Origin: Styela clava
Taxonomy: Eukaryota > Chordata > Ascidiacea > Stolidobranchia > Styelidae
NCBI RefSeq assembly: GCF_964204865.1
Contig: NC_135250.1
Coordinates: forward strand, 17,394,001-17,458,000
Reading direction: 5' to 3'
DNA length: 64,000 nt
In this document: positions 1 through 64,000 of the stretch, in pieces
Numbering within the stretch: the stretch's first letter is position 1
Layout of the letters: the number at the start of each line of letters is the position of its first letter
Notes under the pieces: model-generated
Told to the model about the DNA's origin: nothing
Databases searched by the model: none
What the model saw: only the letters and a program-made list of their open reading frames with translations
Made by a program: the position numbers and the translations under genes

Positions 1-579
1 GTCATCAATGTCTTTTTATCCTTCGCATGATTTATGAATTGAGGCTGTAAGCAAAATACCGATGCAAATTCAAAAAATTATCGGTACCTAATAACTGAAT
101 TTATATAAAATAACGCGAATGATTTGCGCGTATTGTTTTATTGTGAGGGCCATGATGGAAATTTCTAAACATATAAACAACTCAAATTAAAACAGCTGAC
201 ATTTTTTCCATATATGGATGTAAATATACAGTTATCAACATAATAATCTAAATAACAGAAAACAGATTGATTCATGGTATTAATATGTGATCCGCAAGTC
301 ACTAAGATATCTAAATAGCTTTATAGTTCGAAAATAAACGGATCTAACTATTTGGTAATCTTTTGAAAGAATTTATATTTTCCTAGGGATGAAGAGATCA
401 AGTTTCAAATATGGCTTACAATCCCAATCCGACAAAATTCATTATTCAATTGTACAAAATTTACCATAATCCATCAACAGTAAATTGTTGACTTGTGCTG
501 CCAAAATACATTTTACTGAGTTATTTTGGCCACATTTTCAATACACATAAACTACCAATGTCGTGCATTTGTTCCTTAA

Positions 580-690
580 GGTGCTCCAGAAGTATGCCTA
601 CCAAGATGTCGCACACCCTGAATCCTAACCGGTACACACATACTGTGTTCAGGTTGTGCGCCATCTTGGTGCGCATACTTTTGGAGGTCC
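580..690. mobile_element. Small inverted-repeat element (MITE-like), copy 1
   Basis: The two ends are imperfect inverted copies built around AGTATGCNNACCAAGATG, with arms of about 45 bp and a short loop. A second member of the same family lies at 40835-40944 and has a clean 8-bp target-site duplication. Here I do not find a convincing duplicated target site, so the exact ends are uncertain. Confidence 0.6.
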
Positions 691-867
691 GTTAATGAAT
701 TACATTTGTTTAAGATATTACATTAGGAGTGTATCAGATAGTTTTTTTAATCGCTCTTTGTTTAACTTTTTATTATGCGTAACTTTTATTAAATAATTTA
801 TTTCATCGATTTTAACTATACAAACCATATTTTATCGCATATGATTCAAGTTCACTATCAAGATTAG

Positions 868-1001
868 GATAAGTAATAACGGAATAAACGTTACCTGATG
901 AATATACTTCGAGGAAAAACCACTTTTTGAGTATGATAAGTAATAACGGAATAAACGTTACCTGATGAATATACTTCGAGGAAAAACCACTTTTTGAGTA
1001 T
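868..1001. repeat. 67-bp tandem duplication
   Basis: Two adjacent copies, 868-934 and 935-1001, start with GATAAGTAATAACGG and appear identical over the whole unit. No gene overlaps it; the minus-strand open frame across it is a by-product of the repeat. Confidence 0.85.
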
Positions 1002-3597
1002 GAATCATTTCCTTGTCGGATCGTCGCCATTCAATTAAAAAAATATAGTTTAAAATATATATGTCTTTCTTTGGAGTTTTCTAATTGAGAATAATAAAAT
1101 GGAAGAAAGATTTGTCCGCGTGAGGTATTGGTTTCCAAACCGTGCGTGGCAGATAATTTCGAGTGCGTCGCAAAATATTCTTGCATTTCGTAAAAAACAT
1201 TTTTATATTCTCGTGCTTAGAACTTGACAAAAAATGATCAAATCTTTTCAAATCAAAATTGTTAAATTGAAAGTATAGTACGAATGACTATGCCGTACAA
1301 TCCAGCTCAAATAACGCATCGATTGAATGTGCATATATCAGAAAACTTTCCTCCATGTCGTAATTTAAAGTTAATGAAAGGAATTTTTTTTCCATATATA
1401 TAATTTTTATTACAAAAAGTACATAAGTCGTGAGTTAAAAAGGTTGATAATCTCTGATGCAAGAGTTTGTGCAAAGAATATTTAATATTTAAAATATATT
1501 GTATTGCTTGTTTCAATAATATTACATCAAGCACATTATTTTGGATATTCAGCTGTTCTTCGGATGCGCCAGCTCGTTAATATGCGCTATTGACGATTTA
1601 ATCAATTTTATGTAACAATAGATTCGAAAGGGTTAAAAATCATATACTTTTTCATTTTCGACGTCTGTAAAAGTCCATGATTTCAAAACATATTATACAG
1701 CCTGGCTGTATTTTTCTTGATTCCTCGATGCTGGCTTGTTTTATTTAGTTGTCTAATAATAGCATTTTTATCCGGATTTCGTGTGTCTTACTCATTTTGG
1801 ATTGACGTTGGCAAAATCGCCGCTTATTATGAATGACTTTATATAACAATAAATCCGTACCAGTATGAGCTGTTGGAACAGGGAGCAGCATGGCGGAGAT
1901 GCGCCGTTGTAACATTTCATCGTCAGCATAATGATAATAAATTGATTTTGTCAAAACCTATTTTTGGCACCATTCGTTGTCACTTTATCCTTGGTCACTG
2001 GTAAAATGTATGTAAAGATATTGCTATCTATACGATATGATTTCCATTAATTTGTAATGTCTCAAATCATTCTTGATTTTCAAAACGGTAACTCTAGCAA
2101 CCTTGGCATTGATATCAAGTTTCATATTATTCTAATTGAATTTTTTATGATGCTATTAGGGTGTATGTGTTTTCACAATTAAACACTATGGTTTGACTAA
2201 CTGCGTGTTTTGGATCCAATGAGGTCACTCTGGTTTCCACCGCACTGTCTAGTACTTAGTGTATAATGTCGTCGAGACAAGTACGAATATATCACAAATA
2301 AAAGACGCGTAATATTAGTATTGATATTTATCGCACAGTGATTTTTAAAATGACCTCAGATATACCCCTTGAAAGCACGCACATCATTAAACAGACATGT
2401 ATTTCTAGATGTTCTTTTTAAAAATATTTTACTCTTTCATAGTTTGATTTACATGAGAGCTCTCATCGTGTATCACTAATAGTATATAAAAAATCCTCAA
2501 AAATACCAAGTCATATTTATTCATCGTAACCTCGTTTTTGCATAGGAAAACTTTTGGATCTAGTTTGTTATTCCATAGCGCGTTCACATTTATGACGACA
2601 GTCATTAGTCACTTTGTGTTTATCACCTAAACGTAAAGTTCATGTTACAACTTGAAATTTACATAGATTAGTATAATAAAATAAATTTCCTTAAAGCATG
2701 CACGTCAATGAAGCATCAAAACACCACAGTATATTGAGGCATATGAATTTTTGAAATTTATTGCACTCGTTTACAGACTTGGAACTGTTTGTTTCATACT
2801 ATAAGAGTTCATGCTCTTTGTTGTGACAATGACCTTTTATCAACCCAAGCATAATTTAGTTTAGAAGTATAGAAGCGTTGTTTTAAATGAAACAAATAAC
2901 AATTTGCTTTGCAATGTTTTCCAGCGTTTTTTGTCAAAGTCAAATTGTATGCATATATTCTATCCTGGTTCCCTAATTGTTGAAAAGATAGAGCAAGACC
3001 GAACAATATTGTTTACGCGTAATTGCCAAAATGAAACGTAATTTTGTCTCGCCTACATAAATGCCATAATACCCATTTTCATGACATTTTCTACCTCGTA
3101 AGCTTTAATGCGTTTTAGGAGAATATGACTTTGTTTATCTTGTTGTACCAATCAAAAAATTATATTTGTTTATCATCTCATCGTCCATACAAATATCATG
3201 TCTCATAGACGCAAAATCATCGCATATTGTGGTAGTGGATATTTATGGTTGGATAAAGCAGGATGCAATGGAAAGTCGGGTCGGTTACAATCGGTTTCAA
3301 TTATATGTATTACATAGTTTTCTCTCTGACTAAACGAATTATAAGTCTGTACAACCTAGCTGTATATAAAAATGACGCATACAAGTTGTTGATCTTTATC
3401 TCGGGAGTGACATTGTCGTCCTTGGTGAAATCACGCACGTTTTTGAAAACATACCTATCTACTATCTTATAGATGTTTGTTTGACTAAAATAGCGACGTA
3501 AGGTCGTTGAAGCTAATCACATAGTCTGTAACAACGCTTTTACTTTATGAAAAAACAAAGTGTTATACCTTTGTATAAATTATGTCATATATAATAA

Positions 3598-3652
3598 CCA
3601 ACATTTACATATGTATGTAAACATGTATATGTGCATATGTATGTAAATGTTA
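3598..3652. repeat. Near-palindrome rich in CATATGTATG
   Basis: ACATTTACATATGTATG is followed by its inverted counterpart CATATGTATGTAAATGT, so the stretch could fold into a hairpin. No function is evident. Confidence 0.6.
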
Positions 3653-4796
3653 TATTGTATATAAAGTACTTGGCACGAGCAGCATTAAAATTGACTCTGG
3701 CGCTTGTTATCATGTTTCACAACTTTTCACTTCAATTTTTATTTTATGGAACGTGAGTACAGCCTACTCTATCAGCAGGGTGGGTTTAAATATGTGTTGA
3801 TACTTAATTGATCACCAGGCATATAAAAAACCATTTGGTTTACCATACGAGTTTGTTCAATGAAAAGTTCCTCACATTTAATGGTGTTTTAATACCGTTC
3901 ACGTTTATAAAGATTTTTAATTCTCACCGTTCAATACTAACGCTGACTGGAGAACGGAATCATATATATATTTTTCATATATTTATTTAAAGAAAATAAC
4001 AACCCATGTTATCGGCTGATTCCTCTTTAACACCAATTCGCGACAACACTCTTATGTAGTCAGAATTTATCTTGTCAGTCTAAATCAAAATATCATCATC
4101 CGCTGATCCGAGTGAGAAGAATGCCTGACGTCAGAAGTTGCACATTACACACCCGACCACAAGATAAAGATCGTGCATTGAATAACATATTTTGCCTTCA
4201 GCTATTATTCAAAAAGTATAAAAGTGGCCAAATAAAGTTTGTCTAATCATATTTTTGCAGATTTAACTTTCTTTCAGGACATCAAATTGGCAAAAACTTT
4301 TAGGAATTGTTAACAGAAAAATTTGTGAATGTAAAACTTCCCTGTACTAGGAACGTGGTGTTCGAAATCGCATGCAAACATTTTCGAGTTATATAGACTA
4401 GAGAGCAGTCTAATTCAGAATGTTTAAAATAGAAAATAAAAACAATCTGAAAAATAGCTTTGTCCTACAGGAATACCACATTTATAAATAATTTGACTGA
4501 TTAACCAAATAACAAGAGATATTTTAATTATTCTATTCGTTTATTTATTTATTCCCTTATGTCGCATTGAATGTAATTTAAAATCAATTAGAACAAATTC
4601 AGGAACGGCTACTAAATTACCGATTTTCGCCATTTCCGCGTAATTGTGACCGAGCGGATATTGAACTGTACTTTTAAACCCTACTTCAGCAACATCGCCT
4701 CTCCTTTTTGTTCTTACACATACCATATTATCCGCATTTGTTTTTAGTCTGCTCTTCCTGCTTTTGTATTTACTTTCCGTAATAAACTTGACCAAG

Positions 4797-5865
4797 ATGT
4801 ATATTTCTACATTTTTTGCTTTTTCCATTGTTTGTCTCGCTGTGGGAGTTTCGTCGGATTGTTTCAAATTGCCTGGATGTACAGACGGAGTGACACATCA
4901 AATATATGAGAATGGTTACAGGTGGAAACCAAGAGGGCATCCATGTTACAGCTGCAAATGCTACCAATCGAGGCAATACGTGGTGAGTTGAAAGTAATTT
5001 GAAAAAAATTGTACTGCGCAGTCCTTCTTTATCTTTTCCTGGGATTGGAATGATTTCCTTTAAGCGCTTTCTTATGTCAGGCAGTCCTAATTAATCTATC
5101 TAAATCTTATGAATTCACTTTAGAACTATAGAACATTTGCTCCTATCACATACAACTACATTTTAAATTTGGAAAATAATAATAGATTAGTTTGTCTTTT
5201 AATCTCTCAAAGCCTAGGATAACCTACCTGATTTTACCTCGTTAATACTGTATTGTAGAAATTTTTGTTTGTTTTATTCAGCTTGGTTGTCAAGTCATTG
5301 CAGATAAAGTGAAAGTAAAAAAATCCGAATATTCGGCTGCTTTTGGACAAATATCATTCCTTCCTGCTGAAGAGGTCGAAATTCGGGAAGAAGAAATTGC
5401 CAATATTACATGCGAAACCTTACCATTGCCCGCTTATGATCCAGTAACTCAAGAACTGGAATCAATAACTTATCAAAACGTATATTATTTCTACACTTAC
5501 AAAAGAACACACTGCTGTAGTAGGTAAGCTTGTTTTAAATATTTATTTTTCAATCGCGATATATACAATGATGATCAAATGGTAAGTTTTTCTCGCAATT
5601 TCATGAAAAAAATTATCGATTTTCAAATTTGACGTGGCAGCCCTGACATTGAACATGGGATTCAGTTAAAATGTGTTTTGATTATGGCTTATTGTGTATA
5701 TGTTTAATGTCTGACTTCATCCATGTTATTTCCAGATTTGATTCATATGATAATCTTCATCCGTCATGTATGGCTGTGCCTGTAGGAGAATGCAAGACCA
5801 GAATTGTTCAAAGAGGCGATCCTAATAAACTCTGTGAAGAGCCCTACAACGTGTTAGGAAAGTGA
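4797..5865 (+). CDS. Secreted beta-microseminoprotein-like protein, gene A1
   Basis: Coding exons are 4797-4982, 5282-5523 and 5736-5865, giving 185 residues. Donors are GTGAGT and GTAAGC, acceptors TTATTCAG and TTTCCAG; intron phases are 0 and 2. Residues 1-20 are a hydrophobic signal peptide ending before D-C-F. Exon 1 then has G-Y-R-W and P-C-Y-S-C-K-C. Exon 2 has L-G-C, I-T-C-E, T-Y-Q-N-V-Y-Y-F and ends H-C-C-S-R. Exon 3 has P-S-C, G-E-C and N-K-L-C. The twelve cysteines match the array, ten of them in PSP94-family order. It is the most divergent member: the central core reads Y-D-P-V-T rather than Y-N-W-x-T. The start was chosen at 4797, in front of the signal peptide; an in-frame ATG at 4764 would precede it. 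Unlike its relatives it has no intron directly before the ATG, but a TTTTTAG acceptor ends at 4747. A polyadenylation signal AATAAA follows at about 5872. Family assignment is by cysteine pattern; function is unknown. Confidence 0.85.
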
Positions 5866-7277
5866 ACCAATAATAAAAACACTGTATAAAATATTGCTTT
5901 TTACATCGATACGGTTCTTTCAGAAAGTTTTTAAAACTTCCACTACATTTTAAATAATTTCCTCGTTTGTTCCTGTTTTTATTTTTTCGATTGTTAGCCT
6001 CGTTTTGACTTTTGATAAAATTCATTTTCTTAATTATAATTTTGCTATTGATATTTTAGATTCATTTAATTAACTTCTCATTGTATATATGTTAAATTTT
6101 GAAGAATAAATTATATAAAATGACTATTCATTGGTGAAACTATCCAAATGACCAAATGATTTCTTAGCTAACTGCTGTACTTGCGAAATGGCATATGCTA
6201 GAAATGCCATCGGGGGACGTGTGGGCTACTACAAATTTATTTTACTGTAGCCATACTGTAGCCTATATCATGTGGCCAACGAGTCAACCAACAAATGGTT
6301 GACCTTAAAATGGTTTATTACAAGTATAGGTTTCGACTCCATAAGCAGTACAAGTATAAATTTCGACTCCATAATCAGCATAGCATGATTGATAAAAACA
6401 AATGAATAAAAACTGATTATAGAATAAACAAAAAGCAAAGAAAACCTTGAGTAAGTTTACAGAATTTGAGTTGAAAGGTTCTGCCAAAAAGAAGTGATAT
6501 GTGTTCACTCACCTAAAAGTATTAAATTAAATCGAACAATGTGACACGCACAACCACAGTATATAAAAAAGTAAGAAAATCACGAGAACCTTCAAGATAA
6601 GTCACATAGTGAGCAAGCAAAAGGAAAGAAAGAAATGAAATCTATTGCCACACCAAGATATTAACTTTATAACAGTTGCCAAATTGAGAATCTATTTTGA
6701 AAACAAGAGTGAATTGTATAGGGAAAAATTTATTGAACACGATGTGTACATATATATACAGATTGTTTTGTTGGACACGAAAAGCTGCGTCAAAAACTGT
6801 CCCGCTTGGTGGATAAATCTGTCTCAATGTTCCCGCCACACCAGGCGTTCCTAGAAGATCCAAGTTTTCGCTGTATTTTTTTTTTTATTGGAACACGATT
6901 TTTAATCCCCCAAGCGTGACAGCTGTCTTGCGTTTTGATTTTGCAAAATCTTGCTTCGCGAAAGTCGGACGTTGTTCGGTGACCCACTGTACACCTGGTA
7001 CGGTAGGCTAAGTTACCCTAACAGGTTGATTACTTTCAATTACTTGATACCACAGTTGTGAGTCGAATCATAAAGCATTTTAATTCACGTAGGCACAAGA
7101 CGCCTAAATTTTCATTGGTACGGGACCTGGTAAAAGTAGGGACGTCCGGGTACCGACGATGTTAAATTACGATGGTTCATAGTTCCACCTTCGTCCAAGA
7201 TATTTTTTTTTTGGAAATTGTGAGTAAAATATATCGTTTTAGTCTTCGTGTCCGTATATTATAGCATTGCTCTCTTG

Positions 7278-7547
7278 TTAAAAAGATATCGCCAAGCTGA
7301 TTATAGTTGGTGTCAAATTATAATTTTCCAACCGAAGTTGCCAGAGTTGGTGCATACATGTTATAATCCTATTTAAACCATGACTAACGGGAATAAAACA
7401 TTTTCTTGCTTTTGATACGCCTGTTTTTTGTTGTAATTTTGATAATGAATATATTTTGATTTTTCTGGGATGTTTGCTCTGGATAATTAAATTAAAACCA
7501 GTCTCAACTCTAGTAATCGATTTCCAATTTACAACGTTTAAAATCAA
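7278..7547 (-). other. Unrecognised 89-residue open frame, doubtful
   Basis: An open frame starting M-I-L-N-V-V-N-W-K-S. The inverted copy at 14863-15132 is also open and almost identical, but the copy-2 equivalent near 12120-12390 is broken by small indels. Since all copies arose by recent duplication, conservation is no evidence for coding. I recognise no domain, signal peptide or splice context. Confidence 0.15.
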
Positions 7548-7822
7548 ATATTTTTATCAATCAGTTAATATGAAGGGATATTAAATACGTGGTATTTTTT
7601 TTATGCTTGAGGCTTTGACTGAATGAAGCATTTGGTGCTATAATTTAAGCATAATTGTCAGTAGCCCTTTTATTAGGATACGTAATATTTTCAACAACTG
7701 GAGCGAGGCAATAAATTTTAAAAAAAGTAGGCAGAAATACCTATACCTACCTATAACATTTACAGATAACCCTGGGTTCATAACAGAAGAAAATATCAGC
7801 TAAATACAATAATTCACATAAA

Positions 7823-8124
7823 ATGAGTTCAATCCGTGTGCATTCTGATCACATTCATTTCATATTTATGGAGGGGAAGAAACCCTACTTCGTTTATACT
7901 CCAATGAAGCAACAAATTACGACAGACGGACTATTTACAAAGATTTAGTGACATATTTGACAAGAAAGATCAGCGTGCAAGATCAATTCTTCACTAGGTC
8001 AGGCCAGTACAATATCGTAATTTCAAGAAAACGACGGGGCAATAATTTGCCGGTATTCGTTCTTGGAAGTAAAGCAGGTGATCCAAGGTTCGAGCAATAC
8101 AAATACTTCCACAATTCATTTTAA
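7823..8124 (+). pseudogene. Unrecognised small ORF with a frame break
   Basis: Reading starts at ATG 7823 (M-S-S-I-R-V-H-S-D-H) and runs about 35 codons; the reading then has to shift near 7922-7926 to stay open, and continues through a basic stretch (S-R-K-R-R-G-N-N) to TAA at 8122-8124. The same frame break is present in the copies at 12667-12967 (plus) and 14286-14587 (minus), so it predates the duplication. The residue composition looks protein-like but I do not recognise the family. It could be a relic of a mobile element, or two short ORFs. Confidence 0.3.
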
Positions 8125-8302
8125 ACTATATCTATTTACGGATGAGTGGAATTACTAAAGCGCCGAATTCAAAACCTAAAAACCACTCCAATAGATAAAT
8201 TCCACATCAATTTAAGATAAGCTGTAGAAAATTTTATTACTTACATGAAATGAAAGGAGGATTGCCAACTTACGCACATCGATTTTATGGCAAAATCCCA
8301 CA

Positions 8303-8572
8303 CTATTTAAAATAAATATCTATTTTCATGAAATAAAAATGCTGGGTTTTGTTTGCTGGTGTTTTGAATTTAAATTTAGAAAATGTTTTCTTTTCTTCCA
8401 GTGTTACAATAAATTCTTCATTGTTTGTTGAATAGAATATCGTGTTACAATTAAAGTTTAGCCTCTCGTCGCCGATCAAGCAATGACTATAATATGGTAA
8501 CGATGTTTTCACATTGAACTCATAATTCCCCACGAGAACAAAAGAGCAATTATCGTCGTCATTGTGGAACAA
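8303..8572 (-). other. Unrecognised 89-residue ORF, copy 1
   Basis: The open frame begins M-F-H-N-D-D-D-N-C-S-F and contains F-Y-S-T-N-N-E-E-F-I-V-T-L-E-E. It is kept in copy 2 at 13147-13416 with two substitutions, and its C-terminal half recurs, inverted, at about 9112-9246 and 13956-14090. No known domain is recognised. It lies at the inner end of the palindrome arm, converging with the frame-broken ORF at 7823-8124, which suggests that both belonged to one element. Coding status is unproven. Confidence 0.25.
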
Positions 8573-8934
8573 TACATGTATATGCTGAAGGAAATTTTTG
8601 ATTTTGGAGAATAAACACCGACGTAAAGATGTTAAGGTTTACAAAAACACGCCACACTGACGAAAACAGTCGGCGATTGTAATAAAATGCAATAGCGCAC
8701 GTTATTAGCGACCTTTTAAGTCGTTTAAAAATATCGAAAGGGACGAGATTCAACCCCTAATTTATTAATATGTTTGTCAAGTGTCAAATTTACAGCCTTT
8801 ATATATATAATTTATCGGTGAAATTTAGATTTATTTATGGCTTGTATTAACCCCATTAAAAAAGGTTCAGCTTATAAATTCGTAAAGTACCTTTAACTTA
8901 CTCAGGAATATTAATCGGTAAGTAACAATTTTAA

Positions 8935-9014
8935 AATTTATTTTGGGGCTCCGTGAAAAATAGTCAACCTCTTCACGGGCTCCGCAAGACCAAAAGTTTG
9001 AGAACCCCTGCTCT
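8935..9014. mobile_element. hAT-type transposon end fragment
   Basis: Read on the minus strand it starts CAGGGGTTCTCAAAC and continues with a GC-richer stretch; a TCTAGA lies next to it. This resembles the terminal repeats of Charlie-type hAT elements, whose target duplications often contain TCTAGA. The same end recurs at 13783-13858 and in the repeats at 57574-58020. Only one end is seen. Confidence 0.55.
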
Positions 9015-9644
9015 AGATGACCTCGTAGGCAATCAGACATGTGAAAAATGCTGTTTCGTGTGTTGAATATACGATTCTGAATGTGGATTCAATTAAAATC
9101 CCATTTCCCATAACTTTAATTGTAACACGGTATTCTATTCAACAAACAATGAAGAATTTATTGTAACACTGGAAGAAAAAACATTTTCTAAAATTAAATC
9201 CAAAACACCAGCAAACAAAACCCAGCATTTTTATTCAATGAAATAGATATTTATTTTAAATAGTGTGGAATTTTGCCATAAAATCGATGTGCGTATGTTG
9301 GCAACCCTCCTTTCATTTCATGTAAGTAATAAAATTTCCTACAGCTGATTAACCAAATAACAAGAGATATTTTAATTATTCTATTCGTTTATTTATTTAT
9401 TCCCTTATGTCGCATTGAATGTAATTTAAAATCAATTAGAACAAATTCATGAACGGCTACTAAATTACCGATTTTCGCCATTTCCGCGTAATTGTGACCG
9501 AGCGGATATTGAACTGTACTTTTAAACCCTACTTCAGCAACATCGGCTCTCCTTTTTGTTCTTACACATACCATATTATCCGCATTTGTTTTTAGTCTGC
9601 TCTTCCTGCTTTTGTATTTACTTTCCGTAATAAACTTGACCAAG

Positions 9645-10713
9645 ATGTATATTTCTACATTTTTTGCTTTTTCCATTGTTTGTCTCGCTGTGGGAGTTTC
9701 GTCGGATTGTTTCAAATTGCCTGGATGTACAGACGGAGTGACACATCAAATATATGAGAATGGTTACAGGTGGAAACCAAGAGGGCATCCATGTTACAGC
9801 TGCAAATGCTACCAATCGAGGCAATACGTGGTGAGTTGAAAGTAATTTGAAAAAAATTGTACTGCGCAGTCCTTCTTTATCTTTTCCTGGGATTGGAATG
9901 ATTTCCTTTAAGCGCTTTCTTATGTCAGGCAGTCCTAATTAATCTATCTAAATCTTATGAATTCACTTTAGAACTATAGAACATTTGCTCCTATCACATA
10001 CAACTACATTTTAAATTTGGAAAATAATAATAGATTAGTTTGTCTTTTAATCTCTCAAAGCCTAGGATAACCTACCTGATTTTACCTCGTTAATACTGTA
10101 TTGTAGAAATTTTTGTTTGTTTTATTCAGCTTGGTTGTCAAGTCATTGCAGATAAAGTGAAAGTAAAAAAATCCGAATATTCGGCTGCTTTTGGACAAAT
10201 ATCATTCCTTCCTGCTGAAGAGGTCGAAATTCGGGAAGAAGAAATTGTCAATATTACATGCGAAACCTTACCATTGCCCGCTTATGATCCAGTAACTCAA
10301 GAACTGGAATCAATAACTTATCAAAACGTATATTATTTCTACACTTACAAAAGAACACACTGCTGTAGTAGGTAAGCTTGTTTTAAATATTTATTTTTCA
10401 ATCGCGATATATACAATGATGATCAAATGGTAAGTTTTTCTCGCAATTTTATGAAAAAAATTATCGATTTCCAAATTTGACGTGGCAGCCCTGACATTGA
10501 ACATGGGATTCAGTTAAAATGTGTTTTGATTATGGCTTATTGTGTATATGTTTAATGTCTGACTTCATCCATGTTATTTCCAGATTTGATTCATATGATA
10601 ATCTTCATCCGTCATGTATGGCTGTGCCTGTAGGAGAATGCAAGACCAGAATTGTTCAAAGAGGCGATCCTAATAAACTCTGTGAAGAGCCCTACAACGT
10701 GTTAGGAAAGTGA
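9645..10713 (+). CDS. Secreted beta-microseminoprotein-like protein, gene A2
   Basis: Coding exons are 9645-9830, 10130-10371 and 10584-10713, giving 185 residues. All splice sites and intron lengths equal those of A1, and the only residue difference I find is Ala to Val in exon 2, in the stretch E-E-I-V-N-I-T-C. Signal peptide, G-Y-R-W, C-Y-S-C-K-C, H-C-C-S-R and the exon-3 cysteines are intact, so both copies can be functional. The 5' flank is also duplicated back to 9345, so the two genes may share the same proximal control region. Its exon 3 lies at the outer end of the palindrome: the distal part of the exon is repeated, inverted, at 16498-16558. Confidence 0.85.
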
Positions 10714-13302
10714 ACCAATAATAAAAACACTGTATAAAATATTGCTTTTTACATCGATACGGTTCTTTCAGAAAGTTTTTAAAACTTCCACTACATTTTA
10801 AATAATTTCCTCGTTTGTTCCTGTTTTTATTTTTTCGATTGTTAGCCTCGTTTTGACTTTTGATAAAATTCATTTTCTTAATTATAATTTTGCTATTGAT
10901 ATTTTAGATTCATTTAATTAACTTCTCATTGTATATATGTTAAATTTTGAAGAATAAATTATATAAAATGACTATTCATTGGTGAAACTATCCAAATGAC
11001 CAAATGATTTCTTAGCTAACTGCTGTACTTGCGAAATGGCATATGCTAGAAATGCCATCGGGGGACGTGTGGGCTACTACAAATTTATTTTACTGTAGCC
11101 ATACTGTAGCCTATATCATGTGGCCAACGAGTCAACCAACAAATGGTTGACCTTAAAATGGTTTATTACAAGTATAGGTTTCGACTCCATAAGCAGTACA
11201 AGTATAAATTTCGACTCCATAATCAGCATAGCATGATTGATAAAAACAAATGAATAAAAACTGATTATAGAATAAACAAAAAGCAAAGAAAACCTTGAGT
11301 AAGTTTACAGAATTTGAGTTGAAAGGTTCTGCCAAAAAGAAGTGATATGTGTTCACTCACCTAAAAGTATTAAATTAAATCGAACAATGTGACACGCACA
11401 ACCACAGTATATAAAAAAGTAAGAAAATCACGAGAACCTTCAAGATAAGTCACATAGTGAGCAAGCAAAAGGAAAGAAAGAAATGAAAACTATTGCCACA
11501 CCAAGATATTAACTTTATAACAGTTGCCAAATTGAGAATCTATTTTGAAAACAAGAGTGAATTGTATAGGGAAAAATTTATTGAACACGATGTGTACATA
11601 TATATGGATTGTTTTGTTGGACACGAAAAGCTGCGTCAAAAACTGTCCCGCTTGGTGGATAAATCTGTCTCAATGTTCCCGCCACACCAGGCGTTCCTAG
11701 AAGATCCAAGTTTTCGCTGTATTTTTTTTTTTTTTATTGGAACACGATTTTTAATCCCCCAAGCGTGACAGCTGTCTTGCGTTTTGATTTTGCAAAATCT
11801 TGCTTCGCGAAAGTCGGACGTTGTTCGGTGACCCACTGTACACCTGGTACGGTAGGCTAAGTTACCCTAACAGGTTGATTACTTTCAATTACTTGATACC
11901 ACAGTTGTGAGTCGAATCATAAAGCATTTTAATTCACGTAGGCACAAGACGCCTAAATTTTCATTGGTACGGGACCTGGTAAAAGTAGGGACGTCCGGGT
12001 ACCGACGATGTTAAATTACGATGGTTCATAGTTCCACCTTCGTCCAAGATATTTTTTTTTTGGAAATTGTGAGTAAAATATATCGTTTTAGTCTTCGTGT
12101 CCGTATATTATAGCATTGCTCTCTTGTTAAAAAGATATCGCCAAGCTGATTATAGTTGGTGTCAAATTATAATTTTCCAACCGAAGTTGCCAGAGTTGGT
12201 GCATGCGTGTTATAATCCTATTTAAACTATGACTAACGGGAATAAAACATTTTCTTGCTTTTGATACGCCTGTTTTTTGTTGTAATTTTGATAATAAATA
12301 TTTTGATTTTTCTGGGATGTTTGCTCTGGATAATTAATTTAAAACCAGTCTCAACTCTAGTAATCGATTTTCAATTTACAACGTTTAAAATCGAATATTT
12401 TTATCAATCAGTTAATATGAAGGGATATTAAATACGTGGTATTTTTATGCTTGTGGCTTTGACTGAATGAAGCATTTGGTGCTATAATTTAAGCATAATT
12501 GTCAGTAGCCCTTTTATTAGGATACGTAATATTTTCAACAACTGGAGCGAGGCAATAAATTTTAAAAAAAGTAGGCAGAAATACCTATACCTACCTATAA
12601 CATTTACAGATAACCCTGGGTTCATAACAGAAGAAAATATCAGCTAAATACAATATTTCACATAAAATGAGTTCAATCCGTGTGCATTCTGATCACATTC
12701 ATTTCATATTTATGAAGGGTAAGAAACCCTACTTCGTTTATACTCCAAAGAAGCAACAAATTACGACAGACGGACTATTTACGAAGATTTAGAGACATAT
12801 TTGACAAGAAAGATCAGCGTGCAAGATCAATTCTTCACCAGGTCAAGCCAGTACAACATCGTGATTTCAAAAAAACGACGGGGCAATAATTTGCCGGTAT
12901 TCGTTCTTGGAAGTAAAGCAGGTGATCCAAGGTTCGAGCAATACAAATACTTCCACAATTCATTTTAAACTATATCTATTTACGGATGAGTGGAATTACT
13001 AAAGCGCCGAATTCAAAACCTGAAAACCACTCCAATAGATAAATTCCACATCAATTTAAGATAAGCTGTAGAAAATTTTATTACTTACATGAAATGAAAG
13101 GAGGATTGCCAACTTACGCACATCGATTTTATGGCAAAATCCCACACTATTTAAAATAAATATCTATTTTCATGAAATAAAAATGCTGGGTTTTGTTTGC
13201 TGGTGTTTTGGATTTAATTTTAGAAAATGTTTTCTTTTCTTCCAGTGTTACAATAAATTCTTCATTGTTTGTTGAATAGAATATCGTGTTACAATTAAAG
13301 TT
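10653..13302. repeat. Left arm of large palindrome
   Basis: Pairs with 13956-16558 in inverted orientation, separated by a spacer of about 650 bp. The arm runs from within A2 exon 3 to inside the 89-residue ORF at 13147-13416. Base differences are scattered, with several small indels and one gap of about 60 bp in the right arm near 15210. Confidence 0.9.
12667..12967 (+). pseudogene. Frame-broken small ORF, copy 2
   Basis: Counterpart of 7823-8124 with the same frame break after about 35 codons plus several private substitutions. Unrecognised product. Confidence 0.3.
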
Positions 13303-13416
13303 TAGCCTCTCGTCGCCGATCAAGCAATGACTATAATATGGTAACGATGTTTTCACATTGAACTCATAATTCCCCACGAGAACAAAAGAGCAATTATCGT
13401 CGTCATTGTGGAACAA
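13147..13416 (-). other. Unrecognised 89-residue ORF, copy 2
   Basis: Counterpart of the ORF at 8303-8572; the reading frame is kept and two residues change near F-S-K-I-K-S-K. No domain recognised; see copy 1. Confidence 0.25.
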
Positions 13417-13782
13417 TACATGTATATGCTGAAGGAAATTTTTGATTTTGGAGAATAAACACCGACGTAAAGATGTTAAGGTTTAAAAAAACGCGCCACA
13501 CTGACGAAAACAGTCGGCGATTGTAATAAAATGCAATAGCGCACGTTATTAGCGACCTTTTAAGTCGTTTAAAAATATCAAAAGGGACGAGATTCAACCC
13601 CTAATTTATTAATATGTTTGTCAAGTGTCAAATTTACAGCCTTTATATATATAATTTATCGGTGAAATTTAGATTTATTTATGGCTTGTATTAACCCCAT
13701 TAAAAAAGGTTTAGCTTATAAATTCGTAAAGTACCTTTAACTTACTCAGGAATATTAATCGGTAAGTAACAATTTTAAAATT

Positions 13783-13858
13783 TATTTTGGGGCTCCGTGA
13801 AAAATAGTCAACCTCTTCACGGGCTCCGCAAGACCAAAAGTTTGAGAACCCCTGCTCT
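13783..13858. mobile_element. hAT-type transposon end fragment, copy 2
   Basis: Duplicate of 8935-9014, located in the spacer between the palindrome arms, ending in GAGAACCCCTG next to CTCTAGAT. Confidence 0.55.
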
Positions 13859-14285
13859 AGATGACCTCGTAGGCAATCAGACATGTGAAAAATGCTGTTT
13901 CGTGTGTTGAATATACGATTCTGAATGTGGATTCAATTAAAATCCCATTTCCCATAACTTTAATTGTAACACGGTATTCTATTCAACAAACAATGAAGAA
14001 TTTATTGTAACACTGGAAGGAAAAACATTTTCTAAAATTAAATCCAAAACACCAGCAAACAAAACCCAGCATTTTTATTCAATGAAATAGATATTTATTT
14101 TAAATAGTGTGGAATTTTGCCATAAAATCGATGTGCGTATGTTGGCAACCCTCCTTTCATTTCATGTAAGTAATAAAATTTCCTACAGCTTATCTTAAAT
14201 TGATGTGGAATTTATCTATTGGAGTGGTTTTTAGGTTTTGAATTCGGCGCTTTAGTAATTCCACTCATCCGTAAATATATATAGT

Positions 14286-14587
14286 TTAAAATGAATTGTG
14301 GAAGTATTTGTATTGCTCGAACCTTGGATCACCTGCTTTACTTCCAAGAACGAATACCGGCAAATTATTGCCCCGTCGTTTTCTTGAAATTACGATATTG
14401 TACTGGCCTGACCTAGTGAAGAATTGATCTTGCACGCTGATCTTTCTTGTCAAATATGTCACTAAATCTTTGTAAATAGTCCGTCTGTCGTAATTTGTTG
14501 CTTCATTGGAGTATAAACGAAGTAGGGTTTCTTCCCCTCCATAAATATGAAATGAATGTGATCAGAATGCACACGGATTGAACTCAT
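14286..14587 (-). pseudogene. Frame-broken small ORF, inverted copy
   Basis: Inverted counterpart of 7823-8124, with the same frame break. At several diagnostic bases it agrees with copy 1 rather than with its palindrome partner in copy 2. Confidence 0.3.
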
Positions 14588-16497
14588 TTTATGTGAATTA
14601 TTGTATTTAGCTGATATTTTCTTCTGTTAGTAACCCAGGGTTATCTGTAAATGTTATAGGTAGGTATAGGTATTTCTGCCTACTTTTTTTTAAATTTATA
14701 GCCTCGCTCCAGTTGTTGAAAATATTACGTATCCTAATAAAAGGGCTACTGACAATTATGCTTAAATTATAGCACCAAATGCTTCATTCAGTCAAAGCCT
14801 CAAGCATAAAAAAAATACCACGTATTTAATATCCCTTCATATTAACTGATTGATAAAAATATTTGATTTTAAACGTTGTAAATTGGAAATCGATTACTAG
14901 AGTTGAGACTGGTTTTAATTTAATTATCCAGAGCAAACATCCCAGAAAAATCAAAATATATTCATTATCAAAATTACAACAAAAAACAGGCGTATCAAAA
15001 GCAAGAAAATGTTTTATTCCCGTTAGTCATGGTTTAAATAGGATTATAACATGTATGCACCAACTCTGGCAACTTCGGTTGGAAAATTATCATTTGACAC
15101 CAACTATAATCAGCTTGGCGATATCTTTTTAACAAGAGAGAAATGCTATAATATACGGACACGAAAACTAAAACAATATATTTTACCCACAATTTCCAAA
15201 AAAAAAAACGCCCTACTTTTACCAGGTCCCGTAACAATGAAAATTTAGGCGTCTTGTGCCTACGTGAATTAAAATGCTTTATGATTCGACTCACGACTGT
15301 GGTATCAAGTAATTTGAATTAATCAACCTGTTAGGGTAACTTAGCGTACCGTACCAGGTGTACAGTGCGTCACCGAACAACGTCCGACTTTCGCGAAGCA
15401 AGATTTTGCAAAATCAAAACGCAAGACAGATGTCACGCTTGGGGGATTAAAAATCGTGTTCCAATAAAAAAAAATAATAATACAGCGAAAACTTGGATCT
15501 TCTAGGAACGCCTGGTGTGGCGGGAACATGGAGACAGATTTATCCACCAAGCGGGACAGTTTTTGACGCAGCTTTTCGTGTCCAACAAACGATTCATATA
15601 TATGTACACATCGTGTTCAATAAAGTTTTCCCTATACAATTCACTCTTGTTTTTAAAATAGATTCTCAATTTGGCAACTGTTATAAAGTTGATATTCTGG
15701 TGTGGCAATTGTTTTCATTTCTTTCTTTCCTTTTGCTTGCTCACTATGTGACTTATCTTGAAGGTTCTCGTGATTTTCTTACTTTATTATATACTGTGGT
15801 TGTGTGTGTGACGTTGTTCGATTTAATTTAATACTTTTAGGTGAGTGAACACATACCATTCTTCTTGGCAGAACCTTTTCTGAACTCAAATTCTGTAAAC
15901 TTTAAATCTTACTCAAGGTTTTCTTTGCTTTTTTTTTTATTCTATAATCAGTTTTTATTCATTTGTTTTTATCAATCATGTTATGCTGATTATGAGTCGA
16001 AATTTATACCTGTACTGCTTATGGAGTCGAAACCTATACTTGTAATAAACCATTTTAAGGTCAACCATTTGTTGGTTGACTCGTTGGCCACATGATATAG
16101 GCTACAGTATGGCTACAGTAAAATGAATTTATAGTAGCCCACACGTCGCCCGATGTCATTTCTAGCATATGCCATTTCGCAAGTACAGCAGTTAGCTAAG
16201 AAATCATTTGGTCATTTGGATAGTTTCACCAATGAATAGTTATTTTATATAATTTATTCTTCAAAATTTGACATATATACAATGAGAAGTTAATTAAATG
16301 AATCTAAAATTTCAATAGCCAAATTTTAATTAGGAAAATGGATTTTATCAAAAGTCAAAACGAGGCTAACAATTGAAAAAATAAACACAGGAACAAACGA
16401 GGAAATTATTTGAAACGTAGTGGAAGTTTTAAAAACTTTCTGAAAGAACCGTATCGACGTAAAAAGCAATATTTTATACAGTGTTTTTATTATTGGT

Positions 16498-16558
16498 TCA
16501 CTTTCCTAACACGTTGTAGGGCTCTTCACAGAGTTCATTAGGATCGCCTCTTTGAACA
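16498..16558 (-). pseudogene. Gene A exon-3 fragment
   Basis: On the minus strand this reads the last 20 or so codons of A-type exon 3 (Q-R-G-D-P-N-E-L-C-E-E-P-Y-N) through the TGA stop, with one Lys-to-Glu change. Exons 1 and 2 and the start of exon 3 are missing because the palindrome arm stops here, so it is a dead fragment. Confidence 0.85.
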
Positions 16559-17621
16559 GCAAGACTACATATTCTCCATCCGTAAATTCTAAATTAAGAA
16601 TTTCGTCGCAAATTAAAAACCTTTCTATATTTTATTACAGCTACATTATGTTTTTTCATGAACATTGACCAACAACAAAAATTTATCATAATTTTGACAT
16701 ATTACTTTGCCAACTCAACTAGTCTTAATGCACTCAAATACAGTTGGAAAAAAATTAACTTTGTAAAAACACAATGTAAAAGAAACTACAAAATATTCAA
16801 AATCGGTGATCTTTCACTTTTATCCTAATTGAAGTATTAGGTATAAATTTATTAGTAAATATTTTAAACTTATCGCATGGACGTCTTATCACCAATTCTA
16901 TTAAAATTATCGGTATATTAAAAATAACTTTATGATATCAAACAGCACAAAACTATGAACATTCCAGTCATTTTATTGATTAAATAATCACCACGAAATT
17001 AACAAAATGTTAATAATAAAAGTTAGGGAGAGTGACGGTCTTGCTACACTTCATAAAACATTATTTTAAAAAATGTTTTTAATTCAGAAAAATTTTATCA
17101 TTCTTTACCAAATGTTACAATGGGAGCATTGGCCATTTTTAGTGGAATAATGACATTAATATCCATACCCCAGACGACAACTAAGGACAACCCATGCCAG
17201 ACACCGTCGAAGAAGCATTGAATAATAATCAGCAATATTATCTACAATCTATTTTAATACCTGCGATAAACAATTACAGAATTGGTGATAAGACGTCCAT
17301 ACGATAAGTTTAAAATATTTACTAATAAATTTATACCTAATACTTCAATTAGGATTAAAGTAAAAGAACACCGATTTTGAATATTTTGTAGTTTCTTTTA
17401 TATTGTGTTTTTACAAAGTTAATTTTTTTCCCAACTTTATTTGAGTGCATTAAGACTAGTTGAGTTGGCAAAGTAATATGTCAAAATTATGATAAATTTT
17501 TGTTGTTGGTCAATGTTCATGAAAAAACATAATGTAGCTGTAATAAAATATAGAAAGGTTTTTAATTTGCGATGAAATTCTTAATTTAGAATTTACTGTT
17601 GGAGAATATGTAGTCTTGCTC
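16559..17621. mobile_element. Foldback element with ~340-bp inverted arms
   Basis: Arms 16559-16899 and 17279-17621 are reverse complements with scattered mismatches; the outer ends read GCAAGACTACATATTCTCC. The central loop of about 380 bp has no open frame. The left outer end coincides with the end of the palindrome arm, so no target-site duplication can be tested. It is probably a non-autonomous DNA transposon of unknown superfamily. Confidence 0.8.
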
Positions 17622-19042
17622 CACAAATTTAAATCTGCCATCTGTTTACATATATAACTGAGCAACGTTTTTTTAGTATTGGGATAATTTCTGGCTGAGT
17701 GATTGATCATCAAGAAGGGGGAATTTTTCTCAACAATAGAGAAATTCTTAACTTGACAGACAACATATATCTATTGCATAAACCGGTGTTTTGAATCTGT
17801 AAGTATTTTTAATAACTATTGTTCTTGGATTATATAAATGCAACTTATTCATTTATCATCATGGAAACTACATACCTCACACTGAGTTACTGACATTCAC
17901 TAGAATATTTTGCAAAGATTCATGTCCTGCCTATCTTCAATATGTATACACAACTATTCAATAACCCATAAAAATTGATTGCAGGGCCATTTGAATGTTT
18001 GAAGCCAGATTTATCGTTACGGTGCCCTTTTTATTGAATGAATTTAGTCGCATTTTTTCCTGTATTCAAAAATGAGAACAAACTTCTTCCATCTTTAATT
18101 AAAAAAGAACTAATATCATTCTTACTCTTCTTCCTAATACCTTTTTTCATCATTTTAACTCATTTTAACCTGCGTCATATCACAATGGAATTTTTATATG
18201 CGTTATAGACTTTACGTAAAAGTGACATACTTTAGATTTATATGATATATACTGATTCTATGCAATAACAAGTAAAATTCAGTTTGAACAAAATCAAATG
18301 GATCGAAACAAAAAAAACTTTATTCCGTCGAAAAAGTATATGGTCGACATGGCTACCCAAACAAAGCGAGTGATGGAAGTCTCAATAGCTCAGTTCTGAT
18401 AACGCCCTGTGTTCACTTAAAAATCAAATCTTGTTTTAAGCAAGCGAGCTAGTAGCGTTCACTGCCCTGGATTTAAAACTCGAGCTGTTGCTGAATACCA
18501 ACAAAGATATTCTGCTAGTCTGCGAGTCGAAAAGGGTTTATTTTTAGTACTTTCATAATCATAACTAACGCTAATACCATAATATATGATTGGAAATAAT
18601 AACATTTGCTCTAACGTGGCCGGGGCTAGGGATTTGTGCAAAAAGATTTGTGTTTGAACTACCGTTTTGAATCAAGTTTTTACCTGTTCTGTTTAAAAAT
18701 GGCTGATTTATTTGTTTCTTTTGTATGAAATAGGATAAAACGATAAAATGGATGATAAACTTGCTTATCGATTTTTATCCTTAACTTATTCTTCGAAATG
18801 ACACGTGTACCGATGACTTGCTCGTATGCGCGCTCTCGAGCTGTAGCATAAGGCTTCACCACGTGTTAGAGTTGTGACCCACCAGATAACCAGGCAGTGA
18901 GATTTTCGATTTCAATTATGCTATTATGTAACGCTGTATGCCGCTTCGTTTGCCAACAACAGCGGTGGTCGGTACCGTGACGAAGTATCTATTAAAGGCC
19001 TGCAAAGAGAACGAAGAGAAAGTTGGATATGGCCCTTTACCG
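17622..19042. other. Gene-free interval
   Basis: No gene, clear repeat or splice context seen. Short open frames on the minus strand have no recognisable content. Confidence 0.5.
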
Positions 19043-19289
19043 CAGGGGTCTCCAACTCAAAATATGTCACGGGCCCCTTTTTGAACTTTTTTGACCACGC
19101 GGGCCGCAATTCAACAAATTAGGTACAGAATTTATACACAAAAGATAACAAAAAAATATCTGAATGGTTTTGTTGAAATCACACCTGAATCTTTCGCCTA
19201 ACGAGACAAGAAAGATTGCGTTTGTTTGCTAGTCGTAAGGCAGCATGCAAATGCTCATCCGTTAGTCGTGTGTTAGCTCTTATTGTTGA

Positions 19290-20098
19290 AAAAAATTGCT
19301 GAAAATTACTTCACAAGCCTTCAACACATACCATTTAATAAAGTTTTCTCCAACGAAAGGACGCGATGATTTCGCAATTATCTCACTTGTGGCAAAGCTT
19401 GTTTTCACGGAAGCTTCGGAAATTTTGTTTATGTCTGAGAAAAATCTTCTCTGTTTCATCAGCGAAAACTTTAATTTCGATACCTTTTCGTGACGAAATG
19501 TTTCATTATAGATAGGGCTGGGCATTTTCGAATTCCTTGTGATTTCAGAATCTAATCGAATAATTTTTATCGAATCGAATCGAATCTCGAATACTTGGAA
19601 ATATATAATTGTAAGCGACTTTTTTATAGTAATTGGTCTTCTTAACAAATGAATTACTGAAGAAATTGAATAAATCACTCAGACAGATTACTGAGCGTTC
19701 ACACAGAATGAGAAACACGATTTATCAATAACTCACTACAGAAAATAGTCATATGTTAGAATCGCGTTGAAAATATATGGCTTCAATTAAAAAAAATTTG
19801 AGAATTCACCTCGACCATTGGCGGAAAGAAAAAAACAAGATGGCGGCGATTCGAAATTAAACTCTGAACCTATTCGAATAATTCACTATTCGATTCGAAT
19901 ATTCGATTCGAAATGCCCAGCCCTAATTATAGACGGGGTATTTTTCCCTGTGTAATGGGTCGTAATGTAATCGGATTTTGTATTCCTTTCTAATAGCAAT
20001 AATTGCACAACATATGAGACACTGAACCTTTTTAATATAGTTTCACACAAAATACAGATCCCCACTTCTTTTGAAATGTTCTGTGCTCTTCCGAACAT
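19290..20098 (-). pseudogene. hAT transposase N-terminal remnant (GTF2IRD2/ZBED-like)
   Basis: Two minus-strand blocks flank the MITE. Block 20098-19934 holds C-E-T-I-L-K-R-F-S-V and T-T-H-Y-T-G-K, resembling a degenerate C2H2/BED finger with lost cysteines. Block 19494-19290 holds E-T-F-R-H-E-K-V-S-K-L-K-F-S-L, then K-S-S-R-P-F-V-G-E-N-F-I-K and C-E-V-I-F. These follow the order of the N-terminal half of transposases related to GTF2IRD2 and ZBED5-type hAT proteins. The rest (the DDE core with inserted helical domain, and the C-terminal dimerisation region) is missing. The 132-residue open frame that crosses into the MITE is not a real protein. Confidence 0.7.
19513..19925. mobile_element. 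Nested hAT-type MITE, 413 bp
   Basis: Terminal repeats TAGGGCTGGGCATTTTCGAAT and ATTCGAAATGCCCAGCCCTA are flanked by a perfect 8-bp target duplication ATTATAGA (19505-19512 and 19926-19933). Sub-terminal ATTCGAATCGAAT-type repeats occur on both sides. There is no coding capacity. It sits inside the transposase remnant of the older hAT element. Confidence 0.93.
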
Positions 20099-20759
20099 TT
20101 ACGCTTCTTGGACATTGCGTATGGTTTATTACGTCATAATAAACTTGTTTATTTCGTCATAATAACAACGCAAAATGAAATTATTGAATCACAATTTAAT
20201 TATTAATTAACGTTTCCCCGACATTTAAACCTTGAAAGATTGTAGCTATTCAACGGTGAATTTGAGAGTGTTTTGGAGAGTTAGCAATTACAAATCGGCT
20301 CCCATGTTCAAACCTGTCATTTTTATGCAAAACAATAAACCACATGTCATTTTAGGCTAGTCTATCGGGGCGTTTGCGATTTGAATTATTGTAACTAAAC
20401 TAAAGGTCCTCAGGAGATACAATGACAATTAAGTCATTTGATTTTCTACTAATTTTTGGAAACAAAACTAAAAACTGAAAAGTAACACACAAAACTATAC
20501 CAAAAGAGGCAATCTATACAATCACGTTTGAATATATATATGTCTGAGCGAAAGAAGACTCTGATCGGCGCATAAATTCCAATTGTTACGTTATTGTTAA
20601 CTCATTGCTGATTTGTAATTGTTACGGAAATAAACAAGGAAATCTATGCACGGGGAAACATCCACAGAATAAAATATGAACGTGGTAAAGTGAAATAACA
20701 TGGGGGAAATTTCACTGTGTCCATTTTTTCGGACCTGACTCTTGTGTTGGAGATCCTTG

Positions 20760-22378
20760 CTCTACCGGATATACCAATCGATACAACGAAAGCTAGAACT
20801 CACTACAGGAAGGTTGTGTGCAAGTATTGCGACAAAAACGTGTTGTATTAGTAGATTGCATGATTGTGCATTCATACAAAAATCAATTTATGTTTACATT
20901 TTTATTATCCGATATATTCTGATGCTAAATTTTCATTGCCCAAGAAGACTAGTTATGAAATATTTAATACGCAATAGACCTCGGCGGTTAGCTCATTGGG
21001 TGAAATATTTATTAGGGACATGCTTGCTATCACTTGCTGACCTTTATAAACCAAGAACCAAAAAGTATCTTTCGTTTAAAAATTTGATGAACTTGACTTT
21101 TTGAGTCAAAAATGTATTAAATTAACGTAATTCATCAATTGAATTCATTCAAATGTTCAAAACCAACTGTTACTTGATGTTTCGTGAAACTCTGTTTCAA
21201 CTCCATTACTAAAATTACAATAAAAAAGCTTTGACTCATATTTTGAATAATGTTTAAATGATTGACTAGTACTAGTATGACCAATAAAAACAATGGTGCA
21301 AATCTCTCTTGTTTGGATTTTATTGATGACTACCTCGTTATTTGTTGTGAAAACATTTATTTATCGTTTAATAATTTCTGTTAATGGCAAACAAAATGTA
21401 GTCAATGTTATTGCCTTATCATATGACTCGCTTACTTGCTATTATTTATTTTTTTGCAATTCATGACAATATGATCAAATCAATTTTATGAATACAGGTC
21501 TTTCACAATTATATTTATTCAAAATTATAATTTTTTATCAAATGGAAAGATGGATTTAATGGTATAATTGCAGAAAGTACTTTTAGACATTGAAATATGC
21601 ATTCGAGATGGTTTGTTCCTCTATTTGATTTCTGTCTGAGTCAACTAATATTTCATAATTTGACTTTCCCTCTTTAGTACATCAGGACGAAATGATAAAT
21701 GTAAAAAACGCGACGTCACATCACAAATGTTCCACTCTGACACTTTCTGACGCGTCATAAAGTTAGTGGTCTAATTCCATCCCATAATACACCCTTAATT
21801 AATTTTAGAATCCATAGCTCCCAGAAAAACTTCAAAGTAAAAAAACAATCTAATAGTCGCTTTTCTTTTTGTAGTTGAATTATGCGTGGCTGAGGAAGTC
21901 TGGCCTTGGTAGTAATTGGTCCTACAGAAATCCAATCGATAGCATTAGAAGAAAATCCTCATTTTTAAAACGTTTACTTATACAAGACAAATTAGAATTC
22001 ATTGCATATATTTTTCAAACGCAGTAATAAATAAGAATGCAATAAAAATCAAAACATTAAAAAAGCTAGTAACATCATAAAAATAATTAAATATATATTG
22101 TATTCTTATTCTAGAGGCAGATTATATTATAAGTAATCAACTTCTGTATTAAAATCTCAGAACGAAACACTGGAAACGAATGACATTATAGCACAGGATT
22201 TATTATGTAAATTGCCGCCTTATACTAATATCGATTGCTTTCTTAATGTAAAACTATTGATATCAGGATTGAGCCATGTCTTCGTTAGGGATGTTTGGAC
22301 ACTCAAAATTGTATATGTAATGATTAAATGTCGTGTGTCTTGTCGTGCACCAAAGAAAATAAAGACTTAATTAGCTTT
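20760..22378. other. Gene-free interval downstream of gene B
   Basis: No supportable gene. The open frame 20742-21104 begins inside the transposon end and has no homology I recognise. A minus-strand AATAAA-type signal near 22198 could serve gene B, but this is unproven. Confidence 0.45.
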
Positions 22379-23168
22379 TCAACCGATAAGTGACATTGCC
22401 CTGTTGCATCTTTCGTTTGGGTTGTCTCTTCTTACAACGATGGATCTGCATTTGTTGATTTTGACGACTTTGCACGAAGGATGAACGTTTGTGAAATTCA
22501 TGAATCTGTTAAAGATTGTTATATAATAAATTTAAGTATTGGGCATTGTTTGCACAAGACGAATTTATTCGCATTCACTCTCTAGCCTAGCCAACTCAAA
22601 CATCTAAGTAATTCTCTGTATATAAGAATTATGAATACTAACCGGCTGCAACACCTCGATTTCTTCTCTGTGTAGTAATAGTAAACCATCTTATACGTGA
22701 TCGGTTCAAAAGTACCGGTAGCCCAGTTATAGATTGGTGCTCTAGTCGGAGAACATTCTTTTGTATTCGCTTCTTCTCTTGGTATTTCAATATCTTCATC
22801 TGGAGTATAAGTTACAGGAGATTCGAATCTTGCAGACATCTGGCTCTTTTTAACCGATAAGTTTGGTTTCTTATTAACGGCTTCAAGGCATGCCAGCTGT
22901 AAATTTAAAAACAAAATATTAATTCACATAACAAGCAGCGCAGAAACTAGCTTGAAACAAAAATCGAAATACGACTTACCACAAACTTCTTTGTTGATAT
23001 GCATTTACAAGTATAACATGAAACTGAATCTGGTCTCCATCTTTGCCCAACTTTATAAATTTTATCGTTCCCGTGTGAATTTGAGCAACCAGCTTCTTGA
23101 TAGCAGTCCGCGGCAACGTATACAATTATACAAACAATTATACTGGCAATTGAAATTGATGATTTCAT
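22379..23168 (-). CDS. Secreted beta-microseminoprotein-like protein, gene B
   Basis: Coding exons on the minus strand are 23168-22980, 22896-22643 and 22505-22379, giving 189 residues. Donors are GTAAGT and GTTAGT, acceptors TTTACAG and TTAACAG; phases 0 and 2. Residues 1-20 are the signal peptide, ahead of A-D-C-Y-Q-E-A-G-C. Then come V-G-Q-R-W-R-P and C-Y-T-C-K-C (exon 1), L-A-C-L-E-A, K-E-C-S-P, Y-N-W-A-T-G-T-F-E-P and S-R-C-C-S-R (exon 2), and P-S-C-K-V-V, N-K-C-R-S-I and N-E-R-C (exon 3). An acceptor TTATTCTAG abuts the ATG, so the 5' UTR is spliced; its exon ends at 23249 with donor GTATGT. It is the only complete member on the minus strand, head-to-head with gene C. Closest in sequence to C. 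Confidence 0.93.
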
Positions 23169-23248
23169 CTAGAATAAATAAAAGGTAAAGTATACGGAAC
23201 AAGGCGGAAAAATTTCAAAATATTAAATAAAAAGGCAACCAAACATAC

Positions 23249-23358
23249 CTTAGTTATCTAGTATTTGAGTGCTTCACTAATAAAGTAGTAGTAAAAGTTG
23301 TTAACTCGAAGTTACGAAGTTTGAAATGATTGTAAAATCCATTGGTCCCCTTTATAAG
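23249..23358 (-). promoter_or_regulatory. Gene B core promoter and non-coding first exon
   Basis: On the minus strand CTTATAAA (23358-23351) lies about 100 bp before a donor AAG/GTATGT at 23249/23248. That donor pairs with the acceptor just before the gene B ATG, leaving a first intron of about 80 bp. Transcription should begin some 30 bp below the TATA, near 23320 (inferred). Confidence 0.7.
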
Positions 23359-26300
23359 TATCGCGCACGTAGCTTCCGGGAATAGTCAGTCGGGAGAAAA
23401 GTTCGATACGAGACAATTAATATGTCAGTTCAGAGCAAAACGAGAGAAATTTTCATGTATCACTAATGAAGTGATTCGTTGAAATACTCTGTGAGAACGT
23501 GTCAACGTCGCAAGTGAGCGGACGTCATATGCATTTCGGGTCAGACAGATCCATCAGATATTATTTTTGATATAATAAATCTTTGACAACTATAAGAATT
23601 TTGATCAAAGACTTGGGAAAGAATTCAAATATCAATTAAAAACGAATATTGCAAAATCACACCAAATAAGAATATTTTCATTTCTCTATAAACTGCGCTT
23701 TTTCAATTCAACAGCAACTTTGATGTAATAATAGGCTTTGCAAATAATAAAACTAAAATTGTATTTGTCAATTTCTGCAAACAAGGGAAATTTTCAGCAA
23801 ACAAATTGAAAAAAATTGATGAATGACTGACTAAATTAAATTTGGTTTAATTTACCTACGTCATATAAATTGGAAACCAATAAAATATTGTTTGTTATGA
23901 AAATTGAACTGGAAATTTTTCATGTGCGGCTACTGCGTCATATTTTTTAATCGCATCAAATTAATATTTACACAATTAAGCATGAATCATAAAAGAAACA
24001 CACATTTTAAACGAGGATCGAATGTGGCTTACATATAATGTGTGTTTTCCTTCACGTGAAACGTGATAAAGCTGCGTAAATATTCAGGAAATTATTCTCA
24101 TGCACATCATACTATGACGTACAAATCGAATCAATAATAATAATAGAAGTTACAATTTAAAGTTGCTGTTAAACAGGTAGGTATAACTAACTAAAACACG
24201 TGTTATAAAAACATGAACTTTTAAGATGTATCATATTTCCTGTACAACGAATGTGTGTTAATTTGCTAAATACTGCACGAAACCTATGACAATGGCGCCA
24301 AAAAGCAACTTATTTTCAACTTTACATTTTTGTTGCAATGATCTTGTGCTTTGCGCGGTGGCTGAAAACAATTTCGTATCAGATAGGAGATCTCGAGTTT
24401 ATGTTCCAGTTTGTGCAGAATTTTATTTTTATTGATCGAAACAAGTCAAACATTTTCACAGAAATATAAAAAGAATAACGCTGAAAAACAAATTAGGTGC
24501 GTCAAATCTTTAGCCGGAGTTACCAATTGCAGCTGATTCATATATTTGCGTGTTTGTCAAAAGATATGAAATATTCAGAGAATGAAACGAATATTGACAA
24601 CAAAAGTAATATAACATAGTTATTAGTAAAATTTTAAGCTTTCAGGTAAACAAGCTTGAGTATTTACGTAAATTACTGAGAATCTGCACGGAATCATAAA
24701 ACCGTCATGCATTTCCACACGCAAGTTTCGAAGAATACGGTAGAGTTTTGAACGTCAAATTCAACGTAAAATATCAGCGATACAAATTTTATATGCTCAC
24801 CAGTGAATATATTTAAATTGTATTTGGCTCCAGGCATCAATGCATGGGCACATAGAAATATTATAATATCGAACGAATTTAAACAACTAGCTAAATAACA
24901 GTTCTAGTAGTAAAAGCCACGTCACAAAGTACAATTTGGTAAGACAAAGTACGAATTTGGTAGGCCACACATGAAGGTTCCCAACCCTAACAACTGTCTG
25001 CATTTTACATTTAAATAGCTGGTTTAATGGATTTGGTCTTCTCAAGGCACAAATTGAAAAATTAATTTTCAATTTTAAAGGTAATTTTGTAGAAGTAATC
25101 AGGGCCGTAAATCACAATCAGACATTCGGTGATAGTCTCGTAGAACAAATTTGATTGTCAACATGTTAGTCTAATTCGTGTTTTAAAGAGCGACCTTTAC
25201 ATGGGTTTATTCTAGTTTGGGCGTAATCTGAGCGCACTATTGCTAATTATAAACAACTAGGTAGGCTTGTAACTTTTCAATGCAATTGCATATTTGAGCG
25301 TTACCGAGATCTCAAATTGTGCTGCATTTCTGGCGCGTGCGTATTCCAGGGAATAAGCCATAAAACAAAAAAGTGCAATCTCATGACTTATCAAATGTTT
25401 GTCATCTTAAGACCTTATATGAAAAGAACTTAATATGACAATTGTTATAGACGTACTTTACAATTGTTTGTACAAAATGCTTGACATACGTCAATACGAA
25501 AATAGATTTTGTATAATATTGAACTGATTTAGGAAGCAACCCAGACATAATGCTTAAGAATTCGTACTGAGAATTAGAATTAGCGACCAAAATAATTGAA
25601 ATTTTCGTAGGTTAATATTTTTATACATGCCACTAAATTTGTATCGAACACTAAAATTAGAAATGCTGAAATATATTTGAAGTAAGGTATATTGCCATTG
25701 CAGAACCACTTTCCATCTTAGCGTCAAAATGAAATAAAGGAATACATGGTGCACGAATAGAGAAAATGCTACCCGACGAGTGAGACTCTAATTCCAGACC
25801 TTTCAAACTTGGTAGCTGTTTATACCTGAAAGTTTTGACCGGGTATCTAAAAAGTCATAATGAGTACTTACTATTCGTTGAAAAAATTTGTATCTTATTT
25901 TGATCAAAAAAAAATTATCGGTTTCCATCTAATGTTAATTATTTATACTTAGTTGAACAAATCCTCGGGCTATTATTGTAGTATAATTAATATTTTTGCC
26001 ATATAAAATTAATTAGCTCTATATTTATATGTCATAAAACTATATAAAACGCATATGCGCTTAAAATAGATCAGAAACCATGAATATATTTATGCAAATA
26101 GGTAAAATGCTTATTGTTCGATATGAACACTGACAGGAGAAATAAATTATCACACAATTGATTTATCAAGAAATTGATGAAACATGATTTATTATTCATT
26201 TCTTGGATCTTCCGTAGCAAGATTACAATTATGTTACAGTTAAGTTACTTACGAGGAAGAGTTTCGGCAACACTGGCATTAGAAGCTATATAGACTTATA

Positions 26301-26558
26301 ATAAATATCAACACTCAAGATTGAGCATTCATACAGAATCACCGCATTTGCTATGTTAATTAAACATTGGAAAAATGTCCAAAATACACAGTTTCGTGAC
26401 TATATATTACTAACCTCAAATGTTAATTATCATATAAATATCTCTAAAAATCCTCGAAATGAAAGAGAGTTGTGTTTAGTGCTGACCTTCCGAAATTCTC
26501 TTTTTGATGGAAATAGATTGATACGTGATGCGATTTCTCCCACGTGACGTATAGCCGT
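23359..26558. other. Intergenic region between divergent genes B and C
   Basis: No gene seen. The stretch from about 25935 to 26330 is repeated, diverged, at 30475-30880, upstream of the pseudogene, and shares CTCGGGCTATTATT and ATATGCGCTTAAAATAGA-type blocks. It therefore travelled with the gene and may hold its distal control region (inference). Confidence 0.5.
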
Positions 26559-26715
26559 AAGGTACGTGAACGGACTATATAAGCTAAGGTACGTGAACGG
26601 ACTATATAAGCTGTAATATTGTCACCGATAATATCACATTTGAATTCGATTATCAACGAGAGGGAAAGCATAAATTCTTATTTTCGGCGAAGAACTAAGT
26701 AACCACTCAATAACG
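26559..26715 (+). promoter_or_regulatory. Gene C promoter with duplicated TATA unit, and first exon
   Basis: A 27-bp unit containing ACTATATAAGCT occurs twice in perfect tandem at 26559-26585 and 26586-26612, so there are two TATA boxes 27 bp apart. The non-coding first exon follows and ends at 26715 with donor GTACGT. It pairs with the acceptor TTACAG at 26860, immediately before the ATG. Confidence 0.8.
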
Positions 26716-26860
26716 GTACGTATTTCAGATATTTGTATTTTCGAATGTCAAACTTGCAAAAAAAATGTAATTTTTTGAACCATATATACCTTACATGTAA
26801 GTAGCATTTGAGCTGTGTAATTGTGTAACGCTAATAAATATTTTCCATTTTACATTACAG

Positions 26861-27746
26861 ATGAATTCCTGTATTATGATTTCACTGTTTGTTGCTACTG
26901 CCATTGTTTGTGTAAGTGCAGATTGCTACAGAGAAGATGGTTGCTCAAACACAAATGATAAAGAGTTCAGAATCGGAAAAAGATGGAAGCCAAAGTCCAA
27001 TCCTTGTTATACTTGCAAATGTATAAAAACAAAGAAGTTTGTGGTAACTCATATACTTTATATGGAGCAATCTCTTACTGCTTTTGACATGATTGTAACA
27101 TTTCTTTTATATTTTTCAGCTGGCATGTCTTGAAGCTGTGAATAAAAAACGGAATCTATCAGTTAAAAAAAGTCAATTGTCTGCAAGATTTGAATTCCCT
27201 GTAAATTTTGCTCCAGATGAGGATATTGAAATAACGGAGAAAGAAGCAAAAACAAAAGAATGTTCTCCGACTCGAGCACCAATCTATAACTGGGCTGTCG
27301 GTACTTTTGAACCGATCACGTATAAGATGGTTTACTTTTACTACAAAAGAAAGGAATCAAGATGTTGCAGTCGGTTAGTATTTACTATCTTAGGTTTTAT
27401 GTACAATGAATATTTAGGGGCCTTTCTGTCGGCCCCCCGATGAAACTTAAAACAACGGGAGAATTTTCAACTCAATCCTCATATTTAGCTATGTATTTAT
27501 ATTTCACATATCTTCAAACAATGATATATTATTTAAAAAAAAATTCAAATACAGATTACATCAGAAATAATGTGTTTCATACAATTTTGTTATTCTCATC
27601 TTTAATTTTATATTCACAGATTCATGAATTTTACAAATGTCCATCTTTCATGTAAAGTTGTCAGAATCAGCAAATGCAGATCAATAGTTGTGAAAAGGGA
27701 AAATCCAAAAGAAAGATGTAACAAACCGATGTCGTTTACTGGTTGA
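26861..27746 (+). CDS. Secreted beta-microseminoprotein-like protein, gene C
   Basis: Coding exons are 26861-27043, 27120-27373 and 27620-27746, giving 187 residues. Donors GTAACT and GTTAGT; acceptors TTTTTCAG and ATTCACAG. Intron 1 is only 76 bp. Residues 1-20 form the signal peptide, followed by D-C-Y-R-E-D-G-C, I-G-K-R-W-K-P and C-Y-T-C-K-C. Exon 2 gives L-A-C-L-E-A, K-E-C-S-P, Y-N-W-A-V-G-T-F-E-P and S-R-C-C-S-R; exon 3 gives L-S-C-K-V-V, S-K-C-R-S-I and P-K-E-R-C. All twelve cysteines are present. It is the source, or sister, of the pseudogene at 33.4 kb, with which it shares upstream and downstream sequence. Confidence 0.93.
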
Positions 27747-30474
27747 AAAGTGATTTTTTTATATACTGAGCTCGTAAAAGTTATTTGCAATTGATTTTGT
27801 TCTTTGTCGTTGTTTATCGCTAAGCTAGTTTCAAATTTTATTTCTATGAAATTTTATTGTTGGAAATTTATAATGTTCATTCCACAAAAACCGGCCTTCT
27901 GCAAAAAATCATCCAGTTTCAAATTTAATTGTTTATCAGGTGATTTTTCTTATTAAAATATGCAATGTTTTGTTGTTTTTTATTTATTTTTATTTCTTAC
28001 ATTTCTTCGTTGTTTTTTCAAAAATTGTTTGAATAAATGAACCCGCATTAAAGCATGAAAGTACACTTACAAATAATGTTGGGAGGGACAAACAACAGCT
28101 TGACTATGGTATCCTTCGTTAGTCGGTAATGTGCCATTGATTAGTCAAATCAGATAAATAATATTTCTAATAAAATACCACAACGCTTTAGTTTGAAGAA
28201 TATATAATCGAAAAGTTAATATAACTAAAATTAGTAATCGAAACAATCGTACAAACTAGTTTTGCAAAGATTACATAATTTTTGATGCCTTGGGAAAGTT
28301 GATGTTTGGATTCAGTATATAGAATAGATGTTGTGAGCGATCACAACCCAATATTTGCTAATTATACTTTCGTCCTTACCGAAGCTATGTCAGTAAATAG
28401 CAGCTAGTACAAAATTTGAAAAATATTAGGGACAGTATTTCTATAAAAAGTCAAAGGAAAACAAAATTTGACGAGTTATAAATTCTGAATTTAATCGGCG
28501 AAATTTGAAAAATATTAGGGACAGTATTTCTATAAAAAGTCAAAGGAAAACAAAATTTGACGAGTTATAATTTCTGAATTTAATCCTCATTGAAAACATG
28601 AGAAATGTACGACTAAAAGCACCGCTGCAAAAAATAAAGTGCTAGCGCCAAACTTATATTAGACGCCATGACGTTTACAAATCTTTAACTTGAACGGCGA
28701 TTTACGCGCAAATTTTGCGTGGGGAAACATGCTTGTTAAAAGATTCAACTATACTCAAGTCAGTTACGTACAAGTTAGATAAAGCCTTTGGTATAACAAT
28801 TATTTATGCAAATTTTTCATATATGTATCAAATACTCAAATCAAATTCATAATTAATTAATTTATCGTTGTAATAATTTCTCGCTCTATTATACTGAAGT
28901 CTAATCGGAATTTCCCGAATAAAAGAGAAACACAATTTTAAAATATGATTTATGTTTATTAAATGATGTGTTCGAAATGATTCGAAATTACAAAATATAT
29001 ATTCTTGGAGATAAAAATATCATATTTTGACTGAATCCTTACAAATTTTAATAATTTCATTGCAAAATACATTTTGAGTACCTAAGCAAAAAAACTGAAG
29101 CAGAAATAATATATGACAAAACTTCAAAGGGTCAAATTAATTCGCGGTGTACCCATTACTGACATTCAATTTTTTAAATATAGTTTTACATTGACTTGTC
29201 ACAATCATTATTTAATTTAACCCAATTTAATTTAGTTTAAAAAATTTTCTACTAAAATATTTTATGGCTTTATTTTGAGTTTGAGATATCACACACTAAA
29301 ACAATTAAGGGTAAATTTTAACAATGCAAAATTTTTGAAATGAAAGCTTATAGTCGCAAGATCCGTGAATTGAATGGCATTTCAATTTGGCATTTCAATT
29401 GACAAGGTAAATCTAATTAAATTACAATGTATCAAAACCATTACATTTAAATGAATGTTAAAATATCTTACTAAATTGACTGAAGTAAATGATAAATATT
29501 TCAAATTTCTGGAAATGTTTTAGGTTGTGTGCTTTTGATTTGATTAGATCTCGATTGCGAGTCGCTCATGTCAAACGCAATCAAGAGCTTTTGAAATATT
29601 CAGAGATACCTGAATTGAAATAATCGCGCTGACCCGGGTACTGTAAATTCTTAATATTGTCATTTAGAACACAACATACTGTATAGTATAAACTTGAATA
29701 CGGCATCCAACGTGGAAAGAAAGGAATCATGAAGAGTCAGATATTTTTCGAATCGAAAATGTTCTGAACCAATTTTAGTTATAACTATATACTGACGTTT
29801 TTATAGACAAACTTCACTTTTAATCCGTGGCTCACATACATCTCCAATTTAAGCCACGCTTAACACGTCTCGGCGATGATCTTCCTTCGGCCTAGGGATG
29901 ATTGCTGATGCTGTATTAATTAGAATCGCACCCACATCATGTTTGAACGTGCACAGTTGTAATGCGTCCATTGCGCCTATAATTTAGTCTGTTCTGTGAT
30001 TTGGAGTTTTTTTGCTCTAAAATTGTGGATCAATTTGAATACCAAACGTAATAAATGCCGCTCCGACAAATTGAAAACTGATAAATATGATTTGTACGAT
30101 TTTTTTGAAATTTCCACAAATTTTTCGTGAATAATTTGAGAAATTACCAATGAAATATCTGTATGACACTACTTTTAAAAATTGTGTATCAAATATGAAG
30201 TGAGTCCTATATATATGGGTGTTGCAGAAGCATTGGGTTTTGGCGATGTATAAATGAAAATTAAGATGAATAACCGGATGTTTGCAATGTGTAAAAATTG
30301 AGTGGAAGCTACAAAAAAAAATCCAATTCCTATCTAGTTATATACGAGTTTATAAATAGCCACAAAAGTGAACATTATATCTTTCTAGTTATTAGTATTA
30401 TACGATGTTGTTAATTGTAATTAAAAATGATTTATAAACTATAAATTATGACTCAATTTTTATATAGTCATGAC
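27747..30474. other. Gene-free interval downstream of gene C
   Basis: No gene seen. A tandem duplication lies at 28412-28589. A block near 28724-28765 (GGGGAAACATGCTTGTT...) recurs diverged at about 34300 and 39150, downstream of other family members or their remnants. Poly-AT stretches are common. Confidence 0.45.
28412..28589. repeat. 89-bp tandem duplication
   Basis: Units 28412-28500 and 28501-28589 start AAATTTGAAAAATATTAGGG and differ at only a few bases near the ends. Confidence 0.85.
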
Positions 30475-30679
30475 TGATTACTTAGTTGAAATAATGCTCG
30501 GGCTATTATTATTTTAGTATAAATGGTATTTTCATCATATAAATCCAACTGAACGCCTAAATTTATAAGCCATAAAGTTAATGAAAACACGTATGCGCTT
30601 AAAATAGACAAGAAACTATATTTGTGATAATAATTAAAATGTATACCGAACGGATTGTATACTGAAAGGAGAAAATAAT

Positions 30680-33257
30680 TTATGACAAAAAAAACAGTTC
30701 ACCGCGATATAGTTAGGAATATGAATATATTAAATTGGTTGCTTTGGGATTCCTCGCATCCGAGTCACAAATGTTAACACTTTGCTTACGGAAAAGGTGA
30801 AAGCATCACTGGTGTTGCAGATAGATTTCTTACTGCGATAGAAACGCTAATGAATACCGGCACTGAAGACCGATCATCTGCAACAAATTGCGGCCATCTT
30901 CATGCCAAACATATAAAATATACCCGAGTGACATATAGGCTTGCACGTAATTGACAAAAATCAATTCCGTAATTACGGCAAAATCAATTACGTAATGACC
31001 CCGTAATTGCGATATTTTTCCACGCATTTAAACCCATCGTAACAACCCATTGAATCCACTTTTTTTCCGAATAGGACATTGAAGTTGGGTTTTCATATTC
31101 TTGGCAGTACTACACGCCGGCGGCAGATGTTAAAGACAACTATCAAGGAGTGAATTCAAATTAATTTTATTCTGATTTTTATCTTTTGTGTTAGCTTTGG
31201 TTTTTCTTTATCACCTTCGCAAATTAACCGTCCCATTTTTATGCGATCAATTTTATTTTATCATTACCGACACTGGTATACGGATATTTATGGAAACGAT
31301 AGTTTTTTAAAACCACCTTAGTACTGAATAAAAATTACGGGTTTCTAATTTATTAACCAACGACGAGCGTATTCTCTCATTTGATTATACTTGCGATTTC
31401 CTCGCGACGAAGACTTGTTTTTGCAGCGTTTTCTGCATTATCCGACATTAATGCCTTGTTAGCATTTTTATAATAATAATTATTGATGTCGACTTATTGA
31501 CGATATTCCGATTACCATGCTTCATTTTACATTCAATCATTTCGCGGACTGAATGTTTATAACATTATTTGCGATAAATTTAGATCAAATATTATTTATT
31601 TGCGTATAATTTAAATACCGAACTTATATGACATGCCTTCTCCGAAAATACAAAGTTATATCGCAAAACAATGCATTTTGTGACATTTATTTTACACTCA
31701 TAACATTTATTTGCTAACTCAAGTCGGCGATCCTATCGGCCAAGATTGACAAAAGTTTGGTCGAGTGCCGGTGGTATTCAAGTCGACGATAAATCAAAAT
31801 AAGTTGCCGCATTTGGTAAGACAGTTAATCATATATGGCCGAAATATTGAGAGGAATTGTGAAAAACATCATGAGCAAGGCCAAGTCCGGACTGATATAT
31901 AAGATAAAACCGTTAACAGAACATCAAGATTTTGTAATAGAAAATGGATCTCGCACAGAATAAACACACAGGCTCATATTTGATTATATATGATAGCAGT
32001 TAAATTTTCAACGGTCCGCGAGGAATCCGTCGTTTTGGTTCATTACGCAATCTCTCTTTTGTCATCAAATTGCTATTTGATAAGCGCGACATTAATTATC
32101 ACGGCGAGGTATTGGCGCGAGTGATCAATCGCTCTTTTCGCTTATTTGGTTCCAATTCGTCGCGAAAGCTCTTCGTTAAATTTCACAAGATCGTCGTGTT
32201 GAAAGGTTATGGATATTTTCCTGTTTATACCCCAAGTCTGAAATGAAACAGCCAAAAACAATATGATATTCCATGTTCATATATCAAGTGTTGATATTAA
32301 CAATAAAGAATGGTTAAGCATTGCTAATCCACACTTGGCGGGGAATTCCCACTATTCAAACGCGTGAATATAAAATAGAAACGGAACATATATATCATAA
32401 GTAACGGAAAACTGGAACAAGTAAATAATAAATAAAAGTAAAATGGATACAAATGTTTGATAGGCCATGTTTGATAGATTGATCTCCTGCGTTCATTAGT
32501 CATTTCACCCGAAGAAGTTGAAACCGGGCGTGTTAGCGTCCATCGGTCTTAACACAATTCTATCCCTTATCTATGGTTAAGTTGCGGGAGAAGTTAAAAC
32601 CAGGTGTGTTGACGTCAAACGACCCTACTCAGTTCTTCCCCCATTAACTAACTAATAATTTACATTGGACACGCCAGATAAGTTGATAATAGGTTAGTAA
32701 ATGGCAACGCGGCATGCCTTCCTTCACCTACGTAGCAAGAGAGAGAAAAACGGCTGCGAATACCGGAACTCTAACTTCTTCTACTTGTTGAGCTTTCATT
32801 TTTCGCAATCGACGAAATTGACTGCTTTGAAGAAAGCTCGTTTCAATGCAATAATTACGACTTTACGTAATTCGTAACTTCCCTTCCGTAACTCCAAATA
32901 ATTACGTAATTCCGTAAATCCGTAAATTACGTGCAAGCCTAGTGACATATATTCATGACTTTATTTGGAAATTGTTATGCGAGACAAAAAACAGTTCAAC
33001 GCTATATAGTTAGGAATATGGATATATTAAATTGGTTGCTTTGGGATTCCTCGCATCCGAGTCACAAATGTTAACACTTTGCTTACGGAAAAGGTGAAAG
33101 CATCACTGGTGTTGCAGATAGATTTATTTCTGCGATAAAAACGCTAATGAATACCGGCACTGAAGACCGATCATCTGCGACAAATCGCAGCTCTCTTCAT
33201 GTCAAACATTTAAAATATATCCGAGTGACATATTTTCATGACTTTATTTGGAATTTG
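30680..33257. repeat. ~282-bp tandem duplication split by a transposon
   Basis: Copy 1 is 30680-30935 continuing at 32950-32974; copy 2 is 32975-33257. Both contain GGTTGCTTTGGGATTCCTCG and CACTGGTGTTGCAGATAG. Without the insertion, copy 1 would be 281 bp and directly adjacent to copy 2. Confidence 0.88.
30936..32941. mobile_element. hAT-type transposon, non-autonomous, 2006 bp
   Basis: The ends TAGGCTTGCACGTAATT and AATTACGTGCAAGCCTA are perfect inverted repeats, flanked by a perfect 8-bp duplication GTGACATA (30928-30935 and 32942-32949). Both ends carry arrays of AATTACGTAATT-like sub-terminal repeats. An internal direct repeat GAAGTTGAAACCGGGCGTG / GAAGTTAAAACCAGGTGTG lies near 32515 and 32590. 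I find no transposase reading frame. Age: younger than the tandem duplication it splits. Confidence 0.92.
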
Positions 33258-33423
33258 TTATAATAGTTACCGATAGGTATTTAAGATATTTATATTTTTG
33301 GAAATGTCGAAATTGCCAAAACAAAATGTGCTTTTTTGACTACTCGTTGCCGATCGACGCTTGAGATTAAACATATTTGCGCTGTTGAGTAATTGTAAAA
33401 TACTAATAAATATTTCAATTAGA

Positions 33424-33912
33424 AATGAAATATTCAAACACAAAAATAAAAAATATAGAATTACACAAACACGGAAGCCGGTGTCGAATCCTTATTCTAT
33501 TGGCAAAAAGTTAAAAAAAATATATTAATTTTTAACGTCATGCAGTAATATTTATTAGTTTATCAATTAAAAAAACAAGTCTGTAAGATTCGAATCACCA
33601 GTAAATTATACTCCAGGTGAAACTATCAAAATATTAAAAAAGAAAATAAAAAACTCAGACTTGACTCGAACCTCAGATTACAACTGGTCCTTTATACCGA
33701 TTACCGATCGTAACGACATGTTTGAGATGGTTATGTTGTGATGAACATTGAAAGAATAGATAGTAATAATTCAGGAGTGAATTTTATTTTTGATTTTCAC
33801 TTAACAGATTAATGTATTTCACCAACGTGCATTCTCCGTGTTGAGTTATAAAAATCAGCAAATCAGCAAGTGTAGATCAATAGTTGTAAAAACAGAAAAC
33901 CTATAAAAAATG
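33424..33912 (+). pseudogene. Decayed beta-microseminoprotein-like gene
   Basis: Remnants align in order with gene C. Exon 1 (33424-33510) keeps the region from the asparagine-threonine stretch to the cysteine motif but has lost ATG and signal peptide. Exon 2 (33560-33735) keeps the S-V-K-K start, the T-P-G-E region and the Y-N-W-like site, with deletions. Exon 3 (33808-33912) keeps an acceptor TTAACAG and F-T-N-V-H-S-P-C, then meets an in-frame TGA and later indels. The intron-1 equivalent of the 5' UTR and its donor are recognisable upstream, but no promoter is. It cannot encode the protein. Confidence 0.85.
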
Positions 33913-34350
33913 TATGCTAATCAATATCGCAATATAACTATGTGAGGTTAGAGGAAACATATTTTTCCGATTCAACTACCTAAATCACAAATACCAATCT
34001 CAAACAAACTTACAAACAACGTTCTGTAATTACAGCCCAATAGCAATATTATTATATGATGAAATTTTAGCATAAAATTATGACCATTTTGCCAACGAAA
34101 TATACAAGGAACTTGAAATATGGAGTTTATTTAATCACGAAATCACCTTCAGGTATAAATTAAGTTAAGTTAGATATCCATAATTTCTGAAATATTATAG
34201 TATATAATACACTGTTCGTGCGAGACTTACACTTACTGCAACTATTTAGGTCTTAGGATATTTAATTGAATCTTTGGTTTTCGCTTGGTAACGAAAATGT
34301 GCGGAAACATTCTTGTTCGAAGATAATCAATTGTACCTGAGTCAGTTTTT

Positions 34351-36290
34351 CCCAAAATGGAGGCGACCAGTATAGAGACCTTTCTATGTTTGTTAATTAA
34401 ATGTAATGTGCGGTGTAATTTTGGATCATTTTGTTTAGCCTGTGTATATCACATACATGGTATTTAATATGTTTCGATTATATTTATATATATAAATTAC
34501 TAAGAATTATGTTTTCTGATAATAACTGTCTTTACTAATATTCAACACCCACATCAACCAGTGTTGGTTCAATGCTTCTTTTTTCAATTTTATTTTGATA
34601 TAAACTTAAATTAGATCTGAACATGAATCCTCAGATATATCATGCGACTTTCTTGACCTTAATTAAAGATAATCGTCGTCATGAACTGAGTTCTTACGCA
34701 GTATGCTACGTAATATTACTAAATTATGTACCAAGTTTCAATTTCCGCCGGAAAAGAAAGTAATTTTAAAACTACGGATATGAAATAATGGTGAAATAAC
34801 GGGTTACTATTGCGTAGAAGTCCAATGTCATTTTCATTTTTTCGCGTCGCTTATAGACGTAGTTTCCGCCGGAATATCACGTACTTTTTAACATGCGGAA
34901 ATTTGTAACATGCTTTGAAATGACGATTTTTGCAAACGTGATATCCTTGCGTCTTAATCAAATTTATTTTGTTAATATTATTCTACTTCTTTACGTAGAT
35001 GAATGTAATTGACGTTGATCGACGGTCTTCACTAATTGTTCATTATAACTAAACGTCATTCTCAGATCACTTGCATATCCGCCAAATATATCCATTTCTT
35101 ATATAACAATTGCAAAATGCAAAGCACTGATGGCCTGTCTATTTATTTTGTAAGTTTTACCGCCTTTTGATTCGTAGCCGAACTCAGTCAGAGGGTCCAA
35201 CGCTCATTGCAAGCCCTGAGCAGCTGGATACCATTGTCATAGTTTTGGATATCGCTTGAAAAAGAATATCCTGAGCTCAGTGACAAATTTATTAAATTAC
35301 TGCTGATTTGTTGTACAACTTACTTTTGTTAGAAACGCTTTTGATCGTTATCTCTCATCAAGACATAATCGGAGAAATCGTATGGAAGTCAACGCTCTTT
35401 TTCGCCATGCAGGAACTTCATTGGAACCGCGTTTAACACGTATGATATCGAAAGGACAGCAGCAAATTTTCCATTGAATTGAATCACCAGCTTTTAAATT
35501 GCATACTTTTGTCGTAATTACATTCGTTTAATTTTGTTTCTGGGTGGATTTTGAGGGTTCACCGGCCAGCAGAATTAGTTTTGAAACTTTACCGGTCAGC
35601 AATCTAAAAGAGGTTGAAAACCACTGATATATACTATTATGCAAAGATTCCTAAAATCCCTAATTAGATATGAAATACTAAATAAAATACTAGTATTCAT
35701 CAGCAAATGGTAGCAGAAAGACAAACATTAATCAAAATGTATATCCTTGGTGCAATAGTGTGCAGGTGCAATCGTCGTGGGTTCAAATGTAATGGAACCT
35801 TATTTTTTGCATAATTCAAGCAAGATAGGTATATATATTTTACTAGAAACTAATAATACGGACTATATTTTGGTTGATTGCGTTTTGCCAACTTAAACCC
35901 ACCAATGGGTAGGTATAGTGGGTGCGTTCCTCAATAATTCTATAAGATAGCAATCCAAACGCCCACCTATTATCTGTCACATCATTTCGGGTATCAATGC
36001 CAATCTACTACTTGTTGCTTATGATCATATAGTACCTATGTTACCAAATATGGCTTGCGTGGTGAAGTAATCACAGTTTAAACGTTGTAATCTTGATTTT
36101 ATCTGCTCATGTCAACAAATTATTCAGTTTACCACACAAATTAGGAGCGGCTACTCTGGGAGTGGTTATATTTAAATTTCTCCATTGCCCTTCATAAATT
36201 CTCTCGTTTTCACATGTAATAGTAAAATGTATGATATTTCTCCTTCGATATATCTCCCAAATGACGTAGTGTCGACCGATATACTAATTG
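34351..36290. other. Gene-free interval upstream of gene D
   Basis: No gene found. A stretch near 35750-35800 has a GGGTTCAAAT run resembling a Pol III B box, but no matching A box or tRNA fold. Confidence 0.45.
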
Positions 36291-36294
36291 AAGG

Positions 36295-36400
36295 TATAAA
36301 AGACTGCTTAATTTTTCACCTAATCCATTCCAATTTCATTCTCCAGCTGAACAGTGACGGAGTTATCAATACTTTCAGCTCAAAACATTACATCAAAATG
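36295..36400 (+). promoter_or_regulatory. Gene D TATA box and first exon
   Basis: TATAAAAG at 36295-36302 precedes a first exon ending at 36400 with donor GTATGC. The exon ends in AAAATG, so splicing to the acceptor at 36474 places two in-frame ATG codons side by side; translation may begin one residue earlier than in the annotated CDS. Confidence 0.75.
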
Positions 36401-36474
36401 GTATGCTTTCATTTAATTCAATTATTATTATTATCTTGGGATCTACAAACAAACATTTGAACATTGTGTTGCAG

Positions 36475-37460
36475 ATGCATTTACATATTGCAACAATATT
36501 CTTGGTAGCATGTACGATTTCATGCATCACTGCTGACTGTTACATAGACAATGGTTGTCCAAATACAAAAACGAAGAAAAAAGAATATAGAATCGGGCAA
36601 AGATGGAGACCAAACTCAGATCCATGTTATACATGTAAATGTGTAAAATCAAAAGAATATGTGGTGAGTTATATTTATAAAGATTGAATATGTTACTTAT
36701 CAATGAAACGATATAACGGATTTTTTTATTTAATATTTTACAGTTAGCATGCCTTGAAGCCATAAATCAGAAACCGAAACTGTCGTTTAAAAAAAGTGAA
36801 TTGATTGCAACTTTTGAATCAACGATAAGATACGCTGCGGATGAAGAAATGGAAATAAATGAAAGAGAAGTTAAAACGAAACAATGCAGTCCAATTCGAG
36901 CACCAGTCTACAACTTGTCTACCAGCAAGTTTGAATCAATTACATACAAAACAGTTTATTATTTCTACACAAGAAAAGAATCAAGATGTTGCAGTCGGTT
37001 AGTGCTATTCGTATATTTAAGATAACGACCATGTTGATTATTGTACACTATACTTCCTCTTCTGACAACTCCATGAAACAAGGTACTTGCCACAAAGCGA
37101 AGCTGCTGAATTTGGTAAGCATACAATGATAATGAATTCAATAATATAATATTAGCCTATAGCCCAATATCCCATTCGGTATACCCATCCTTTAGTTGTA
37201 GTAAATGTAAATCAGCGTATTGTAACCTATACATTAGCCTTATTGAAAATAACAAATACGCCAGGATATATCCGTTACGGATATCACATAGTGTAAATAT
37301 TCCTTATTGTCATTGTTTCCTTAATTTTTTCAGATTTTCGTATTTCACTAACGTTCACGCGTCCTGTAAAGTCGTTAAAATCGGCAGGTGTAGGTCAAAA
37401 CTTGTCAAAAAGGAAAATCCAAAAGAAAGATGCAACATGCCAATGGCATTGATTGGCTGA
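36475..37460 (+). CDS. Secreted beta-microseminoprotein-like protein, gene D
   Basis: Coding exons are 36475-36663, 36744-36997 and 37334-37460, giving 189 residues. Donors GTGAGT and GTTAGT; acceptors TTTTACAG and TTTTTTCAG; phases 0 and 2. Signal peptide residues 1-20 precede D-C-Y-I-D-N-G-C. Exon 1 continues with I-G-Q-R-W-R-P and C-Y-T-C-K-C. Exon 2 has L-A-C-L-E-A, K-Q-C-S-P and S-R-C-C-S-R; its core reads Y-N-L-S-T-S-K-F-E-S, so the otherwise near-constant tryptophan and T-G-T are replaced. Exon 3 has A-S-C-K-V-V, G-R-C-R-S-K and P-K-E-R-C. Twelve cysteines are present. Directly downstream is a 298-bp tandem repeat. Confidence 0.93.
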
Positions 37461-37476
37461 AGCGATTCTTGATTTT

Positions 37477-38072
37477 CAATCACCATCAACTACCAAATTC
37501 AACGAGGCAATATACATTTAGCTGTCATAATCACTGCCAGAATCTTCGTATTATTTCATGTCTAATAACAAATTACTGGTGAATGTGTCTTATGTTCCAA
37601 GAAAAGTGGACAAAAATGTTGACACTTTTTCATCTGTCGGGCATGTTTTCGCACGCAATAAGTATATTTCTATATCTTTTCAAGTTAATGCAACAGTGCT
37701 ATTCTTTGTTCTTCTTTATTATTTTGTGTTACTATTATAGCCTGTTTTTTTTTGGTTTGGTGTTTAGGTAGGATCAATCACCATCAACTACCAAATTCAA
37801 CGAGGCAATATACATTTAGCTGTCATAATCACTGCCAGAATCTTCGTATTATTTCATGTCTAATAACAAATTACTGGTGAATGTGTCTTATGTTCCAAGA
37901 AAAGTGGACAAAAATGTTGACACTTTTTCATCTGTCGGGCATGTTTTCGCACGCAATAAGTATATTTCTATATCTTTTCAAGTTAATGCAACAGTGCTAT
38001 TCTTTGTTCTTCTTTATTATTTTGTGTTACTATTATAGCCTGTTTTTTTTTGGTTTGGTGTTTAGGTAGGCC
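37477..38072. repeat. 298-bp tandem duplication 3' of gene D
   Basis: Units 37477-37774 and 37775-38072 appear identical, beginning TCAATCACCATCAACTACC. The unit starts about 16 bp after the gene D stop, so one copy is the native 3' UTR and the other is an added block. Open frames repeated in both units are by-products. Confidence 0.9.
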
Positions 38073-39316
38073 TACTTGAAACTGTTTCAAATGTGCCTCA
38101 ATCGCTAATTAGGAGATTAGGTTTGTGTAAGATTTTTTTTTTGTGGTAACTATTTTGTCTGAACGCCGAGAATATAAGAAACATCCTGCAAAAAATAATG
38201 TTCATGTGTACTTGAAAGAAAAAAAAAAAACGTTTGAACAAATTAAAGCTAATAAAGATATATCTGCTTGTTAGCGTGACTATTCTACTTTGGTGTTAAT
38301 AAACAATATATTCACCAACACGGATATTCTGTTAGTAATAAAGTCATATTTGTTTTATGGTCCCTTAGGACATTTAAATGCTATGGTAGTCTAGTGAAAA
38401 AATATTTTATTATAAATTGTCTCATAGCATCAAATATATTTTTGAACTTGTATACATGTGTACTGTTATGAAGATGGCAATTTTGATTTTACAACAGCTA
38501 CATATTTTGTGTAATGCCAATAAAGTGTAGCAATATCTTTAAGACATATTCTTGATAAACGATTTTCCTAGTTTTTTGGACTGAATGGAAAATGTTGAAA
38601 AGTATCGAAATCTCCGATAAGTTTGTTATAAAAATGCAAAAAATAGAGCTAGTGATGGTGACAAAAATGTGACAAATCGAAATACAAACAAAAGTGAAAC
38701 AAAAAAGATGAACAAGGCCAATGAATCGAAAGATTAGATTCATATGAAAAAGACAGCGAACCGCTGCGACGCCAGAACCCTTGACTCGGAGCACTTGACG
38801 TGTGCTGATTGATAAATGGAGATGAAGCTTAATCAAGCCGACTATAGTCAGGGCCATTGAATTATTAGGTAGGAATTAGCGGGCATATCCCACATGTCGT
38901 CAGTTCTACATAACCTACGAATATATATGATAAAGGCTGTTTTCTGTTTAAAATGCCGCGACAAATTGAAAACCATATTGAGCAAACCAGTGACATACAA
39001 TTTGTATGCGAGACCTAATATTTAACTATAACACGACATATAGATACAAAAATATTTGGTCATTTCGGTCCCACATTTGTTCACAATGTTTTTTCTCTAA
39101 TTAGGTCTCATCATGTGATTAAAAATACTTTTGTAGTTAAATCGTAACTGGAGGCGGAAACGCTCTTGTTCAAATTGTCTAATATTCAAAATCGGGTCGC
39201 TTATTGCTATATTTAAGCTTTCGTTTTGCTGCAATATATTTAACTCATTTGCACTAAAAATAACCAAGACATTATCTTTTCGTCATAACTTTTTTTTCCA
39301 ATTGGACGTGAAATAA

Positions 39317-39415
39317 GTATATATATAAGGCATTCGGAATTGAAGTATTTGATTGAAGATTTCATGGATAATCATCATTCTTTGCTAAAATCATGGTCGT
39401 TTGTGAAGCATGAAG
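39317..39415 (+). promoter_or_regulatory. Candidate promoter and first exon of gene E
   Basis: TATATATATAAGG at about 39318-39330 is followed by a possible exon ending at 39415 with donor GTAAGT. This would splice over about 650 bp to the acceptor TTTCACAG just before the gene E ATG. The exon would contain upstream ATGs (ATGGATAAT), unlike the other genes, so the assignment is weaker. Confidence 0.4.
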
Positions 39416-40063
39416 GTAAGTGGTGATATTTATTCAATATTATATTATTGTCGGACATGTTCAGGATATCCCATGAAAATATCATATGGCATTTGTTATT
39501 GGATACGGTGTGAAACTTAGTCATGAACACAAATAAATGATTCGAGAGATTCAAAGTTACCCAAAGCAAATACAGCAAATATAAGCAAACGGGATTTCCA
39601 ACCCAGCCCAGCCCAGCCCACTTTCACCGATGTCAACAAACAAAGGTTTGCAGTGATAGTAGTGAAATTTTGTAGGCATAGTAATTTGTCAGCTTTACGA
39701 ATGTAACCTTGTCCCCATTTTCCATAATAGCATTTAGAGAAATGGCTGAATTTGATTGTGGTGCTGAAACTGTACGTGTTCTTTGTGAAGATTAGGACAC
39801 TTGAAGCTGATTTTGTTTATTCAATAATTGCCAATGCAATGGTGCATCTTTTGGCGATTAAAAAGCTATTAAATTGACAAACATTGTATTTTTTAATCCT
39901 TGGCATGGCTGTGGATAATCTGTAAATAATAATTTGAATAAGGAGATACCCTTAAGTTGCAGTTAGAATTTGCAAATATTATTTCGTTTTGTGTGCATTA
40001 TACTAGCATTCCGCATTTTGCTGTCTGGATGGAAGACTGTCTTCATATTGTTGTGTTTCACAG

Positions 40064-41267
40064 ATGAATTCTGCATTTTTAATCGTTTTGATCATTGCAT
40101 GTTGTATTGGATGCGTCGTTTCTGTTTGTTATCGGGAAGTAGGATGTGTAAACACGAGGAAAAAATATAGAGATTATAAAATCGGACAAAGATGGAAATC
40201 ATCATCGGATCCATGTTATTCTTGCAAATGTATTAAAAGAAAGAAATTCGCGGTAAGGGCTTAGTTTTTATTGCGTATACATGATAATATGAACACAGTA
40301 GCATAAAGTTTAAAATATTGTATTATGTATAATATGTTTCCATGTCAATGTAGTTAGTGTTCGCTACAATATTTTAATTTATGCACTACGAATGCGGATT
40401 GTTCAAAAACGTTTTCTTATTAATTTTGCAGATGGCATGTCTCGAGCCTGTGAATAAACGAACGGAATTATCAGTCAGAAAAAGTTTATTCACTGGACGA
40501 TTTGAATCATCCGTAAACTACAATTTATCTGAAGACAGAAGAATTTCCGAACTTGAAACAATGGAATGCCCACCAACGCCAATACCAGTCTACAATTGGA
40601 CAACTGGAACGTTTGAACCAACCAAGATAGTTTATTACTACTATATCAGAAAAGTATCGAGATGTTGTAGTAGGTCAGTTACTTTATTGAACTAACAATT
40701 TTGAATTTTTTAATAAAAAGTGTTAACAAAGGTTGAAAAATAAGAAAAGTGGGGTGTATATGTTTCAACGAATAAACAGTTTTTTTATGGGCTATACATA
40801 TTTTGTTATACGAAACAAATATAATAAAGATTTTGGACCTCCTAAAGTATGCGCACCAAGATGGCGCACAACCTGAACTCAGGTTGTGCACCAGGTTAGG
40901 GTTCAGGTTATGCGACATCTTGGTGCGCATACTTCAAGAGTACCAAGATTTTTTTATGAGATAAGTAACGCCAAAATTTTTGATCCTTTAAAGTTTATAG
41001 TCTAAATAATGCAGTTTATGTGAGTGCGTTTTATACGCGACTTGCATCTAGTATTCAAAATTCGATGCTATTCTTATCTGAACTAGACTATTCAAAATTA
41101 ATCGAAACAATGATACTGCTTGGAACTAAAAATGTTTATATATTTATAGGTTTACCAAGTTTTCCTACGTGCACCCTTCATGCAAGGTTGTTAAAATCAG
41201 CAGATGCCAATCGAAAGCGGTAATGAAGAATAATCCGCGTAAAATATGCGGCAAGAGGATGTCTTGA
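40064..41267 (+). CDS. Secreted beta-microseminoprotein-like protein, gene E
   Basis: Coding exons are 40064-40252, 40432-40673 and 41150-41267, giving 182 residues, the shortest member. Donors GTAAGG and GTCAGT; acceptors TTTTGCAG and ATTTATAG; phases 0 and 2. The signal peptide precedes V-C-Y-R-E-V-G-C. Exon 1 has I-G-Q-R-W-K-S and C-Y-S-C-K-C and ends in Phe-Ala, where the others have Val. Exon 2 is four codons shorter than in B-D, with M-A-C-L-E-P, M-E-C-P-P, Y-N-W-T-T-G-T-F-E-P and S-R-C-C-S-R. Exon 3 has P-S-C-K-V-V and S-R-C-Q-S-K and stops three codons early at R-M-S. Twelve cysteines remain. The acceptor CACAG abuts the ATG. Confidence 0.92.
40835..40944. mobile_element. Small MITE, 110 bp, with 8-bp target duplication
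   Basis: Inverted arms contain AGTATGCGCACCAAGATG and its reverse complement. The flanks are a perfect 8-bp repeat AAGATTTT (40827-40834 and 40945-40952). The 8-bp duplication suggests hAT-type mobilisation. It inserted into intron 2 of gene E without touching the splice sites. Same family as 580-690. Confidence 0.88.
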
Positions 41268-44200
41268 GTTGGATGAAACAATATCGCAAATTGCCAAGTT
41301 TATTTTGTCAATAATATAGATAGGCTTTACAGAAAAATGATATAAGAATCTTGTTTCAATATTACAATTAGGAGGGTGTTGAAAATGACAAACTGTTCAT
41401 GCAGCTGGTGTCAGTCGATTAAAAGTTGCTCCACAGTTTTTATCTTTTTTCATTATATAAATACTTAACCATGCATTAAAGTGATATCAGTTTCATTTTT
41501 AAATGTAGGTATCAGCTTTATTGTTATTCACTTTCTGTTTGTTTTTTGTGTCACAATGACGTCATATGGTAATCAGGAGTTAATAGCGATTGCTTGATTG
41601 ATGGTTTCGAATGTTGTTTTTTCCCTCATTAGCATCAGTTCATTAAATTACGCGTGTTGTACGAGTTTGGTTCAGTTTGACAGAGAGGAAATTAAAATGT
41701 GCTTATGACTATTCATGTCCAACAATGTACGATAAAAATAGAAGGTCATCTGACAAGAGCATTCTGAAAATAGTCGTACATGTTCTATTTTTGTGTGGCT
41801 TTCAGTTAATTATAGTAGATGACGTCAATTTCCCGACATGAATCAATTATAAATTCCATTTTAATAACATTCCTTAACAAAATTGATAGCTATTTCTCTG
41901 TAGATATGTAGAATTGACTAAATTCAGACATCCCTGAAGATTTGCAAATCTCTTATAGCGTTTTTAAAATACAAAAAAGACGCCCAAACATGGAATTATT
42001 TTGTAAATTGTTGAACATTGTTATGAGCCTTTTATAATGTCTTAGTCATTATAAATATAAAGAAAACACAATCGTAGCAGTTAAAATTATGAACGTATGT
42101 TGGCGATACAGAGACGATATACCTCGACAGCAAATTGAATGAACGATGTGCGTTCAGCACGAACTTACCAATATTACTTCTACAGAAACACGCGTGGTGG
42201 CAAAATCTTAAAGTCAGAACAATTTCAGGTAGAATAATATATACCGAAGAATATTCAAACAATCATTCAGATTTCTATATAATTTTGATCAAGCAAAGAT
42301 TAAAGTTCTGTAAAACATTCTTAGTACGAAACAGGCGTAAATATCGTTTTATAATAAAAAAAATGTCAATTTATCTGTGGCTCAGTTATATCAAAGCGAA
42401 TAAAAGTTTTATCTATTTACATTGTACAATAGGAGGAAATTACGAAAATTATTTCAAAATACTGAAATTCGATGTATTTTTGTATGAAACCCCGTAAAAT
42501 ACGCATTTTTCATCGCAATTCTCGGATCGCCAAAATTTGATTTATAATATTTAACAATATTTTTATAAGTAAACACACTATATTTGGACTATCGACCTTT
42601 GTGAGGTAATCAATTTGAATGTCGTGCTAAACTGAAAACCTCTGACAGGAAGTCACATGGAAACAAAGTAATATAATTATTGCCTGTATGCTTTTGCAAA
42701 TGTCATATGAAACTATTTGAACTCGCCAATCCTGACGCCAATATGACGTATTAAAGAAACGTGTTTACTCTGTTGTTGAACCCCAGTAAAACAAAAATGT
42801 TTTAGTGTTGTTTTTCGAAGGTTTTTTGACATTGAATCAATCGTATTTAATCAGTTAGTCATGCTTAGCAAAAACAAGTTACTTCTCTGAACAATTATTT
42901 TCTAATTTACCAAGTTTTTATGTAAGTGAACATTTTTTCATATTCAAATATCAAATTTTTACTCACAATAATATAACATTTTTGCACTCCATGCAACATC
43001 ATTGCAATATTGATTATAAATCACATGTATTTCCTTATAATCGAGCACTTTTTGTGAGTTTTTGAAGTTCCATATATTTCCCATTTTTACTGAAACTTTT
43101 CATGTTAAAATGTTACTGCGTCTTGAATTATCAATCATTTCGAACAAATTTGCACACAGCGGAATTAATTTCCGGTCATAATTCTTGGTATGCAGCATTA
43201 AGACGATCTAATACGATGAGCAATCTTTAAACTAAATTGCGTAAGCGAATGACATTCAAATGATCATTTGAATCCATCAGAAAATGCAATGCGTAATTTG
43301 CGGATATCTTAACAAAGATTGCAAAATAGGGTTGGTATATTCAACGTACTTATTTTTAATCAAAAAAAATTAATAGTTGTTCAGACTAAGCTGCTCATCT
43401 GCATGATATGGCAAAAAAGAATGGTGATTATCGGAATGCGAGAATGAAAATATCTATCATATGCTATGCCCCTACTGCAATAGAAGATACAAAAGCGATC
43501 GCGATTCAATAAATATTACAAATTATTAATGAATCACTCTATTAATCAATTTAATAACTTTTTTACTATAAATATCATTAATTAATATAACATGTATGTA
43601 ATATAATATTATAAAACAATATCAACAATCCATATCACTAACAATTATATTGCAATATTTGTATGAATATAAAGTGCTAAGCAACAGTGAGCTTGGGGAT
43701 TTTGACACGTCATTGCGTGCATACAATACAGCAATTCAAATAAACCAGTCTGTATTCTGAAGACGTTGAAACTTTCTGCCTAATCGAGGTTCATCATTTT
43801 AAAAGGTACGAATGTGATTATACGATAACCTGAAATTGTTCAGTGCATGTTTAAAGCATGCCACAATGATTGGAATTTGGAATGAATATCCTGTTTTTTG
43901 AGTATTTAATTTAAAATAGAATTTTCGTCTTAAAGAATTTGAAAAATGGGCTACCCTGCTATTTTGAGCACAAATAGAATTCAAATATTTGAAAATCAAT
44001 TATATCGGCCAATGAAATTTTTGTAAGTATATTACCAGTTAAATGTTCTATAAAACATTGATTGAAACTGTTCCTGAAAATGAGTAACCTTGCTAAAATT
44101 TTCTCATATTTACAATCGATTAGTGCAAGATAATTAACAGTTGTCATGTTCAGGAAGGTTAAATTGTACTGGGGGTCAGAGATTATTTACACTCTCTATT

Positions 44201-47200
44201 TTGTTGCTCAATGGTAACATTTTATTTAAAACAAAGCGTAATAATATGTTTGTACGAAACGGAAACACGATTTCGAGAATTAAGCGATAATGAAGGCGAA
44301 ACGTTGCGGCATAATTTCATGGTAAAATATGTAATTACGCATTTTTTTAAAATTGTTTAATGTCGCAGATGAATCATTTGATGACAGTTTATACAAGGCA
44401 TAAACACGTCTGCTTTCAATGTCAAGAATCGGTAACTACTGAATATTATACAACTTATATAATTGAAAACGACCTTTATCTTGATAATACCACGCAAAAT
44501 TAATCCTGGCGCTCAGTTCACTAGGCAAATCAGCACATAGAACTGATTGCGTGCAGTGTTTTATTAAATTTACTTGATTTCAATTCACCACAGTGCGCAG
44601 TTCAACCTGGCTGTTCAAGGTAACGCATAGCCACATGCTTTGGGCAATGCATGCTCGAATTATCAGGTTGTGAAAATAGCTATGAAATATACAACTATTT
44701 TTAATGGTTTTATTGTAATATCATTATTTATCTAACCATATAACTAAAAATTCTAACAGTTTGTATTTGTATTTTCAATTTGGACGTCATTTATTATAAT
44801 CGCTTGCGACTCTAGCAAAAAATGGCATTCATATATGCAGCATCCCGTATCCAATGATTGTGACATCGTACATCCTTTGACGTTTGAGATCAACAGTCGT
44901 CCGCATTAGCGCAATGAAGATATTGATTGGTTCGTCGTCATCTCGTCCAAACATTAAACGATTTCCTATAAAATAAGTAAATTCAAGTGTTAACTTCTGA
45001 ACATAAATTTTCGTACAAAAACCCTAGGCTATCAGTTTTTTGACATCTTTGTGATATTTCTAGAGTGCTTGTAGAATTTGAATTCATCCCTATATCATTG
45101 GAGTATAGTAAATTTTTACCAATTTTTTGAAATTTAACACACGAATATTTTGAACATCACACTTGGCCACCGCTTAAACCATTACCCATTAATTTATCTA
45201 TAAAATTAGTGGCAATATTTATCAAATTCTTGGAACTTGAATTGCCATTCAGTAATAATGAGAGCTCGACAAAAAATACTGGGTAATATATTGCATGGCT
45301 AATGTAGTTACAATTATCAATTAAAAAAAAACGGAATGAATGTAGAAATCAGCAAACATTGTCACATTGAATTAACAAAGATCCATGATTATTATAAAAT
45401 TTAATGACTCTGCGGGGTTCACTGCGATCAGTGTTCCAACCATCAAAAACCGGTATTGCTTTCGGACTTGCTACTAGAATACTGTAAACTTCCTTAATGT
45501 TCCGAAGTTTTAAATGGTTGTTTGTTATTATTCTGGGGCTTGCTTTCATTTACTTCTGAACCTCCAAGCAAAACTAATGTTAATTACATGTAATTTGCGT
45601 TGCGCGATGTTAGTTGTTTAACTATCGATTAGATGGTTTAACTACCAAAGGCCTCGCTCATCAATAATAACAGCGCTCCAACAATCGAGTTGCTAAAACT
45701 TGCTAATGTTTATTTAATTATTTGGACCTTGGGTGTCGCTGCTTGATAACCATCTTTGGTTCCCCACAACTTCCCTTCCCCATTGAAATGTGTATTCAAT
45801 ATTATTCGTTTGAACATTGCGTGTTAATTTTGTTTTACTGGATGGAAAAAATAAACTTGACTATGACTTTGTAACCTGTTCCAACAATTTATCATAGCGA
45901 TCAAAAAAATCTTTGTAAGTTGATAATACTGTTTGATTAAATTTTTATGCTTAATCTCGAACAAAAAGGAATCTAATTATTCCATCACGAACTTTTGACT
46001 ATTATTGCGAATAACCAATGGATATTTTTATTGTTCGGAAAAAAAATTATCGACAATCATGAATTTGGAAACATTATAACGGACATTAAAATTTTAATTA
46101 CCTTTTGTGTGAATCTTATTTGCTTTTTATATATTTGTGATTCATTTTTATGAAACTATTTTGAGAAATTTATCCATATATAAAATAACTAAAATTGCGG
46201 CCAAAAGCACCATCATAATAATAGTCTTAGCTGCATTTATCACTGCAAAAAATATTACTTTGCCAATAAACATGAAATTATTTGACGTCATATTATATCG
46301 AAACAAATCACTTACAACATTTATTGTATTTATTAATTATTTTGGTTATTCAAGTCAAAGCATGATGATATTTTTATCCAAATTTTCTTTTTCTCCGGTT
46401 GATTGAATACTTACAACACGAAAATGTGTATTTTCGTCTTACAAAGAACTTTTTAGGAGTTCATAACTATGACAATATAATGAGATTGTGCCTATTCATT
46501 GTTGTCGATGATTACTTCTTGTGCTGATTTAAATAAGAGCAAAAATATGTTATGAAACGGTAAATTTGTCAATAGTTGATATGGTGTTATATAAAAATCC
46601 GTAGTATTGTAATGCACTTCTGTTGAGCATATAGTATGAGCGATCCAATAATTAATTAGCCAGTTGGCTAATATAACGGAAACACAAAACGAGAGCTGAA
46701 ATATTATTGTTGTTCGACACGATTAAACCAACCGATTGGATTTCCTCTTTCTCAAATTGAAAATGTTGCTTAATCCTTAATTGAACATTTTAGGACATAT
46801 AAAAACGTATCTGTCTTTCCAAATATTTTGAATTCCGCCAATTTATGGTATGTTAGTTACAGATTCCAGAAGGATCACAATCCGAAAATAGAGTCAATTG
46901 TCTTTAATTATAGTCATTCGTTTTGCCGCCAATAACAAGATGGTGATTGACGTCATCTAATGATGATAAGATCTATTTTTCAGTCAACATTTTCATAATG
47001 GCAAGAGAGGTTTCATATACATATAAGAAAAGAACCTATAATTCCGCTTATGTAATTATGACAATATATAAGCAGGTCTATAAACGACCGAAAAACGAAA
47101 ACAAAAATGTCCAAGAAATAAATTGCTAGGGCAATTTTAAGCTTCAAATGAGTTTTCTTGAAATGTTCATACATCTTGATAAACTTCGATTCAAATGTGG

Positions 47201-49700
47201 CACATTCTCAATGCGATTTTCAAACAAATTGTTAGAATTGTTTATTTGCCAGTTTCGAGTAATTAATATTACCTAAGAATATTATATTGTTGACATATAG
47301 AAGCAATGAGGATAATTAGCAGTAGCAAATTTTTGTTCTATATTAATAATATGCTTTTCTATTGATCATGTTATGATATAATAATTATTTCACACCAAAT
47401 CTACTTGTATTATATAACTAAAATATTAAATTTGTATATATACTTTATGTGAGAAGAGAGTGCTGGAAGAAATTAAAGACTAATATAGTGGTTATGTATA
47501 GGTGGATTTGATATAAATATATATATTGTCATTGTATCTTTAATATCTTGAGTTCAGCCACTCCATCCTATACTTTCGTAATCCAACTTTACCTTCTGAC
47601 TGCTTTTACAAAATATCCAATACGCATTAGAGTGGTGGATCAACATTTTAGTGGAACGTTTTGAAGAAATTCTGGAATTTCTGAAAAAAATTAACATAAC
47701 CTTTGCGATTAGGGTTAGTTTTGAGAAATGATAGTATTTTCTATTTGGAGAAAGTTTGATAATTATCAAATTGTTGTACATGACTCGTTATAATATCAGA
47801 AATATTTTATTTTCATGTGTCCAAACCATTCAAGGTTGCATTGTACTTGATAATGTTACTCAATCGATATATATTCTCCACCAGTACCGATGTGCTAGAA
47901 TTCCATCCAATGCAGCAAAGTATAGCACGTAAACCAAAGCTATTTTGTATAGTGTTGTCTTCATTGGATCATCGTCATAACTTTATTTTTTACCATTTTT
48001 AATATAGCGGTTCTACGCGCCTTTAACTTCGAAAAACAGTCATGGGCGATACGTAAGGAGCTACATATTATTTGGGGGGAAATGAATCTATCCGGTTCGG
48101 CGGCATTGTCTAATCAATTCATTACACTTTGAGTGAGTTAGGCGCATAATGGGATTGAGCCCAAAATGTGTAATCTGCGATGCCAACAAAGTTAAGTTTA
48201 ACACTTCAACGTTGGGCCAACGCGCCGCTCAAATATAATCCACGAACTTATTCAATAGTTGTCTCATCTCCGTTTAGTTATTCAACTTTGTTACTATGTT
48301 CCATTTTATATTACCAAGAATGCTTGGGATACGTACTATAACTATAGGTTCCTCGAGAGGACGCACGTGGGTAAAATCTTAAACTTGTAGTAAACACTGA
48401 TGGTTGAAGGTAAGACCTACGCCCAAAATATCCAGACAATATAATATAAAAATATATATAGATTTATATATCATGAGAATGGGATTTCAACACAACGTCA
48501 ACGTTCAACCAGCAATGTTTTTAAACATTTTTAAAGGGAATTCGAGCAACAAGACTACATGGCATTTTTGCACAAGTAGCACCAGATTCAATTAAAGCTT
48601 CTTAGACGGACGGTATTTAGCAAAGTTTTTCTGACAACTTATTTCCGACGTTAATAACATCTGCAAGTTATCGATGCAATACAACGGAAGTGAATTTAAA
48701 GTCAAGTAACAATATATTTTGACGATGCATCGTTTATAGATGAAATTCAGTCTAGACAAGTTAAGTTGAAGAATAGTAACGTTGTGAAAAATATACAAAT
48801 TTTTAACGCTGATTAATTGAAAAAGTTATATAATGTATTTTTTGTCGAATATACTGTTTCAACCCAGTAAAAATTGATTGCTGACCGCTTTACTTCACTA
48901 TTTATTCGTTGTTATTTTGTTTTCAGTGAGAAGATAATTAATCACGTGATTTTTGTTTCAAAATTGACGGTTTTTGTAAATTCCAAATTTTGAATGTTGG
49001 TTGAGATTTTATAGATTTCTCACACCTATCCGTGAATTAATGACACCATTACTATTATACTTCAATATTGAAACAAGTAATATTGACAAGGATCGATTGC
49101 AGCTTTAACTGATTGTAACTTTTTCCTGCAGATTTCCCAACATTTAAGTAGTAAATAAATAGCCACAAAGAATAAATAATCAATTTGGCAGAAGAAAGGT
49201 CCAGAGCTCTAATTGTAACCAAGAGTTAGATATAAATTCATTATATCTAATAATATAATTCAATTCCGTGCCAACATCATTTAGCATTGACGTCAGATTT
49301 ATTATTTCGCGGAGGCCATATTATTTCACTTTAATATTTTTGTGTACAGTCGATTTTCAATATATGTAAAATGCCGGCGTTTCTCCCAAGTGACAATTAA
49401 AAATCAATGTGCTTTTTTCGATGCCAGAACATTTTCATGTCGATTCATCATCAATTCTACAATTATATATTGTGATTTGACGTCATAATGTTGGCAGTCC
49501 TGTCTCAGACGGAATCCCAATTTAACATCATCAATCTATTGGCAATAAAATGAATAATAGTGTAAAAAAAAACTTTCCAAAAAACGAGAGAATAGTCAAA
49601 CATGCGTGTGGTTATTTTTATTATCTCGTTTTAACGTTCTCTCGGTCTAAAATAATGCTAACATATTTGCCAAGAGACATATAACAACTTCTTTTTTCAT
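41268..49700. other. Gene-free interval between genes E and F
   Basis: About 8.4 kb in which I see no supportable gene, pseudogene exon or transposon end. The longest open frame, 42135-42497 on the plus strand, overlaps another on the opposite strand and has no recognisable motif. AT-rich runs stand out at 43540-43640 and 47330-47430. Confidence 0.45.
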
Positions 49701-49710
49701 CGTGTAAAAC

Positions 49711-49825
49711 TATATAAAGGCTGCAATTCACAGTTGCACACCATCTTATGATTGCGACGTAGAGGAAAACGGACAACTCAACTCAGAGGAACTTCACGTC
49801 TAAATACATTCTCTAAATCAACAAG
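49711..49825 (+). promoter_or_regulatory. Gene F TATA box and first exon
   Basis: TATATAAAGG at 49711-49720 is followed by a first exon ending at 49825 with donor GTTCGT. It pairs with the acceptor CTTTACAG at 49902, immediately before the ATG; the intron is 77 bp. Confidence 0.75.
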
Positions 49826-49902
49826 GTTCGTACTTAGATTTTTGCGACTGAGCCAACGTTTTTTTACATTAAAAATATTAAAAGTTGAATTTTACTTTAC
49901 AG

Positions 49903-51080
49903 ATGCACTCTGTTCTTTCTACCGCATTAATTGTTGGAGTTTTGATCGGTTACGTTGCTGCAGCATGCTACAGAGAAGTCGGCTGTTCAAGCACATGGGG
50001 AAAAGGAAGAACTTACAGAATTGGACAAAGGTGGAAACCAAAATCGGACCCATGCTACGTCTGCAAGTGTGTGAAAGCAAAGAAAATTGTGGTAAGGAGA
50101 AAAGTATGAATATACAGCCCCATTTTAGTTGTGTCGTTTTGATATGTACCAATTAGGAAAGCGCAAATTTGACAACGGCTGGTAAAACTTCATAATTTAC
50201 TTTCAATCAATACATGAACAAAAACATTATTTAATCTTGGGAATATCTTAAGAAACGTTTGTTTGTCAATTGCTAATATTTAAGTTGTTTCTCTACAGCT
50301 AAAGTGTCAAGTTGCAATTGACGAACATCCAAAAACTGTCAAAAAGAGCCTATTATCTGCACGTTTTGAATCCATGTCCGTGAATGCCAAAAACGAAGAT
50401 ATAAAAATTACAAGAAAAGAAGCAAAAACCATAGAATGTCCTCCAATTCGTGCGCCGATCTACAACTGGGCTACTGGTACTTTTGAACCAATCACATACA
50501 AGAATGTCTACTATTATTACATACGAAGAGTGTCAAGTTGCTGTAGCAGGTTAGCATTTTTTTGTATAAAATGTTTGTAAAATAGTTTCCCCATTACCTA
50601 TATGTTAGGTATATACCAAAAACATATGTTATTGAGATACCAAGAGTGTTCTGAAGCTTTTTCGCATAATAATGTTTGTACTTCGGGCTGTACAAAATAG
50701 CTCAGGATCATTGGTGCTTTTAAGATGAGGCGCTTGGTAGTTTTACTTTTATTTTTATTTACAACTCAGTGATATTGCTTCTGAATTTAGCATGTGTATG
50801 TCAATGTAACATAACATTTATAAAATATGGTTCCAGATGGGAATTGTATACAAATTAATCAAAGTGTTATTAAAATCTTACGCCAGATCTTACGATACAA
50901 TGTGGTCAAATTCAAAAATGTAGTTGGGAATAACTTATTCCTATATTTTTCAGGTTTATCGGCTACACAAGTGTCCACCCAGCCTGTAAAGTCGTCAAAA
51001 TCAGCAAGTGCAGATCAAAAGCTGTCAGAAAAGATAATCCACAAGAAAGATGCAATCTTTCCATGCGCTACGTCGGGTGA
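49903..51080 (+). CDS. Secreted beta-microseminoprotein-like protein, gene F
   Basis: Coding exons are 49903-50091, 50299-50549 and 50954-51080, giving 188 residues. Donors GTAAGG and GTTAGC; acceptors TCTCTACAG and TTTTTCAG; phases 0 and 2. The signal peptide precedes A-C-Y-R-E-V-G-C. Exon 1 has I-G-Q-R-W-K-P and C-Y-V-C-K-C. Exon 2 has L-K-C-Q-V-A, I-E-C-P-P, Y-N-W-A-T-G-T-F-E-P and S-S-C-C-S-R. Exon 3 has P-A-C-K-V-V, S-K-C-R-S-K and P-Q-E-R-C. The L-K-C-Q-V-A start of exon 2 resembles G (L-E-C-Q-V-A) and A (L-G-C-Q-V-I) rather than B-E (x-A-C-L-E), hinting at two subfamilies. A possible polyadenylation signal AATAAA is at 51313. Confidence 0.93.
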
Positions 51081-51594
51081 AAATGGATTGTGACGTTTTT
51101 CCAAATGCGACGGGCATTTAGTTTTTCAACAAGAAAACGTGCGTTTTATTGAAGCAGGGTACATGCAAATGTTATTTCTGCAAGAGCCTAATGCAGTGTG
51201 GCAACGTGAAAAAAGGAAAGAAATGTACAAGAGGTCAAAAAGCGAGGAAATTGTCATTCAGCGATTTAAAATTATTGAATAATTGTTTCTATTATTTTTA
51301 TTTTTATGTTTTAATAAATGAGGGAAAAGATAATATTTTGTTGTTTATCTTTTTAAAACGAAATATTGTGTATATAGTTGATCACGAGGAAATTGATCGC
51401 TTGGTATAATATCCAACGCCCACACCACACCTTCTGAACAGATGTACATGCATGTCCATGTAAAGGGCCTGGCATGAATAAGGCAAATATGGGCCAATTA
51501 TGATATTCAATTTTTCAACACGAACTAAGTTTGAACACACACATAGCCACACGAATAGATGTTATACGCCATCATCATGACAATAAGTTCCCTA

Positions 51595-51815
51595 ATCTTT
51601 GCATCCACGTACATTCGCACCCGTAAATTGCACTAAGGACATTTGCACCTGCATAGTCTTACACCCACCCACATCCAGAGACATTTGCATCCATACATTT
51701 GTACACACAAATTTTAGCATCCGCATATAGATTGCATCCGCTTACATTTGCACTCATGGACATCTGTACCCATGTACATTTGCACCCTCGTACATTTGCA
51801 TTTGTCGATGGGTGG
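51595..51815. repeat. Degenerate minisatellite (CACCCRCRTACATTTG-like)
   Basis: About a dozen irregular copies of a 15-16 bp motif around GTACATTTGCACCC, e.g. CACGTACATTCGCACCC and CATGTACATTTGCACCC. Copies have drifted and spacing varies. No gene overlaps it. Confidence 0.75.
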
Positions 51816-54800
51816 AAAAGTATACAGGTCGAATGTCCTAGATGCAGTTCACGTGTGCAAATTTAATAGGGTGCAGATGTGCTGTCACCTGTCAATACCA
51901 TGGTAATATGAGCGTTGTTTACCACAAAAAGTATCCATGTATGGATTTGAGCTATTATTAGTCGCACGTGGTTCCAGGCACGCTATGGTTTTTGTTTGTG
52001 TTCAATACAAATTTAACCGTAACGCTGTGAATAGCACTACAATGAACGGCATGTCAATGATGAATTGATAAGCCAGAAGTCCGTAGCATCAAAGTTAATC
52101 TGTGTAGGTAGAGCAAAGGGTTTAAGGTTTAATTAAAACTTTTAGATTTGTATATGTTTTCGCTGTCCCGGCAAAAATTGAATCTGTCAATCAGCAAATA
52201 TGTTTTAGGTATGGACAAATATGCATAACCAGGAAAGACGTTGCCTTTATATGAAATATATATATTTTTGGAGAAAGAAAAATTACATTTCAAGATATCA
52301 TATTAATTAGGGGCAAAAGTATACTACGCGTAAAGGATGTAAAACAACAAATGACAAACAACTTTAGCCACGGAAAAATTCCTTTGCCAAGTCGACAATT
52401 AAGATTCCTATAATTTCAATCTCCAATAATCCCCAAGTGAGCGATTGCTTCTCTATAGCAATGGTCTTCATCCTCTTTGGTGGCGCGAAACTCCAATAAA
52501 ACATTCCAGAGAATCGAAAAACGCCTGTGTAATATATATTTGTAGGACTGTAAGTAGAACTGAAATGCAAGCATTACACTTGCAAAACAAAATTATCAAT
52601 AAAATTTAGAAATAATAATAATAGTGGCAAACGTAATTGGCATTTAAATATATTAAAACAATATAGATATATATCTAACGTCATTAACAGCAGTCGCAAA
52701 CCTTGAATAAGCCTAAATCATCGCCATATTAGTTAAGCGACAAATGGTTGAGAAATAATGTTCATCGAGCACAAAGATTTGATTTTCTGTACAAAGCCCC
52801 CACCTCTAATGGAAAAATGTGATATTTGAGAAAAACACGTTGTAAAATAAGAAATTAGTATCAGTAGTAATTAGGAAATTAGTTATCTAGTTGGGGTTAG
52901 GGTTGGTGTTAGGTATGATTTGAAAATTTGAATTCCCAGCGCAATCTGCATTCCTAACCCGAACCCTAACTAGATAATTACTAATTTCTTATTTTACAAC
53001 GTGTTTATACAAAGGGTCCTTAAAATTTTCAAAGAAAAAAATACGGCTTTATTAAAGTTGTGCAAGGGAATTGAAAAAAAAAAAAAACCTAGGTAGAATC
53101 GTGACGATATAATACTACTAAAGTACTAATTGGTGTACGGAGAGGACATGTAAAGATATATCGTATAAGCTGAATATCTTATTGCTGGAAATATTTTGAC
53201 GCACTATAATCATGACATACGTGCCACGATCTCGTTAGTTTCACCTTAATTTCATGCATATACGCTGAGGACATTATACCGGAAAATTAATCATTCAATG
53301 GAAACAGAAGTAAATTACAAAAAATGTGGCAAATGGGTAAATTGAACTGAAACTTTAAAATTAATGCCGAATTAATATTTAATGACAATGCAATTTTTTT
53401 AGTCCAACCACATTATCAACAACCCACGTGTTGTGTTGGTATATTATGTGATCATTTATTTAAGTAGAACGCAAAAGAAGTAACTCAAGAAAATGATTTC
53501 CCATGGTATACCAACTTCTAAATTTTGTTTTTTTCAGGTATGGCGATCCACAAACCTCGGGTAAAAGTTTGCACCTTGTACCATTTCCCATTTCCGTGAA
53601 TCATAATCGCAATCGTAATTCCAAATAATTTAGAATTTAAAGTTATTATTCCAACTTTATTGGCCATCTTTGAATGCGATATATCACGAAGGTGAATTTT
53701 ATAAAAACAAAATGTACTAAAAGATGCGTACATTCTGATGCGATTATATAACGTTCGTCGAATTATATAGGATAGGGGAAGTCCGTGTTATATAGACTAG
53801 AGAAGTGTTGCTTTACACGCTTCTACAAACTGTGTGCGTAAAATCAGCCTGCAAAAATTTCCTTATCAATATTATCTATTTCCCTTGCGTACTAATGAAT
53901 AGACAACTAAAATGTTACCTTTAATATAAAATAAAAAGAAATGAGGCGTGAAAGAACGTAAATCACATTAATTTTATTGGTATTTTTCTGAAAACTCTTA
54001 AATATTTTTCAAAACTCTAGGCAAACAGACTATCACTTATATTTTATATATGTATGTGTCATGTGGATAGTGCAATAGTCTAAACATGGATGAAATACAG
54101 TATGAGCAACCAGCAGAGCCCGAGAGATCTCTTCATCCAATCATGAATATCGACATATTTCACATTTCGTACAGATTACCTCTATTCATTGCCTTCGTTT
54201 GACATCAGCTTTAAATATTGGATCAAGTTTAAATATTGGATGAAATTGTGTATAATTTATTAATCTTAAATGACAAACTAACAGTTTTAAGAAACCTGAA
54301 TTATGAGTTAATTTGACGAGTGAACTTGTTTGTCGAAAAAGAAAATTGATCAAGTTTCAATTCGTGCGATTTGCCGCAGTTGCAAGTCACAGTTGTTTTT
54401 TATTAAACAAATATTACTTTACCATTTTACGACAGCTTAATCATTGAAAAAACATGAAATTACATAAGAGGTCATAGTTTCTGATAAGCTGATAAGTACC
54501 TGCGAATACCAAACCATCGGTGCGGTAGCGTAATGTGCGCCTCACAAACATAAGGAATTTAATAATTCTTCCAAAAAACACAACTACATTATAGCTATAC
54601 AAATACAACTATGTAACGTATAAGGCAACTTCTTTCAATAAGATAGAATCTTCTACAATATTGATCGTCTTCTAAAAGGTAATTTAGTCCCCCATTGTTT
54701 CTTTCAGTCGAGTTGTCCTGTTGTAATGGATATATCCTTTAAGATCCCTGGCATATATCAGTTTAGATCCCTTTTCAATTACATCAATTTTATTTCTGCA

Positions 54801-54939
54801 TCAAAGTTTCACTGAAAAGTAGAAGAGTGTCAAAAATACTTGTGGTTGTATGATATTGTGGTCTGTATGATTCATACAAAAGTTGATTGATAACGAACAA
54901 TGCAGACCTTAAAGAAAATACTCAAAATATCGTATAATG
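51816..54939. other. Gene-free interval, with one MITE
   Basis: No gene seen; the only clear structure is the palindromic MITE at 52833-53006. A short stretch near 54515 (GCGGTAGCGTAATGTGCG) looks faintly tRNA-like but has no partner B box. Confidence 0.45.
52833..53006. mobile_element. Palindromic MITE, 174 bp
   Basis: The ends AAACACGTTGTAAAATAAG and CTTATTTTACAACGTGTTT are perfect inverted repeats. The complementarity continues inwards through TCTAGTTGGGGTTAGGG and CCCTAACTAGATAA, so almost the whole element could fold on itself. No coding capacity. I could not establish the target duplication. Confidence 0.8.
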
Positions 54940-57031
54940 CAGGGTGCACAACTCAAATGAGGATATGTGCCAAATTTTTCAAAATAATCTTGTCGCATGC
55001 CAGGCACAATTGTTGGTATTGTAAACGAACTCCCGTATAACATATATCAAACAAATTTTAATAACAATACATAACAACGAATATCTATTTATTGAAACGA
55101 TTTAATGCCGTGAAAAAACGCTGATTTGAAGACGTTTTTGTTGGACCAAATTTGAAATGTTAGGCTTCAAAGAAGAAATAGCGATGTGCATCACTGAATC
55201 TATATGCTAATTTAGTAAACGAGTCCGTAGCTGGAATGATTGAGAATGCCTGTTAACAACTGTACGTGCTTGCAAATTTACAATTCCAGACTTTTTCATT
55301 TCTCAACAAAACTGGATAATTCTCTTATTCGAGGCGACAGTAGAACTCAAGTAATGAATTTTGTTGGAAAACATCTCGCAAAACTTGGTTTGACCTCAAA
55401 TCCAGAAGTTCCAGTTGAGCGTCAGCGTCTTCAATACATATCATTCAACATCCACACTGAATGGTCTTTGAAATAAATTCATTTGCGCCTTCCGGTCATT
55501 AAGATCTTGAAAGCGTTTTGAAAAGATTTGACGAAAGTCACCGCACATTATGGCATAGCCTACTTCTCAAAGTCAGGAACCAAGATTGCCTTTTTTTGTT
55601 TCAAAAACAAAGACGTACTTTTAAACTGGATCATGTTGCCAGTTGATAGTTGCATTATGATACATAGGTTGTAACTCTGCTGTGTATTATCTATCAAAAA
55701 CGTAATATCCGGCAACCGAGTATTGTCACATAAGTGCGTCAAAACATCATCACCATTTTTGGTCTTCAGTGTTGGACTCTTTTCCTGTAAAAATATTTTA
55801 ATTTCTTCGAAAAGGCTAAGAAAGCGCTGCAAAACTCTCCCTAGACTTAACCAGAGAACTTGAGAATGATGCACTAAGTCCTTGTATTGTGTATTCATCT
55901 CCAACAAGAATGCTCAAAATTGGCGGTGCTTCAATCCTTTCGACAGAATTTCATTCACACATTTCACAATAACGCCCTTAACATGGGTCATCTTTATACT
56001 TTGAGCACAAAGAGACTCTAGGACTAGGTGAATGAAGCAGTGAATGGTAATAATGTCCTGTATGAAAACAGATTCTTGCAAGTACTTTTCCAATAGCGCC
56101 ACCGCACCGTTTTCTTTACCAGTCATAGAAGCTGCCCCATCTGTTGTCAATCCAATTAATTTTATAGTGAAACGCATTCAACACATCTTCTTTTATATCT
56201 ACCCCACCTGTTGTGTCATAAAGAGGAATAAGTCCAACAAGATCTTCATAAGCAGATAGGTCTTTTACTACAGCGCGAACTGATAATTGCTCAGTATCAC
56301 TCATATCACAGCTTTTATCAACAAAAGCCAGTGGAAAATTTTCGAAGGTATCTACTTTCGATTGCAGTTGCTTATTAGGATTTTCGCCAATTTCTTCAAT
56401 TCTTCTAGCAATGGTAGTCTTCGAAAGGCTGATTCTCGAACAAACTCGCCATCTGCCTGGAATAGCGAGCAACTTCTTCTGCTAAAACATAAGATGCAAC
56501 GATGGCGTTTTCCATTTTCCCCGATGGGCTTTTCAAATACGCCCTGTTGCACGCCCAGGGAATTTTTTAGTTTCAGCACTAAACTTTCTCTCGGCTTTCG
56601 GACAGTTTTATTATCATATTTGTGTTGATGTAGCGCGTTATGGTGTCTCTTCACATTGAAGGCTTTTAAAATAGAAAAAGTTGTGCCACAAACCAAGAAT
56701 AAGGTCTTCTGCTTATATTCGACAAAGAGATATTCGCTTGTCCACGAGTCTTAAAATACACGATTCTCATTTTCTTTTTTTTTGCAGCAAATGGATTTAC
56801 TCATTGCTGCAATCAGTGCGAATTTAGGTGTTAATTAATTTTAGCAACTACCTTCTGAAAACAGGGCCACGAGCTAGCAATGTGTGGATAAACAAGATCA
56901 TTAAAGTTTCTTTTAATATAATGGTGATATTTTGATGTTTATCATAAAAAATTTACAAAACCGTTCGCGTGCCACGTTTGAGCATATGGCGTGCCAAATT
57001 TGGTACGCGTGCCCTGTGTTGTGCACCCCTG
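54940..57031 (-). mobile_element. hAT-family transposon relic, 2.1 kb
   Basis: The ends are inverted: CAGGGTGCACAACTC at 54940 and GTTGTGCACCCCTG ending at 57031. Sub-terminal GTGCCAAATTT motifs also lie on both sides. The flanks share ATAATG (GTATAATG before, CCATAATG shortly after) but offset by two bases, so the 8-bp target duplication is imperfect. It encloses a broken transposase on the minus strand. Confidence 0.82.
55330..56700 (-). pseudogene. Broken hAT transposase (GTF2IRD2/ZBED5/EPM2AIP1-like)
   Basis: Fragments in transposase order, in at least four frames, read down the minus strand. 56696-56352: C-G-T-T-F-S...V-K-R-H-H-N-A-L-H (zinc-finger remnant), then F-Q-A-D-G-E-F-V-R-E. 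56472-56116: P-L-A-F-V-D-K-S-C-D-M-S-D-T-E-Q-L (first acidic catalytic region, with the usual D-E-S replaced by D-K-S). 56177-55914: I-G-L-T-T-D-G-A-A-S-M-T-G and C-F-I-H, typical of the second catalytic block. 55907-55560: L-W-L-S-L-G-R-V-L-Q-R-F, where related proteins have W-L-S-R-G. 55560-55340: an R-F-Q-D-L and P-F-S-V-D-V-E C-terminal piece. Frameshifts and stops separate them, so there is no active enzyme. Confidence 0.85.
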
Positions 57032-57573
57032 GGCCATAATGGACCCATAGTGACGAGGAAATCCGCTTTCAAAAAAGAGCAAAGTGGAGCGGATAGCCTA
57101 CACTCTTGACATGGACATTACCACTGGCCAATGTTTTGCCAATTTCTTATTTTGGATCAAATTTTTTCGGTAGATGGCATGAGTGAGCGATAACTGTTAT
57201 CTTTTTGAAAACATCTTTGAAAGATTATCTGGGGAACTCGCGTGGTACAGGATGTCGACTTTTCACGTTTATTGGACACGGAATTGACCTATGGACCGCT
57301 CTGTTATTATGTTGTTGTTGTGAAAAAATTGCTCTTCTCTTTAACTGCTGAACCAATTGTCTTGACGTTTTCAGTGGTTAAAGCTTGTTGTTGTTGCTAT
57401 TAATTCTAAAACAGCTGTGGGCTCCATGAGATACGTTTTTCAGTTCGAAAAAAAAAATGTGATGCGTAGTTCATTCTCAATTTTCTACGCACTGTACGTC
57501 AAGTATTGAATTACAGATAAGAATATTACGTGTTCCAAAATGTATGCTACTAATGATTAGTGATTGAGATTTA

Positions 57574-58020
57574 CATTTAAATTTGAATCAGAAAATATAG
57601 ACAATTGATTTAACTTTAAATGTCCAACCCAGATTCGTGTTAAGTGGCAAATAGATAGAATCATGGATATTTCCTTCTAGAACAGGGGTTCTCAAACTTT
57701 TGGTGTTGCGGAGCCCTTGAAAAGGTTGACTATTTAATTTTACATTTAAATTTGAATCAGAAAATATAGACAATTAATTTAACTTTAAATGTCCAACCCA
57801 GATTCGTGTTAAGTGGCAAATAGATAGAATCATGGATATTTTCTTCTAGAACAGGGGTTCTCAAACTTTTGGTGTTGCGGAGCCCTTGAAAAGGTTGACT
57901 ATTTAATTTTACATTTAAATTTGAATCAGAAAATATAGACAATTAATTTAACTTTAAATGTCCAACCCAGATTCGTGTTAAGTGGCAAATAGATAGAATC
58001 ATGGATATTTTCTTCTAGAA
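57574..58020. repeat. 169-bp tandem repeat, ~2.6 copies, with hAT ends
   Basis: Units start near 57574, 57743 and 57912; the third is cut off after about 110 bp, at a doubled TCTAGAA. The first two each contain the hAT-type end CAGGGGTTCTCAAACTTTTGG preceded by TTCTAGAA, matching the fragment at 8935-9014 in inverse orientation. The copies differ at only a few bases. Confidence 0.88.
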
Positions 58021-59694
58021 TCTAGAATATAGCATATATCGAGTGAAAGTATATTCAAAATATATCTACAGTGTTCCCAATCTTCCTCCCTCCGCTGACC
58101 ATTGACGGCTCGTAATCATCAAGTTTGCTTGCTCGTAGGGGCCGAAAATTGAGGGTGCCATCTTGGGCAAAAAGGGGTGCATGACTGCACATACAAGCCA
58201 TTGCATGGCGGAATCAAAATAGGGCGTCTGTGATTCGAATTTTTAGATCTTGTATTAAAAAACAGTAACGGTGTTTTATTCACAAGTCAAGTCATTTGAC
58301 GAAGCATGCTTTAGTGTGCAGATTGTATTCCACCTTTTAATCTCTTTACTCGATTGTTTTACCACCTTTATACTGCCGTCCCATACGGCATTCTCTAAAG
58401 ATAACCAGTCGGGGTAAAAGTAAAGCGCAAAAACAAATAACGCTAGGAATAAAGACTATTACATAATTGAAATAGTTTTTTTTATACAATCCATTTAATC
58501 TTATTTACATTTTTAAATATGCCGTTGGGGGTAACAATTACCAGGCCATAGCAATAAACAAGTGTTGTTATTACCATAGATCTAATACCATACCATAGGT
58601 CTAGTCCAGTACCATTTTGGTTTAAAAGCTGAAATCAGAGTAAATACAGGGTTACTAGACTTTAAAAAAATTCATGGAAAATAAACGGCGTATCTGAACC
58701 TCCCTTTTTTCATTTTCGTTCACAGAATTAAATGATTTAATGCACGATTTTAGAGGTTAATTATTTCATTATTCCTTTAATCCTCTGATGCAACGAATGC
58801 GAATATTTAGTTATTGACATATGTGCATATGAATATATATAATCATTATCGACGAATCATTCTTGAATCGATCACGAAGGTTAATATGCATGTTTTGTCT
58901 GCCTGTCATTTACAGGAAGTAATTGTACTGCAAAATGATCGACATGCGTCAGACTGAATTACAAATCTTAAATAGAAATGTGGCTATTGTTATGTTGTTA
59001 CATAATAACCAGAAAACCACGTCAACGGAAACGTAATTTTCCAATTATTACGGACTAACTTCATTGATAAATCGATCACTCGAAGCATGGGAAATGAAAA
59101 ATTTCATATACTAAAAGTACCGACATTTATATAAACGAAAACAGAATTTGATGTTTCATTGATATACTCGTACATTCAATATATTTGTCTAAAGAACAAA
59201 TCTTTTCGACTAGTTTATACATAACTTGCGCTTTTCGTGCATAACTGACGCATGAACACTAATAAATTTGGTAGAAATGGCGAGATTACCGACTAACAGT
59301 TTTCATAACAAAATAAGTGAAATTAATTTCATTGAAAATATAGGAGAATAATCAACATGCTCCATTCCAGTAATACAGTAGCAATACACTATTTACGTAT
59401 AATACGTCAATTTTTTCATTATTTTCGATATCTGTTTTGTGTTCGTATTACCGATAGAATTAAAGCCCTTTGTTTGTCGTTTAAAAAATATTACCCATTT
59501 GTCACTTTTCAAAAACTAAATTATGCGAATGAATTTTGCTGTCTGACCTGCTCATATGTTTTGATGCATATAAAATAGGTGATTCCCGTCATAGCATTTT
59601 ACAGTGGCTAACAGATTCATTATTACTTATCGATCTTGATTGTTACTTATCGATCATTGGTAAGTATCGATGATTGGTAAGTATGTTGATAGGT

Positions 59695-59895
59695 ATTTGT
59701 TTGTCTGTCTGTTTGTTTGTTTGTCTGTTAGACACTTTCGTATTTAACGCGATATCTCACGAAAGCGAGGTTGAATCTGCTTCAAATTTTTTATGTACAT
59801 TTATCATATCTCGGACCAGAAGACTATTGATTTTGGATGAAATATGTCGTATAATTAGCGAGGTATTAATTAATTAGTGATGGGACACATGGTGT
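59695..59895. repeat. GTTT/GTCT microsatellite and candidate dispersed repeat
   Basis: A run of TTTGTCTGTCTGTTTGTTTG at about 59698-59728 leads into TTAGACACTTTCGTATTTAACG and then GATATCTCACGAAAGCG. A simple repeat joined to a defined sequence looks like the end of a dispersed repeat, but no second copy is in this window to prove it. Confidence 0.35.
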
Positions 59896-60511
59896 CGCTA
59901 TGAAGTAAGATCGGAGAGCAGTTTCTGTTTTGGGGACCCCCTAACTTTCGATCGATAAGTCTTCGGTCTCCGACCGATATTCTCGTTTTATTAGTTGTTC
60001 AACCCATATTGCTTATACGTCATATTGAAATTAAGTTTTTACGAATACAAATATACAGACATTATGAGTAGATCATATCGTATTCATTTAATCCTTGTTC
60101 GTTTAAAGAAAAAAAAACTAACTGAACTTTGTTCTAGCGCACATGTCACCATCCTGATGAAGTTCATGTTTTGGAAGATATATGGATTTACAGAAATCTG
60201 TGTTAATATTTCTCATAGCTAATATCTAAGAACATGAATTATTTTATTGAATTATTTGCATTCCGTGGAAATTCAACAATTCGAAATGAATAGTAGTTTC
60301 AAGTCAAATAATACAAAAGCATGCGATATGATACTGTGCTCGTGTTAGGTCAAAATTAGGTCAAACAGCGTGTTTTGCCTACTAGTATTACAATTATCGA
60401 TGCAGTTTTAAGAAAATTGGTCACAGGCATGAAGACGACGTAAACAAAACGACTATCACATTTACCGAACATTCAGACATTAAGTTTTCTAATTAGACTG
60501 TGATTACGGAA

Positions 60512-60850
60512 GTCATCAGAACATGATTTGACGAAGAAGAAATCTATTGTTGAAACGATTTTTTGTAAATATGAATATTCATTCAGTGATTGGAACTCAG
60601 AAGTCTAATATAAATATGAAATACAATAGTAGGAATGCAATGAAACAGACGTAGCAGAAGATTTTTCCAAAACTGCTGTCATCTGTCATGAAGTCATCAG
60701 AACACAGAACAAAATTTGAGGAAGCAATCCATTGTTGAAATAATTTTTTGTCATTTTGAATATTCATTCAGTAAATGGAACTTAAAACTCTAATATATAT
60801 GATATACAATAGTGGGAATGCAATGAAACAGACGCAGCAGAACGATTTTT
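60512..60850. repeat. Diverged ~180-bp tandem repeat
   Basis: Two units share GTCATCAGAACA, TGAATATTCATTCAGT and GGAATGCAATGAAACAGACG at a spacing of about 180 bp, with many substitutions between them. No coding role seen. Confidence 0.75.
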
Positions 60851-60884
60851 TCGAAAATTCTGTATTGAAAAGCTTTAGTAACAC

Positions 60885-61560
60885 ATCGGTTTTCATACGA
60901 AACGAATGAAAATACAAAACCAATACATTCAAATTTATCGTGTGGTTTATAAATTTATCGTTTATAAAATTATACAATTTACAATCTAAATTGGTCATGA
61001 TAGTGTAAGTTTCTTCCCTTTTCATTTCCGTGACGCATATTACAGGGAAATCTACTGCATTCTGAATTTGTTCGTAGGATAAATGTTCCACCCACATGAA
61101 GTTTGCTACAATTGAGACATTGCATTCCATCCGTATGAGTCGTGCAATGCATGCGAAGCGGACATTTTACAAAAATCACGGAATTGTGAAACAAAACGTT
61201 TACTCGTATCATATCAGTCAATCATTGAGAGCTTTTTATGTTGAAGTGTTAGAGGTTTGCGTTATTGCTATTAAAAACTCAATAAAGAACTTGAGCTTTC
61301 ACATTTATATTATATATGTATTCTAACATAGTCTATATAAGTGTACCTCTAATACATCTGAATACTTGCTAACAAATGCTGAAATAATTACGTCGATAAA
61401 CGTAAGAGATTTCGAATGAAAATACAAAACTAATACTTTTAAATTTATAGTGTGGAGTTTATAAATTTATCGTTTATAAAATCATACAATTTACATACTA
61501 AATTGGTCATGATAGTGTTATTTTATTCCCTCTTCATTTCCGTGACGCAAGTAAGGAACA
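60885..61560. repeat. Pair of ~140-bp direct repeats
   Basis: The stretches at about 60900-61042 and 61415-61555 share GAATGAAAATACAAAAC, TTTATAAATTTATCGTTTAT and TTCATTTCCGTGACGCA in order. About 370 bp of unrelated sequence lies between them. Confidence 0.75.
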
Positions 61561-62099
61561 TTCTTATTAACTTAAAATGATATCTTAAATAAGGTATTTA
61601 CATCCTTGTTAATTCTAAACTGAAATAATTCCGTGATCATAACAAAATTTGTGTTTACAACGATACTGACAAACATGAATTTCTGCAAAATCTATCTTTT
61701 TCCCAAGCATTGACGTCAATGCAGGTCTAAGCATATACATTTGAGAACAGTAATGGTTTTACATTAGACTGCATAAATACAGTTGACAGATAGCAATGGC
61801 ACAAATTTAAAGTTTTATTTAAATACCGCATTTAGATTAGATGGATACGTGAGAAAATTATTTCAATGAAATTGCGTTTAAACAGCAATTTCTCCCATTC
61901 AATTTTGATACCACCAGTGTCTCGCGCCCTGTGAATGTCTATATGTATGATTACTATTTCTGGCTCTTCCTAGATTTTCGCAGAGATTTCTCCATATCGA
62001 TGCAAACGAGAGAATTTTTCGCGCTGGCGTGATGCAGTAATCTCTCGTATTTTATACAAATCTCCGTGAGTGATCAAAATAGACCTGACAGAAATTGCA

Positions 62100-62222
62100 T
62101 ATAAATGCGTGTTGCATCCATCAGTCCTCACTCTTAACGCTGAAATCGACGAAGCCAAGTAAAAGTAAGGACAACTAAGTTTCTAATCCACACGACAACG
62201 AGGAAACGCCAACATTTTCAAG
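62100..62222 (+). promoter_or_regulatory. Gene G TATA box and first exon
   Basis: TATAAAT at 62100-62106 precedes a first exon ending at 62222 with donor GTATGC. It pairs with the acceptor AATTCAG at 62406, abutting the ATG. Confidence 0.72.
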
Positions 62223-62406
62223 GTATGCAAGTTTAATATATATACTTTGTATTTTAAGTTGTACATAACTACTGCATTTGCTGAATTATTATAGCAATGT
62301 ACTAGTACATAATTTTTAACAATACGTCTACATTATTATTATTATTACATTATTATAAGTGACAATTATTGACATTCTATTAATCTTCGTGTATCTCTTA
62401 ATTCAG

Positions 62407-63372
62407 ATGACTAACGGATTAACAATCACCGCCTGCATTGTATGTTTAATCGTATGTGTAACTGCTGATTGCTTCAGAGAAATTGGATGCTCTCGCAAGG
62501 GTAAAGAATTTGAAATAGGAAAAAGATGGCGATCAAGAGAACATCAATGTCATAGCTGCAAGTGCGTGGAAGCCAAGAAATATGTGGTAGGTTCCAATAT
62601 CTTTGAATAGAAAGAACGTACTCTTTTTTTAGACTTTTTTTACATGACACTATATTAATATATATAATTTCTGATTCAAATCCTAAACTTGTTTCATTTT
62701 ATACAGCTGGAATGTCAAGTTGCCATCGAGAAGAAAATTAAAGATTCTGTGAAGAAAAGTAAATTATCGGCGCACTTTGACACTTCGATCCAGTATGCAG
62801 AAGATGAAGATGTTAAAATTACGGAAAAAGAAGCAAAAGACAAAAAATGTCCCCCTACCAAAGCACCGACATATAACTGGGCTACCGGTACTTTCGACCC
62901 CATCACATACAAGACAGTATATTATTACTACAAAAGAAAAGAATCCAGATGTTGCAGCCGGTTAGTATTTTTTCAGACATTATTTCAGCTTGAGAATAAT
63001 AACCACCATAGATACCTAACTAATTATCTACTAACATGCCTACTTTTCAAAAAAGGTGAAATCCCACTGTGCGCCTAAACATTACGAATCCGATTTTAGA
63101 AATATTCCTCGATATTCACAACGAGAATAGTATTTTATGTAGCACATTATAGAGCAAGGTAGCAAGCTATATTGTGTTTCCATTAGTCTCAACAGAGTTA
63201 CAAATAACACGACTAAATTTTAATGAATGTTTGTTTACGTTACAGTTCCGTTCATTTTACCAACATTCATCCTTCGTGTAAAGTTGTCAAGGTCAACAAA
63301 TGCAGATCAAAAGTTGTAAAAAAATCGAATCCAAATGAAAGATGCTTCATGTCGATGTCTTTCAAAGGCTGA
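62407..63372 (+). CDS. Secreted beta-microseminoprotein-like protein, gene G
   Basis: Coding exons are 62407-62586, 62707-62960 and 63246-63372, giving 186 residues. Donors GTAGGT and GTTAGT; acceptors TTATACAG and GTTACAG; phases 0 and 2. The signal peptide precedes D-C-F-R-E-I-G-C. Exon 1 is three codons shorter than in most members, with I-G-K-R-W-R-S and C-H-S-C-K-C. Exon 2 has L-E-C-Q-V-A, K-K-C-P-P, Y-N-W-A-T-G-T-F-D-P and S-R-C-C-S-R. Exon 3 has P-S-C-K-V-V, N-K-C-R-S-K and P-N-E-R-C, but its first codons read S-V-H-F-T-N, so the phenylalanine normally following the C-C-S-R arginine is lost. Twelve cysteines are present. AATAAA at about 63799 is a distant candidate polyadenylation signal. 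Confidence 0.93.
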
Positions 63373-64000
63373 GATGCGTTGAATTTCTATTGGTTAAGCA
63401 AGAACAGACGTTCTTGATACACTGACTATTTCAGCACAGATATCAAATACAATTATCGGGATGACTCTGCTGCAAGAACTAGTCATGAAATTCACGCGTG
63501 TACTATATTTTTTCTCCGATTCTGACGGATGCATTTCTTATTTTTATTCGATCTACTGTAATATTTATATTTTACGTTGGTTTTATTCTGTTTGCGTTTT
63601 AAAGTTCTTCTAGTTAGATTATAATAGATTTTCTAATCGGAAACTGTAATATCCTCACAATCCTAATATGTAAGATATGACATGATACGATGGAAATAAT
63701 GTTCCAATTATTGTTTTTCGTTCTTTTTTCTTTATCGGTTTATCATGCATATATGAAATATTATTCAGATTTGTGTCAACATTTTTTTGAAAAATAACAA
63801 TAAACGTTTAAAAATATACATACAACGATTTTATATTTCTGTTGTTAATACTAAACGGCACCTTAAATTGTCAACAAGGCGACAAGGAAATATTCTTATT
63901 ACTACCAATTTTGAGCTGAAACGTACGTGACCATGCATATCTAACAACAGAATAGGACGCATAAAATTATTTGCAGTAGATAGGTGGGTGTTCGGACTCA
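63373..64000. other. 3' flank of gene G
   Basis: No further gene seen before the end of the window. AT-rich, with an AATAAA near 63799. Confidence 0.45.

Follow-up and report, generated by a model that had tools for sequence, protein, structure and literature searches.

A gene array in Styela clava encoding twelve-cysteine, putatively secreted proteins, a probable insert-bearing branch of the PSP94/MSMB family

A stretch of 64,000 nucleotides of the Styela clava genome, called the window in the following, carries an array of eight intact genes encoding cysteine-rich proteins. We regard it as probable, judging from sequence comparisons, that they belong to a secreted, diverged branch of PSP94/MSMB that was amplified in tunicates by local duplication. 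The new part of such a branch is the inserted, probably disulfide-tied module; arrays of PSP94-like genes (sea cucumber) and an amplified MSMB (opossum) have been described before. The kinship with PSP94 suggested in a first-pass annotation of this DNA is favored by a profile from which the insert was cut, by collinear matches of the N- and C-terminal parts and by the position of MSMB intron 3, whereas HMM tests with full-length and with insert-cut proteins stayed below cut-off.

The eight genes are located within 4797-63372, as annotated before, seven on the + strand and one on the - strand (23168-22379), and all share three coding exons with introns in phase 0 and then phase 2, again as described; the introns are GT-AG. 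The genes and the further copies found in the window are:

4797..5865, + strand, gene G1, exons 4797-4982, 5282-5523, 5736-5865, 185 aa
9645..10713, + strand, gene G2, exons 9645-9830, 10130-10371, 10584-10713, 185 aa
22379..23168, - strand, gene G3, exons 23168-22980, 22896-22643, 22505-22379, 189 aa
26861..27746, + strand, gene G4, exons 26861-27043, 27120-27373, 27620-27746, 187 aa
36475..37460, + strand, gene G5, exons 36475-36663, 36744-36997, 37334-37460, 189 aa
40064..41267, + strand, gene G6, exons 40064-40252, 40432-40673, 41150-41267, 182 aa
49903..51080, + strand, gene G7, exons 49903-50091, 50299-50549, 50954-51080, 188 aa
62407..63372, + strand, gene G8, exons 62407-62586, 62707-62960, 63246-63372, 186 aa
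4497..14190, + strand, direct tandem duplication of two ~4.85 kb units, 99.1% identical, one gene each (G1, G2)
13956..16558, - strand, third copy of the unit carrying G1 or G2, partial and inverted, 95-98% identical
16504..16557, - strand, exon-3 fragment of 18 codons inside this inverted copy
33445..33900, + strand, decayed copy with all three exons as remnants, several cysteines gone and frames broken

G1 and G2 differ by a single coding nucleotide (one residue), and the stop codon of G6 lies a few codons upstream of the stops in its sibling genes. The tandem duplication of G1 and G2, the inverted copy, the decayed copy and the exon-3 fragment are absent from the first-pass annotation. Scans of the window for Rfam families and tRNAs gave no match. 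Ten of its frames were also searched for further genes, with no hit above a Pfam cut-off.

The window proteins comprise 182-189 aa with 12-15 cysteines in total, of which exactly twelve, all in the mature chain, are invariant in the eight genes; the variable ones fall in the first 17 residues, that is, in the hydrophobic leader. The twelve run as C-x5-C, C-x2-C-x-C, a further two single cysteines, C-C, and three single cysteines. Setting aside the two between C-x-C and C-C, ten cysteines stand in PSP94 order in all 17 genes compared here (eight from the window and nine from outside), and the twelve cysteines, invariant in 17/17, are the only invariant columns of this comparison. The G-x-x-W-type site described before is invariant as G-x-R-W in front of C-x2-C, but human PSP94 has N-S-E-W at this place, and thus the tryptophan without the glycine. 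Assuming a leader of 20 residues, the mature chain of the window proteins measures 162-169 residues compared to 94 in PSP94, and they are thus not the compact single unit of ~94 residues known from PSP94/MSMB. The difference is due to an insert of 84-88 residues, containing the two extra cysteines, between the PSP94-type C-x-C and C-C. The description of the family as almost doubled is therefore apt for its length, but not for its architecture: it is one insert and not a doubling of the unit, exon 2 being unlike both exon 1 and exon 3. We rejected an internally duplicated PSP94 unit as the origin of the added residues, as a profile of exon 2 matched none of exon 1, exon 3 and PSP94.

In the HMM search that had been proposed as a check, none of the eight full-length window proteins matched the PSP94 model, and the sole match was a sub-threshold one to VWC in one protein (E 0.049). 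A search of solved structures with the full profile returned no PSP94 chain, its best matches being at chance level (integrin beta-3, E 0.19); NCBIfam likewise gave a chance-level match only (E 0.56), and the cut-off of VWC (PF00093; 27.6 bits) was reached neither at full length nor with the insert cut, the best score being 15.9. In direct comparison with PSP94 the full-length profile obtained a probability of 15.7%, and single parts obtained 20-43%, the matches of the N- and C-terminal parts being collinear and individually weak. We then excised the insert and kept six residues from C-x-C to C-C, the spacing of PSP94; a cut placed in this way favors a match. Scores were determined with hhalign against a profile of human, pig, and partial chicken PSP94, with column shuffles that keep the cysteines as controls. 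The insert-cut profile scored 38.1 compared to at most 26.8 in 60 shuffles. With 16 proteins, i.e., those of the window and from outside without G2 as a near-copy of G1, the score was 40.3 compared to at most 28.8 in 100 shuffles, in an alignment spanning positions 18-88 of the 94 in PSP94, and the nine outside proteins alone reached 42.3 (shuffle maximum 33.3). With the insert cut, the similarity to PSP94 thus extends beyond cysteine spacing. Without any cut, the C-terminal part alone scored 20.6 (shuffle maximum 19.5; reached by 0/100 shuffles), while the score of the N-terminal part alone was reached by 4/100 shuffles, and whole mature chains compared with human PSP94 were matched by 11-35 of 500 cysteine-keeping shuffles. 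The Pfam family PF05825 was the top family for 14 of the 16 insert-cut proteins (7/7 window, 7/9 outside), being not listed for two outside proteins and obtaining E 0.17 and 0.34 in two others; its curated cut-off of 22 bits was passed by none of the 16, the best reaching 21.5. Since one of three cysteine-keeping shuffles scored 18.7 bits, inside the real range of 16.8-21.5, the Pfam scores by themselves reflect mostly cysteine spacing. Searching the entire genome with PF05825 gave no match, though its 14 controls gave none either.

The gene structure offers a further point of comparison. In all 17 genes the second intron has a phase 2 donor after C-C plus one residue, which is the same codon and phase as in MSMB intron 3, as computed from published exon lengths and a MSMB signal that we take to be 20 residues long. 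The published coding lengths are 3 + 106 + 106 nt (PMC2746217 Table 4, marmoset; PMC3268785). MSMB lacks a counterpart of the first intron, which separates C-x-C from the insert in phase 0, and MSMB intron 2, between the first two cysteines, is absent from these genes. An AG stands immediately 5' of the ATG in all eight window genes, preceded by a pyrimidine tract, as judged by eye, in six, and in three of the nine outside genes; an acceptor precedes a start-less exon in two more of these, and four have a start codon without acceptor. This suggests that an intron lies near the start codon, as in MSMB, which carries one just past its ATG (PMC3268785). For two outside genes (X3 and X4), a search that demanded a strict donor returned no exon further upstream that ends in ATG.

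The outside genes, at least nine, are located on the same contig and on two other large contigs. The assembly also contains a cellulose synthase gene with a GH6 domain, which identifies the genome as one of a tunicate; COX1 was not found in it. Among the 21 pairs of distinct window genes, dS was saturated in eight, and whole-CDS dN was below dS in all 13 estimable pairs (dN/dS 0.16/0.91 for G3-G4 and 0.24/1.32 for G4-G5), so that the window copies look like maintained genes; G1 and G2 differ by one replacement with a dS of 0. The values do not demonstrate positive selection, dN exceeding dS only in the leader of two pairs, G5-G6 and G6-G8. We rejected chance frames on account of the splice phases kept in 17 genes and of the dN and dS values of the 13 estimable pairs.

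Other origins have to be weighed against kinship with PSP94. The modules VWC and fibronectin type I display the pattern W...C-x2-C-x-C...C-C, which is also found in these proteins, and the N-terminal half could be such a module, in which case the family would be a VWC-type secreted protein owing its PSP94 look to the shared W...C-x2-C-x-C. The single full-length Pfam match points in this direction, as do weak matches to fn1 (E 0.017), FnI_RECK (0.066), and VWC2L (0.0058) in one protein each of the nine insert-cut outside proteins and, among solved structures, one fibronectin chain below threshold (E 0.82). We nevertheless consider this unlikely: human PSP94 itself matches VWC (E 0.0083), so that such a match is no argument against PSP94, and VWC, with its weaker scores, was listed for five of the seven insert-cut window proteins, always below PSP94. 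Moreover, in the C-terminal C-x7-C-x13-C part the likeness to PSP94 goes further than the cysteines, and VWC is not known to have such a part. Quite unlikely in our judgment is also a tunicate-only family that reached the PSP94-like cysteine order independently, which would account for the full-length profile finding no PSP94 chain, for the ease with which ten cysteines align once an 85-residue gap is permitted, and for the shuffle that equals real proteins against PF05825; the profile scores above those of cysteine-keeping shuffles, the intron position and phase common to MSMB, and the MSMB homologues reported in tunicates, from Ciona (PMC3268785), argue against it.

With PSP94/MSMB (PF05825) these proteins share the ten ordered cysteines, the tryptophan before C-x2-C-x-C, a C-terminal C...C-x13-C together with a V-x-[KR]-x-[DN]-P stretch, the phase 2 intron after C-C-x, an intron near the start codon and a copy number amplified in some lineages; they differ by the insert with its two cysteines and preceding phase 0 intron, by the missing intron between the first two cysteines and by scores under the PF05825 cut-off. 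Amplification is described for the opossum, with 14 neighboring MSMB copies, and among the opossum and tammar paralogues MSMB1 is reported to be longer within exon 3, which holds the stretch from C-x-C to C-C; exon 3 is not reported there as split (PMC3268785). In the sea cucumber Apostichopus japonicus, 11 tandem PSP94-like genes, cysteine-rich as here and assigned to PSP94 by cysteine topology, rise >10,000-fold early after evisceration, and their authors state that homologues in other species were not found; this array stems from a different phylum and is compared by description, not by sequence (PMC5638244).

If the family belongs to PSP94/MSMB, it would keep both PSP94 domains, the Greek key at the N terminus and the C-terminal one, together with the five known disulfides. 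In PSP94 these are 2-50, 18-42, 40-49, 64-87, alongside 37-73. The insert would enlarge the turn between the strands bearing C-x-C and C-C, and its own two cysteines would hold it by forming a sixth disulfide. More tentatively, the proteins may be extracellular binding proteins in which disulfides fix the frame while the surface differs from copy to copy, the most likely setting being a secretion that is mucosal, reproductive, or wound-related. Because vertebrate PSP94 relatives bind CRISPs, and ascidian sperm carry on their surface the CRISP Urabin, a CRISP-type protein would be the first candidate partner. It is, as a whole, very improbable that in tunicates PSP94 became a two-part recognition protein through the insert, as a new module tied by disulfides, and that the copies are secreted ligands of CRISP-type partners, e.g., sperm Urabin, in gamete or self/non-self recognition. 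It is considerably more plausible, yet still short of probable in our assessment, that the family, being of PSP94 type, acts in the repair and defence of gut or body wall, as has been suggested for the sea cucumber array, and not in reproduction: that array is expressed in regenerating intestine (PMC5638244), and for clam haemocytes a transcript named beta-microseminoprotein is listed with -3.03 after Vibrio (PMC4234419), whereas reports from starfish testis (PMC9759900) and squid egg capsules (PMC3268785) point to reproduction.

Human semen contains PSP94 in abundance, and the protein has been linked to the risk of prostate cancer, yet its basic job is unclear. The full-length proteins described here match no PSP94 model, which is a warning that family HMMs may miss PSP94 relatives with an internal insert. 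A many-copy tunicate family with a built-in module would show how the PSP94 frame can be enlarged, and a tunicate, being close to vertebrates, would lend itself to studying the sites of production and the binding partners of PSP94-type proteins.

The eight window genes (G1–G8) are real genes. Their models, for which exons were located with tblastn and splice sites were then read, all contain GT-AG introns and, as the first-pass annotation had proposed, three coding exons with one intron of phase 0 and one of phase 2; the outer limits it gave fall exactly on the G1 ATG and the G8 stop codon. The encoded proteins are 182–189 residues long and share the twelve invariant cysteines that had been counted; seven genes lie on the plus strand and G3 alone on the minus strand. 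Genome-wide protein searches (376.6 Mb, 379 contigs), the counts of which are lower bounds, revealed at least nine further readable family genes outside the window, on the window's own contig C1, where the window spans 17394001-17458000, and on contigs C3 and C14. These and a decayed copy within the window are located as follows:

C1, near 6.25, 15.02, 15.67, 15.85, 16.397, 16.404 and 16.443 Mb: outside genes
C3, near 7.79 Mb: outside gene
C14, near 7.04 Mb: outside gene
Window, 33445-33900: decayed gene copy

An additional exon-2-like candidate lies at C1:16458796-16458948 on the minus strand (E 9.9e-4); a weak match on C3 near 3.03 Mb was rejected, the fetched sequence being unlike a family member. 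The second-intron donor is of phase 2 in all nine outside genes and the first intron of phase 0 in eight of them (X8 is the one left out). In an alignment of all 17 proteins, for which the exon junctions of X4 and X8 were placed by eye, the twelve cysteines are the sole invariant columns. The window genes do not form one group in the family tree, which is poorly resolved (good support for 2 of 14 inner branches, with seven open) and has four long branches.

The interpretation of the family as related to PSP94 (beta-microseminoprotein, MSMB) is mostly right, although the HMM search with full-length proteins did not bear it out: none of the eight window proteins matched the PSP94 family PF05825, and one of the eight matched VWC at E 0.049. 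Similarly, a full-length family profile found no PSP94 chain among solved structures and aligned to the PSP94 profile by its N-part alone, at 15.7% probability. The full-length proteins miss the PSP94 models because of the stretch between C-x-C and C-C, which comprises 84–88 residues in the window proteins versus six in human PSP94. With this insert removed, PF05825 is the best family for all seven distinct window proteins (16.8–21.5 bits; G2 is a near-copy of G1) and for seven of the nine outside proteins (12–20.6 bits, two at E 0.17 and 0.34), is absent from the match lists of the outside proteins X4 and X6, and has its cut-off of 22 bits passed by none of the 16. Since one of three control shuffles with cysteines kept in place reached 18.7 (the others 13.1 and nothing), a harder profile-profile test was applied, using the PSP94 chains of human, pig and, in part, chicken as reference. 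Here the seven insert-cut window proteins scored 38.1 against a mean of 17.9 and a maximum of 26.8 in 60 cysteine-kept column shuffles, and all 16 scored 40.3 (mean 18.3 and maximum 28.8 in 100 shuffles), covering PSP94 positions 18–88. Left unjoined, the C-part scored 20.6, higher than the best of its 100 shuffles (19.5), and the N-part 19.9, a value reached by four of 100, both at low probability (22.8% and 21.3%), and each aligns at its correct, collinear place in PSP94. In pairwise comparisons with human PSP94, 0–4 of 500 cysteine-kept shuffles reached the score of the C-terminal 50 residues against its C half, and 11–35 of 500 that of the whole mature chains.

Gene structure offers a further likeness: in all 17 family genes the second donor is of phase 2 and stands one residue past C-C. 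We take the MSMB signal peptide to be 20 residues long, which, with the exon lengths given next, places MSMB intron 3 after C49-C50-T51, followed by a split codon. From marmoset MSMB exons 2 and 3 of 106 bp each (PMC2746217, Table 4) and a start codon formed by the final three bases of exon 1 (PMC3268785), it follows that this intron lies at phase 2 after 71 codons. In contrast, the first intron of the family, which sits where the insert begins, is without an equivalent in MSMB, and the family genes lack MSMB intron 2. An AG immediately 5' of the ATG in all eight window genes, six of them with a good pyrimidine tract as judged by eye, points to a putative start-codon intron, offset by three bases from that of MSMB; among the nine outside genes, three have AG directly before the ATG, two an acceptor preceding a start-less exon and four neither sign.

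The array is born and lost through local duplication, as its tandem units, inverted partial unit, decayed copy and close G3-G4 pair show. G1 and G2 each occupy one of two 4.85-kb units that are arranged head to tail and 99.1% identical; their coding sequences differ by one nucleotide, a replacement. The third copy of the unit, which comes next, is inverted and partial, retaining only 18 codons of exon 3. G3 and G4 are 73% identical and have the lowest dN among the 21 pairs other than G1-G2. Over the whole coding sequence, dN is below dS in 13 of 13 estimable pairs (dN/dS values of 0.16/0.91 for G3-G4 and 0.24/1.32 for G4-G5), the remaining 8 of 21 being saturated; in the leader alone, dN exceeds dS for G5-G6 and G6-G8.

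Several other elements were recorded. Two 100% identical copies of a 298-bp sequence at 37476-38070, beginning 16 bp past the G5 stop, either arose by very recent duplication in tandem or are an artefact of the assembly, and a tandem repeat with a period of 169 bp (2.7 copies, 99% matches) occupies 57570-58020. The minus-strand frame at 56352-56747, with a weak, below-cut-off match to the Spin-doc zinc finger (PF18658, E 1.8e-4), looks like a transposon-derived gene piece, with a resemblance to GTF2IRD2-type elements, and minus-strand frames of 164–208 residues on C1 just left of the window resemble a ZMYM1/hAT-type transposase. Elsewhere, the 23.8-Mb contig C9 carries a cellulose synthase near 16.177 Mb (C9:16170000-16187400) in several open frames, as if intron-split, one of them with a match to bacterial cellulose synthases of solved structure; a glycosyl hydrolase 6 (GH6) domain lies about 2 kb downstream. 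GT2 and GH6 are arranged in the same way in the CesA proteins of Phallusia, and among animals cellulose production is stated to be known from tunicates alone (PMC10986139). The gene marks the genome as that of a tunicate, from which the window is accordingly taken to derive.

The proteins combine a secreted-type leader with the PSP94 cysteine frame and an insert that has two cysteines at fixed places; their sequence is otherwise variable. Exon 2 shows no resemblance to the other exons or to PSP94, so the insert is not a doubled PSP94 unit. The five PSP94 disulfide bridges would be kept, one further bridge may tie the insert, and the product would act as an extracellular binding protein. Since MSMB binds CRISPs, as the first-pass annotation also said, Urabin may be regarded as a fair candidate for the first partner to test, and no more. 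Urabin is a CRISP on ascidian sperm whose binding partners are HrVC70 or CiVC57, proteins of the egg coat; the paper describing this makes no mention of microseminoprotein (PMC9265791).

Relatives in other animals include 11 tandem PSP94-like genes responding to evisceration in the sea cucumber Apostichopus japonicus (PMC5638244), a squid egg-capsule MSMB-like protein triggering male aggression (PMC3268785), a starfish MSMB-like gene with highest expression in testis (PMC9759900), a sea-snail form raised in abnormally maturing animals (PMC10036341) and a clam transcript that drops after infection (PMC4234419); Ciona homologues of MSMB have also been reported (PMC3268785). Among the open-licence literature matches listed, no report of an enlarged tunicate PSP94 family was found. 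The amplification of PSP94-like genes is not new in kind; the new part is the insert together with its own intron.
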